Assembly (NCBI GenBank): GCA_024741835.1
Contig: JAENRP010000152.1
Coordinates: forward strand, 37,130 to 101,129
Reading direction: 5' to 3'
Length of the DNA: 64,000 bases
DNA from: Diplocarpon mali
Taxonomy: Eukaryota > Ascomycota > Leotiomycetes > Helotiales > Drepanopezizaceae
Numbering within the stretch: the first letter of the stretch is position 1; each line of letters opens with the position of its first letter. The position numbers and the translations under genes are program-made. This document shows, piece by piece, positions 1 through 64,000 of the stretch. Below the pieces are notes generated by a model. That model saw only the letters and a program-made list of their open reading frames with translations. It did no database searches and was not told the origin of the DNA.

Positions 1-2250
1 GATTTAATCGTTTATAATACTAGTAAGAACTTTGCTTCCGCGGAGTTCCGCCAACTTGCTAAGACGTTCAATTGCGAAATTAAGAAAGTACCTATAAAAG
101 CTTATAATAGTATCGGCAAGGTTGAACAATACTATGCAGCTATTCGCCAAGCTTATAAGATCATCTCTATAGAGCTTCCTAACGCATTCCTAGCTATAAA
201 GCTTCAAATGGCGTTTAAGACAATTAATAACTCTATCGGACCAAATGGCTTGATTCCTATATTACTAGTTTTTAAAGCCTACCTACAATTAACTAACCTT
301 AGTCTACTAGCACCTTTTATAATATAATAAGCTTCTGCTATTCGCAAAGCTATAGATAAATTACGCTTACTCCAAGCTTATAGACAAGTCTCTGACGCGT
401 TAGCTATACGCAATAGCCCTAATACGACTTTGACTCTTAATCTACTATTACAATCAAAAGTATACGTATAAAGACAGAAGGTCGATAGTTGGAGTAGATA
501 GTATAGCCTATATACACTAGTAGCAACTAACGGCAAAGAGTGCTCTATAGAGATCAGAGGCAGAGTTATTAAATTTCGAAGTGTAGTAGTGAAACCATAT
601 AAAGAGGAACTCTTTAATTTGGCTCTATTAGACGAAGAAGCCTTTCTGACTTATAAGGAGAAATTCGATCGCGACCTAGCAGTTAGACTATATAAAGAGC
701 GAGTTATTACAACTCTAAGCGAGCCATTCTAGGCCTTCTAACTTTAAGAAGTGAAAGGTTTAATCACCTAAGGTATTATAAAGTTTGTACAATTCAATTA
801 AAAGCTCTATTCTAAAGTATGCATATTCAATTCTCGATTTATCAATAAGGTTAAAGATAAGATAACAGCTCTATTCGAGAAGTCGCGTCTTATTATTCAA
901 GCATATATAGACTAAGGAAAGGAAGTTATTTTAACCTAATCTCTAATAATCTAAAGAGCTAATCAACGGTTAATTACAGCTTTAGCACCTTCTCTATAAT
1001 CTTAAGGAATTGAACTTTATCTATAAGATATTACATAAGCTTATATATAGTCTATTAAATACTTAAATAGACTAATCTTAGCTAAGCTACCTAAGGAGCT
1101 ATAACACCAGTTCCCTTAAGATATAATCATATATATGCTATATCCATTGTATAGTATCCTAGAAGCAGGTACATTTTAATAGTCAACTTACTATAAATAC
1201 TACAAAGAGCGTCTATACATAGTAACTTCGACTTACGACCTATATCTGCTTATTAGCACTAATAAAGAGGCATTTGGCCTAGTAGGCATACAAACTAACG
1301 ATACCTTTATATTAGCTAATAAGGCGTTTGCTACACTCGAGAATAAGAAGCTTTAAGAAGCCAAGCTTAAAGGTAAGAAGATTAAGCAACTGACTTGCGA
1401 AAACCCTCTCAATTTCAATAGCTATACTTTACGCCTCTATAGAGATAATTCTATAACTCTTATATAAAAAGGGCAAGGCTTAAAGCTATAGTTAGTGTCT
1501 TAGACCGAGCCTAACGCTAAGTATATAGCTTAAAGGACAAGAGGAGCGTATATTACTTCAATCTGCTAGCCTAAAGCTTCTTTCGATACTTCGATCGCTA
1601 CGCAGCATTAATAGCCTAATAAAGAAGACGTTAAAGCTTTAAATAAGCAATTAGTATAGCAGATAGAGAATCAAACGCATAGCTTATAAATGATCCTATT
1701 AGATTTATCATCTGCAAAGCTATTCGTATAGGTTAATAGATCGTTTGCGAATAATAAAGATTTAAATAGCTAGATTGGGTATATTCTAACCTTAGCAAAC
1801 GAAGCTACCTCAATTAAAGGCAACGAATTTGCTATTATAAGCAACCTTATTTATTAGTTATCGATTAAGAGCAAGAGAGTGATAAGAAGCGTTCTAGCTT
1901 CTAAGATCTACGATATAGTAGCAGAAGCAGATATGGCAATTGCGCTTTCTACGACTATTTAGCTAATTACTTAACAGCTTAGTCTTCTAGCTATCCTTCT
2001 TATTATTTATACTAACTTATACTTATTATATAAGTGCCTTATTAAGCTCGGTACTACAAAAGAGAAGCGACTAATGATTAATATCATAGGATTACGCCAA
2101 TTATATAAGAGAAGAGAGCTAGCTAAGATACATTAGATTAATAAGAAAGACAACCTAGCTAATGCTATAATAAAAAGAGCACTGAATAAAGCTCTATAGA
2201 CGTTTATCTATACGAATCAAATGACTATACGATTTAAAGGTTAAGTAGAG
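1..2250 (+). pseudogene. copia-D polyprotein remnant: integrase, RT, RNase H
   Basis: A decayed Pol reading frame. Bases 1-340 give an integrase segment with readable runs such as AEFRQLAKTFNCEIKKVP and YNSIGKVEQYY, followed by a finger of the core containing GPNGLIPILLVF. About 780-1330 gives reverse transcriptase with FEKSRLIIQAY and an LQTNDTFI stretch where most copia elements have YVDD. About 1740-2240 gives RNase H with KRVIRSVLASKIYDIV and a closing DNLANAIIKRALNKAL motif. Stops are frequent and mostly explained by CAG/CAA or TGG codons turned into TAG or TAA. The element cannot make protein. The family assignment is firm; exact domain edges are not. Confidence 0.75.
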
Positions 2251-2600
2251 AGATAAATTAAGAGAGTCTAGAAAAGGGGAAATACAAATGGCAATATAGT
2301 ATACTATTCCTATAGAGCTAAGGGAGTTTTGCTATTTAAAGAAAAGTAGCTAGTATAGGAATAAGTAGCATAGAGTTAATTAAGTGACTAGGGAATCGAT
2401 TAGCATATGGCTTAGCGCGCAGGCTAGCGCATAGGCATATACCTCAAGCCCTCGCTCTTTCTGTATTCTAATGATCAATAAGACAATACAACTATCAGAA
2501 GAATCAATTCAGTGCGCATACTTGTGAAACCAATAGTAATAGTAGTAATTTCTTTTGCTACTATATATTAGTACTGCGCTATAATAAAAAGAGTAAAGGA
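1..2600 (+). mobile_element. copia-D element, 3' half (RIP-decayed Ty1/copia)
   Basis: This is the 3' part of a Ty1/copia-like retrotransposon that enters from the left edge of the window. The plus strand reads through integrase, reverse transcriptase and RNase H in the Ty1/copia order, with many stop codons from C-to-T and G-to-A change. A purine run near 2270-2284 could be the polypurine tract, and TG-led sequence near 2384 could begin the 3' LTR, but there is no second LTR copy in the window to fix the boundary. The same family recurs in reverse orientation at 60895-63888. Confidence 0.75.
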
Positions 2601-2812
2601 CTTATATAATAGTAGATAGTTATTATACTAAGGAAGGAAGACCCTGCGAAAGGAAAACAAATATAAGTGCATATCGCGACTTACGCTAAGCTAACCTTAG
2701 AATGCCATTATTCGCATAATAATATACGACGTATATTACTACGCAATATTATCACTACTTATTAATAAGCTTAAAGGTAAGCTCTTTTAAAGGAAGGAGG
2801 TAGTATAATAAT
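2601..2812 (+). mobile_element. gypsy-F 3' end: polypurine tract and first 9 bp of its LTR
   Basis: A purine-rich run at 2789-2803 (AAAGGAAGGAGGTAG) looks like a polypurine tract and is followed at 2804 by TATAATAAT, the start of a gypsy-F LTR (TG changed to TA). The rest of that LTR resumes at 4632 after the inserted element H. The internal sequence before 2789 is too short and decayed to identify. The boundary with copia-D lies somewhere between about 2530 and 2750. Confidence 0.55.
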
Positions 2813-2944
2813 TATGACGATTCGTCACCTGCTTAGGTAAGCGTGGCCCGTGCGCGCACCACTATTAGGTATATCTGTACGTAGAGGTACTATAGTATAC
2901 TCGCTCTCTAATTGATTATTCTTATACTATACCTGACCGTTATA
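2813..2944 (+). repeat. 5' LTR of element H
   Basis: 132 bp, aligned end to end with 4495-4626. It begins TATGACGATTCGTC (TG changed to TA) and ends GTTATA (GTCACA in the 3' copy). The two copies differ almost only by C/T and G/A changes. Confidence 0.8.
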
Positions 2945-3289
2945 TTATAATCAATTCCCTAGTTGCGTACTATAGTATACGATACGATACGCTACGTTTG
3001 TTTAATATGCTATAATATAATACGCTATGTTTGTTTGTTATATTATGTTACGATATGCCCCTTTACTCCTCTCGACGGTCATTCCTATCAACTTCCGAAT
3101 TACCCTCTTACTAGTAGCTCTGCAAAATAGCTGCTAACAAATTTTACTTCTTTTATACCCTTTGTTTTTATTATATTTATTATAAGTAATATAGCTGCTA
3201 AGCTCCTAGAGCAGCTAGTCAAAATACAGCTCTTCCTCCTTAACTGGCCTGCACCTAGGCCGAAACTAGTACTCTTAGAACCTGAAAAA

Positions 3290-4390
3290 TTCAATAGTAT
3301 ACTAGTTAAGTAGGATACTTAGTTACCTTCGATTAAAGCTAAATTATAAGTCGATAGCAAAGCGATTGATAACTCAATAGCGCAGTTCTATTATATATAT
3401 TTAAACCTCGAATCTACAGCGCAAGCTCTTATACTCCCCTAGCTCGCAGCCGCAGAAGCTTTAAATATATAGAATTATAATTCGATTCTCGACTAATTAT
3501 CGCTAGCCTACCATTCGCCGAATAAGGTATAAGAAGCAGAAGATAAGCTATATAAGTGCAGCTAAGGTAGCGATTCGATTTTTATATATATCGCGCGTTT
3601 TAAGCGTCTTCTTTTCGAAGCTTAGAATCAAAGTCTTACCGACTATACTAAAATCGCAATTTTCAAGTAAGGCTTAAACTCGACGATACAGAATCGACTC
3701 GCTACGCAGCTTAAGCTTCCTACCGATTATACGGAATACCTTTCTGTCGTGCAGAATGGGCGGAGTCTCCACTTATTCTAGAGACCCTCTACGTGACTCT
3801 GCTGAGTCATAGACTCTCCCTTTTCTTTCCGAAGTCTCCTTACCATATATACACTAGATAACAATACAATCAATCATCTTCTCCTACTTCTGCGAGCCTC
3901 CTGAGCGACCCAATGAAGGCCCTCCAGCCGACCGCACCACACTTTCGATTGTATAATAGCTTTCTATGCGCTTTATGCACTTTGGACCGTCTTCGTCTTC
4001 GTCTTCTTCTATACCTTATACAATATACCCCCGGCCTTACTCTCGATCGCACTCTTAGCCTTGCAACAACCCTATAGATATATCATTAGGGCAGGTAGAG
4101 AGTAGTATAGGCGTTTTAACAATCGAGATTAATCATCTTAAGGAAATATTAGTACTGAAACCAGGCGCAAATACAATTATAGAAGATACGCAAGCAAGGC
4201 TTAATATACTCAAAGGCCGAAGGTACGCCTCTCCCTTGCAATAAGAGCAATAGTGCTATTAAGGCAATTGTATAAATTGCGGCGATTATAACCATTAGGC
4301 GAACAAATGCCTATATCGACGCAAGGTTATTAGCTTAAAAGAGCTGCGCAGCTGATATAAAGCTTAGGAATCTGCGTCGTTAGAAGAAGA
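3290..4390 (+). pseudogene. Gag-like pseudogene of element H
   Basis: A broken Gag reading frame split by the solo LTR at 3745-3941. Before the insertion one reads a capsid-like helix segment (GSDSIFIYIARFKRLLFEA, then NSTIQNRLATQLKLPTDYTEYL). After it comes a zinc knuckle near 4267-4310, read as C-I-N-C-G-D-Y-N-H-x-A-N-K-C, which fits CX2CX4HX4C. That combination is typical of retroelement Gag, which packages the RNA. No Pol follows: the frame is succeeded by AT-rich sequence and the polypurine tract. In-frame stops at former Gln and Trp codons show it is dead. Confidence 0.7.
3745..3941 (+). mobile_element. copia-A solo LTR
   Basis: 197 bp, beginning TGTCGTGCAG and ending CACCACA. It has an exact 5-bp target duplication CTTTC (3740-3744 and 3942-3946). 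It matches both 197-bp LTRs of the full copia-A element at 53332-60894 and is the least mutated of the three. It arose by insertion into element H followed by recombination between its two LTRs. Its low RIP load suggests it is recent. Confidence 0.9.
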
Positions 4391-4494
4391 TAAGGATTTT
4401 TGATTTTTAATTTTTGATTTTTAATACGCTTTTATTTCCTTATTATTATTCTTTATAAGCTGGGGATAGCTCGCTTTTTCGAAGGGGGGGGTAG

Positions 4495-4626
4495 TATAAC
4501 GATTCGTCACCCGCTTAAGTAAGCGTAGCCCATGCGCGCACCACCATCAGGTATATCTATACATAAAGGTACTATAGCATACTCGCTCCCTAATTGATTA
4601 TTCTTATACCATACCCGACCGTCACA
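4495..4626 (+). repeat. 3' LTR of element H
   Basis: 132-bp partner of 2813-2944. It starts TATAACGATTCGTC and ends GTCACA, and is followed by the target duplication ATAAT. Confidence 0.8.
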
Positions 4627-4631
4627 ATAAT

Positions 4632-4928
4632 AGTACCCTAATGTTTGCAAATACCTTAAAGTATAGCGTTTTCAAGTTTCGCAATCTCGATTAAGGCAAG
4701 GTTACCTCGAATCGACCCCGAAGGTGTAAAAGGAAATTCTTATATAATATTATATAAATAGGCAAAGAGCTTCTAGCTACTTATATATATAAGGAAGAAG
4801 GGCTCTCTATTAAGGAGGGTTCTCCAACTTCTTCGTTTCTTTCGTATTAGACCTATAGAATACGCCTTTTATACCACTTTCTTGCTACCATACTTGATCC
4901 CGCACTTCGGCGGTTCTATGTCGTTACA
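4632..4928 (+). mobile_element. gypsy-F LTR, right portion (interrupted by element H)
   Basis: With 2804-2812 this makes a 306-bp LTR, against 307 bp in the intact copy at 23957-24263. It ends CTATGTCGTTACA at 4928. Shared internal landmarks include a GCGTTTT block, the RIP-spared CGAATCGACCCCGAAGG stretch and a AAGGAAGAAGGGCTCTC block. Confidence 0.75.
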
Positions 4929-5038
4929 CCTCAGGCATAAGACACAATATATATATATATATATATTAATTTCTAGAGTATGTGTTCCCAAGAGAATATA
5001 ACCTTGGTATATACTACCAACCACCTCCCTTATTCTTC
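4929..5038. repeat. Short AT microsatellite at the edge of the GC-rich island
   Basis: About 110 bp between the gypsy-F LTR and the GC-rich gene island. It holds an (AT)n run at about 4946-4968. No gene is seen. Confidence 0.6.
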
Positions 5039-5462
5039 CTACTCTTTTCGGCAGGTTTGCCCTTCCGGCGACGGCGGCCGTGCGGGCTCTCGGGACACCG
5101 GGAGATGCCGTGTGGTGCCCTCGCCCGTGGTATTGAAGCAGACGACGGTGAGGTGCTCACGCGCATCGGTTCGGCTGGTATGGTCGGTCTCCCTGCGCCC
5201 TTGCGTGAGCCGGTGTAGTTTTCCTATATGTGCCCGCCACGGTGAAGATTGGGGCGCACCTGGAACAGACCTCGGTAGTATCTTGAGGGAGTTGCTCCTG
5301 CCAAGCCGCGACGGATCTGCTCAAAAGAGTCCCGACTTCTGCGACGGCGGAATCCGGACGGGTCCAGTGGGTGGTCGTCGTCGCGACCGAGAGCGTGATG
5401 CGGGATCCATCCTTGATCGCGGTCCCGGTGATCTTCTTCTTGATGACTTGGTTAAACGACAT
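5039..5462 (-). CDS. Predicted small hypothetical protein (two exons, 118 aa)
   Basis: I do not recognise this protein. On the minus strand an ATG at 5462 opens a frame to 5260 (exon 1). A 67-bp GT-AG intron at 5259-5193 follows, with a GCTCACG branch-like site and a GCGCAG acceptor, and exon 2 runs 5192-5039 to a TAG. The spliced length is 357 bp (118 codons plus stop), and the splice is phase 2 on both sides. The N-terminus reads MSFNQVIKKKITGTAIKDGS, with a beta-like SRITLSVATTTTHW segment and a later EHLTVVCFNTTGEGTTRHLP. Base composition is coding-like and un-RIPed. The frame is open upstream of 5462, but that part is Arg/Ser-rich and unconvincing, so I start at this Met. It faces away from the kinase gene, with about 0.94 kb between them. 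The intron choice is my inference; the unspliced frame ends at 5157. Confidence 0.4.
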
Positions 5463-6114
5463 GGTCTGGCAGCAGTAAGGGGGATCCGGGGACGTGCTCG
5501 CCCCGAATCGCTCGTATCGGAGGAAGTATGATTCGGATACGGGTCGGTCGCGAGATAGGAGGAGGCTCGTGGATATATATCTTCCTACCCATGCCCCCGG
5601 GGGGGATCGTCGACGAGACGTATCGCGACGGCGCGTGCGGCTGGCTTTCTCTATTTCAGAGAATCGCCGTGCCAATCAGCGCAGGAAATCCTATCGACAT
5701 CCAGAGGTGCCGCGCGGCAGCACGTCGCCGCGGTGATTTGGGTTTGCGGCATCCCTCCTCCCTGAGCCGGCCTTCGCGCGCGCCTAATGGATCAGGAGGA
5801 CGGGCGGGCGTGCGGGCGTGCGTGCGTGCCTATCGATGGAGAAGCCATACCGCATCTGCCTACCTTGAGAGAGCACGCCGCGACGGTGAGGATAATAGTC
5901 CACGAGATCAGTGCATCTGGTCCGCGGGGGGAAGTTGGTGCTTCATTCGTCGGCCGGCGGAGAGCAGAAGAGCCCTCGCCAAGGGCTGGTCGCAAAGTTG
6001 GCGCGAGGGGCCGGCGGACATGGCTATGGCCGAGTCGAAGTAGCGAGGAGGGGATATCTCTCCTCGGCATCACGCGAGGCGAGACGTCCATCGCGAGGAA
6101 GACGCTCAACCTCA

Positions 6115-6122
6115 TATATAAA
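6115..6122 (+). promoter_or_regulatory. TATA-like box upstream of the kinase gene
   Basis: TATATAAA about 277 bp before the predicted kinase ATG, with CCAAT close behind at 6129-6133. The distance is long for a fungal TATA-to-ATG interval, so a long 5' UTR or another start site is possible. Confidence 0.35.
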
Positions 6123-6177
6123 CACCGACCAATGTGACGTTTGTTTACTTGCGATGGAGATTCGCGACGGCTTTGGT

Positions 6178-6183
6178 CACGTG
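6178..6183 (+). promoter_or_regulatory. CACGTG E-box-like site 1
   Basis: CACGTG within GGTCACGTGCTG, the core bound by bHLH factors. Only motif evidence supports it. A second site lies 61 bp downstream. Confidence 0.3.
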
Positions 6184-6238
6184 CTGAGCCGGTCACGGGA
6201 GGTATGACGTACATCACGAGTGTGGCCAGCGGCCGCGT

Positions 6239-6244
6239 CACGTG
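6239..6244 (+). promoter_or_regulatory. CACGTG E-box-like site 2
   Basis: CACGTG within GCGTCACGTGTTGACC, 155 bp before the kinase start codon. The same TCACGTG core is repeated in the LTRs of the gypsy-E elements in this window. Confidence 0.3.
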
Positions 6245-6398
6245 TTGACCGACACATGAAGGCGCCCTGAGCTTTCCTCTCCCTAACGTCTTCCTTTCTC
6301 GACGTCGCGTCCCCGACACGACTATCCCATACTGACCTACGATTTACACATACCATACGTCTTCTTTCGCGTCCTTACTGGGGCCCTAGCAGTGATAC

Positions 6399-7570
6399 AT
6401 GTCTTCGCTCTTTCGACCAGGCCAAGTTCTTCGCGGCCGATGGGGACGATATACCATCACTCAAGAAATCCACCAGACGGTCTGGTTCGCTAGGTAGGTT
6501 TCACGCGGTGCAGACGAGGGGAGAAACTCACGGCGGGCCCCGCATTAGGAATCTTGCCGGCGAGACGGTGGTCATTAAGAGCGTCCGCGGGCATCCGCGC
6601 GTGGAGAATGAGCGAGATATCCTCAAACGCTTCCAGGCGCGGACGCCTTACTTACGGCCACTGATCGACGAGATCACGGAGCCGCCGGATCCGCCCACGA
6701 TCGTGCTGCAGTATCTCGAGGATCATCTCCTGAACGCGTCGCGGAAGAAGACACTCAACCGTCGCGAGTTGAAGTACGTCTCCCGACGCGTCCTGGAAGC
6801 GTTGAAGGTCCTCCATCAAGAAGGCTTTGTCCACACAGGTACGAGTCTCTTCCTCGCGCTCTCGCCGGGAGTCCTGGGCGCGCTAAGGGTCCAGATGTGA
6901 AGCCGGATAATATCCTGGTCAACTATCGAGAGGGGGAGATCCGCTTCTCGGACGTTCAGCTGAGTGATCTCGGGGGCACGTCGCCGGCCGATGGCCCGGC
7001 CGCCCGCGCCGGGACGCCTATTGGGGCGCCGATATGGACGAGTCCCGAAGTCCTCATGGAGACGCCCTGGAATTCCGCGACCGATATCTGGTCCTTTGGG
7101 GCGGTGGTTCGTATTGCATCCTCTCTCGCAGACGGAGATCACGCGTGCTCATCTCCTCGCAGCTCATCAGTCTCATCTACGGCGGCAACTTCAACCTCTT
7201 CCGCCCGCGGCACGTCGCCTGTGGCCATGAAGAGTACGGACTCGAAGTCCTGAAGCAGCAGTTCCGCTATTTCGGTCCCTTCCCGGCCAAGTACGAAGAG
7301 ATCGCACGGCCCCCGACGATCGCGGCTATCCTGTACCTGATGGATACAATCCCCCCCGCGCACACCACCCCCTTTCACCGCACCACGGCTACCGAGGTCG
7401 GCCTGGCGGACAAAGAATTCCTCGGGAAGATTATGCAGCTGGATTGGAGGGACCGGCCGACCGCGGCCGTGCTGCTGGAGGACGAGTGGTTCACGGACGA
7501 CGGGAGGGTCCACCAAGCAGGACCATATACATCTCCCTGCTCCAAGTCTCGGGTTTCACCGTCGCACTAG
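6399..7570 (+). CDS. Eukaryotic-type protein kinase domain protein (four exons, 334 aa)
   Basis: Exons 6399-6493, 6549-6838, 6895-7106 and 7163-7570 join to 1005 bp, 334 codons plus TAG, with no internal stop. The introns (55, 56, 56 bp) are all GT-AG, and each restores the frame exactly at a conserved kinase motif. The protein starts MSSLFRPGQVLRGRWGRYTI. The glycine loop is the unusual GRWGRY (residues 12-17). Lys42 in VVIK is the ATP-binding lysine and Glu51 or Glu53 is the likely partner. The catalytic loop reads HTDVKPDN (127-134) instead of HRD but keeps Asp129, Lys131 and Asn134. DLG at 153-155 replaces DFG. SPE (178-180) stands for APE, followed by DIWSFG (192-197) and DWRDRPTA with Arg297. 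All residues needed for phosphotransfer are present, so it is probably active. The substrate is unknown. The last 25 residues (after EWFTDD) are Ser/Pro-rich and may be an altered C-terminus. No signal peptide or membrane span is seen, so it is probably cytoplasmic or nuclear. Confidence 0.85.
6494..6548 (+). other. Kinase intron 1 (55 bp)
   Basis: Donor GTAGGT, acceptor CATTAG. It splits an Arg codon (AG|G). Joining the exons gives WFAR-NLAGETVVIK across the glycine-loop to lysine segment. The unspliced frame would lack a good ATG. Confidence 0.8.
6839..6894 (+). other. Kinase intron 2 (56 bp)
   Basis: Donor GTACGA, CTAAG branch-like element near 6883, acceptor TCCAG. It splits the catalytic Asp codon (G|AT), so splicing is needed to create HTDVKPDN. 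Confidence 0.85.
7107..7162 (+). other. Kinase intron 3 (56 bp)
   Basis: Donor GTTCGT (weak), acceptor CTCGCAG, phase 0. Removal joins DIWSFGAV to LISLIYGGNF. The region between does not read as kinase in any frame. Confidence 0.75.
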
Positions 7571-8271
7571 CGACGGGGTTCGGGCATGCCGCCCTTCCTG
7601 AGACGGACAGACGAAGACTATGACGGCGAACGTGCCGCATGGAGACGGACCGCGAGCAGGGCGGGCAGGCCGATCCCTGGGCCATCTTGGCAGAGGAAAG
7701 GCGGGGACGAAGCCGTCATATAGGGCCATACTCCGATTACCTACTTACGAAAGGAAGGATGCAGCGTCGTTCTCTTGAGTCAGAGACGTATGAAGGGCAA
7801 GAAGATCCTTAGTGGAGCATATACATGCTGCTTTATACCAGATAGCTGCCTTGTAAGTAGTATATAAACCTTTTGTATAAACATATGATTATCCATATAT
7901 AGTAAAAAGGCTGATTATCATATATTTAGCAATGTTATATTTATATATAGTTTATAATAAAGAAATAGAGGGGGAATTTATTAAGAGGAGGGTCTTCAAA
8001 GGAACTAAAATAAAAGAGGAAGTACTCTAAATAGGTAGGCCTTAATATAGGTTTTATACTAGAATAAAATTTTCATATAAGAAAAGAATAGTATAAGATA
8101 GTCAACTTATATATTTATTTAAAATTACTTACTCTTTTATATAAGAATAAGATAGCACCTTTATATAATTAAATCCCTTTCCTTTTATACTCCTTTGACC
8201 CTATATCTATTATATTTAATAAGGCCTTTAGTTTGCTAAATGCTTTAAGGTTTATATAAAACATCTTTAGC
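7571..8271. other. Gene-island tail then AT-rich sequence, no gene seen
   Basis: The GC-rich tail continues to about 7745; another frame over the kinase stop reads about 20 further codons but I see no splice that would use them. From about 7745 the base composition drops sharply to AT-rich sequence with RIP-like TA content. No motif, LTR pair or open frame could be assigned in 7745-8271. Confidence 0.5.
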
Positions 8272-8303
8272 TATTATGCAGAATGGGTAGAGTCCCTACT
8301 TAT
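8272..8303 (+). mobile_element. copia-A LTR scrap (first 32 bp)
   Basis: It matches the first 32 bases of the copia-A LTR after transitions (TGTCGTGCAG read as TATTATGCAG). It is cut off by the gypsy-F LTR at 8304. The remaining LTR does not resume on the other side at 15738, so this junction is not a simple insertion. Confidence 0.6.
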
Positions 8304-8534
8304 TGTAACAGCTGCACCCCCAACTGGTGCAATTATCTAGGAGTACGGCGTTTTAAGGTTTTACAATCTTGATTTGATATAAGGTTATTTCGAATCGATT
8401 TTAAAAGTGCAAAAGGATATTTTTATATAATATTATATAAATAGGCAAAGAGCCTTAAGCTACTTATATATATTAGGGAGAAGGGCTCTCCTATAGGAAG
8501 GGTTCTTTAACTTCTTTATTTCTTTTATATTAGA
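8304..8534 (+). mobile_element. gypsy-F solo LTR, left part
   Basis: It starts TGTAACAGCTGCACC. With 15662-15737 it totals 307 bp, exactly the length of the intact copy at 23957-24263. It is interrupted by gypsy-E copy 1 at TTAGA. No clear target duplication flanks the LTR itself (CTTAT on the left, TTAAA on the right). Confidence 0.8.
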
Positions 8535-8786
8535 TATTACGGCCGCATCACGTGCACGGTTATATCACGTATCGGTCAGGTGCACAAAGTCAGGTGCACG
8601 CTAAGGTAGCAAGGTGGCTGGATCACGTGCACGCTAGTGAAGCACCTGTACTTATTCTAGAGGAGCTCTACTAAAGGCTCTCTCTCCTTTATCTTTTCTT
8701 CTTAATTACATAGTATACCTCTTAAGGTAATATAGTTAGCGTTATTCAATTCTCGCCTTCTATACGCTTAAGAGCAAGTTGTAATA
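8535..8786 (+). repeat. 5' LTR of gypsy-E copy 1
   Basis: 252 bp. It begins TATTACGGCC (TGTTACGGCC before RIP) and ends GTTGTAATA. The U3 half carries repeated TCACGTGCAC and CAGGTGCAC motifs, probably promoter sites. The segment GGTGGCTGGATCACGTGCAC is spared from mutation. Confidence 0.85.
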
Positions 8787-9784
8787 TAAGAAAAGATCAA
8801 CTCAACTTCTGCTAAGAAGCTTAATATCTACTACCTTTAGAATCGTCATTTCGAACTGCCTTAAGCAACTCGATCTCTCGATCTCGACTTTTACTATAAA
8901 CTGCCTTAAGCAACTCGTACGTAGCGCTTAGATTATCTTACTAATTTAGTTTTTAAAGAAAGCTAAACAACCTTTGAATATAAGATCAGCTCGTTTTTTC
9001 AACCCCTTACCTCTTCTATTTTATAAATAGAGATTCACCTTTAAGTTCAATTTAAATAAAAAAAAAAAAATTATTTACTATACCCTCGCTTCGCTAGCGT
9101 AAGCTACTGCCTAAAGCAGTATAATAACTTTTCTCTTCCCAACTCTCTCCCTCCCTTATAAACACTCTATACCACTCGCTTTCATCGACCTATACTTATT
9201 AACAACTCTTGCTCTATACTCTTTAATACTCCCCCTCTTTTGCGAAATCCTTAAATATAACTCGACTCCTTAAAGACCCCTCCTTGCGAATAAGTCGTCG
9301 ACCTTCTCTATACTTCCCGTCGACCTATACTTATCGATAACTCTCCTCATACTCTTTAAAGCCCCTTACTCCTTCCTTCGAAACACTTAAGTACAAACTA
9401 AAGGACCTATACCTATATATACATATAGAGACTTAATCAGCCTTAGTAGGTTATACTATACTATTAAAGACTAGGTCAACTTTAGTAGAGTAATAAGCTT
9501 TAAATCCCTAGACCCTACTTCCCCGGATTTGCACTATACCCTTAAGCAACCTTATTGCAACTCCTAATTAATAAAGAGATATAATCCCAAAGTAAAACCT
9601 TCTTTCTTAAGATCTATAAACCTATAATACCTTAATATATACTTTACTAAAAGGCTTTAAAAACGTATATAGCTCCACTTATACTAATCTTCCCCCTTTT
9701 AAATAGGTCACTATTTAGCATTAGGTCCCTTTAGACTAAATTAGATAATATAGAGAGAGTTAGTACTTAAGACCTCTAATCTTA
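8787..9784 (+). other. gypsy-E copy 1 leader
   Basis: About 1 kb between the 5' LTR and Gag with no reading frame, containing an A-run at 9059-9070 and C/T-rich blocks. It is conserved in the second copy (26882-27884), so it is a genuine untranslated leader. Confidence 0.6.
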
Positions 9785-11070
9785 TACCACTTAAGAGAAG
9801 TGAAAGGTTAACTGCACTTCCACTAGGCCTTACTACCACTAGTTCTCTAGGCCTTACTACCAACCCTAGTCCTAGAGATATTCCCCTTCTTAAGCCTACT
9901 TAAGAAGAAACCTCCTTTAGTACTGATTTTACTCTTAATCCTAGATTATAAGTGGATTCTCGAAATACTCCCCTTCTATCGATTGAAGTTAAGGAAGAAC
10001 CAACGTCTACCCTTACTATATTAGCCCCTCTTTTCTCAACTGCCTAGCAGGCCGAAATCGCAAACCTTATTAGCGCTACTATAGCTGCTACTTTTTAAAA
10101 TAATACTACTGCCCCTTCTTCCTTAAGTATTAGCCCTTAGAATACTCAGTCCCTTACCGCCGACTTACTACCTCCCTTAGACTACTACCTCCTAATTATT
10201 AAACCGTTAGTCTTAGCTATCGACCCCTATCAAATCAAGTACCTTTAAACCTATTTTAGCAACCACTAGGGCGAAATCACTTATAATACTTAAAAGATAG
10301 CTATAAAGGTATTTATTTAAAAGTACTTAAGTAACTTCACTTTAAAAGAGGACTAGATCACTACCTACTTTAAGTATATAATAGGTAAAGTTTAAAACCT
10401 AATCTTATAATATATAGATCCCGTCTTTACTAATAAGTTTATATATACTACTAATGTCTTTAAAGTCTTAGATTAAAGGTTCTTTAACTATAACTATGTT
10501 TAATCCGCTAAGCTTAAATATAATAAGCTAACTATAGGTTTATTATTATATAATGAGTTCTGATTTAAGTTCGTTACCCTTACTATAGCTAATAAGATCG
10601 ATTAATCTTACTAATTCGATAATATCTATAAAAAGGTCTTCCTAGCCTTAAAGAACGACTTTTAAATAGAGAAGTATAAAATAAATAATAATTATACTAC
10701 TTTAAATAAGTTCTTAACTATTGCAGACCGCAAGGCCTATAATATTAAGTAAGAAGAAGCCTATAATACTTAACGAATCGCCCTTGCTATCGCGTTCTCC
10801 CTTTTAAAGGACCGCGTCCTTAGTATATTAAAAAAGGAGTTATAAAGACCTATAGCTATAGCTACCTCCTTAGCTCCCTGCACTTATTCCCCCTTACTAG
10901 CGGTCTATTAAAAAGGGTCTGCCAATTCGAAGCCGTCGTCTAGTCTTTACTATAACTACAGAGCCTTTAGTTATTATATAATAGACTGCCTTAAGCTAAA
11001 GAAGTAGGGCGAGTTTATAATAGCTAAAGTTAAGATAGAAAACGACCTACTATTAGGAAATTACTAAGCT
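9785..11070 (+). pseudogene. gypsy-E copy 1 Gag pseudogene
   Basis: The start codon is ATA at 9785 where copy 2 keeps ATG (27885). The frame contains a long central region and a zinc knuckle near 10945-11000, read as Y-Y-N-Y-R-A-F-S-Y-Y-I-I-D-C where the first two Cys codons (TGT) have become TAT. One 23-bp palindrome unit lies near the N-terminus (9931). Frequent stops at former Gln codons show it is dead. Confidence 0.65.
9931..9953 (+). repeat. Palindrome unit in gypsy-E Gag
   Basis: One 23-bp unit of the ACTC...GAGT-type near-palindrome, in sense orientation. The less mutated copy in gypsy-E copy 2 is at 28035-28057. Confidence 0.6.
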
Positions 11071-11702
11071 ATAGCAAAGACTCCTACTATAGTATAGATT
11101 ATAATTTATAAAAAGACTTAGATTTTAATTCCTGCCTATTAATAGGTAGCTGCTAGTTTTTAATTCCTATAGAACTAGCTTAAAATAGATCATTTATTAA
11201 AATAGTTGCCTATATTAATAGTAGAGCTAATATTTTCGGTATTATTAAGACGTCTTTAGTATACTAGCTCTCTTAAAAACTTAAGGTGAAGTTTATTAAA
11301 CTGCTTAAACCGATTACCTCTACTAGCTATAATAGCCTTAAAGGAGAAACCATTCGATTTGCCGTCTTACTTACCCTTATAATTGATAGGCGATAAATAA
11401 ACTTCCCTTTCCTAATTATAAGCTTAAAAGCAATTGACGTTTTAATTAGTAGGAAGTTCCTAAAGTATTATAACCTTAAACAATCTTATAGAAAGGGGAA
11501 AAATAGTATCTCTTAGCCTAAGGATATACCTATTGTCCTTTACTTTAATTAACGCGTATTAATCGATCTCTTATAGTTAATTAAACCCTTAATAGCCTAG
11601 CAAGACGTCGATCGTTAAGCAGCTATAATAAACGCTAAGGACAAAGACCTAAGAATAGCCTAAGCCTAGCTCTCAGTACTAGTAAGTAATAACTCGAATT
11701 CC

Positions 11703-11815
11703 ACTCCTAGTCCTAGCCTATAAATGAAATCTGCGAACTCGAATCCTACTCCTGATCCTAGCCTATAAGTGAAAATTGCAAACTTGAATTCCACTTCTAG
11801 TCTTAGCCTATAAGT
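11703..11815 (+). repeat. Three 45-bp palindrome modules, gypsy-E copy 1
   Basis: Palindrome units at 11703-11725, 11748-11770 and 11793-11815, spaced exactly 45 bp apart (15 codons). They are in sense orientation and in frame with the polyprotein. Confidence 0.8.
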
Positions 11816-13679
11816 GGCCTCTTGCAAACTTAAGGATAGTAGTTTCTTTAAAGACTTGAAAAGAGATTTAAACTATATAAAAAAGGCCTTGCTAAAAGTA
11901 CTAGACCTTTTGCTCCCTCTTTTAATAAAGAGAAACGCTCCTTTAAAGACAGCTTATTAGATTAGCCTAATCTCAGCCTTAGCAATCGGCGCCCTCTACT
12001 ACCGCTTTATAACTAAGGTAAGATAAGCTATATAAACTTAAGAACTAGCACTTAAAGAGTTTATATTTATAAGCTCGATTTATAATCTAAACTAAGAAAT
12101 CAATCGCTAAGAATCGGCTAGGTAAGTTGAAATTAGCTCCCTTAATCTTAGTTTAATATTATAAGCTAAGTATAAGAGTAATAATAAGCTAATAGACTAA
12201 AAGCTCCCGCCTTAGTACGCTAAGTTTAAAAACGTCTTTAATCGCTAGGCCTTTAATCAACTGTCGGAACCTAGGCTAAGGGTAGATTATAAAATTAAGC
12301 TAATAAGCGAGAATAACTTAATAATCGAACCCCTCTGCCGCCTTACTAATAAATAGCTCTCAAAGGTCAAGAGCTATATTCTCAAGAACCTATATAAAGG
12401 ATTTATCAAAGCTTCGAGTTCCCCCTAAGCAGCCCTAATCCTCTTTATTAAAAAAGCTAATAGCTCCTTACGTCTATATATTAACTATCAGAAATTAAAC
12501 GCCTTAATAAAGAAAGACCCCTACCCGATTCTCCTTATTAATAAGATAATAGCACATATATCAAAAGCTTATATTTTTATAAAAATCAATATATAATAAG
12601 CCTTCTACCATATCCGCATATTAGCTGACACTAAGGACCTAACTACCTTTCGCACGCATTATAGGACCTATAAATATAAGGTTTTGCCATTCGGGCTGAC
12701 AAATAGGCCTGCTACCTTTTAGCGGTTTATTAATAATATTCTCCTTAACTACTTTAACAATTTCTACTCTACCTACTTAGATAATATTCTAATTTACTTA
12801 AAAAACTCCCTTAACTATAAGATTTACATTAAGAAGATCTTAAGAATTCTCTAATGCTATAGCCTTTAAGTAGATATTAAGAAAAGCGAGTTCAGAGTTA
12901 CTAAGACTAGGTTCCTAGGGTTTATAATTAAAGTTTATAAAATTAAGGTAAACCCTAATAAGGTCTTAATCATTTAAAAGTAGAAATATACTAAAAATGT
13001 ACATAGTGTATAAAGCTTCCTAAGGTTCTATAACTTCTACTAAAGGTTTATTCAAAGCTATAGTCGTATCTGCCGACCTTTAATAGCTCTTATAGGAAAC
13101 GTTCCTTTTGATTTCAATAACGCTTATAAGAAAGCTTAAGAAGCTCTATGCTTAAGCCTCTAAATGACATCGATCTTATACTACTATTACCCTTAAAAGC
13201 AGATAAGGCTTAAGACCGACGCTTCTAATAGAATAGTCGCCAGCGTACTCTCCTAACTTTAAAAAGACAAGAACTACCACTTAATCGGGTACTTCTTAAA
13301 GACTATAAATAATGCTAAGCTAAATTACCCTATTTATAATAAAGAGCTCTTAGCGATTTTTAGATCGTTCTATTAGTATAAGGCAAAGCTACTTAAGGCC
13401 TAGAAAACAGTATATATATATATAGATCATAAAGCCCTTAAGTACTTTATAACAACTAAGGACTTAATAGCCCAGTAGGCTCGCTAGGCGGAATTCTTTG
13501 CTGATTTCAACTTCCTTATTATATATCAAACGGGTATAACAAATATACTAGCTAATATACTCTTATATCAAGACCAGGAGCTAACCCCTCTTAAGGCTAA
13601 GAAATAAGCTTTACGCCACTAGCAGCTCTTACCTAACGATAAGCTCTTTATAGAAGTACTCGCTACTAGAGGCGATTCC

Positions 13680-13747
13680 ACTCCTAGGCCCGGCCTATAA
13701 ATAACTTTAGCGTAGATCGATTCCACTCCTAGGCCTAGCCTATAAGT
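13680..13747 (+). repeat. Two 45-bp palindrome modules before integrase, gypsy-E copy 1
   Basis: Units at 13680-13702 and 13725-13747, 45 bp apart, each with the AGGCCCGGCCT or AGGCCTAGCCT core. They lie in the linker between RNase H and integrase. Confidence 0.8.
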
Positions 13748-15404
13748 AATAACTATGCCAATCGCGCTAATAAAAGCACCTACTGACCTAATGTCTAAGG
13801 TCGAGTATAATATAGTAAACTACTATATTATCGACGAAGTCATTTAAGCTAATAAGACCTCCCCTAAGCTATAGAAGTTCTAAGATAAAGCGTAGAACTA
13901 TAGCCTCGATTACAAACTTAGCTAAGGTAAACTCTTCTTCTAAGGTAGACTTATTATACTATCCTAACCTCCCGAACTGCGAACAGCCCTAATTTGTCAT
14001 ATATATAAGCAACCTTACGTCGCATACGCTAGAATCGGGAAAATAAGACTTCTAATAGGAAGAAAATACTATTAGAAAAGCCTTAGTAGCAACGTTAGCA
14101 TTTATATTTAAAACTATTATTATTCGAGAATAAAAGCTTATTATAATAAGACCCCTGGTTTCCTATAACCCTTGCTAATTCCCAAATAAGCTTATTAATA
14201 CTTGATAATAGATTTTATAAAGCTCCCGCTTAATAAACTCGGTTATAATTTTACCCTTATAATTATCGATAGGTTATTAAAGAAGGCAGTTTCAATTCTA
14301 TACTATAATTCGGTCGACGCAAAAGACCTTATAGAGTTATTTTTAATTCATTAGATACGCCATTTCGGCATACCTAACTTAATTCTATTAGATAGAAGCG
14401 CCCAATTCGTCTTTACCTTTTAAAAAGAGCTCTATTAAATACTAGGTATAAAGGTTAAGCTAACTATAGCCTATAACCCTAATGTTAATAGCTAAATTAA
14501 GATTATAAACCAGTACTTAAAACAACGCCTTAAGCTATTCTACTCGTACTATTAAGACAATTAAAGTCGTCTCTTGCCTCTGATAGATATTACCCAATTG
14601 ACCTTACCTTACAAATCCCTAGGGCAAATTTCCCCTTTCCAAGTGCTAAACGGCTATAAGGCTCGCTCCTCTTGGAATTTAATTAACTTAAAGCCTCTAT
14701 AGATAGCAACTAAGAGAGTAAATCGTAAAACAGCGCTCTATATAGCTACTAGAGCTTAAAAAGTAGTCCAATTCGCCTAATCGTCTCTTTAAGCATAATA
14801 AATTAAAATAAAATAGCTTATAGATCTCTACTACCAGCTAATTAATTAAATTATAAAAGATGATATACTAATTAGTATTAAGAATTGGAAACTGGACCGG
14901 CCGAGCCGAAAGCTCTCCGATAAGTAATACAGCCTAATAAAAGTACTAGAAAAGCTAGGAAAAAGCTAAAAGCTATAATTACCTGATTCGCTCCGTTCGA
15001 TCTACCCTATTTTCCACTCGCACTTACTACGTAAATACATTCCTAACCCCTTGTTAGGACAAGTTCAAGAACCTCCTATACTAATTAAAGTGCTACTAAA
15101 ATAGGAGGAATAGGAGATAGAAGCAATAATTAGATCTTATATTTAAGCTCGAAAGCTTAAATATCAGATTAAGTAGAAAGGAGCTAATAAAGACCTCGAA
15201 TAGTACCCGTGCTCTAACGCTATAATAGCGCCATATACTATTTAAGATTTCCATTTAAAAAACGTTTAAGCTAAAGGACTACTAAGGGCGCTATTAAGCT
15301 AGCTTAAGTCATATAATAATAGAGTTAAAAATTATAAGGACCTAAAGGATAATACGCCTATAGATACAACTGCGCGGGCGCAGTTTTTCAAAGGGAGAGG
15401 GTAG

Positions 15405-15656
15405 TATTATAGCCGCATTACGTATACGGTTATATCACGTATCGGTTAAGTGCATAAAGTCAAGTGCACACTAAGGTAGCAAGGTGGCTGGATCATGTGC
15501 ACGCTAGTAAAGCACCTGTACTTATTCTGGAGGAGCTCTATTAGAGGCTCTCTCTCCTTTATCTTTTCTTCTTAATTATATAGCGTACCTCTTGAGGTAA
15601 TACAGTCAGCGTCATTCAATTCTCGCCTTCTGTACGCTCGAGAGCAAGTCGTAACA
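15405..15656 (+). repeat. 3' LTR of gypsy-E copy 1
   Basis: 252-bp partner of 8535-8786. It ends AAGTCGTAACA and is followed by the target duplication TTAGA. Confidence 0.85.
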
Positions 15657-15661
15657 TTAGA

Positions 15662-15737
15662 CCTATAGAATATACCTTTTATATTACTTCTTATTCCTAT
15701 ACTTAATCTTATACCTTAATAGTTTTATATTATTATA
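15662..15737 (+). mobile_element. gypsy-F solo LTR, right part
   Basis: 76 bp continuing the LTR begun at 8304. Aligned with the intact copy, CGGTTCTGTGTCGTTACA at its end has become a TA-rich string by transitions only. Confidence 0.75.
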
Positions 15738-15875
15738 TTAAATAAAGAAGTTCCTTTCTATTAAGGACGGCTTTTAATAATATCTTATCCCTTTTGAAAA
15801 TCGATTTGCAGTTATTTCGACTTTTAATAGAATTAGGATCTTAAAGATCTTTTAAATAAATTAAGAGCTTAAGTA
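15738..15875. other. Unassigned AT-rich stretch
   Basis: 138 bp between the gypsy-F LTR and the copia-B LTR. No gene, LTR or repeat is recognised. Confidence 0.5.
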
Positions 15876-16101
15876 TATTAAGATAGGTGATATAGCCATT
15901 ACTCTGATATACTATCATATGACCCTATTGCTTAATCAAAAGGATATTGATACGTATATAGCTATAGGAAAGAAAGGGGTAACCTTCCTTCCTTAACTCT
16001 TATTAATATATCGACTATTAACCTTTAAAAGCCTCCTTTACCTACTATACTAATTTACTTCAGCTTAATAAATTATAAGCCTTAGCTAAACCAATAACTA
16101 A
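15876..16101 (+). mobile_element. copia-B 5' LTR and start of leader
   Basis: The LTR spans 15876-16070 (195 bp), starting TATTAAGATAGG (TGTTGAGATGGG before RIP). AATTATAAGCC follows, the mutated primer-binding site GGTTATGAGCC. The leader is cut at 16101 by copia-C copy 1 and continues at 21709-21826. Confidence 0.8.
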
Positions 16102-16351
16102 TGTAGCAAAGGAGGTTCTCTGATAGTGAACTTGATAGTAAACTAGAAGAGAGGGCACGAAGAAGTATAAGGTGCAAACGACGATGTTGGGTGTCTTAAT
16201 TCATAAGAGCTCTCTAACTAGGAGCTATTTAAGGTAAGCGGCCTTCTTAGTGAAGGCGCTAAGTCATATAGCAAGTTATATGACATATTATATATATAAT
16301 ATATCATATGACAGATCATATAACAAATATATAATAGGCATACCTGCAACA
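16102..16351 (-). repeat. 3' LTR of copia-C copy 1
   Basis: 250 bp. On the plus strand it starts TGTAGCAAAGGAGG and ends ACCTGCAACA. It is rich in CATATGAC-type inverted repeats and is followed inward by the complement of a polypurine tract (CACCCCTTT). Confidence 0.85.
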
Positions 16352-16525
16352 CACCCCTTTAAGGAGACCTTTAAAGGTACTTGCTAGTAATATATATGAT
16401 ATTATAACTTTTATTATAGTTTATAGTTTCGTATAGAAAATCAACTTGCAGATATGGGAAATAGAGTAGAGTTCGCTAGCACGCTCTACTCTAGAGTAGG
16501 AAATCCACCCCTTAGTAAGTCAAAA

Positions 16526-16640
16526 TCAACTCGCAGGCCTAGCCCGGGAGTAAAAAAAAATCACCCCTTAATAGAAGTGTAAAAAAAATCACCTTATAAT
16601 AGAGGTATAAAAAAAAATTACCCTTTAATCGAGGTGCAGA
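16526..16640 (-). repeat. Palindrome unit and A-tract tandem repeats at the 3' end of copia-C copy 1
   Basis: One palindrome unit near 16526, then three tandem units of about 30 bp, each an A8-9 run followed by ATCACCCCTTAATAGAGGTG-like sequence (16548-16640). The same block is at 40327-40445. It lies just after the RNase H stop, so it is 3' untranslated. Confidence 0.6.
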
Positions 16641-18428
16641 ACCTTCATATTTAATAATTTGATAAAGGCGGCGTAGTTGGAGCTATTTAAGCTCTTAATA
16701 AGGCCGTTAGTAGCGTTGTCTTTAGTATTCGTATACTAGAGGTCCAAATGGCCTTTCTAAAGCTCTTACCGAATATAATAGAACTTGATATTAATATACT
16801 TCGTTCTCTAATAATATTCGGGGTTTTTAATAAGATAAAGGGCTCCTTAGTTATTATAGATCATCTCGACTTTAATAGCGTCGTCGCTGGCATAGCCTAT
16901 TTCCTTAAGTACCTGGCGTATCTAAGAGGCTTCTTATACAAATTTGCATATAGTAATATACTCTACCTTTATAGATAAGAGAGCGATAATAGTTTATCAC
17001 TTAAAGGAGGTAGTAATTACGCTATTATTAAAGAAGAAGACGGCCCTAAAATAGGAGACTTTAGTTCCTCTATCACCTACCTAATTAGAATCGCAGTAGC
17101 TATGCAATTTCTAAAGCTTTAAGTCAGTTGTTTTACTTTTAAAGGTAGTATAAAAGAATCGCATTCCTTACAAGTATTATAAAACTCGTTTTAAAGCTAC
17201 TATATATTATAGCAAAGGGTTAATAAGGAATTTGCTAAGAATAGAGCAGTAGTATAGTATATCCTAATATATATAATGCGCAAGGTACTATAGAGAACTA
17301 CAGATCTCCTAATATAGCTTCACTTCTTATAGAATAGCGCGGCCTTCAAATTTGACTATATAAACTTTATAGCTATTAGCAAAAGGCGTTAATACGCTTT
17401 TGCAATTAGTTATATAAAAACGTTTAAAAACCTTATTAATATAGGCATTTTAATAAAGTGAAATCGTTCTATTTTATCGATCTTTGACTATATATACTCT
17501 TAAGAAGTAGTTAGCCAGTTCGCTACCTATAATCTTAAAAAGGTTGCAAAGATCTCTCTTAAACTTATTATATATATTACCTCTCTTAGCTACTATAAGG
17601 AAGTCGTCGATATAAGTAATAATAAGAATCCGAGAGGCGCGGTTAATATATATGCAATTATTAGTATTAAAAGGTTGAAAATCGAGCTTTTATAGCTCAG
17701 ACCGTAGCTTTTCTTACTATAGTCATAGAGATTGCTTTAAGCTATATAAGGCCTTAAGAAGCTTAAGATAGTAGTCTTAAGGTAAAAGAACGACCTTATC
17801 TTAAGTATATCTAAGAGGTAACTTAATATAAATATTAAAGTCAGCTTTTAAATTAAGGAAAGCTATCTTAATATTAAACTGATCTAGCTCAAAGTCGTAT
17901 AGTACTACTAGCGCAATTGCAATCTTCTAAACTGCAGATTTGCAAACTTTAGCAAATATCTAATTGTAATCTCAACCTTATTATTATATATAGCCTTATA
18001 TAATAAATCTGACCTTCTATTAGGAGATTTCCCTATTTTAGTCTCTTTTAGTTTTAAAGACGAGTCTTAATCTAAGTACTTTATTATCTTTAGAGAGTTT
18101 TAAGTATTTTACTACTACCTATATATTCTTATAAGCAAGGGAATTATACTTAAAGTTGATCGCAGATCGCTATTTATCAGTATTAGTATAAGAGAGGGCT
18201 TATTCAACTGTTTTCAGGTCATTTAGGTATAGAGAGTCGAGTAAGGCCATATAGAAGGCGCCTAAATAGGCTTCCTTATTATTAAAGTTATTAGCTTTAA
18301 ATCTAAGAGTATAAGTTAAGCGAGTAGCTCTCTTCTTAAAAGGCTAAGGGTAAGCATTATTCTTTAAACCAAGAGGTCTTCCTCTCTTTCTTAGAGTTAG
18401 AAGCTCAGCTTCTCCTAAATCAGAATTG

Positions 18429-18541
18429 ACTTGCGGTCCCGGTTTAAGAGTAAAATCGTAAAAGTCAGAATTGACTCGCGGTCCTAGACTAGGAGTGAAA
18501 ATATCATTTTAAAAAGTGACTCGCAGGCCTGGCCTAAGAGT
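18429..18541 (-). repeat. Three 45-bp palindrome modules, copia-C copy 1
   Basis: Units at 18429-18451, 18474-18496 and 18519-18541, exactly 45 bp apart. Read on the coding (minus) strand they have the same sense orientation and encode TPSLGPRV-type peptide. Confidence 0.8.
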
Positions 18542-19931
18542 GAAATCACCCTTTAATTGCAGCTCTATAATTAGGCCGTCTTTATTAAATCAAATGTAAG
18601 ATAATTGAATAATCTTATTACCTATTTGCGATAGTATATAGATCTAATAGATACTTCTACTATCAAATCCGATAAGAGTACTTACCTTTGCTTTTAAAGC
18701 GAGTTTATTACTTTAAGTTCGCTTTTCTTTCTCAATTAGTATATAGACGTAATAGCCTAATACTCGAAGATGCTTAACTAAGGGAGTATAAGGCTTATTA
18801 AGCTCAATATTATCCTAAAAGACCTTATATAGAGTCTTGCTACTTAGAATATTAAAGGCGGTAAGATTGGTAATATATATTACCGAAAGAAGGAGATAAG
18901 GCCAGAGAAAGGAGGGGATATTTTAATTAATTATAGCTATTTGCAACTTTTCTATTAGTATACGAATTAATTATTCCAATCTGCTATCTTATTCTAGTAT
19001 ATATAAAGTAGATTCTTTTAAAATTATACTAAGGTTTTCTATAAGTATTTGCATTTATATAAGAGAGTACTCCTTGCCTCTATCAGTTCTCTACCGCTTG
19101 ATTATGCGATTATACTAAGTTTATAAAAGGCTGATCATCTTTTTATTTGCCTTAAAGGCATTAGATTTATTTATATAAGTCTATCCCTATCTAGCTATTA
19201 TAGCTGCGCAAGTAAAGATAGAAGCGTATTTATAGCTATTAAGGCTAGTTAGCTTTAAATAAACCACATCGATATATAGCTTATCAAGTGCCTTCGTAGG
19301 TTAAGGGCGAGCTAAACGTTTATTAATATATTAAAGAGGTCTGCCTTTCTTATAAGGAGCGCAGATTCGCGTCTTCCTTAATTTTATTTCCTTAATCTAT
19401 ATATTAATAATAGCAGATTGGGTCTTTCTGACTATTTATAAGCTAGCGTAGCCTAATCGATAGTACTAAAGCTTAATATTAAGAGGTCTATTCTTAATTG
19501 CAGCTAAGAGAGCATATCTACTTATATAATTAGAGGAGTTAGTAAAAGGCTATTCCTTATTAATATATATATTATTATCGATAGTATAAATTTCCTTTTT
19601 ATTAGATAAGAATAGCTTGCTATTTCGATAGAAGCCTTTAATTTTATTAAGTTTGCTACTTAAGTATAAGTAGATAGGTAATTAAAGTATATAAAGAGTA
19701 TTAATTAACTTAAGAATATATACCTTTCTATTAGATTTAAGTGTATTGACTTTATAAGTGCTAATACCGAGAGGTTAAATAGATCTATTAACTATACTTA
19801 AAGAGGGTAGATTATCTTAAGTAGTATAAGAAGTGAACTTAGAAAGATTATTAGAGATATACTCACTAGCACCTATATTATATAACTAACGATTCCTCAA
19901 TTTTAATAAGAAGCAGGAGGTAGAAGAACTA

Positions 19932-20007
19932 ACTCTTAATCCCGGCCTGCGAGTGGAAATTGGCCTTAGAGAGGAGTCGGAATTAAGTCCTAGGCCCGGC
20001 TCGCGAA
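19932..20007 (-). repeat. Two palindrome units, copia-C copy 1 Gag region
   Basis: Units at about 19932-19954 and 19985-20007. The second has a variant start (AGTCCTAGGCCCGGC). Their counterparts in copy 2 lie near 43760-43830. Confidence 0.6.
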
Positions 20008-21441
20008 TGAGAATTGGCCCTAGGGTTAGTAATAGCATAGTATGCCTAAAGAGGTCATTATCTGACTCTTTATCTTCCTTCTGAATCTTCCTAAAAGGCT
20101 TTTGCCTTTTAGTAATAATAATAGCAAAGATTTATCGTCCTTACCTTTAAAGTGACGAAATACGTACTTCTTCCCTAAATCCTTCTCCTAGGCCTCTCTT
20201 TTCGATTTATTAATTGCAAAGCAATCTTCTACCTTATAATATAGCTCTAGTTGCTTGCAATAAGGACAGGGGGAGTTAGGAGAGTTGGTAGTATTCCTAA
20301 AGGTACTCTTTATTAAGTCTTTAAAACCTCCCTTGTTTTCTGACTTCTTATTAGAAGAGTGCGGCTTACCAGCCGATTTATTACTATATAAGACAGTTCC
20401 GTTTATCTTTAAACTCTATAAGGCTCGAGCTTTATTAGTAATATCTTTAATAAGAGCTTTAAGCGTGATTTCTGATTTTCGTCCAGCTGCTATAGCTAAG
20501 CGAAGGTTAGAGCGTTATCGATCTACTTAAATAGGCCATCTATTGGAATAGCTAGCAATAAATATAATAGGATACTAGTAAGAGGGAGGGGCAAAGTCGA
20601 AAGCTTCTAATTTAGTGATTGAAAGCCTAAAGGCGACGATATAAGCTTCGAGTGAATTGAAGTTATTATATTTAATAGTAATATAGGTCTATATAGCGTT
20701 ATATTCAAGCACTATTCCAGATCCTTTATACTATTTTTAAAAAGCTTCCTATATATCTAAGGCAGATTTATCGCCTTCTATATAAGCTAATAGGCCTAGT
20801 TTACAATTAAGTATAATAGTAAGCTTCATCTAAGATTCCTTAGCTTCCTATCTAATCCAATTATCCCTTTCCTTAAGAGTAATAGAACAGTCCTATAAGT
20901 CAACCTTAGGTAGAGTATATATTCTAGCTTTTATATAAAGATATATAGTTAAAGCGTTTAACTTTGCAAGGTTCAAAACCTTATTCCTCTACTAGCTATA
21001 ATCCTCTACGCCTTTAAGCTTTTAAGACTCAAGGAGGCTAAGGGCAGCCGAAGATAATAACAATATCTTATTTATATATATATATATAGAGTTATCGAAA
21101 GGAGGAGAAGGAGGAAGAGGAGGAGATGAACTATTAAATTCGAGTTTAGGGTACTATATATCAGTCCCTTTAAAATTAGGTAATTCAAGCAGTAGAGTAC
21201 TTTCAGCAATTAAGCTAATAATCTTAGCTATCAATCCTAATAATTCAACTATAGTGACGAATCTTGCGTAAGCTTGGATTATTGCATAGCACTCCGAAAG
21301 GGGAGTAGCCACTATTTTATTATTGAAATAACGCTATCATACGTCATTGGTTAAGTAAAACTCAAAATATCGATCAGCCTTTTCGTTTGTAAGAGAGACT
21401 CTAATCGATGGAATTTATCGAATGCTATTCATAAGCATACG

Positions 21442-21453
21442 GGGCTCATAACC
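21442..21453 (-). other. Primer-binding site of copia-C copy 1
   Basis: GGTTATGAGCCC on the minus strand, directly next to the 5' LTR. It is complementary to the anticodon-loop region of initiator tRNA-Met, as in Drosophila copia (half-tRNA priming). It is one of the few copies not hit by RIP. Confidence 0.6.
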
Positions 21454-21703
21454 TATAGCAAAGGAGGTTCTCTAATAGTAATCTTAATAGTAAACTAGAA
21501 GAGAGGGCACAAAGAAGTATGAGGTGCAAACGACGATGTTAGGTGTCTTAATTCATAAGAGCTCTCTAACTAGGAGCTATTTAAGGTAAGCGGCCTTCTT
21601 AGTAAAGGCGCTAAGTCATATGGCAAGTCATATGACATATCATATGTATAATATGTCATATGACAGATCATATGACAAATATGTGACAGGCATACCTGCA
21701 ACA
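21454..21703 (-). repeat. 5' LTR of copia-C copy 1
   Basis: 250 bp. A 38-bp near-perfect inverted repeat (17 of 19 pairs) built from GTCATATGAC blocks lies at 21627-21664. It ends CCTGCAACA at 21703. Confidence 0.85.
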
Positions 21704-21708
21704 ACTAA

Positions 21709-21826
21709 TTATTAACTTCCTTTAAAAAGCACTTAAGCTATAACTATTAGTAAGAAGTTGAATGAGACTTATAGTAAAAGGCGAGCAATCGGCGAATAAG
21801 AGGTATAATTCCCTATTTAGCTAACC
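21709..21826 (+). mobile_element. copia-B leader, continued
   Basis: It continues the leader broken at 16101 (same sequence as 31017-31137). It ends at 21826, where another copia-B LTR begins. Confidence 0.7.
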
Positions 21827-22493
21827 TATTGAGATGGGTGATATAGCTATCACTCCGATGTATTATCATATGACCCTACTGCTTAGTCAGTAGGATATTA
21901 ATACGTATATAGCTATAGGGAAGAAAGGGGTAACCTTCCTTCCTTAACTCTTATTAATATATCGACTATCGACCTTTAAAAGCCTCCTTTACCTACTGCG
22001 CCGACTTACTTAAGCTTAATAGGTTATAAGCCTTAAATAGACCAATAATAGATTATTAACTTCCCTTAGAAAGCACTTGCGCCGCAACTATTAGTAGGAA
22101 GTTAAACGAGACTTATAGTAAAAGGCGAGCAATCGGCGAATAGAAGGTATAATTCCCTATTTAGCTAACCTATATTATAAGAGGTGTGATTCCTTACTCT
22201 ATAACCCTTTGGTACTGCAAGAGGTATGATTCCTTGCTTTACTATATTTCATAGGAGGTATGATTCTCTGCGTTATAGCCTAAAAACCCTTTTCGATAAG
22301 AGGACTTCCTCCTTATTTAATACTTTTATAATACCCGCTATTTAATCATTTCAACCTTTCGATAGGAGGAGTGCCTTTAACTATTTAACTTATTTGATTT
22401 TAAACGCAATTCTATTCGAAACGGCAATAGCTTCCGATTCCGATCGAAATACTGGACCTAGAGACCTCCAACTCTCTCGAAAGAACTGGCAAC
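21827..22493 (+). mobile_element. copia-B 5' end: LTR, leader and Gag start
   Basis: The 195-bp LTR lies at 21827-22021, then the primer-binding site GGTTATAAGCC, then a leader with four tandem GAGGTATGATTCC-type repeats (22144-22275), then the beginning of Gag. It is cut at 22493 by the LTR of gypsy-G. It sits head-to-tail behind another copia-B LTR and leader, so the first copy is truncated. Confidence 0.75.
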
Positions 22494-22734
22494 TGTGACG
22501 ACTGGGAGTATAACCTCTGCTCGGCACCGGTATATATACGAGTCATATAGCAATGCTAATAGAACGTCTTAGTAATAACTTAGAATCAATAACTATAGAG
22601 CTTAAAAGGAGTGGAAGAGCGAAGTATATATATATAAAGGAAAGCAGGTCACGCGCTAAGGCGTAGCCGAACTAGGTACTAACTGGGGTATAACCTATAT
22701 ATAGTAATAATCTGTTATATCACCCCCCTTTTCG

Positions 22735-25700
22735 AAAAAAGCTCGTCCTTAAGCGTTTAACTATAGGTTTATCATTACCTATTTCATTATAATCATCTAT
22801 ACTATTAGTATAGGCCTATATCTAATCAGGTAGCCTTGCAGGCAGGCCTAGGAGGTCTGGATTTTCTAAATGAAATTCGCAAAGCTTAAATAGCGTATAT
22901 ATGAAATTAGAAGCTAGGTACTATTTTAAATCAATATCGCGGCTAACCTATAAGGCGCGGTATATAAGCGTACCAGCTTGCTTTTATATAGTAAGCAGGC
23001 TCTTTACTTTATATTCTTATTTTCTTATAATATTGATAGTAGGAAGGGGTTTAGTCACTTAACTATCTAAAGGAATACTAGGGTCCCTTCGGAGGCGACT
23101 TAGGTAGAAGATATTATATACCTTTATAAAGTTAAGTAGCTTCAATTAATATAAATTAAATACTTTCTCTACTATCTCAAATAGGCCAGCTCTAGGGTAG
23201 TTAAGCTTTTTAAAAGGCCTATCTATAAGGTAGGGACGTATATTTAAGTATACTTAATCGCCGACTTCGAAAGTAGTAAGGCGGCAAGAGGTATTAGTAG
23301 CGTTTCGCATGCGTTCCTAGGCCTTAAGGATATAAGATTTAGCAAGGGTCTAAGCTCTATAATATCTTGCGGAGTACTTAAGGGCGTCTTATCGATTAAG
23401 TTTCTAAGAAGGGGACTCCGAATTAGGTATATTAAGCTTCTAGTCCTAATTAATACGCAAAGCGTACTTATATACTACCTCGAATGGCGATAAGCTATTA
23501 AGGGAGTTATAGGAGAGAGTTAGCTAGGCGAAATCTATTATAGGTAAGAATTCGCTCTAATCGTCTTAATAGTAGCTAATAAAAGGGTAGAAGCGTTGCG
23601 TAAGGTACTAATTATAGTTTTCAGTTTAGCTATCGGTTTAAAGGTAGTAGGCTAAGCCGAGGGTCAGTTTTATACTTAAAACAGAGGTAAAAGCTTTCTA
23701 AAAGCTAGAAATGAATTAAAGGCCCTAGTCTAAGGTGATTATTAAAGGGGGACTAAAGTAGTAATATATATAGTATATATAGAGTTAGGCTAGCTAGCGT
23801 AAATCGGTGGCCTTTTAGCAAGGAATCGATATCGCCTGCTTACTAAATCGGTCGATAATTATAAGAACGTTATTATAACTATATTTATCTTTATTAAAAC
23901 TTATAAAATTTATAGTTATATACTCCTAAGGTCGGCTTAGTACTAGAAGGGGTTAGTGTAACGACACAGAACCGCCGAAGTGCGAGATCAAGTATAGGAG
24001 CAAGAAGTGGTGCAAAAGGCGTATTCTATAGGTCTAATACGAAGGAAACGAAGAAGTTAGGGAGCCCTCCTTAGGGGAGAGCCCTTCTTCCTTATATACA
24101 TAAGCAGCTCAAGGCTCTTTGTCCATTTACGTGATATTATGCAAGAATATCCTTTTGCACCTTCAGGGTCGATTCGAAAAAACCCTACATCGAATCGAGA
24201 TTGCGAAACCTTAAAACGCCGTACTCCCAGGTAATTGCACTAAGTGGAAGTGCAGCCATTACAGTTAGAGTAGACTAGGTTTCTTATTATAAGGGACTTT
24301 GCTTCGTCTGTAAGTATAGCAGTTTTTATAATACTATATAATGTACCGGCGTAGGTTCGGCTAATAATACTATAAGGAAAGGAGCTGGTAGGTTTTGCGT
24401 GCGCTAAGGTGCGCAGTAGCAATTTGATTATAGACCTCTTATATAAGTAGCATATAGAGGTGATCTATATCTAGTACTACTAGCTTACTTTAGTAAAGAA
24501 GCAAATCTCCTTCTATTGTCCAAGGACTAGCCTTAGTTGGTGCTATACTAGCTATATTACAAAGGGCTGCCTAACGATAAACCTAATAAGGCTTATATTA
24601 TCGATTAGCGGCTAGTATTTAATCGATAATGCGAAAAGCAAAGGAGAAGGTCGAGATTTCTTCGATTAAGACTAGGTTCTTAGCTATAGTCTGTTTATAA
24701 AGCTCTTTAAAGATAATACAAGGGTTAATCTAATCCTGGCGTAATAACGTTATAAGTCGGTTATTATATTTTATTATATTTTAATCTTCTAATTTGTTAA
24801 TATAGCAAGTTAGGGCGTTGGCAAGGGGATTTTGCAAGCTAGGGTAGTAGGTAATTATAAAGTTATATTTAAAGAGAAGCTCGGCCCAGCGGGCCTATTG
24901 AGAACTAAGGTTTTTCATAGTTATAAAGTACTTAAGCGCTTTATAGTCCGTATATACTATGATTTAGTAGGGAGCTCTAGTAAGCTTAGCTTTAAAATAG
25001 CCAAAAGATCGAATAATAGCTAGCATTTCCTTATTGTATATAGTATAGTTAAGTTCTGCTAGTACTATGGTTTTACTATAGTAGGCAACCGGGAGCTATT
25101 CGGACCTATATCGCTGCGATAATACAAAGGCAACTATACTATCGGAGGCATTAGTTTCTAGCAAATAAGGGAGATCTTACCTATAATGCTAAAGGATTAG
25201 TGTATACATTAAAGCTTCTCGCAGCTATAGGAAGCTCTGCTCGCATTCGGGGGTAAACCAGAAGGGAATATTATTCTTAATAAGGTATACTAAGGGGGCA
25301 GTAATAAGACTATAATCTCGAATGAAACGTTGATAAAAATTATAAAAACCAAGAAATAATTAAATACCCTTGATAGTAGAGGAGTAGGTCCAATTCTCTA
25401 CTACTACTACTTTATCAGGGTCAACCTAAACGCCTTTGGTAGTAATTATAAAGCCAAGGTACTTAGTCTTTATAATATTAAATTCGCACTTCTTTAAGTC
25501 GGCTTAAAGTCCTATATCTGACAATTGCTAAAGTACTTATAATATATGCGATTTATACCTAAGTCAGTTAATAGAGTAGATTAGGATATTGTTTAAGTAG
25601 GCTATATAAAAATCATTAAGGTAATCGAAAAGAATATTATTCATATACCTTTAATAGGTAGCAGGGCTATTAGTAAAGCTAAAAGAGAGCACCTTACACT

Positions 25701-25842
25701 TATACGCGCTATACCGAGTTCTAAAGGTTATAAGCTCTTTAGAATCAGGGTGTATTCGGATCCGGTAGAAGGCCTGCTGTATATTAAGCTTTATAAAAAT
25801 CTAGGTACCAGCTAATTAAGCTAGGGTCTTATTGATTAAGGG
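22735..25842 (-). pseudogene. gypsy-G Pol pseudogene, RT to integrase
   Basis: Read on the minus strand from 25842 downward. RT comes first (FRTRYSAYKCKVL, a YLNNILIYS catalytic box near 25572-25600 where YLDD is expected, GLQADLKKCEF-like), then RNase H (about 25290-24850, KALKYFITMKNL). Integrase begins about 24650, is interrupted by the solo LTR at 23957-24263 and continues to about 23100. This is the Ty3/gypsy order. Stops and Asp-to-Asn changes in the catalytic box show that it is dead. Confidence 0.7.
23957..24263 (-). mobile_element. gypsy-F solo LTR (intact, 307 bp)
   Basis: On the plus strand it runs TGTAACGACAC to CCATTACA, flanked by an exact target duplication GTTAG (23952-23956 and 24264-24268). 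It is little mutated compared with its gypsy-G surroundings, so it is young, and it is the reference copy for the other two gypsy-F LTRs. Confidence 0.9.
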
Positions 25843-26037
25843 TATTGAGCTTAAGTGAGTCGGCGCAGTAGGTAAAGGAGGCTTCTAGAGGTCGATAATC
25901 GATATATTAATAAGAGTTAGGGAAGGAAGGTTACCCCTTTCTTCCCTATAGCTATATATATATTAATATCTTATTGATTAAGCAGTAGGGTTATATGATA
26001 ATATATTAGAGTAATAGCTATATTATTTATCTTAATA

Positions 26038-26570
26038 CCCTTACTTAGACCTTACTCTGATTAACCTGCAATTGGGAAAATAATAACTATCCTTTTGTGC
26101 TAATCCAACTCCTAGGTATCTTTTTAAATTAAAAATAATTAATTAATAGCAACCTCTATTAAAATCACTAACCTTACTTATAAGGTAGGACTAAGAGTCA
26201 AATTTCTTAAAAGCGTTCTTTTATAAGACTATATGACTTAACTTGCAGTCTAGGCCTAGGAGTTGATTTAAAAACTTTCCTTTATAAGACTATATAACCT
26301 AACTCGCAGGGCAGGCCTAGGAGTCGTCCTTAAGCTTGCTAAGCCCCTATTATCTTTTGCAACCTTAGTATATTTTTAAACGCTTTGAACTTTGTAACTA
26401 TCTTTAATAGCTTTGTAAATCCATCTGCTACTATTCGATTAGTTAGGATATAGGTGATCAATAACTTGTTCTTTATAATAAGGTCGCAGATAAAGTAGTA
26501 GGTAATATCGATATATTTCGATCGCTTATATAAGTGTAGATTCTTTATAAGTATAATCGCCCTTATATTA
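26038..26570 (-). pseudogene. copia-B reverse copy: RNase H end and tail
   Basis: The minus strand gives the C-terminal RNase H (HLYKRSKYIDITYYFICDLI and IVADGFTKLLK), open from 26578 to 26339. It is followed by palindrome units (about 26231-26330) and the AT-rich tail up to the LTR. The homologous end in the forward copy is 36250-36780. Confidence 0.7.
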
Positions 26571-26620
26571 TGTAGCAATTAGGTTCTCTAATAGTGAACT
26601 TGATAGTAAACTAGAAGAGG

Positions 26621-26881
26621 TGTTACGGCCTTATCACGTGCGCGGTTGTGCACGGTTACATCACGTGTCTATCACGTATCGAAGTCAGGTGCACGCTAAG
26701 GTAGCGAGGTGGCTGGATCACGTGCGCGCTAGTGAAGCACTTGTACTTATTCTAAAGGAGCTTTATTAGAGACTCTCTCTTCTTCTTTATCTTTTCTTTT
26801 TTATTATATAGCATACCTCTTAAGGTAATATAGTTAGCATTCGATTCTCGCCTACTATACGCTCCAGAGCTAGTTGTAATA
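26621..26881 (+). repeat. 5' LTR of gypsy-E copy 2
   Basis: 261 bp. It begins TGTTACGGCCTTATCACGTG (un-RIPed) and ends TTGTAATA. It carries three CACGTG cores and a CACGTA variant, and is slightly longer than the copy 1 LTR owing to an extra TCACGTGTC segment. Confidence 0.85.
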
Positions 26882-27884
26882 TAAGAAAAGATCTACTTAA
26901 CCTCTGCTAAGAAGCTTAATATCTACCCCCTTTAGAATCGTCACTTCGAACTGCCTTAAGCAATTTGATCTCTTGATCTCGATACTTCTACTACAAACTG
27001 CCCTAAGCAACTTATATATAGCGCTTAGATCTTACTAATCTAGTTTTTTAGAGAAAGCTAAGCAATAACCTTTGAATACAAGATTAGCTTGTTTTTTTAA
27101 TTAACCTACTCTATTTTGCAAATGGAAATTCACCTTTAATTTCAATTTAAAAAAAAAAGTTATTTACTATACCTTCGCTTCGCTAGCGTAGGCTGCTGCT
27201 TAAAGTAGTATAATAACTTCTCTCTTCTTAACTCTCTCCCTCTCTTATAAATACTTTATACTACTCTTTTTTATCGACCTTATACTCATTGATAATATAC
27301 TTATTAATAACTCTCCTTATACTCTTCGATACTCCCCCTCTTTTGCAAAAGCCTTAAATATAACTCGACTCCTTGAAGACCCCTCCTTGCGAATAAATCG
27401 TCGACCTTCTCTATACTTCCTATCGACCTATACTTGTCGACAACTCCTTATACTCTTCGAAGCCCTTTACTCCTTCCTTCGAAACACTTAGGTATAAAAC
27501 TGGGGGACCTATACTTATATATATATATAGAGACTTGGTTAGCCTTAGTGGGTTATACTATATTATAGAGACTAGGTCAACTTTAGTAAAGTGATAAGCT
27601 TTGGATCCTTGGACCCTACTTCCTTAGATTTGTACTATACCCTTAGATAACCTTATTGCAACTCTTAATTAGTAAAGAGACGTGATCCTAAAGTAAAACC
27701 TTCTTTCTTAAGATCTATAAACCTACGATACCTTAATATATACTCTATTAGAAGGCTTTAAGAATATATATAGCTCTGCCTATACTAATCTTCTCCCTTT
27801 TGAATAGGTCACTATTTAGCATTAGGTCCCTTTAGACTAAACTAAATAATATAAAGAGAGTTAGTACTTATAACCTTTAATCTT

Positions 27885-29170
27885 ATGCCACTTAAGAGAA
27901 GTGAAAGGTTAACCGTACCTCTACTATTAGGCCTTACTACTACTAGTTCTACGGGCCTTACTGCCAACCCTGGTCCTAGAGATATTCCCCCTCCTAAGTC
28001 TACTTAAGAAGAAACCTCCTTTAGCACCGATTTTACTCCTAGGCCTAGACCGCAAGTGGATTCTTAAAATACTCCCTTTCTATTGATTAAAGTTAAGGAA
28101 GAACCGACGTCTACCCTTACTATATTAGCCCCTCTTTTCTTAGCTGCTTAATAGGCCAAAATCGCGAACCTTATTAGCGCTGCTATAGCCGCCGCTTTCT
28201 AAAATAATACTACCGCCCCTTCTTCCTTAAGTGCTAGCCCTTAGAATACTCAGTCCCTTACCGCCGACTTACTGCCTCCTTTAGACTACTACCTTTTAAT
28301 TATCAGACCTTTAGTCCTAGCTATCGACTCCTATCAAATTAAGTACCTTTAAACCTATTTTAGCAACTACTAGGGCGAAATTACCTATAACGCTTAAAAG
28401 ATAGCTATAAAGGTATTCATTTAAAAGTACTTAAGCAACTTCACTTTAAAAGAGGATTAGATTACTACTTACTTTAAGTATATAATAAGTAAAGCTTAAA
28501 ACTTAATCTTATAATATATAGATTCTGTTTTTACTAATAAATATATATATGCTACTAATATCCTTAAGGTCTTAAATTAAAGGTTCTTTAACTATAACTA
28601 CATTTAGTCTATTAAGCTTAAATATAATAAGCTAACTATAGGTTTAATATTATATAATAAGTTCCGATTTAAGTTCATTACCCTTGCTATAGTTAGCAAG
28701 ATCGATTAATCTTATTAGTTTAATAACGTTTGTAAAAAGGTCTCCTTAGCCTTAAAAAACGACCTTTAAGTAAAGAAGTATAAAATAAATAATAATTATA
28801 CTACTTTAGATGAGTTCTTAGCTATTGCGGACCGCAAGGCCTATAATATTAAGTAAGAAGAAGCTTATAACATTTGATAAGTTGCCCTTACTATCGCGTT
28901 CTCTCCTCTAAAGGACCGCGTCCCTAGCATATTAAAAAGGGAGTTATAAAGACCTATAGCTATAGCTACTTCCTTAGCTCCTTATACTTATTCCCCCTCG
29001 CCGGCGGCCTATTAAGAAGGGTCTGCTAGCCTAAAGCCGTCGTCTAGTCTCTATTATAACTGTAGAGCCCTTAGTTACTATATAATAGACTGCCTTAAGC
29101 TAAAGAAGCAGGGCGAGTTTATAGTAGCTAAAGTTAAGATGGAAAACGACCTACTATTAGGAAACTGCTA
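27885..29170 (+). pseudogene. gypsy-E copy 2 Gag pseudogene
   Basis: ATG at 27885 opens MPLKRSERLTVP, which corresponds to the lost start of copy 1. A palindrome unit lies at 28035-28057. The zinc knuckle near 29057-29098 keeps one more Cys than copy 1 (Y-Y-N-C-R-A-L-S-Y-Y-I-I-D-C). Stops appear from residue 40 onward. Confidence 0.65.
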
Positions 29171-29289
29171 AGCTATAGCAAAGACTCCTACTATAGTATA
29201 AGTTATAATTTATAAAAAGACTTAGATTTTAATTCCTGCTTATTAATAGGCGGCTGCTAATTCTTAGTTCTTATAAAACTAGCTTAAAA

Positions 29290-30791
29290 TGGATCATTTA
29301 TTAAAATAGTTACTTATATTAATAGTAGAGCTAATATTTTCGGTATTATTAAGATATCTTTAATATACTAGCTCTTTTAAAGACTTAGGGTGAAGTTTAT
29401 TAAACTGCCTAAACCGATTACCCCTATTGGTTATAATAGCCTTAAGGGAGAAACCATTCGATTCGCCGTTTTACTTACCCTTATAATTAATAGGCGATAA
29501 ATAAACTTCCTTTTCTTAATCATAAGCTTAAGAGTAACTAACGTTTTAATCGATAGGAAGTTCCTAAAGCACTATAACCTTAAATAATCCTATAGAAAAG
29601 GGAAAAATAGTATATCTTAGCTTAAGGATATGCCTATTATCCTCTACTTTAATCGACGCATATTAATTGATCTCTCGCAGCTAATAAAACCCTTAATAGC
29701 TTAATAAGATATCGTTTGTTAAGCAGCTATAATAGATGCTAAGGATAAAGACCTAAGAATAGCCTAAGCCTAGCTCTTAGTACTAGCAAGCAATAACGCC
29801 TCAAATCCTACTCCTAGTCTTAGCTTGCAAGTAAAATCTGCGAACTCGAATCCTACTCCTAGTCCCGGCCTACGAGTGAAATCGGCGAACTCGAATCTCA
29901 CTCTCGGTCCTAGCCTGCAAGTGGCCTCTTATAAACCTAAAGATAGCAATTTCTTTAGAAACTTAAAAAGAGATCTGAACTATATAAAGAAGGCCTTGCT
30001 AAGAGTATTAATCCCTTTGCTCCCTCTCTTAATAAAGAGAAACGCTCCTTTAAAGATAGCTTGCTAGATTAGCCTAATCTTAGCCTTAGCAATCGGCGCC
30101 CTTTATTACCGCTTTATAACTAAGGTAAGGCGAGCTATATAAACTTAGGAACTAGCGCTTAAAGAGTTTATATTCGTAAGCTTAGTTTACAATCTAAACC
30201 GAGAGATCAATTGCTAAGAATTAGCTAAGTAAGCTGAAATTAGCTCCCTTGGCCTTAGTTCGGCGCTATAAGCTAAGTATAAGAGCAATAACAAGCTAAT
30301 AGACTAAAAGCTCCTGCCTTAGTACGCTAAGTTTAAGAATATCTTTAGTCGCTAGGCCTTTGATCAGCTATTAAAACCTAAGCTAAGGGTAGATTATAAA
30401 ATCGAGCTAATAGGCGAGAACAATTTAATAATCGAGCCCCTCTACCGCCTTATTAATAAATAGCTTTTAAAGGTCAAGAGCTATATTCTTAAGAACCTAT
30501 ATAAAGGATTTATTAAAGCTTTAAGTTCCCCTTAGGCAGCCCTAATCCTCTTTATTAGAAAAGCTAATAGCTCCCTACGTCTATACGTTAATTACCGGAA
30601 ACTAAATGCTCTGATAAAGAAAGACCCCTACCCGATTCCCCTTATCAATAAGATAATAGTATATATATTAAAAGCTTGTGTTTTTATAAAAATCGATATA
30701 TAATAAGCCTTTTATTATATCTGCATATTAGCTGATACTAAAGACCTAACTACCTTTCGTATGCATTATAGGACTTATAAATATAAGGTTT
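29290..30791 (+). pseudogene. gypsy-E copy 2 Pol, left part (protease to early RT)
   Basis: The protease region is followed by three palindrome modules (29810-29922) and the beginning of RT (LRLYVNYRKLNAL-like near 30580). It ends at 30791 inside the sequence encoding KYKVL, where copia-B has inserted with a GGTTT duplication. A stretch at 29825-30067 is still open and contains the module peptides. Confidence 0.7.
29810..29922 (+). repeat. Three 45-bp palindrome modules, gypsy-E copy 2
   Basis: Units at 29810-29832, 29855-29877 and 29900-29922 with exact 45-bp spacing. They read NSNPTPSPGLRVKSA and NSNLTLGPSLQVAS in an open frame, which shows the modules are in frame and translated. Confidence 0.85.
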
Positions 30792-31107
30792 TGTTGAGAT
30801 GGGTGATACAGCCATCACTCTGATGTATTGTCATATGACCCTACTGCTTAGTCAGTAGGATATTGATACATATATAGCTATAAGGAAAAAAGGGGTAACC
30901 TTCCTTCCTTAACTCTTACTAATATATCGACCATCGACCTTTAGAAGTTTCTTATACTTACTGCGCTGACTTATTTAAGCTTAATAGGTTATAAGCCTTA
31001 GATAGACTAATAATAGATTATTAACTTCCCTTAGAAAGCACTTGCGCTGCAACTATTAATAGGAAGTTGAATGAGACTTATAGTAAAAGGCAAGCAATCG
31101 GCAAATA

Positions 31108-31240
31108 GGAGGTATAATTCCTTATTTAGCCAACCTATATTGTAAGAGGTATGATTCCTTACTCTATAACCCCTTTAGTATTATAAGAGGTATGATTCCT
31201 TGCTTTACTATATTTTATAAGAGGTATGATTCCCTATATT
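31108..31240 (+). repeat. Leader tandem repeats of copia-B
   Basis: Four units of GAGGTATGATTCC type at about 31108, 31145, 31184 and 31221, period 34-40 bp. They are also at 22144-22275 and, reversed, at about 50540-50690. They lie upstream of Gag. Confidence 0.65.
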
Positions 31241-31439
31241 ATAGCTTAAAAACCCTTTTCGATAAGAGGACTTCTTCCCTATTTAATACTTCTATAATAC
31301 CTGCTATTTAATTATTTCAACTTTTTAATAGGAGGAGTGCCCTTAACTATTTAATTTATTTGATTTTAAACGCAATTCTATTTGAAACAGCAATAGCATC
31401 CGATTCCGATCGAAACATTAAGCCTAAAGACCTCCAACT

Positions 31440-34400
31440 CTCTTAGAAGAACTAGTAATAATACTTCGATAATTTAGAGCTTTACTTCAAGAGTAAAGGC
31501 ATTAAAATGGCAATTTAAAAGACACTTATTAAATACGTAAGAATAGCCCCTTATACTCCTTCTACTGATTTGTCTACTTTTACTTTAATAGCTAATACAA
31601 TTGCTAAGGATTTGCTAGATATATTAAATAAGCTTAGCTTAAGAGCTTTAGTAGATAATAACTAAGAATCCTAAAGGTAGATTTTAAATGTGGAAAAGGA
31701 AAAGGAGTATAGGCTAGCCTTAGCTAAATGCAAGCTTAAGATTAATAGAGGTTTAAGCGATAAAGATCGAGATTTTATTCGAGTTTATAATAATACAAAG
31801 ATAAGATAGGATACGTTAAAGGTAAAATACTTTTAAACAACTGCCCTTAATACCTAGCATCTGCTATAGTAGATTATTTCATTTTAATATAAAAAAGATA
31901 AAGATAGTAAGGATATAGATATAAATATAGACTCTGCTTAGTCTATATTATATAAAGCGAGGAGGAGAGTAAGAGCTGCAGATCCTAGGATAGCTATGAT
32001 TTTTAAGGAAACTTAGCTTTTTAATTTCCTACTTAATGGCCTCCCTTTTAAGTTCGCTATTGCGAAATAATCTCTTTTCGTTTAACTTAACCTTAAGATC
32101 TATAAGAAGATCGACCTCCTTTAAACTATTAAGCAAGACCTTAAAGGACGCTCTAAGTCGGCAAATGCCGCATTATAAGGTAACGATAAGCCTAAGAAGA
32201 GGAAGGAGCGTAGGATAAGCCCTTAAGCTTATCGGGGATGCTACTTCTATAATAGTGCTTATAATATTACTAATTGTAAAGTTAGAAGGCAATTAATTGA
32301 TATAGTCGCTAGCTTTAATATTAAGAAGTAATTAAAGCAGAAGTTAAGAAGCAAACTGCCCTTATCCTATTAAAGGCCGCAACTACTAAGGAAAGGCAAA
32401 GGAAAAGGCTATTTAGCTAGAACTTTAGTAGATACTTTTAATAATAATAGTAGGTTATCTAAACCTAAATCCACTTCTAATAATTTAGATAATAATTATA
32501 ATAAAGATACTTATATCTTAAAAGCCGATCTTTATAAGATCCTTGAATCCGATTAGTATAGTAATACTAATTATATAGTATATATAATTGATAAACCCTA
32601 CCTATTTAAAGGCCTGCTTATTAAAATAAAAAGGCGCTCTATTAAGGTTAGTAGTAGAAGGTTATATATAGACTTAATAAGTATAGTAAAGATGAATATT
32701 ACTAGCGTTTCTTTCCTTTTATAAAATGTTCTCCTTATGCTTAGCTTAGGTATTAATCTCTTATCTAGCTGCAAGATCTATATAGAGTTGAATTGTATAA
32801 GAGTTTTTAATAATCAATTTATATAGTTTATAAATAACAATTATAAAGTAATCTTTAAGGCTAAAATTAAAGATAGACTTTATATTATCTTAAAGGTAAT
32901 ATTATAGAAATTGACTCTTAGGCTAGACCTATAAGTGAATTCCTTTAAGGAAAGTGCACTCTTTGCCTTAATACAATTAAGTAAGGATAAGGAGAATAGA
33001 TAGACTCTTAAGCTAGGATTATAAGTAAAATTTGCGAAAATGACTCTTGAGCTAGGACTATAGGTAGATTGCAAAGTGTCCTTAAAGATGACTTTTAAGC
33101 TAGGATTATAAGTGAATTTAGTAGAAATAACTCTTAGGCTAGGACTGTGAGTGGATTTTGCAAATTCGCTAATAATAACTCTTAGGCTAGGATCGCAAGT
33201 GAAATTCGTAGAAATGACTCCTAGGCTAGGACTGCAAGTGAAATTTGCGAATTTGTTAAAAACAACTCTTAAGCTAGGACTATAAGTAGATCTTGCTATT
33301 TCTAAGAAATCGACTCCTAAGCTAGGACTGCGAGTAGATCTTGCGATTTTATTAAAAACGACTCTTAAGCTAGGCTTGCAACTAGAAAACGGAAAAACCT
33401 TAAACTGCTATTACTAGTCCTTTCTAGCTGCTGATAATAAAGTATCGACTGATAATAGGCTACTAAAGCTATTAGAAGCTAAAAGCCTATTAAAGTATTA
33501 GCTAATGTATAGAAGATTCGCGCATTTAAGGCTAGAGAAATTAAAGGGCCTATATAAGGTCTTAACCTTAAAATAGAAGATCTAAGTACTAAAGGATCGC
33601 TTAGTATGCCGAATTTGCAAGCTAATAAAACTTCGAAATTAGACGCAAATTAAGCTTAGTTTATAAAAAGATTTAATACTAGCGCTAATATCTATTAATA
33701 CTGCTAGACTATTTACGACCTTAATTAAAGGAAATAATTAGTTTTCTTAAATAGTAGATAACTCTACTTAGCAGATATAGACTATTTGCGCTAAGATTAA
33801 ATCTAAGCTTATAGAAAAGCTAGAAATTTAGAAAGTGATAGAGGAACGCTAGACCTAATTAAAGCTAATAGCTATTAGGTTTAATAATGCATTAGAGATT
33901 AGGGTAAAGCTTAATAAATAGGCAAAATAAGGAGTTTGTTATAAACTAACTATAATATACAAAGGTTCCTACTAGAATAGTATTACTAAGTGAAGCATTT
34001 AGCAAGTAGAGACTAACTGTCGCGCTCTATTGCAAGATGCTGACCTACTATTGGAATTCTAGGACCTTGCGATTAAAGTAGACGTATACTTATAAAATAA
34101 AATAGGTAGTAGACTAATAGTTAATAGCACTTAAATATCGCTATATAAGGCATATTTTAAATAGAAACTAAGCTTAGACTATATCTGCATCTTTAAAAGC
34201 GTCTGCTACTCCTATATTAGCCCAAAGTCCTAGCCTATAGGTATAAAGAGTAAGAAGCTAATAGACTAAGGTAGAGAGTATATATTTATTAGGTATATTA
34301 AATAGATAATAAAGCAATAGATAGTATATGCGCTAGATTTAAGGCGAGTAATTATATCCTTAGTAGTTAAGTTTGACGAATCTTGAAATAGGAGAGAGCT

Positions 34401-36480
34401 ATCCTTAAAGCTCTATATACTTAGAGATTCGCAAGGTATATTACTTAACGGTAATACTATTAAGCCGAACTAATAACCCCTTTCTCTTAGCTTAGGCATA
34501 TTAAGTGCACTTACTAATTGACAACCAGCTGGTCGTCCAAAGGCCGAATAGACTATTCCTATCGTTTGCAAACTGCTTAAAGTATAGAACAACTTTGATA
34601 TTATCGTCCCTTTAGTTAAAGCACTTATAGTAAAGGATATTCCCGAAATAGGTATAAGTAATAATAAGCCTTTACTACTAGAAAGCGGTTCCCTAAATAA
34701 TAAGCCTACGGAACTTATAGCCGAACCTACGTCCTTAAAGAGGAATAGAGACCTAGAACTGGAAGATACCTTAGACAAACGCAAGTCTAAGCGTATTTAA
34801 GCTATAATAGCGCATAGGATCTATAAGCTCGAACTTTAATAGAGCTTTAATAAAGATAATGCATTCTTAGCCGCTAGAGGAATAATGAAAATCTCTCTTT
34901 TAAAGACGTATGATAAAGCTATTAATGACTTAGAGAATGGAGTAGTATAGAGTAAGGCAATTTAAGAGGAGATAAGCTCTCTTATTGCAAATGGCATATA
35001 GATAGAGGAACCGACGCTAAAGGACGTGAACCTAGTATTAATAAAGTAGGTCTTTATAATTAAGATATATATAGATAGAACCTTAGAGCATTATAAGGCA
35101 AGGCTTATAGCTAAGGGCTTCTCCTAATAGTATAGAGAAGACTACTTCGACACGTTTGCGCTAATAGTTCGCATAGATACCCTTTACATATTTATAGCGA
35201 TAGTAGCTGCTAAGGACCTTGAATGCAGATAGTACGATATTAAAAATGCATTTACTAAAGCGACTATAAAGGAACGGATTTTTCTCTCTTAATCTAACGG
35301 TATTTTTATATGCGCTAGCTACTCTCTTTATATACTCTACAGTATCTATAGGCTTAAATAATTAGCCTATGATTAGAACCTCTTATATAGCTCTACTTTA
35401 GTAGAAATAGGATTTGTTTAAAGCCTAGCTAACCTTTATCTATTTACCTATACTAAGCGTAGAATCAAATTGCTACTATATATCGACGATATTGCTATAG
35501 CTGCGAAAACAATCACTTAATTAGATTGGTTCTTTATAACAATTTAGAAACGTTTTAATACTAAGGATCTAAAGGGAATTTATAAGATCCTTAGCATTTG
35601 CGTTATAAGGAATCGCTCTACTTAAGAACTTTAGTTAGATTAAGAGCAGTATATTAAGAAGATCCTAGACCGAATAGGACTCTCTACTTATACTCCTAAC
35701 TTTAAGCTAAAGCGTACTCCAATCGAAGGAAAGTATAATAAGTTAAAGCCTACTAATGAAAATAAGTAGAGAGAAGATCTGAAGAAGTACTAATAAGATA
35801 TTAGAGCGATTATATATACTATAGTATATATAAGATTAGATATTGCCTTTATTATTAAGCAACTTAGTCAGAACCTAAAGGATCTGACGATTCAATATAA
35901 GAATGCAGTCAAGCGACTTAAAAGGTACCTTCGATTAATAATTATATAAAAGGTAAAATACGGACTAATGAAATATATAAGCGCAAAGCTTAAGGTATAT
36001 ACCGATTTCGATTAAGCAAATATAAAAGGTTAGAAAAGTATATTAAGAAGCGTAGTAGTACTATATAGCAGACTTATATTATAAGGAAGTAGGAAGTAGA
36101 AATCAATAGCTATTGCAAGCACTAAGGCCGAATATATATCAATATTATTAAATTGTAAATAAGGATTATAAATCGCTTAAGTTCTAAAAGATATAGGTTT
36201 TGCTAAGTATATTAAATAAGATAGGAACTATATTAATCTTTAAGTAGATAATATAAAGGCGATTGCACTTGCAAAGAATCTATACTTATATAAGCGATCG
36301 AAATATATTAATATTACCTACTACTTTATCTATAACCTTATTATAAAGAATAAATTATTAATCACTTATATCTTAATTGATCGAATAGTAGCAGATGGAT
36401 TTATAAAGCTATTAGAGATAGTTGCAAAGTTTAAAGCGTTTAAAGATATGCTAAGGTTATAGAAGATAGTAAGGGCTTAG
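31440..36480 (+). pseudogene. copia-B forward copy Gag-Pol pseudogene
   Basis: Gag lies at about 31440-32340, with a zinc knuckle near 32236-32290 (C-Y-F-Y-N-S-A-Y-N-I-T-N-C-K, one Cys lost). An array of palindrome modules (32914-33383) fills the linker before integrase (about 33500-34450, RFAHLRLEKLKGLY and CRICKLIK). RT lies at about 35030-35560, with ARLIAKGFS and intact LLYIDD at 35473-35490. RNase H lies at about 35940-36460 (STKAEYIS, NIKAIALAKN, KYINITYYFI). Further palindrome units follow it at 36495-36644. The order is Ty1/copia. Many stops show it is dead. Confidence 0.8.
32914..33383 (+). repeat. Array of palindrome modules, copia-B forward copy
   Basis: About nine to ten units in sense orientation from 32914 to 33383, each read as TLRLGLRV- or TPKLGLRV-type peptide separated by VDFAN/VKFAN-like linkers. 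Spacing is looser than in the three-unit arrays but stays in frame. The homologous array in the reverse copy is at about 48406-48872. Confidence 0.8.
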
Positions 36481-36494
36481 CAGGCTTAAGGACG

Positions 36495-36644
36495 ACTCCT
36501 GGGCCTGCCTTATGAGTTAGGTTATATAGTCTTATAAAGGAAAGTTTTTAAATCGACTCTTAGGCCTAGACCGTAAGTCAAGTTATATAGTCTTATAAAG
36601 GAATATCTTTTAGGAAATTTGACTCCTAGTCCTGCCTTATAAGT
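36495..36644 (+). repeat. Palindrome units after RNase H, copia-B forward copy
   Basis: Units at 36495-36517, 36556-36578 and 36622-36644 between the RNase H end and the 3' LTR. Confidence 0.7.
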
Positions 36645-36982
36645 AGGATTAGTGATTTCAATAGAGGTTGCTATTAATTGATTGTTTTTAATTTAAAGAG
36701 ATATTTAAGAGTTGGATTAGTATAAAAGGATAATTATTATTTTCTTAACTGTAAGTTAATTAGAGTAAGGTCTAAGTAAGGGTATTAAGATAGGTAATAT
36801 AGCTATTACTCTAATATATTATCATATGACCCTACTGCTTAGTCAATAGGATATTAATATATATATAGCTATAAGGAAGAAAGGGGTAACCTTCCTTCCT
36901 TAACTCTTATTAATATATCGACTATCGACCTTTAGAAGTTTCTTATACCTACTGCGCCGACTTATTTAAGCTCAATAGGTTT

Positions 36983-39620
36983 TACTATTTAAGCTAATAA
37001 ATAGGCCTGCTACCTTTTAGCGGTTTATTAATAATATTCTCCTTAACTACTTTAATGATTTCTACTCTACTTACTTAGATAATATTCTAATCTACTTAGA
37101 AAACTCCCTTGACTATAAGATTTATATTAAGAAGATCTTAGGAATTCTCTAATACTATGGCTTTTAAGTAGATATTAAGAAAAGCGAGTTTAGGGTTACT
37201 AAGACTAGATTCCTAGGGTTTATTATTAGAGTTTATAGAATTGAGGTAGACCTTAATAAGGTCTTAGTCATTTAAGAGTAGAAATACACTAAGAATATAT
37301 ATAGTATATAAAGCTTCCTAGGGTTTTGTAATTTCTACTAAAGGTTTATTTAAGGCTATAGTTATATCTGCCGACCTTTAATAGCTTTTATAAGGAATAT
37401 TCCTTTTAATTTTAATAACGCTTATAAAGAAGCTTAGGAAACTCTGCGCTTAAGCCTTTAAATAACCTCGATCTTATGCTACTATTACCCTTAGAAGTAG
37501 ATAAGGCTTAAGACCGACGCCTCCGATAGCATAGTTGCCAGCATACTCTTTTAACTCTAGGAGGATGATAACTACCACCTAATTAGGTACTTCTTAAAGA
37601 CTATAAATAACGCTAAGCTGAATTACCCTATTTATAATAAGGAGCTCCTAGCGATTTTTAGATCATTCTACTAGTATAAGGTAGAGCTACTTAGGGCTTA
37701 GAAAATAGTATACGTATATATAGATTATAAAGCCCTTAAGTACTTTATAATAACTAAAGACTTAATAGCCTAATAGGCCTACTAGGCGGAGTTCTTTACT
37801 AATTTCAACTTCCTTATTATATACCGAATAGGTATAACGAATACGCTAGCTAATATACTCTTACGTTAAGACTAGGAGCTAACCCCTCTTAAGGCTAGGA
37901 AACGAGCGTTACGCTACTAGTAGCTCTTGCCTAATGATAAGCTCTTTATAGAAGTACTTACTATTAGAAATGATTCTACTTCTAGGCCTGCCTTATAAGT
38001 GACTTTAGCGCAGATCAATTCCACTCCTGGGCCTGGCCTATAAGTGATAATTATGCTAATCGCGCTAATAGAGGCACCTGCCGACCTAACGTTAAGGGTT
38101 AAGTACGATATAGTAAGCTATTATATTATCAATAAGGTCATTTAAGCTAATAAGACCTCCCTTAAGCTATAGAAGTTCTGAGATAAGGCGCAGAGCTATA
38201 GCCTTAATTATAAACTTAGCTAAAGCAAACTCTTCTTCTAAGGTAGACTTATTATACTATCTTAACCTCCTGAACTGCGAATAGCCCTAATTCGTTATAT
38301 ATATAAGTAACCTTGCGTTGTATACGCTAGAATTGGGAAAATAAGGCTTTTAATAGGAAGAAAATACTATTAGAAAAGCCTTAGCAGCGACGTTAGTACT
38401 TATATCTAGAACTATTATTATTCGAGAATGAAAGCTCGTTATAATAAGACCCTAGGTTTCCTATAACCCTTACTAATTCTTAAATAAGTATATTAACACT
38501 TGACTATGGATTTTATAAAGCTCTTACTTAACGAACTTAGCTACGACTTTGCATTAGTAATAATAGACCGATTGTTAAAGAAGGCAATATCGATCCTATA
38601 CTATAAGACGGTTGATGCAAAAGGCCTTATAGAGTTGTTTTTAATTTATTAGATATGCTATTTTAATATGCCTAACTTGTTTCTATTAAATAGAGGCGCC
38701 TAATTCGTCTCTACTTTTTAAAAAGAGCTCTATTAAATACTAGGTATAAAGGTTAAGCTAACTATAGCTTATAACCTTAATATCAATAGCCAAACTGAGA
38801 TTATAAACTAGTATTTAAAATAACGCCTTAGACTGTTCTACTTATACTATTAAGATAATTAGAGTCGTCTTTTGCCTTTAATAGATATTGCCCAATTGAC
38901 CTTGCCTTATGAATGACTAGGGTAAATTTCCCCTTTCTAAGTGCTAAACGGCTATAAAGCTCGCTCCTCTTAGAATTTAATTAACCTAGAGCCTTTACGG
39001 ATAGCAACTGAGAGATTAAATTGTAAAACAGCGCTTTGCGTAGCTATTAGAGCTTAAAAAGTAGTCCAATTCGCTTAATTATCTCTTTAAGTATAATAAG
39101 CTAAAATGAAACGGCTCGCAGATCTTTACTACCGGCCAGTTGATTAGACTATAAGAGATAATATGCTAATTAGTATTAAAAACTGGAAACTGGACCGGCC
39201 GAGCCGAAAGCTCTCCGATAAGTAGTACGGCTTAGTAAAAGTACTAGAAAAGCTAGGAGAAAGCTAGAAGCTATAATTGCCTGATTCGCTTAGTTCAATT
39301 TACCCTATATTCTACTCCTACTTACTGCGGAAATACGTCCTTAACCTTCTGCTAGGCTAAGCTTAGGAACCTCTTGCTTTAATTAAAGTATTGCTAGAAT
39401 AAGAGGAGTAAGAGATAGAAGAAATAATTGGATCTTATATTTGAGCTAAGAAGCTTAAATATTAGATTAAGTGGAAAGGAGCTAATAAAGACCTTAAATG
39501 GTACCTATGCTTTAACGCTATAATAGCGCTGTATACTATTCGAGATTTCCATTTAAAGAACCCTTAAGCTAAGGGGCTATTAAAGGTACTATTAAGCTAG
39601 CTGAGGTTATATGATAATAG
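36983..39620 (+). pseudogene. gypsy-E copy 2 Pol, right part (RT to chromodomain)
   Basis: It resumes the frame broken at 30791. RT has YLDN at about 37072-37083, then come RNase H, two palindrome units (37978-38045), integrase (about 38280-39080) and the chromodomain (about 39418-39566, with IKWKGANKDL and DFHLKN). Stops throughout. Confidence 0.72.
37978..38045 (+). repeat. Two 45-bp palindrome modules, gypsy-E copy 2
   Basis: Units at 37978-38000 and 38023-38045, again exactly 45 bp apart, at the same place as 13680-13747 in copy 1. Confidence 0.8.
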
Positions 39621-39702
39621 AGTTGACGATTATAGGGACCTAGAGGATAATATACCTATAGATACAACTGCATAGGCGCAGTTTTTCAAAGGGGGGAGGT
39701 AG

Positions 39703-39963
39703 TATTACGGCCTTATTACGTGCGCGGTTGTATACGGTTATATTACGTATCTATTACGTATCAAAGTCAGGTGTACGCTAAGGTAGCGAGGTGGCTGGAT
39801 CACGTGCGCGCTAGTGAAGTACCTATACTTATTCTAGAGGAGCTCTACTAGAGACTCTCTCTTCTTCTTCATCTTTTCTTTTCCATTATATAGCGTACCT
39901 CTTGAGGTAATACAGTCAGCGTTCGATTCTCGCCTACTGTACGCTCCAGAGCCAGTCGTAACA
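39703..39963 (+). repeat. 3' LTR of gypsy-E copy 2
   Basis: 261-bp partner of 26621-26881. It begins TATTACGGCC and ends CAGTCGTAACA. The 3' half is almost free of RIP changes. Confidence 0.85.
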
Positions 39964-40326
39964 AGAGGGCACGAAGAAGTATGAGGTGCAAACGACGATG
40001 TTAGGTGTCTTGATTCATAAGAGCTCTCTAACTAGAAGCTATTTAAGGTAAGCGGGCTTCTTAGCGAAGCCGCTAAGTCATATAGCAAGTCATATGACAT
40101 ATTATATATATGATGTATTATATGATAGATCATATGACAAACATGTGATAGGCATACCTGCAATATACCCCTTTGGGGAGACCTTTAAAGGTACTTGCTA
40201 ATAATATATGTGATATTATAACTTTTGTTATAATTTACAGTTTCGCATGAAAAATCAACCTGCAGATATTGGAAATAGAGTAGAGTTTGCTAGCGCGAAA
40301 TCCACCCCTTAGTAAGTCAAAATCAA

Positions 40327-40445
40327 CTCGCGGGCCCGGCCCAGGAGTAAAAAAAAAAAAAATCACCCCTTAATAGAAGTGCAAAAAAAAATCACCCTAT
40401 AATAGAGGTATAAAAAAAAATCACCCCTTAATCGAGGTACAGAAC
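40327..40445 (-). repeat. Palindrome unit and A-tract repeats at the 3' end of copia-C copy 2
   Basis: Counterpart of 16526-16640. A palindrome unit with an intact CGGGCCCGGCCC core is followed by three A-run/ATCACCCCTTAATAG units. Confidence 0.6.
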
Positions 40446-43400
40446 CTTTATATTTAACAATTTGATAAAGGCGGCGTAGTTAGAGCTATTTAAGCTCTTA
40501 GTAAGGCCGTCGGCGGTATTATCTTTAGTATTCGTATACCAGAGGTCCAAATGGCCTTTCCGAAGCTTTTGCCGAATATAATAAAACTTAATATCAATAT
40601 GCTTCGTTCTCTAGTAATATTCGGGATTTTCAGTAAGATAAAGGGCTCTTTAATTATCGCAGATCATCTCGACTTTAGTAGCATTGTCGCTAGCGTAGCC
40701 TATTTCCTTAAGTACCTGGCGTATTTAAGAGGCCTCTTATGCGAATTTGCATATAGCAATATACTCTGCCTCTATAGATAAGAGAGCGATAATAGTCTAT
40801 CGCTTAGAGGAGGTAGTAATTATACTATTATTAAGGAAGAAGACGGCCCTAGAATAGGAGGCTCTAGTTCCTCTATCGCCTGCTTAGTCAGAATCGCAGT
40901 AGCTATACAATTTCTAAAGCTCTAGGTCAGTTCTTTTACTTCCAAAGGTAGTATAATAGAATCGCGTTTCTTATAAGTATTATAAAACTCATTTTAAAGC
41001 TACTATATATTATAGCAAAGGGTTAATAAGGAATTTGCTGAGAATAGAGCAATGGTATAGTATATCCTAACGCATATAGTGCGCAAGGTACTATAGAGAA
41101 CTATAGATCTCTTAATATAGCTTTACTTCTTATAGAGTGGCTTGGCCTTCAAATTTGACTATATAAACTTTATAACTACTAGCAAAAGGCGTTAGTATGC
41201 TCTTGCAATTAATTGTATAAAAACGTTTAAGAACCTTATTAATATAGGCATCTTAATAAAATGAGATCGTTTTATTTTATCGATCTCTTACTATATATAC
41301 TTTTAAGAAGTAGTTAGCCAGTTCGCTACTTATAATCTCAAAGAGGTTGTAAAGATCTCTTTTAAACTTATCATATATATTACCTTTCTTAGCTACTATA
41401 AGGAAGTCGTTAATATAGGTAATAATAAGAATCTAAGAGGCGCAGTTGATATATATGCAATTATTAGTATTAAGAGGTTGAAAATCGAGCTTTTATAGCT
41501 TAGACTATAGCTTTTCTTACTATAGTCGTAGAGATTGCTTTAAGCTATATAAGGCCTTAAGAAGCTTAAGCTAGTAGTCTTAAGGTAAAAGAACGACCTT
41601 ATCTTAAGTATATCTAGGAGGTAGCTTAATATAGATATTAGAGTTAGCTTCTGAATTAAGGAAAGCTGTCTTAACGTTAAACTGATCTAGCTTAAAGTTA
41701 TATAGCGCTATAAGCGCAATTGCAATCTTCTAGACCGCAGATTTGCATACTTTAGCAAAAGTCTAATTGTAATCTCGACCTTATTATTATATATAGCCTT
41801 ATATAACGAATCTGACCTTCTATTAAGAGATTTCCCCATTTTAGTCTCTTTTTATTTTAAAGACAAGCCTTACTCCGAGTACTGTATCGTCTTTAAAGAG
41901 TTCTAAGCGTTTTACTACTACCTATATATTCTTATAAGTAAGGGAATTATACTTAAAGTTGATCGCAGATCGCTATTTATTAGCGTTAGCGCAAGAGAGG
42001 GCTTATTCGACTATTTTAAGGTCATTTAAGTATAAAGAGTTGAGTAAGGCTATATAAAAGGCACTTAAATAGGCTTCCTTATTATTAGAGTTATTAGCTT
42101 TAAATCTAAGAGCATAAGTTAAGCGAGTAGCTCTCTTCTCGAAAGGCTAAGGGTAAGCCTTATTCTTTAAATTAAGAGGTCTTTCTCTCTTTCTTAAAGT
42201 TAGAAGCTCAGCTTCTCTTAAACTAGAATTAACTCGCGGTCCCAGCCTAGGAGTAGAATCATAAGAGTCAGAATTGACTCGCGGTCCTGGCCTAGGAGTG
42301 AAATTATCGTAAGAGTTAGTATTATTATTATATTGAAAAGTGACTCGCGGGCCCGGCCTAAGAGTGAAATCACCCCTTAATTGCGGCTTTATAATTAGGC
42401 CGTCTTTATCGAATTAAATATAAAATAATTGAATAATCTTTTTACCTATTTACGATAGTATATAAATCTAATAAATACTTCTACTATTAAATCTAATAAA
42501 AGTACCTACCTCTACTTTTAAAGTGAGTTTATTACTTTAAGTTCGCTTTTCTTTCTTAATTAGTATATAGATGCAATAGCCTAGTACTCGAAGATGCTTA
42601 ACTAAGGGAGTATAAGGCTTATTAGGCTTGATATTATCCCAAAAGACCTTATATAAAGTCTTGCTACTTAGAATATTAAAGGCAGTAAGATTAATAATAT
42701 ATATTATTAAAAGAAGGAGATAAGGCTAAAGAAAGAAAGGGATATTTTGGTTAATTACAACTATTTGCAACTTTTCTATTAGTATGCGAATTAATTATTC
42801 TAATCTACTATCTTATTCTAGCGTATATAAAGTAGATTTCTTTAAAATTATACCGAGGTTTTCTATAAGTATTCGCATTTATATAAGAGAGTACTCTTTG
42901 CCTTTATCGGTTCTCTATTGCTTAATTATGCAATTATATTAAGTTTATAAAAGGCTAATTATCTTCTTATTTGCCTTAAAGGTATTAGATTTATTTATAT
43001 AAGTCTATCCCTATTTAGCTATTATAGCTAGGCAAGTAAAGATAGAAGCATATTTATAGCTATTAAGGCCAGTTGGCTTTAAATGAACTATATCGATATA
43101 TAGCTTGTTAAGTGCCTTCGTAGGTCGAAGGCGAGCTAAACGTTTATTAATATATTAGAGAGGTCTGCCTTTCTTACAAGGAGCGCAGATTCGCGTCTTT
43201 CTTAATTTTATTTCCTTAATCTGCATATTAGTAATAGTAGATTAAGTCTTTCTAACCGTTTATAGGCCAGCGTGGTTTAATCGATAGTACTAAAGCTTAA
43301 TATTAAGAGGTCTATTCTTAATAGCAGCTAGAAGAGCATATCCACTTATATAACTAAAGGAGTTAGTAGAAGGCTATTCCTTATTAATATATATATTATT

Positions 43401-45270
43401 ATCGATAGTGCAAATTTCCTTCTTATTAGATAGGAACAGCTTACTATTTCGATAGAAGCCTTTGATTTTATTAAGTTTACTACCTAAGTATAAGCAGATA
43501 GGTAATTGAGGTATATAGAGAGTATTAATTAACTTAAGAATATATACCTTTCTATTAGATCTAAGTGTATTAACTTTATAAGTACTAATGCCAAGAGGTT
43601 AAATAGATCTATTAACTATACTTAAAGAGGGTAGATTATCTTAAGTAGTATAAGAAGTAAACTTAGAGAGATTATTAGAGATATGCTTACTAGCACCTAT
43701 ATTATATAGCCAACGATTCCTCAATTTTGATAAGAAGCAAGAGGTAGAAGAACTAAGTCTTAAGCCCGGCCTATAAGTGGAAATTGGCCCTAGGGAGGAG
43801 TCTGAATTAAGTCCTAGGCCCGGCTCGCGAGTAAGAATTGGCCCTAGGGTTAGTAATAGTATAGTATACCTAAAGAGGTTATTATCTAACTCTTTATCTT
43901 CCTTTTAAATCTTCTTAAAAGGCTTCTTACCTTTTAATAATAATAGAAAGGACTTATCGTCCTTGCCTTTAAGGTAGCGGAATACGTACTTCTTCCTTAA
44001 GTCCTTCTCCTAAGCCTCTCTTTTCAATTTATTAATTGCAAAGCAATCTTTTGCCTTATAGTATAGCTCTAGTTACTTATAATAAGGATAAGGGGAGTTA
44101 AGGGAGGAGGTAGTAGTATTCCTAAAGGTACTCTTCTTTAAGTCTTTAAAACCTCCTTTGTTTTCTGACTTCTTATAGTTAAAGGAATGCAGCTTGCTAG
44201 CCAATTTATTACTATATAAGACGGTTCTATTCATTTTTAAACTCTATAAGGCTCGAGCTTTATTAGTAATATCTTTAATAAGAGCTTTAAGCGTAATCTC
44301 TGATTTTCGTCCAACTACTATAGCTAAGTAAAGGTTAAAGCGTTATCGATCTGCCCAAATGGGCTATCTATTAGAACAGCTAATAATAAATATAATAGGG
44401 TGCTAATAAGAGAAAGGGGCAGAGTCGAGAGCTTCCAATTTAGTAATTGAAAGTCTAAAGGCGACGATATAAGCTTTAAGTAAGTTAAAGTCGTCATATT
44501 CAATAGTAACGTAGGTCTATATAGTATTGTATTTAAGCATTGTTCCAGATCTTTTATACTATTTTTAAAGAGCTTTCTATATATCTAAGGCAGATTTATC
44601 GCCTTTTATATAAGCTAGTAGGCCTAGTTTGCAATTAAGTATAATAGTAAGCTTTATCTGAGATTCCTTAGCTTCCTATTTAACCTAATTGTCCCTTTCC
44701 TTAAGTATAATAGAACAGTCCTATAAGTCAACCTTAAGTAGAGTATATATTTTAGCTTTTATATAGAGATATATAGTCAAGGCGTTTGACTTTACAAGGT
44801 TCAAAACCTTATTCTTCTACTAGCTATAGTCCTTTGCGCCTTTAAGCTTTTGAGACTTAAGGAGGCTAAGGGCAGCCGAAGATAACGACGATATCTTATT
44901 TGTATATATATATATAGAATTATCGAAAGGAGGAGAAGGAGGAGGAGGAGGAGATAAACTATTGAATTCGAGTTTAAGGTACTATATATCAGTCCTTATA
45001 AGATTAGGTGATTCAGGCAGTAGAGTACTTTTAGCAATTAAGCTAGTAATCTTAGCTATCAGTCCTGATAATTCAGCTATAGTAACGAATCTTGCGTAAG
45101 CTTAGATTATTACATAGCGCTCCAGAAGGGGAGTAGCCACTGTTTTTATTATTGAAATAACGCTATCGTACGTTATTAGTTAAGTAAAAAAAAAAACTTA
45201 AAAATATCGATCAGCCTTTTCGTTTATAAAGGAGACTCTGATCGATGGAATTTGTCGAATGCTATTTATA
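40440..45270 (-). pseudogene. copia-C copy 2 Gag-Pol pseudogene
   Basis: The second copy of the copia-C polyprotein, with the same domain order as copy 1: Gag at about 45200-43700, integrase at about 43280-42500, RT at about 41700-41100, RNase H at about 40950-40440. The RT catalytic box near 41395-41430 reads YINDFLI, so the first catalytic Asp has become Asn, a RIP-type change. Palindrome units lie at 42232-42365 and about 43760-43830. Dead. The open plus-strand frame at 40551-40781 is its antisense shadow. Confidence 0.75.
42232..42365 (-). repeat. Three palindrome modules, copia-C copy 2
   Basis: Units at 42232-42254 and 42277-42299 (45 bp apart) and 42343-42365 (66 bp further, an extra 21 bp of TTA-rich linker). 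The third has an unmutated GGGCCCGGCC core. Confidence 0.8.
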
Positions 45271-45542
45271 GGCATACAGGGCTTATAACCTATAGCAATT
45301 AGGTTCTCTAATAGTGAACTTAATAGTAAATTAGAAGAGGGCACAAAGAAGTATGAGGTGTAAACGACGATGTTAGGTATCTTGATTCATAAGAGCTCTC
45401 TAACTAGAAGCTATTTAAGGTAAGCGGGCTTCTTAGCGAAGCCGCTAAGTCATATGGCAAGTCATATGACATATCATATATATGATGTGTTATATGACAG
45501 ATCATATGATAAATATGTGACAGGCATACCTGCAACATATTA

Positions 45543-48500
45543 TTTGCTTAAAGATTAATATAGTTCCTATCTTATTTAATATACTTAGCGAAACTTATAT
45601 CTTTTAGAACTTAGGCAATTTATAATCCTTGCTTGCAATTTGATAATATTAATATATATTCGGCCTTAGTGCTTGCGGTAGCTATTGATTTCTACTTCCT
45701 ACTTCCTTATAATATAGGTCTATTATATAGTACTGCTATACTTTCAAATATACTTTTTCAACCTTTTATATTTACCTAATTAGAATTAGTATATACCTTA
45801 AGCTTTGCGCTTATATATTTCATTAGTCTATATCTTACCTTTTATATAATTATCGATTGAAGGTACCTTCTAAGTCGCTTGACTGCATTCTTATATTAAA
45901 TCGTTAGATCCTTTAGGTTTTGACTAAGTTGCCTAATAATAAAGGCGATATTTAGTCTTATATATACTATAATATATATAATTGCTTTAATATCCTATTA
46001 ATACTTCTTTAAATCTCCTTTCTATTTATTTTTATTAATAGGCTTTAACTTATTATACTTTCCTTCGATTGGAGTACGCTTTGGCTTAAAGTTAAAAGTA
46101 TAAGTAGAGAGTCTTATTTAGTCTAGGATCTTCTTAATATACTGCTCTTAGTCTAATTAAAGTTCTTAAGTAGAACGGTTCCTTATAATGCAGATGCTAA
46201 GGATCTTATGAATTCCCTTTAAATCCTTGGTATTAAAACGTTTTTAAATTATTATAAAGAACTAATCTAATTAAGTGGTTGTTTTCGTAGCTATAGTAAT
46301 ATTGTCGATATATAATAGCAACTTGATTCTACGCTTAATATAGGTAAATAGACAAGGGTTAGCTAGGCTTTGAACAAATCCTATTTCTATTAGAGTAAAG
46401 CTATATAAGAGGTTTTAATTATAAGCTGATTATTTAAGTCTATAGATACTATAGAGTATATAAAGAGAGTGGCTAGCGCGTATAAGAATACCGTTAGGTT
46501 AGGAGAGAAAAATCCGTTCCTTTATAATCGCTTTAGTAAATGCATTTTTAATATTATACTATTTATATTTAAAGTCCTTAGCAGCTACTATTACTATAAA
46601 TATGCAAAGGGTATCTATACGAACTATTAGTGCAAATGTATCGAAGTAGTCTTCTTTATACTATTAGGAAAAGCCCTTAGCTATAAGCCTTGCCTTATAA
46701 CATTCTAAGGTCCTATCTATATATATCTTAATTTTAAAGACCCACTTTATTAATACTAGGTTTATATCCTTTAGTATTAGTTCCTTTATCTATATGCTAT
46801 TTATAATAAGAGAGCTTATCTCCTTTTAAATTGCCTTATTCTATACTACTCTATTCTCTAGATCGTTAATAGCTTTATTATATATCTTTAAAAGAGAGAT
46901 TTTCATTATCCTTTTAGTAGCTAGGAATGTATTATCTTTATTAAAGCTCTATTAAAGTTCGAGCTTATAGATCTTATATGCTATTATAGCTTAGATACGC
47001 TTAGACTTACATTTGTCTAAGGTGTCTTTTAGTTCTAGGTTTTTATTCCTTTTTAAAGGCATAGGTTTAGCTATAGGTTCTAAAGGCTTATTATCTAAGG
47101 AACTGCTTTCTAGTAGTAGAGGCTTATTATTACTTATACCTATTTTAGGAATATGCTTTACTATAGGTACTTTAACTAAAGGGATAATGATATTAAAGTT
47201 ATTTTATACTTTAAGTAGTTTGCAAACGATAGGAATAGTCTATTCGGCCTTTAGGCGATTAGTAGGTCGTCGATTAGCAGATGCGCTTAATATACTTAAG
47301 TTAAAAGAAAGGGATTATTAGTTCGGCTTAATAGTATTACTATTAAGTAGTATACCTTGCGAATCTTTAAGTATATAGAGCCTTAAGGATAGCTCCCTCC
47401 TATTTTGAAATTCGTCGAACTCAACTATTAAGGATATAATCACTTGCCTTAGATCTAGTGCGTATACTATCTATTGCTTTATTATCTATTTAATATACTT
47501 AATAAATATATACTCTCTATCTTAATCTATTAGCTTTTTGCTCTTTATACCTGCGGGCTAGGACTTTAGGCTAATATAAGAGTAGTAAACGCTTTTAAAG
47601 ACGCAGATATAGTTTAAGCTTAGTTTCTATTCGAAATATGCCTTATATAGCGATATTTAGGTACTATTAACTATTAGTCTACTACCTATTCTATTTTGCA
47701 AGTATGCGTCTGCTTTAATTGTAAGGTCTTAGAATTCTAGTAGTAAGTTAGTATCTTATAATAAAGCGTAATAGTTAGTCTCTATTTGCTAGATGCTTCG
47801 CTTAATAATACTATTTTAATAAGAACCTTTGTATATTATAGTTAGTTTATAATAAACTCCTTATTTTGCCTATTTCTTAAGCTTTGCCTTAATCTCTAAT
47901 ATATTATTAAACTTAATAGCTATTAGCTTTAATTAAGTTTAGCGTTCCTTTATCACTTTTTAAGTTTTTAGCTTTTCTATAAGCTTAGATTTAGTCCTAG
48001 CGCAAATAGTCTATATCTATTAAGTGGAGTTATCTACTATTTGAGAAAACTAATTATTTCCTTTAATTAAGGTTATAAATAGTCTAATAGTATTAATAGA
48101 TATTAGTGCTAATATCGAATCTTTTTATAAACTAAGCTTAGTTTATATCTGATTTTAAAGTTTTATTAGCTTGCAAATTCGGTATACTAGGCGATCCTTT
48201 AGTACTTAGATCTTCTGTTTTAGGATTAAGACCTTATATAGGCCCTTTAATTTCTTTAGCTTTAAATATGCGAATCTTTTATATATTAGCTAATACCTTA
48301 ATAGGCTTTCGGCTTCTAATAGCCTTAATAGCTTATTATTAGTTGATACTTTATTATTAGCAGTTAAAAAGGACTAGTAATAGTAGTTTAAGGTTTTGCT
48401 ATTTTCCAATTGTAAGCCTAGCTTAAGAGTCGTTTTTAATAAAACCGCAAGATCTACTCGCGGTCCTGGCTTAGGAGTCGATTTCCTAGAAATAGCAAGA

Positions 48501-50400
48501 TCCACTTATAGTCTTAGCTTAAGAGTCGTTTTTAACAAATCTGCGAAGTTTACTTATAGTCTTAGCCTAAGAGTCATTTTTGCGAATTTCACTTACAATC
48601 TTAGCTTAAGAGTTATTATTAGTAAATCTATAGAATCTACTCGCGGTCTTAGCTTAAGAGTCATTTCTATTAAATTCACTTATAATCCTAGCTTAAGAGT
48701 TATCTTTAAGAATACCTTGCAATCTACTTATAATCCTAGCTTAAGAGTTATTTTTGCGAATTTCACTTGCGATCTTAGCTTAAAAGTCTATTTATTCTCC
48801 TTATCTTTACTTAATTGTATTAAGGTAAAGAGTGCACTTTCTTTAAAGGAATCTACTTATAAGTCTGGCTTAAGAATCAATTTCTATAATATTACCTTTA
48901 AGATAATATAAAGTCTATTTTTAATTTTAGCTTTAAAGATCACTTTATAATTATTATTTATAAATTATATAAATTGATTATTAAAAACTCTTATATAATT
49001 TAACTTTATATAGATCTTGCGATTAAATAAAAGATTAATACTTAAGCTAAGCATAAGGAGAATATTTTATAAAAGGAAAGAAATGCTAGCGATATTTATC
49101 TCTATTATACTTATTAAGTTTATATATAACCTTTTACTACTAACCTTAATAGAGCGCCTTTTTATTTTAGTAAGCGGGCCTTTAAATAGGTAGGGTTTAT
49201 TAGTTATATATGCTATGCAATTAGTATTATTATACTAATCGAATTTAGGGATCTTATAAAGATCGGCTTTTAAAATGTAAGCATCTTTATTATAATTATT
49301 ATTTGAATTATTAGAAGTGGATTTAGGTTTAGATAACCTACTATTATTATTAGAGGTATTTGCTAAAGTTTTAGCTAAATAGCCTTTTCCTTTGCCTTTC
49401 CTTAGTAGTTGCGGCCTTTAGTAGGATAAGGGTAGTTTGCTTCTTAACTTTTGCTTTAATTGCTTTTTAATATTAAAGCTAGTGACTTTATTAATTAGTT
49501 GCCTTTTAATTTTATAATTAGTAATATTATAAGTACTATTATAGAAGTAGCATCTCTAATAAGCTCGAGGGCTTATCCTATGCTCCTTCCTCTTCTTAGG
49601 CTTATTGTTACCTTATAATACAGCATTTGCTAATTTAAAGTATCCTTTAAAGTCTTGCTTAATAGTTCGAAAGAGGTCGATCTTTTTATAAATCTTAAGG
49701 TTAGGTTAGATAAGAAGAGATTGTTTTATAATAGCGAACTTAAGAGGAAGGCTATTAAGTAGGAAATTAAAAAGCTGAGTTTCCTTAAAAGTCATAGCTA
49801 TCCTAGGATTTATAGCTCTTACTTTCCTCTTTACTTTATATAATATAAACTAGGTAGAGTCTATATTTATATCTATATCCTTACTATCTTTGTCTTTTTT
49901 ATATTAAAATGAAGTAATCTATTATAGTAGATACTAGGTTTTAAGGGTAATTGTTTAAGAGTATTTTGCCTTTAAAGTATCTTATCTTATCTTTGCGTTA
50001 TTATAAATTTAAATAAAATCTTAGTCTTTATCATTTAAACCTCTATTGATCTTAAGCTTACATTTAGCTAAGGCCAGCTTATACTCCTTTTCCTTTTCTA
50101 TATTTAAAATCTGCCTTTAGGATTCTTAGTTATTATCTACTAAGGCTCTTAAGCTAAGCTTATTTAGTATATTTGGCAAATCCTTAGCAGTTGTATTAGC
50201 TATTAAAGTAGAAGTAGACGAATCAGTAGAAGGAGTATAAGGGGCTATTCTCGCGTATTTAATAAGTGTCTTTTAAATCGCTATTTCGATACCTTTGCTT
50301 TTGAAGTAAAGCTTTAAATTATCGAACTATTATTGCTAGTTCTTTCGAGAGAGTTGGAGGTCTTTAGATCTAGTGTTTCGATTGGAATCGGAAGCTATTA
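45543..50400 (-). pseudogene. copia-B reverse copy Gag-Pol pseudogene, main part
   Basis: The minus strand gives Gag (about 50350-49500), a palindrome array (about 48872-48406), integrase (about 48300-47330), RT (about 46740-46200, with LLYIDN near 46300 where the second catalytic Asp is Asn) and the first part of RNase H up to 45543. The frame continues at 26570. The long plus-strand frames at 47013-47321 and 48396-48911 are antisense readings of the integrase-RT linker and of the palindrome array. Confidence 0.78.
48406..48872 (-). repeat. Array of palindrome modules, copia-B reverse copy
   Basis: About ten units on the minus strand, homologous to 32914-33383. Several keep GGTCCTGG or GGTCTTAG cores. 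The array happens to stay open in the antisense frame for 171 codons. Confidence 0.75.
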
Positions 50401-51002
50401 CCATTTCGAATAGAATTGCGTTAAAATCAAATAAATTAAATAGTTAAAGGCACTCCTCCTATCGAAAGGTTAAAATGATTAAATAGCAGGTGTTATAGAA
50501 GTATTAAATAGGGAGGAAGTCCTCTTATCAAAAAGGGTTTTGGGCTATAACGCAAGGAATCATACCTCTTATGAAATATAGTAAAGCAAGGAATCATACC
50601 TCTTGTAGTACTAAAGGGGTTATAAAGCAAGGAATCATACCTCTTGCAATATAAGTTGGCTAAATAGGGAATTATACCTCTTATTCGCCGATTGCTTGCC
50701 TTTTACTATAAGTCTTATTCAACTTCTTACTAATAGTTGCAGCGCAAGTGCTTTTTAAAGGAAGTTAATAATCTATTATTAGTCTAGCTAGGGCTTATAA
50801 CCTATTAAGCTTAAGTAAGTCGGCGCAGTAGGTAAAGGAGGCTTCTAAAGGTCGATAGTCGATATATTAGTAAGAGTTAAGGAAGGAAGGTTACCCCTTT
50901 CTTCCCTATAGCTATATATGTATTAATATCCTACTGACTAAGTAGTAAGGTCATATGATAATACATCGGAGTGATAGCTGTATTACCTATCTTAATAAAG
51001 GG

Positions 51003-53048
51003 TAAAGGGTATCGATCTTTATAAGTGAGGTTATTAAGCATATAGTAGTTAATATAGAATCGTAAGGAGCCATCGGCCTTTTTCACAAATAGTACTAGCA
51101 TAGCATAAGAGGCAGAGGAGGCCTTGATAAATCCTTTATTAAGGTTATTAATAAGGTACGCCTTTACTATTTCCAGCTTAGGTATAGATATCTTATATAA
51201 GAGGGAGTATTAAAGTGCCTTTTAAGCACCTTCGGCTATAAGCTCGATTTTATAATCATAGGGTCGATAGGGCAGCAGCGTATCAAAAGCGGCTTTTAAA
51301 AATATATATTAGTACTCCTTATAAGCGGCTGGAATCGGTTTTTCGACTGGTTCAAGGGAGGCAGTTAGAGTGGCTATTAATACCTCTCTATTTCGAAAGC
51401 GGTTTAAGAGGGCGTCAGTTTCTTACTATTAGGTCTGACTTTCTTAATTATCTTAAATCAATTAATCAATTTTATAAAATAAGGTGCTAAAGAGCTCTAT
51501 ACCTTGCTAATTCCTAGCTATTATATAAAAAGCATAGGCTGAAATTGCGTATATATTTAAAGAAGAAAGGGGAATTTTACACTTTGCTATCTACTTATAA
51601 GTGCGTTTTAAGATAAAAATAGAAAAGGGAGCCGAGTTAGGCTTAATTACATTAAGCTCTCACTTTATAATTAATATATTATAAGAGTAGTCCTTAGAAA
51701 AGGTATTACCTTCGACTTAAGGAGGAGTCGGAGTAAAATCAAAGGTAAAAGAGTATTTAATCAAAATAGGAGGTGATTTAGGAGGAGGGAGCTAAGAAAG
51801 GGCTTCTTAGCGCCGAGCCTCATATTTAGAAAAGGAGCATTCCAGTACTGCGTCGCGTCGAATAGTATCTTATTAGTAATATCAATCCAAATTATATAGC
51901 TTAGTATTAGTGATTTCGATATTTTTAGCAAAAGTAATAGTAGGCAAATAGGAATTGGGCTAGATAAGCTTACGAGAAGTACAATTAATAGAAACTTTAT
52001 ACTCTTTAAGCTAGGCTTATTTTAAAATCACTCTATAATTGCCGAGGTTAGTAATAAGAAAGGGAGTAAAAGATTAAATTCGCTAGTCGATATAAAGATT
52101 AAGTAATATATAATAAGTGATAGTACTACCCTAAGAGCTATTATATCCCTTAATTGAAAAGGGTATAAGGAGTATTTAAATCAAAGGTTTAAGGAAAAAA
52201 GATAAAGATTTAAGTAACGCCGAATCAATTAAAGTATACCTATTAGCGCCTATATCGATTAATGCCAATATCTTATAAGAAATACCATTCTTTAAAAGTA
52301 GGATCCGTTTTATTATCAAATCACCATTAAGGAGGTTTCTTAAGTTAAGGTACCGCATATCTTAAAGAACGCCTAAGAAGGAGGCTTTACTTAAGCGGGG
52401 GCGTTTCCCCTTAGAGTCGGAGGGGAAGCGCTACCATTATCTTATTCGGCCTTAGAGTCCTCCTCTTTGCTACCTTCCTAATTTTAGTTATTATTATACT
52501 CTAGCTTATTAACGTAAGAGCTATAATACCTAAGGGTAGCAGAAGGGGATTTCGGCCGCTTATCAAACTGATTTTTCCAATCAGCTAAAAGAGGAAGAGC
52601 GCTAGGGGTATTAGTCCGATGCGGAAGAAAAGAGGGGGTTCCGGACTTGGCGAAACCGGGGCTAGGAGTATTATACTAGGGTCGATTCGAATAGGATTTG
52701 GATCAGCTTTTAGATAAGGGATTTGATTTATTAGTATCTCCTTATTAGGCATTTTTACTAGAATTAGCTTTGGCTTTAGTGCTTTATCTCTCTTTATATT
52801 ATATCTAATTATATAGCGTCCTCTTAGCGTGCTATCCGGCGTCTTCTTATTAAATGGCAGTACCCCACTTATCCAATGTCCTAGTCTTATGCCACTTCTA
52901 TATAAGAGGAGTATAGAGGCGTTTTAGGATCTTCTCCCTAAGGGCGCTATAAAGTCGACTATCATTATCGATCTCTGCTATAGCGGCCAGTCGGGAGAAC
53001 TTAAAGTAGAACTCCCAAAATGACTCGTTGGCCTCTATATAAAGGGTA
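51003..53048 (-). pseudogene. gypsy-G 5' portion: Gag, protease, early RT
   Basis: It continues gypsy-G beyond the copia-B insertion. The minus strand reads Gag first (about 53048-52400, ESFWEFYFKFSRLAAIAEID and LREKILKRLYTPL). Then comes a retropepsin-type protease near 52358-52176 (ALIDIGANRYTLID, with DIGA where DTGA is usual), then the start of RT (about 51300-51003, with GSLRFYINYYMLNNLTYKDR). The 5' LTR is absent because the element is cut by the copia-B end at 53049. Stops show decay. Confidence 0.7.
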
Positions 53049-53331
53049 TATTAAGCTTAAGTAAGTCGGCGCAGTAGGTAATAGAAACTTCTAAAGGTCG
53101 ATAGTCGATATATTGGTAAGAGTTAAGGAAGGAAGGTTACCCCTTTCTTCCTTATAGCTATATATATATCAATATCCTATTAATTAAGCAGTAGGGTCAT
53201 ATAATAATACATTAGAGTGATAGCTATATCACCTATCTTAATACCCCTACTTAGACCTTACTCTGATTGACCTGCAATTAAGAAAATAATAATTATCCTT
53301 TTGCGCTAATCTAACTCTTAGGTATCTCTTT
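53049..53331 (-). mobile_element. copia-B 3' end (LTR plus tail), truncated
   Basis: 195-bp LTR at 53049-53243 followed by 88 bp of the copia-B tail (same as the tail next to 26037). It is cut at 53331 by copia-A. The rest of this copia-B is missing. Confidence 0.8.
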
Positions 53332-53528
53332 TGTCGTGCAGAATGGGCGGAGTCTCCACTTATTCTGAAGACCCTCCATATGACTCTGCTAAGTTATAGA
53401 CTCTCCCTTTTCTTTCCGAAGTCTCCTTACCATATATATATTAGATAATAATACAATCAATCATCTTCTCCTACTTCTGCAAGCCTCCTAAGCGACCTAA
53501 TGAAGGCCCTTTAGCCGACCGCACTATA
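53332..53528 (+). repeat. 5' LTR of copia-A
   Basis: 197 bp, TGTCGTGCAGAATGGG to CACTATA (CACCACA before RIP). Confidence 0.88.
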
Positions 53529-53639
53529 GTTATAAGCCCTATAAGCACTTTAATATACTTTCTCTTTGTATATAACCGGCTAAAGGGCCCTTTGAGCTTT
53601 TGACCGACTTTTCGAGTATTTATAATAACTCAAAGGACC

Positions 53640-56600
53640 TTCATTTTTAATTAACAAATCTCTATTTTCCGATCGAACCTTATTTGCAAATTTCATTTAT
53701 ATACCTAACCTTTTTCACTAGACTCTATTTAATATAGCTGACTCTTTAAATATCTTTAAGCCTTGCCTTAATACCTTTGCCTCTTAAGTAAAGTAGTTTA
53801 GTAAATATATATTCTTTACTAAGCTTTATAATATCACTATTTTTGCTAATCCGAGACTCCTATTTAAGTCAATTATAGAGACCGAGCCTTAAGCTCCTTT
53901 TATATAGGAGCTTAAGGAACTGGAAACGGCCAACCTTTGCATAGTATACGCAAGGTTGTATAAAGAGTATACAGCGACTCTATCCGAATAGATTTACGCC
54001 TGCTTTCTCCTAGGAGATCTATTAAAAGCTCCTCTTCTATAGGCCTCTTATAAAGATATTAAAGATAAATATAAAATCCTAATAAAGGAGTACCTTATGC
54101 GCAAGGAGATTTGGAAGACCTAATACAAATACTACAAACTACTATTAGAATAGGTCTTTAAGACCGTCGATAGAACGCTTTTAGCTTCTATAATAGCTTA
54201 AGCTTAAATCTAAGCTGAGAAGCTCTCCTCCTTAATACTTAATAGAGATACTCTTATAAGTGGAACTACTACTAATAACCTATATACTAATTTAATAAAC
54301 TAGCAACTCTTACTCTAAGGCCTAGTATCTATTTTAAAGCGTGATATTACGCCTTTTAATAAGGCTATTCAGTCTTAGATAAGGCTCTAGTACCGCAACG
54401 TACTATACTAAGGTAAGACTAAGAGAACTAATACTTAATAGTAGATCTGGGAGTAGTAGGAGGCATACCGCCTAGTAGAATAATATAGTTTTCCTAAGAT
54501 TAAAGGGAGACTAGAAGTAATTGACTTTTTAGACTCAATTATAATAAAGATTAATCTAAGTTAGGCGACTCACTTAAAGGAGGAAATAATTACTAATAAG
54601 TAGATAGGAACCCTATATAAGCACAACCTAATGCAGCTAAGCCGCGCCTTAGCGGGTATTAAATCTAATAGAGCAATTAATAATAAAGGGCTAGCAGTTT
54701 TTACTACTTGAAAGTCTCTCCTAAATGCCGAAACCCTTTCGCAGGCTCTAGCAAGTAGCTCCCGAAATCGCTTTATAAGCTCTAAAAGGGAGATTAGGCC
54801 TAAGTGCCCTTATAAAGGCTTTACTAACTACTATTAGAAGCCCTAGGACTATCGGAAACTATTATACGCTATAGATAGGCGTAAGGAAAATATAAAGGTT
54901 CTCTCCTTGCGAAAGGAGGTCGTATAAATATAAAAGGCGTTAAACGCAGGAGACTAGTTCAAGGGTCTTTAAGTATAGCTTAAGGAGAATAATATTATAA
55001 TAATAGCAATTAACAAATTCAAAGGAAAGGCTTTAGCCTTTAGGAAAGATAGTTTAAGTAAAAAGGAGAACTTACCAGTCTTTATAATAATAGATCCCTT
55101 TGCCTTTAATGCTTTTAAAGAATCGTTTAATATCTACTACCTCTTTAAGCTAAAACGCTACCTGCTCTCCTTAAGTATGCTCTTTAATAATTGCATAGCC
55201 ACTTATATTATTAATTCGAAGGACTTACTTATCGCAGGCACCTTTAAGCCTTTTAGCAACTTATAGCAATATATTAAAGTAGGTACCTTAAGACTCCTAA
55301 TTATTAAGAGAGGTAATAGATATATAGTAGACTTTCTTCTATAGCGTAACGGCTCTCCTATAGGGATAACGCTACGCAATATTGCTATTATAAAGGAGTT
55401 TACTACTAATATTATCTCAAAAACGCTCCTTGCGGATAAGGGTTTTTAGTACTCTAGAGTAGACCTCACTTTGCGCTCTAAGAGCATTAAAGATTCTATA
55501 AAGTAAGCTTAGTTAAAGCGTTGCTATAATCTCGTTTTCTTTAAATATAAGCCTATTAACTATTTAAATCTCTTAAATATGCTTTAATATAACTTCTCTA
55601 CCTTAATAGCATTTCCTATAGCTAAGATAACGCTTTATAATAGGTTCTAGTCTAGCTATATACCTATTAAGGTATAGGATAATAATATATATACTTAGTA
55701 CCTTTGCGCTAGCTATCTAGGCGCAAAGGCTCTTTAAGCGTTAATCAAGTGCGCTAAAGGAGTGAAGATCAGGGGAATATAGAGGCTAGAGTGCCTTATA
55801 TATATAGTAGCGTCTGCTAAGTAAGTTATTTCTTATGCTACCTTTAAGAACCGATCTCTAAGGCCCTTCTTTAAGATCTCCTAGGATCTCTTTAATTTTC
55901 TAAACAACTTATATAATAGTTGCTTATAAGTTCTTTTAATTAAAGACGAGTATAGCAGTATACTTTGGACGTTCTTATTAAGATCGAAGGGTAAAGACGT
56001 AGTTATAAAGGTCCTTTAGGCCTTTAAAGCATAAGTGAAACGCTAATATAGGCTTTCCATTTATAAAATCAGGTAAGATAATAATACTTTAGTAATCTCC
56101 TTAAAGGAAGACTCTCTTATAAAGTACTAGAGATAGGTAAAAGAGGAGGGAATCGATTTAGAGCTTACTCTTGCCTATATATACTAACCTAATAAAGGCG
56201 TAGAGCGAGTAGGAAGGGAGTTGATTAAACGCTTTATTAAAATGAGAATCTACGCTAGACTTCTAGCGAGCCTTTAGCCGGAGGTTATAAAGGCTGCTAC
56301 GTACCTTTATAATATCTCCTTACTTGCTAAGAAGAAGATGATCTTATTAAGTAAGGCTCTTTATAATTGGTTTAAGTAGTATTTTCAATTCTATAAGCTG
56401 CTGCTTATTAAGCAGATGATAGCAAGCTTAAAGCCTGACTAGAGTCGCGTTTATATGTATAGCGCTTGCGTATACTCTTTAATTAAAGAGAGGGAGGCGG
56501 AAAGGGACTGCCGAACCTTTAAAATTGAACTATAAAGGCACCTAAGTTACTTAGTTAGATATATTACCTTTAATGTTTATAGAATCTGGGTTCTTATACT

Positions 56601-59265
56601 CTAGCGAGTAATAATAACTTATAATATCAAATTCGATAAGTCTCTCTTCTATAGTTTAAAAGCTAAGCGCGCAAACCCTATATTGCGCTAAGAACTTAAG
56701 ATAACCCTCTAATTGATTAGAGAGGGAGAGGGAGCTTAGGATGCTAAATTCGAAGGCATTTTTAAGGAATTGGAGCTTATTGCAAGACCAAATGCAATCG
56801 TTGCAAAAGAAGCCACTATATAAGAAGAGCCTATATTATAGACTAATGCTACTCTATAGCCTTTAACTAATAATATAAAAGGCCTTAACTTAAATCCAAA
56901 TTCTTTAAAAGACCTGCTTAAAAACTTAGGAGTAAAAGTAAGCGAATTAAAAGCCACTTCGCTAGTCTTTAAGAAGGTAAATAGCAACTAAAGCTTAAGG
57001 GTAATGATTCCCTATAAAGGCCCTATTAAAGAAGGAACCGTAGACAACTCTAAGGGAGTCTTTAAAGACGAGTTCTATAAGGCGATCGGCAGATCTTTAG
57101 CCGCTATTCTATATAGGAATAGAAATAGCTTAAAGGCTTTAAGATAGAGTCTTTAGTTATAAAGGCAGGCCTTAGTAAACTCTAGTAAAAGGCTAAAAGC
57201 ACTACTACCAAGATTTAGGAAGAGCTCTAATAGTCTTATAAGAAGCGACCTAATAAAAAGAGCAAGCTTTAATAATATAATACCTTAAGTTATAATACTA
57301 GCTTAAAGACTATAGGCTTAGGAGATAGAGCTACTTAGACTCTTAAAGGAACCTTTAGTAATAATAAAAATAAAAGAGGAGACTTATAGAAAAAAGCGTA
57401 AAGAGGAACTCCCTTTTCTTAGGCAAAAGAGGATAAGACGCTTAAGCGTTAAGTAATAAGAGACTTTAAAAGTATACACTATTACTTTAAAGTATATGCT
57501 CTTTTAAAGTAATATTAATTTACCCTACTCCTTATATATATAGGAGTTTATATCGACCTTTTAAGCGAACAAATAAATAAGGGAAAATAGGAAGGACTAT
57601 TTAATAGTTTATATAATTATTAAAGTTATAATTAATAGTTAGGCAAAGGATAGAGCACAGTCTCTTACCCGCCTATAGTACTAAGGCTCTTTGCCAAAGC
57701 CTTTAAAAGGATGGCTAGACTTAGAGAAGCACCCTTTTAGCAAACGATTTAAGGAAGGAGGGCACTAGGAGATTAGGAATTTAGAATCTTAAAGTTATTA
57801 GAGAATTATACAAAAGGATTATTCAAAGCCTTTGCTAATACTATTAAAATGGGTTTTTACCTATAAGGTTAATAGCTCTAGCGAGCTTCTAAAGTGCCGA
57901 TTATAGCTAATTATATAAAGGGATCTTTAAAATAAAGCTTTAATTTTCTTAACCTATATAGCCACACTTATAGCAAGGTCTTTTAAGGTACTAATAGCGC
58001 TTACTATATACTTTAATATAGAAGTAAAGCAGTTCGACGTTATTAATATATTCGTTAACGCTCCTAAAGACCTAAGGAGTGCTTTAGTTATATACTTCCT
58101 ATTAAATGGCTTTAAGCGCCCTAGTATGGTAGTAGAACTGGATCGCGCGCTCTATAGGCTAAAAGACTCTCTAGCGCTATAGTATAAGAACTTCGCAAGA
58201 ACGTTTAAAGGCCTTTAACTTAAGCCACTAGGCGAAGAGCCTTATATTTTCATAATAAAGGATCGTATAGTCTTTATAGTATTTTATATCGACGATATTC
58301 AAGTATTATATAAGGCCTTTAACTTAGATTAGGCGACTTATCTAATTAAAGACCTAAAGAGGGCATACGAGCTTACTATTATAGGAGATATCTCTTAGTT
58401 CTTTAAAGTAAGGATTATTTAAGATAAGAAAGCAAAGAGGATCTCCTTAGTTTATAATACCTATATTAAAAAGATCGCTTAAAAGTTTAAAGCTAATATA
58501 AAGAAAGTGCCTAGTACTCTACTACTAAAGAAGGAGTTTGTTAAAAACTTAAGGTAAGCTTCCTTAGAAAAGGTAAAGGAGTACTAAGAGAAAATAGGCT
58601 TTATTCTTTATATAGTAATTATAATATGCCTAGATATTGCATTCGCAGCCTCTCAATTATCTTTCTTCTTAATTAATCTAAGCTTTAAGCACCTCTTAGC
58701 TGCGGACTAAACGCTTTAATACCTATATAGTATGCGCTTCTTAAGAATTGCCTATAGCTTTAAGGCTAAGGAATACCAATTGGTTGCGTCTTTAGATGCT
58801 TTTTTTAAAGATGATCGAGAGATACGCAAATCCTCTTAGGGATACGTCTTCTTCCTATTTAAAGGACTAATTATTTAAAAAGCGAATCGCCAAGCGACTA
58901 TTACGCTCTCTTTTACTAAAGTAGAACTCTATAGCATAGTTTCTATTGCAAAGGAGATAATAGCTATAAAACGCCTTTTTAAGGAGATTCGCATAGACTC
59001 CCTCTTTAAATGGAATATATATTGCAATAACTAATAAACGATTTAGCTAATTATTATAAAGAATAAGAAGATTAAGATAAGCCTTTAATATATTAAAATC
59101 AGTAATATATAGATCTGCTAAGAGTATTAGAGAGAAAGCTTTCAGATAATCTACCTCTCTATTAAGGAGATATACGCAAATAGGCTTATTAAAAACCTAG
59201 ACCGCTAGAAGTTTAAAAGCTTTATTTATTTATTAAACCTCTAGAGCTTTTAAACAATCGTTTAA
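53640..59265 (+). pseudogene. copia-A Gag-Pol pseudogene
   Basis: Gag lies at about 53640-54930 and protease at about 55080-55400 (IIDPFAFNAFK where DSGAS is usual). Integrase lies at about 55480-56450, with NKGVERVGRELIKRF, matching the usual QNGxxER region. A long variable linker follows at about 56450-57900. RT lies at about 57900-58450 (VKQFDVINIFVNAP, LDRALYRLKDS, FYIDDI at 58282-58299 with both catalytic Asp kept). RNase H lies at about 58600-59265 (TKVELYSIV, IYCNN, ANRLIKNLDR). No 45-bp palindrome modules were seen here. Many stops show it is dead. Confidence 0.78.
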
Positions 59266-60697
59266 TAACTCGCACTTACTAGTAAGTAATTACTTATTAT
59301 TAAGAGACTTATACTTATAAGCCCCTACTCTCTTATAGTTATATTTATTTGTTTTCTCTTATAAAGCGTACTATAGAAGCTTCTCCTTTTTTAAAAATAT
59401 AAGATAGGTAATATTCCTAAGCCGCTATTATAAGGCGCGACCCTCTCTTAAATTCTTTTAACTAGGGCCAGGAGCCGAGATACTATAGCTAAGAGCTCCG
59501 CACGGATCTCCTCTTAAGAGAGGCCTACTAGTACTCCCTTAGCCAGAGGCCTGCCGGCGAATATACTAGCGATAGCAGGGGCGAAGGCGGGGGGTGCGGC
59601 AGGGGCAGCGGCAAAGGCAGGAGCGGCGACGGCAAAGGCCGGGGAGACGAAGGGAGATATAAAAGGGGCGGCAGCGGCGGCGGCAGGGATAGGAGTAGCA
59701 GCAGCGGTAAGCGAGGGGAATAGGGCGGCGGAGGACGGGCTAGCGGCGAACGCGAATAGGATGCTAAGAGCGGGGGAGGCAGTAGTACTACTACTCGCAG
59801 GAGTAGTAGGCCCTCCTAGCACTAGGGTCTGATCGCTCCTATCTTTTAAAATCAGCTTAAAACTTAATAAGACTTAATAAATATACTATAGAAGCTTTAG
59901 AGTGTACCTTTTATTATATTAAGTAGTAGTACTACCTCCTCCTTAAAGGCGCTGTAGGCGTAAGCCGATATAATAGCCTCTTAGGAGGCGAGGAGAGGGC
60001 CGCTAGCCTGCTAGCAGCTATTGCTTAATATAGTATAATAGACGCAATGCGTATTAAAGGTACTATTAAAGCACTGATAATCGAGATTGCCAGTACTCTT
60101 ATATATAATATAGTATACGTATACGTTATTATATTCTATTATAGGCTCTAGCATACGACGCGCAGTAGGGGCAAGGCTCTTAGGCGGCGGCGGTGGCAGC
60201 GGCGGCAGAGGCGGCGGCGATAGCAGCGGCGGCTCGTTGCCTAGCAGGCGCTAGGACGATCGCGCTAAGGTTGCAGCTCCTAAGGGAGCGCTAGCGACCT
60301 AGCGCAAAGTTAGTATAATATAAAGTATAGGGATTCTAAGGGTCTTACTTTATAAGGGCGGCCGGGGTTAGAATAAGTAGGAGTTCCTTTTATATTTAAA
60401 AATTATTAGTATAAAGACGATATTTTTAAATAATAAAGGAGGGTTATTTTTAAAAGAAGGAAAGGAGAACCTCTACGATGGAAATACTCTATAGGAAGCT
60501 TAATAGAGTACTAGCATAAAATCGCAAAGATTCTTAAGCGCGCTTATTGCTTATAGCGACCCTTTTCATTCTAAAAGGAATAACCTCTAGAGGGGCGGTA
60601 TATAAGATAGAGCCTCTTTTCTTTATAACTGCTATTCTTTCCTTTATTTTATCTATATAGCTAAGCGATTCTAAGAGCATCGCCTAACTAAGGGGTA
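59266..60697 (+). other. copia-A 3' non-coding region with two GC-rich low-complexity islands
   Basis: About 1.4 kb between RNase H and the 3' LTR, long for a copia element. It contains GGC/GCA-rich runs at about 59560-59800 and 60170-60300 that stand out against the AT-rich element and show little RIP. The minus strand over the first has an open Ala/Pro-rich frame (59822-59514) that looks like composition rather than a gene. Confidence 0.6.
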
Positions 60698-60894
60698 TAT
60701 TATGCAGAATAGGCAGAGTCTCCACTTATTTTAAAGACCCTTCATATAACTCTGCTAAGTTATAGACTCTCCTTTTTCTTTCCGAAGTCTCTTTACTATA
60801 TATATATTAAATAATAATATAATTAATCATCTTCTCCTACTTCTGCAAGCCTCTTAAGCGACCTAATAAAGGCCCTCCAGCCGACCGCACCACA
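60698..60894 (+). repeat. 3' LTR of copia-A
   Basis: 197 bp. It begins TATTATGCAG (TGTCGTGCAG with C/T and G/A changes only) and ends CACCACA. Confidence 0.88.
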
Positions 60895-63888
60895 ATAGAT
60901 CTTCCTCACTTCCTTTATAGCCTTCTTAATTATTACTACCTTCTATTTTATTAATAGATTTAGTAGATCTAGTTCAATTAGCCTTAGATATACCCCGAAA
61001 ACGAGTAGGGTAGGAATCATCCTATTAGGCCCTGCTATATTATTAACTGCTTTAACAGCTATTTGCAGCCTCTTATTATCGCTTAATTAGGAGTATTTAA
61101 CTATTATTATTTCGAAGGCATATCTTAAAGGGCGATAATACCGTTTGACCTTACCGATAGAGTAGTACACCTCTATAGGAACCAGCTTAGGGATTATTCC
61201 TATAGATCTTAAAGAGCTTCTAAACTCTGCCGAGTTGAAGTTAGTACTATAGTTGTATATTACAAAATCAGGAGGTCTAATATACATATCCAGCCAAGCC
61301 AATTTAAGGGCTTAAAACACTATATCGGCCGAATATACTCCTATTCCCTTCTATAAGAACCTTGCGGCTTTAAATCCTATCGCTTTATTAACTATATAAA
61401 GGGCGTTCCTTTTACTAAACTAAGTAATATTGATATATATAGTATAATTTAAGTCGATATCGTCTTATAGCTTGAATCGGAATCTATAAGAGGCGTTAGC
61501 GTAGAGTTAGTAGTATCGGCATATTTCCTTTACTTTTACTATAATACTAGAGTCTACGTTATAACCGGCCTAGTTTAAGAGGTATTTAAGGCGCTTTACT
61601 AAAGGATATCCAAATCTTTTATATAGCCTTCGGATCTCTATTTCTATTAAGTGGCATATATTGATTATACCCTTTAAAGTTATCAGAAGTTACTCTATTA
61701 TATTAAGTAGAAGCTATAAGTGCCTATATTTTCTAACAATTAAGTGTTTCTCCTTACTAATTATAAGTAAATTGCGCAGATTATTATATTTAGCTCCTAT
61801 TTTATTAAGTTATTATAAGCAGACTAAAAACGGTATATTTGCCTTTATAATTAAGAACTTAATAAGGCCTGCCGGTATTTGAACAGTTGTCTTGCCGATT
61901 GCATTTCGCGAACCTACCCTAAAGGTAATTTTATACTTTTCAGCGCCGAGTAGAGCTAGAACTACATCTTATATATTTTATAAGGCTTTGAATTAATTGA
62001 TTCCTCCTATATTTTTATTTAAGGTGCCTATATTGATTAAGAATCCTTAAAAGAATTGATCCGTCTATTAAGTTGTAAATACCTTAGGGTCCGTTTATAT
62101 CAATTTATTAACCCTTGTTATTAAAAGGTATTTAGCCTTTTGCTTTTTAAGCTAGTTAAGCATAGTTCTTAAGTCATATTCCTTTTTAAAAGCTAGGAAT
62201 ACTATAGTAAAGTTGATATTACTATCCTTAGGGTTACTATTTGCCTAATCCTCCTTTTCTAAAGACGTTTCCTATTTATCCTTATTAGTCCTATTGCCTT
62301 CTGAATATACTCTATTATCTTCTTAAGCTAAGTATGCCTTATATGTTTTATCTATTGGCTTATAGCCTTCGGCTTATTAGCTTACTATATAGTAAGACTT
62401 TTAAGTGGCTCTTTCTTCTTTTAAGTGCTTACTACTATAGCAGTCCTTTTTCTAATATATAATATACCTTATATAGCCTAGTTTTAGTTAAAAGGTTATT
62501 CCTCTCTTATTACCTTAAGCAAACTTTATCTTTCTATCTAAAAAGTATACTATAAATTATCCTTACTCTTTAGCTAAATAATATTAGGGTCTATTAGTAG
62601 CTGAACTAAGGTGCTAGGGCTTAGATAGTCCGTCTTAGGCAACTACTTCTGCGCAAGCCTATAAGCTATCTAATAGAGCTAGGAATATCGCTAATAGCTT
62701 AAAAAGTGCTATTTAAAAGAGCTAATTCCTAGAAATACCTTATATAATTCTATCTTTAATTGATCGATCGTTTCTTATACTAGTATATAAGCCTAATTGC
62801 AAGTTTTATAGCTCCTTAGTATAGTTCTTAAGTTAGGTTAGGATCGGTTTCTCCCTTTAATAGTCCTCTTATTAGAATAGGTTAAGTATCAGCCGAAACC
62901 ATCTCCTTAGGAATCTGCTACTTCTCTCTTCAGTCTTATAATTGGCCCGAATGGCCTCTACTAGCTTAGCAAACTTAAAGTTCTTATTTTATAAGTACCG
63001 ATAGTAGTATATTAAGGCCGAGTCTTATAGCATAGATAGAAAGGCTCTATACTATATGCTCTAGTTTATAAAGGCTCTTTAGTATAAATTAGCGAATATA
63101 TAAAGCTTCTTATTAAGGTGATCTTTCCTACCTAAGTACTAAGTTTCCTTAATATATATCTTACTTAGATTTATAAGAGTTTTAGCCTAATCTGAAGTCA
63201 AAGGTTCTATAATATATTAAGATAATTGAGCGTCGCCCTAATTTAAGTCTAAAAGCGCTCTTAAACCCTTCCTTATAGCAAAGGGTAGCAATAATCTATC
63301 TTTTAATTAGATCGGCAGCATTAGTATTAGATTTAGGATCTTTAGGTATTATATAACTAAGGTTCGTCTTAATCAAGGTTAATAAGGTATTCTTTTAGAA
63401 TTATATCATTCGGTTATTTATCTTAAAGTGTCCGCTTTATATAAGTTATCTTACGAAGTGTTATTATTATATCTAAGGTATCCTTGCTAAAGCGAGTCTT
63501 AGCATAGTATCTCCTATTCAGCTATAGTAACCCTTTAAGCAAGTGGCTTGCTTATTCGTATAGATTTAGCAAATTCTAAAGTAGACCTTATTCTATATCT
63601 CAAAGATTGTGCTATAACCGAGTTTGATACTTCTTAGGTCTATAACTCTAGCTGATCTTCTAGCCACTCGTTTCCTTCTTAGTATACTATATCGAAAAGT
63701 GCCTAGCCAATCGAAACGCCCTTCCTACGCTAAACGTATACTCTGTAGTACTAAAGGTCGTCCCTTAGGCGTCGTCGAACGTCCTTGTCTAGCGATTTAA
63801 AGTCGCCAAATGTCCAATCTTGGAACTCCTCCCAGAAGTCCTCGGCGAGGTATAACCCTCTCCTTTTGCCGTCTTGTAGTGTTAAGTC
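60895..63888 (-). pseudogene. copia-D 5' half (Gag to integrase), telomere-capped
   Basis: The minus strand reads Gag from about 63877 (GLYLAEDFWEEFQDWTFGDF, an unbroken stretch to a stop at 63751-63753), then decayed Gag and protease. Integrase lies at about 61302-60895 (FVIYNYSTNFNSAEFR and YYSIGKVKRYYRPLRYAFEII), which matches the integrase at bases 1-200 of this window. The 5' LTR and leader are missing, replaced by telomere repeats. The 3' side is cut by the copia-A LTR. The last 150 bp beside the telomere show almost no RIP change. Confidence 0.72.
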
Positions 63889-64000
63889 AGGGTTAGGGTT
63901 AGGGTTAGGGTTAGGGTTAGGGTTAGGGTTAGGGTTAGGGTTAGGGTTAGGGTTAGGGTTAGGGTTAGGGTTAGGGTTAGGGTTAGGGTTAGGGTTAGGG
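63889..64000 (+). repeat. Telomere: AGGG plus 18 perfect TTAGGG units
   Basis: 112 bases, 4 partial plus 108 in exact hexamers, running to the end of the window. The G-rich strand runs toward the end, as expected at a right telomere. The repeat is perfect, so this is a terminal array and not an interstitial one. No telomere-associated helicase gene or subtelomeric repeat family lies inside it. Confidence 0.95.

Follow-up and report, generated by a model that had tools for sequence, protein, structure and literature searches.

Palindromic elements of Rickettsia are ~150 bp in length and fall into ten families according to a review (PMC10969869) that describes them as dispersed palindromic DNA in the open reading frames of unrelated genes, mostly in frame, where they add a peptide to the protein. 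The GC clusters of yeast mitochondria, as outlined in PMC4478555, are short G+C-rich palindromes of sporadic distribution that have been proposed to be mobile by a mechanism that is debated. Short hairpin-forming palindromic repeats that are considered selfish and occur in both orientations in organelle and nuclear DNA are described for Volvox carteri (PMC2670323), and the protein-coding palindromic repeats covered in PMC2996958 form tandem arrays that are partly linked to mobile elements. The module analyzed here resembles all four systems in these respects. It is a short G+C-rich palindrome dispersed sporadically in A+T-rich DNA, is present in both orientations and in tandem arrays, and lies within unrelated open reading frames with the frame kept. 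The preliminary description of this DNA had likened the behavior of the module to that of the Rickettsia elements, a resemblance that was borne out: five element families carry it, the domains of gypsy-F flank it in a single frame, and 17 representatives agree in frame. Among the literature matches listed (titles and abstract openings), none concerned a module of this kind in a fungal nuclear genome, and one may still exist in print.

The window comprises 64,000 nucleotides of contig JAENRP010000152.1 of the fungus Diplocarpon mali. Its terminal AGGGTT repeat, 18.7 copies long, was interpreted as a telomere. The window was scanned with up to nine mismatches to ACTCGCAGGCCNGGCCTGCGAGT permitted, no more than three of them transversions, which yielded 47 module sites; the counts from five Markov simulations were 1, 0, 1, 2, and 4. 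Exact matches to the degenerate palindrome pattern ACTYNYRRKYYNRRMYYRNRAGT occurred at 35 window sites. Genome-wide, this pattern matched 7,877 sites in 49.4 Mb versus none for the reversed control, each site being counted once per strand because the pattern is its own reverse complement. The pattern had no match in a bacterial and archaeal sequence collection, and the sole viral match, in a contig of 70% G+C, was read as chance. Thus, the module first noted in the window is confirmed and is a larger phenomenon than initially described. The sense strands of the host elements were taken from Pfam matches (gypsy-E, +; copia-C copy 1, -; copia-B copy 1, +), and the features are as follows.

8535..15661, + strand: gypsy-E copy 1 (host); LTRs ~8535-8791 and ~15405-15661 (direct repeats), RVT_1 and RNase H in 12600-14099.
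9931..9953, + strand: gE1 module, gypsy-E site 1; read in the sequence, exact degenerate match.
11703..11815, + strand: gE2, three-module array with 45-bp spacing in frame 1; window scan and frame analysis.
13680..13747, + strand: gE3, a pair of frame-1 modules spaced by 45 bp, within the gypsy-E linker that joins RNase H and integrase; window scan, RNase H matched by Pfam immediately before it in that frame.
16150..21801, - strand: copia-C copy 1 (host); LTRs ~16150-16449 and ~21502-21801 (direct repeats); SH3, a sub-threshold gag match, and RVT_2 on -.
16529..16551, - strand: cC3 module in the copia-C interval from pol to the 3' LTR, probably non-coding; window scan, and no clearly open frame in L045, L046, and L049.
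18429..18541, - strand: cC2, three-module array in frame 1 within the copia-C linker between integrase and RT; window scan, preceded in that frame by a Pfam match to SH3.
19932..20008, - strand: cC1, two modules in the gag-integrase interval of copia-C, frame 1, reversed; window scan and low-decay copy L044.
24301..25800, - strand: gypsy relative for comparison only, with no module in the RNase H-integrase linker; Pfam and alignment to gypsy-E.
26176..26324, - strand: cB3, copia-B 3' fragment with three modules, spacing 65 and 61; window scan, inverted match to 36245-36977.
26620..39961, + strand: gypsy-E copy 2, interrupted by nested copia-B; direct repeats, RVT_1 and RNase H in 36301-37800.
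28035..28057, + strand: gE1 module in gypsy-E copy 2; window scan.
29810..29922, + strand: gE2 in gypsy-E copy 2, three modules with 45-bp spacing; window scan.
30794..36977, + strand: copia-B copy 1 (host); LTRs ~30794-30986 and ~36785-36977 (direct/inverted repeats), SH3 and RVT_2 on +.
32914..33383, + strand: copia-B array of degenerate modules with 39/48/87-bp spacing, frame 1; window scan, followed in that frame by an SH3 match.
36495..36644, + strand: cB3 by the 3' LTR of copia-B, three modules (61 and 66 bp), of which the first may be in frame 2 and the others are probably non-coding; window scan.
37978..38045, + strand: gE3 in gypsy-E copy 2, two modules; window scan.
40326..40348, - strand: cC3 module in copia-C copy 2, previously unlisted; window scan.
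42232..42365, - strand: three-module cC2 array of copia-C copy 2, spaced by 45 and 66 bp; window scan.
43756..43832, - strand: cC1 in copia-C copy 2, two modules, previously unlisted; window scan.
48408..48877, - strand: array in the second copy of copia-B, which is inverted with respect to the first; window scan, inverted arms 31365-36254 and 45537-50426.

When the sequence was read, all coordinates given in the preliminary description proved to hold module copies, but its list was incomplete as 26176, 40326, 43756, and 43810 were missing. The gE2 array is represented by two full copies and a stub in the less mutated relative L015. The module copies of the window sit in retroelements, not at a mitochondrial location, and COX1 had no match in this assembly. 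Module copies with little mutation approach the perfect palindrome ACTCGCGGGCCNGGCCCGCGAGT. Nine of 11 base pairs, the best form noted initially, is indeed the maximum within the window, but pairing elsewhere reaches 11/11 and many copies have 5-8 pairs. Hairpin folding clearly exceeded that of shuffled sequences in two of six copies (z of -2.6 and -3.1), the other four giving values of -1.5, -1.5, -1.3, and +0.5. The bare core AGGCCCGGCCT also was tried as a probe and produced 143 forward and 145 reverse matches versus 12 in the control. As four matches (L035-L038) were in G+C-rich DNA without the module, this probe was dropped and the degenerate pattern was used instead.

The module is common to unrelated Ty3/gypsy and Ty1/copia elements and is located in interdomain linkers, as first proposed. 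A hand count from flank labels gave 23 host sites, which belong to five or more unrelated families of elements: gypsy-E, gypsy-F (together with its gag relative X), copia-B, copia-C, and the unclassified element Y. Automatic flank clustering produced 20 clusters with some sites merged. Two further sites are present in the gypsy-F copy L080 at 3363 and 3525. The possibility that X is a sixth, separate family was rejected: the families number five because 801 bases of the X gag region align at 80% with the gag of a gypsy-F copy, and the gag sites of X and gypsy-F are common by descent. At a Pfam threshold of 0.01, element Y had no match, either to reverse transcriptase or to any other family. 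Its four homologues all are named D. coronariae, and the predicted structure, with a mean pLDDT of 28.7, was useless as a model. The intact D. coronariae proteins P0065-P0068 possess module-type peptides at three or four places. Public D. coronariae assemblies named in PMC11527701 are DC1_JKI, YL1, NBRC 30405, NL1, and PGHB, and the mitochondrial genome of DC1_JKI is given there as 77,646 bp.

The integrase-RT linker contained the module in seven of seven copia-C loci versus none of seven loci of other copia families, an eighth fetched locus (L073) having been left out as the linker was not covered. SH3 was detected by Pfam in four of five scanned loci of the other families (L070, L072, L074, and L077, not L071), and the linker therefore is covered in those four. 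Alignment of the gypsy relative in the window with gypsy-E revealed a 13-residue gap in the linker, and the opening residues of the module peptide fall within this gap. Among 19 copia-C homologues, a strict motif flagged none and a loose motif flagged P0077, a Ser/Pro run; P0069 aligns on either side of a linker that lacks the module. Most homologues from other sources also lack it. Homologues without the module therefore exist, but their linkers are too divergent for boundaries to be placed. As the other copia loci, the gypsy relative in the window, and most outside homologues are without the module, these comparisons indicate that it is not an ancestral gypsy or copia domain, which would be present at the same place in relatives. 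This agrees with the preliminary description: at least five families carry the module at non-homologous positions, and related elements lack it.

Judged by CCT/GC asymmetry, the modules in gypsy-E, copia-B, and the copia-C integrase-RT linker run with the host open reading frame, whereas those at 19932-20008 in copia-C and at X3621 run against it, and the initial statement that the orientation always is sense does not hold. In gypsy-F (L051 and L058), the RNase H and Integrase_H2C2 matches are in one frame and the module is situated between them in frame 2; this position was crossed by the alignment in all 150 scored own-genome matches (268 candidates). Frame 2 also is used at the gag-leader site X2615, and both frame-2 sites belong to the gypsy-F/X lineage. 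They dispose of two proposals, namely frame 1 at every coding site and a constant TPxxGLxV peptide. All 17 representatives chosen as frame 1 had fewest stops in that frame, by small margins in three. Our own tally over sites was 14:2:0 (exact multinomial P of 1.9e-5), or 12:2:0 when the homologous pairs of Y were merged (P of 1.3e-4), and no coding site among those examined was in frame 3. Stop codons in the unmutated module do not explain this skew, which leaves room for peptide-level selection. Frame 1 specifies T(P/R)GPGPRV, near-identical from either orientation because the module is a palindrome, and frame 2 specifies, e.g., LAVLARE. Identity to frame-1 copies was 0.84 for two frame-2 copies and 0.80 for the small set of two probable non-coding copies (cC3 and cB3), compared with 0.82 for frame-1 copies among themselves. 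Thus, the unit is DNA, as the frame differs in gypsy-F and the peptide changes while DNA similarity holds.

The flanks display a symmetric preference out to 6 bp, outwards N-R-R-W-W-Y, which extends the 23-bp core to 35 bp. Purine occupied +2 in 46 of 46 arms and +3 in 41 of 46, with significant preferences that stop at +6 and a weak one at +8. Target-site duplications of 2-5 bp were found at none of the 23 sites and of 1 bp at six of 23 (re-derived representatives). A one-base duplication was rejected since the same letter at -1/+1 in seven of 23 sites was not above the permutation level. A longer palindrome, sought through flank covariation, also was rejected as the two flanks of a site exhibited no excess pairing. 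The preliminary description had proposed that clean insertion boundaries be sought; no homologous empty site at the DNA level was found in the gypsy-E and gypsy-F copies examined, and none of 40 scored gypsy-E copies (190 candidates) was of a length that fits zero modules, the one-module query being matched in all with spans of 631-651. The 45-bp spacing reported originally applies to gypsy-E, but other spacings (39-87 bp) occur in copia-C (45/48/54/66/72), copia-B (39/48/87), and the 3' part of copia-B (61/65/66). The gypsy-E copies contain one, two, or three units of core plus flank. These 45-bp arrays look like local tandem duplications, and the 45-bp unit is not supported as the mobile piece that was first proposed.

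One alternative is that sharing occurs at the peptide level, with the P/G-rich T(P/R)GPGPRV having a function in polyproteins (as a linker, a cleavage site, or a motif for binding), gained convergently or by recombination, and the palindrome being a codon by-product. The dominance of frame 1 in the representatives and the site tally, the location of sites at polyprotein domain boundaries, and the retention of such peptides in the intact D. coronariae proteins fit this proposal. Nevertheless, gypsy-F and X2615 read the module DNA as an unrelated peptide with undiminished identity, the probable non-coding cC3 and cB3 copies still are similar, and the +2 purine is present in every arm, including those of the probable non-coding copies. 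This explanation, already weakened, is unlikely.

Fungal GalEa copia elements have a conserved hairpin with a palindromic sequence adjoining the 5' LTR as reported in PMC5445492, a precedent for a cis-acting RNA or DNA site, such as a genomic RNA dimerization or packaging signal, a reverse-transcription pause, or a protein-binding dyad, that is common to families which use or compete for one machinery. A hairpin-forming palindrome in coding and 3' parts of several retroelement families would suit such a role. That there are several sites per element in variable number, that some families have no module, that pairing is lost in several copies (5-7/11), and that element Y is devoid of a Pfam-recognizable reverse transcriptase make it quite improbable. 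Recombination or template switching between module-bearing elements, with few true insertions and a single origin within one element, where the module would have been no more than a tandem repeat, draws on the strong local duplication evident in the variable arrays, the nesting of module-bearing elements in the window, and the common descent of the X and gypsy-F gag sites. However, significant flank preference ends at +6, cross-family flank matches fit neighboring modules within arrays, and frames and orientations of the module differ; spread by recombination is the least probable of these alternatives.

The module instead probably is a DNA-level palindromic insertion module that, in this fungal lineage, entered no fewer than five unrelated families of repeated elements many times over, and the interpretation in the preliminary description is supported in part. 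We infer an origin by insertion for each site, as well as the route. The 23-bp core would have been close to ACTCGCGGGCCNGGCCCGCGAGT before decay, with six further symmetric bases per side preferred at the target or carried along. Many independent events may have delivered it to internal parts of repeated elements, survival in proteins being expected where a short, tolerated linker was added. Local tandem duplication would then form arrays of 39-72 bp, amplification of the host elements would generate thousands of module copies, and these would decay through RIP-like mutation. If insertion is the explanation, reverse transcription with template switching onto a hairpin is a possible route that ranks first, insertion of DNA driven by a nuclease or transposase is a slightly less likely route that ranks second, and the remainder falls to some other route. 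The data suggest a tiny passenger sequence with many entries into other mobile elements. Confirmation of insertion would mean that transposable elements themselves are ridden by mobile passengers of even smaller size, and that coding DNA can be invaded time and again by a 23-bp sequence lacking any gene of its own. Low-decay copies and variable copy number render the movement of such palindromes testable by strain comparison, and the module is an unusual source of new protein linkers.

Tentatively, the module may be the counterpart, in eukaryotic nuclei, of protein-coding palindromic elements, namely a hyperparasite of 23-35 bp that exploits transposable elements. It would insert at symmetric targets, probably via a hairpin copied in reverse transcription, encode a near-identical, harmless peptide whichever strand is read, and move between unrelated families of retroelements in one genome. 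In contrast to the ~150 bp elements of Rickettsia (PMC10969869), it is 23 bp (35 bp with flanks), eukaryotic nuclear, and fungal, its hosts are transposable elements, and it is found in two frames, both orientations, tandem arrays, and thousands of copies through host amplification. The absence of a 2-5 bp target-site duplication distinguishes it from a MITE, and also from the yeast GC clusters, which are mitochondrial and for which PMC4478555 describes the 42-nt GC42 with a putative target-site duplication at AG. Mitochondrial copies of the Volvox carteri repeats are reported in PMC2670323 as intergenic or intronic only, except for one rRNA module, with nuclear copies read as inert organelle transfers. 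The repeats of PMC2996958, compared by description, constitute a 25-residue amphipathic protein repeat of bacteria and microbial eukaryotes, whereas the module spans eight codons.

Copies of the 23-bp near-palindromic module were confirmed, by reading of the sequence and by a scan, in every retrotransposon stretch to which the preliminary description had assigned them. The scan detected 47 copies in the window compared with 0–4 in five simulated windows. Across the 49.4-Mb assembly (676 contigs), in which the window is C152:37130–101129, a pattern tolerant of decay, the RIP-like mutation of element copies, matched exactly at 7,877 sites (ACTYNYRRKYYNRRMYYRNRAGT) versus 0 for the reversed control. 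The positions listed cover contig C1 as far as base 522,786 and give 51 sites, of which 50 fall in three blocks (43–3707, 394937–441947 and 506725–522786) and one lies alone at 292109 in A+T-rich DNA (L062); sites elsewhere in the assembly may include some within single-copy genes. The little-mutated class comprises 217 sites at ≤2 mismatches, from which 18 stretches (L042–L059) were fetched. All 18 resemble element DNA, L051 and L058 through Pfam matches and the others through similarity to loci fetched earlier. Exact ACTCGCGGGCCNGGCCCGCGAGT was not found among low-decay DNA copies: those listed are each one base removed from it, the differing base varying by site type. Perfect palindromes are present in more decayed form.

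Clustering and hand sorting distinguished 23 host sites in total, distributed as follows.

gypsy-E, + strand (Pfam: RVT_1, RNase H): three host sites
copia-C, copy 1 on the - strand (Pfam: SH3, RVT_2, sub-threshold gag match): three host sites
copia-B, copy 1 on the + strand (Pfam: SH3, RVT_2): two host sites
X, gag-like as judged by eye: four host sites
Y, unclassified element: eight host sites
gypsy-F: one host site
L054 and L062: two further host places

Element X gave no Pfam matches above cut-off. As its gag region (80% match over 801 bases) and first two sites correspond to those in a copy of gypsy-F, X and gypsy-F were counted as one lineage. The matching copy holds two additional sites (L080 3363 and 3525); in all, L080 (C1:394500-400700) carries five modules, spread from the gag leader as far as the RNase H-integrase linker, and its gag part is common to X elements. 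In the window, copia-B copy 1 is nested within gypsy-E copy 2 (26620–39961), and a second, inverted copia-B copy occupies ~45.5–50.4 kb. Tandem repeats of 28–29 bp with A runs (16550–16636 and 40354–40441) lie beside the copia-C 3′ LTR, adjoining the module between pol and that LTR. A G+C-rich island at 6271–7570 contains ORF pieces that are protein kinase-like by eye, and 18.7 perfect AGGGTT copies at 63889–64000 mark a window end read as telomere.

The eight Y sites are located within and beside two similar ORFs, some site pairs being homologous; L001 (C1:401000-409999) contains this repeated element with its two similar long ORFs. Intact Y proteins retain the peptides TRGPGPRV, TPGPGSRV and TPGPGPRL, which shows the pre-decay state. 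The four Y homologues, all from Diplocarpon coronariae (P0065–P0068; 1,071–1,157 residues), had no Pfam match at 0.01. Y is perhaps a lineage-restricted, unclassified mobile or multicopy family. Published D. coronariae assemblies are 50–54 Mb, with ~34% repeats given for two of these (PMC11527701).

Related elements without the module at the site show that it is not an ancestral domain, in line with the earlier view that Ty3/gypsy and Ty1/copia do not share these linkers by descent. The integrase-RT linker contains modules in 7/7 copia-C loci versus 0/7 loci of other copia families; L073, in which the linker was not covered, was left out, and coverage was backed by an SH3 match in four of the five loci scanned. 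The module was likewise absent from L060 and L061, a further pair of loci next to RVT_2 matches. For P0069, a homologue of copia-C, the alignment runs through SH3 and resumes at KRGRP, and the intervening linker lacks the motif. Among 64 gypsy-E homologues, some but not all of which span the site, a loose motif occurs in P0002, P0003 and P0039, and at the site in P0003 only; this D. coronariae protein has, at gypsy-E's place, a pair of module-like peptides at a 15-residue spacing. The window gypsy element at 24301–25800 (- strand) shows a 13-residue gap in alignment with gypsy-E that covers the beginning of the module peptide.

Frame 1 (ACT CGC GGG CCN GGC CCG CGA GTN) has the fewest stops within 300 bases for 17 representatives, with small margins in three. 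The skew over sites is 14:2:0 (P 1.9e-5), or 12:2:0 (P 1.3e-4) when homologous pairs in Y are counted once, by the author's tally. Frame 3 may have been lost through early decay, which would create TAG in that frame, and frame 1 may be favored because it gives the most flexible peptide. The constant module peptide proposed previously is contradicted by gypsy-F (L051, L058), in which RNase H and Integrase_H2C2 share one frame by Pfam, a frame that translates the module in its frame 2 (e.g., TRLAVLARES). The gag-leader site of X is also in frame 2 (downstream stop counts, six copies), and the first copia-B 3′ module may be. Identity to frame-1 copies is 0.84 for frame-2 copies versus 0.82 among frame-1 copies, and 0.80 for the probably non-coding modules upstream of the copia-C 3′ LTR and near the copia-B 3′ LTR. 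Because frame-2 and probably non-coding copies stay about as similar as frame-1 copies, the unit is, on sequence comparison, DNA and not peptide. In the copia-B arrays, ~175 codons stay open on the strand opposite the polyprotein, at 32880–33407 (-) and 48387–48911 (+), and gene finders may call these as false genes.

Flank position +2 is a purine in 46/46 arms and +3 in 41/46; W-W-Y preferences continue to +6, C and G are enriched at +1, and +8 deviates weakly (46 arms). No covariation was detected between the two arms of a site (23 sites). A symmetric target and a longer palindrome that has degraded are both compatible with this pattern. Target duplications of 2–5 bp flanked the module at 0/23 sites. 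Arrays appear to grow locally. At gypsy-E site 3, one unit is present in L015, L027, L029 and L031, two in L011, L012, L025, L028, L033 and both window copies, and three in L021 and L034; unit-less copies could not show up because loci were chosen by module patterns. A flank search, whose query contained one module, recovered 0/40 scored gypsy-E copies (190 candidates) of zero-unit length.

The observations are best explained by a palindromic insertion module that has spread over unrelated mobile elements; we infer both its insertion and a reverse-transcription route. The likeness in behavior to Rickettsia palindromic elements, suggested at the outset, is upheld, although by the tests made the module is not a member of that group. 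Similarly, it acts like mitochondrial GC clusters, but does not belong among them by the same kind of test.
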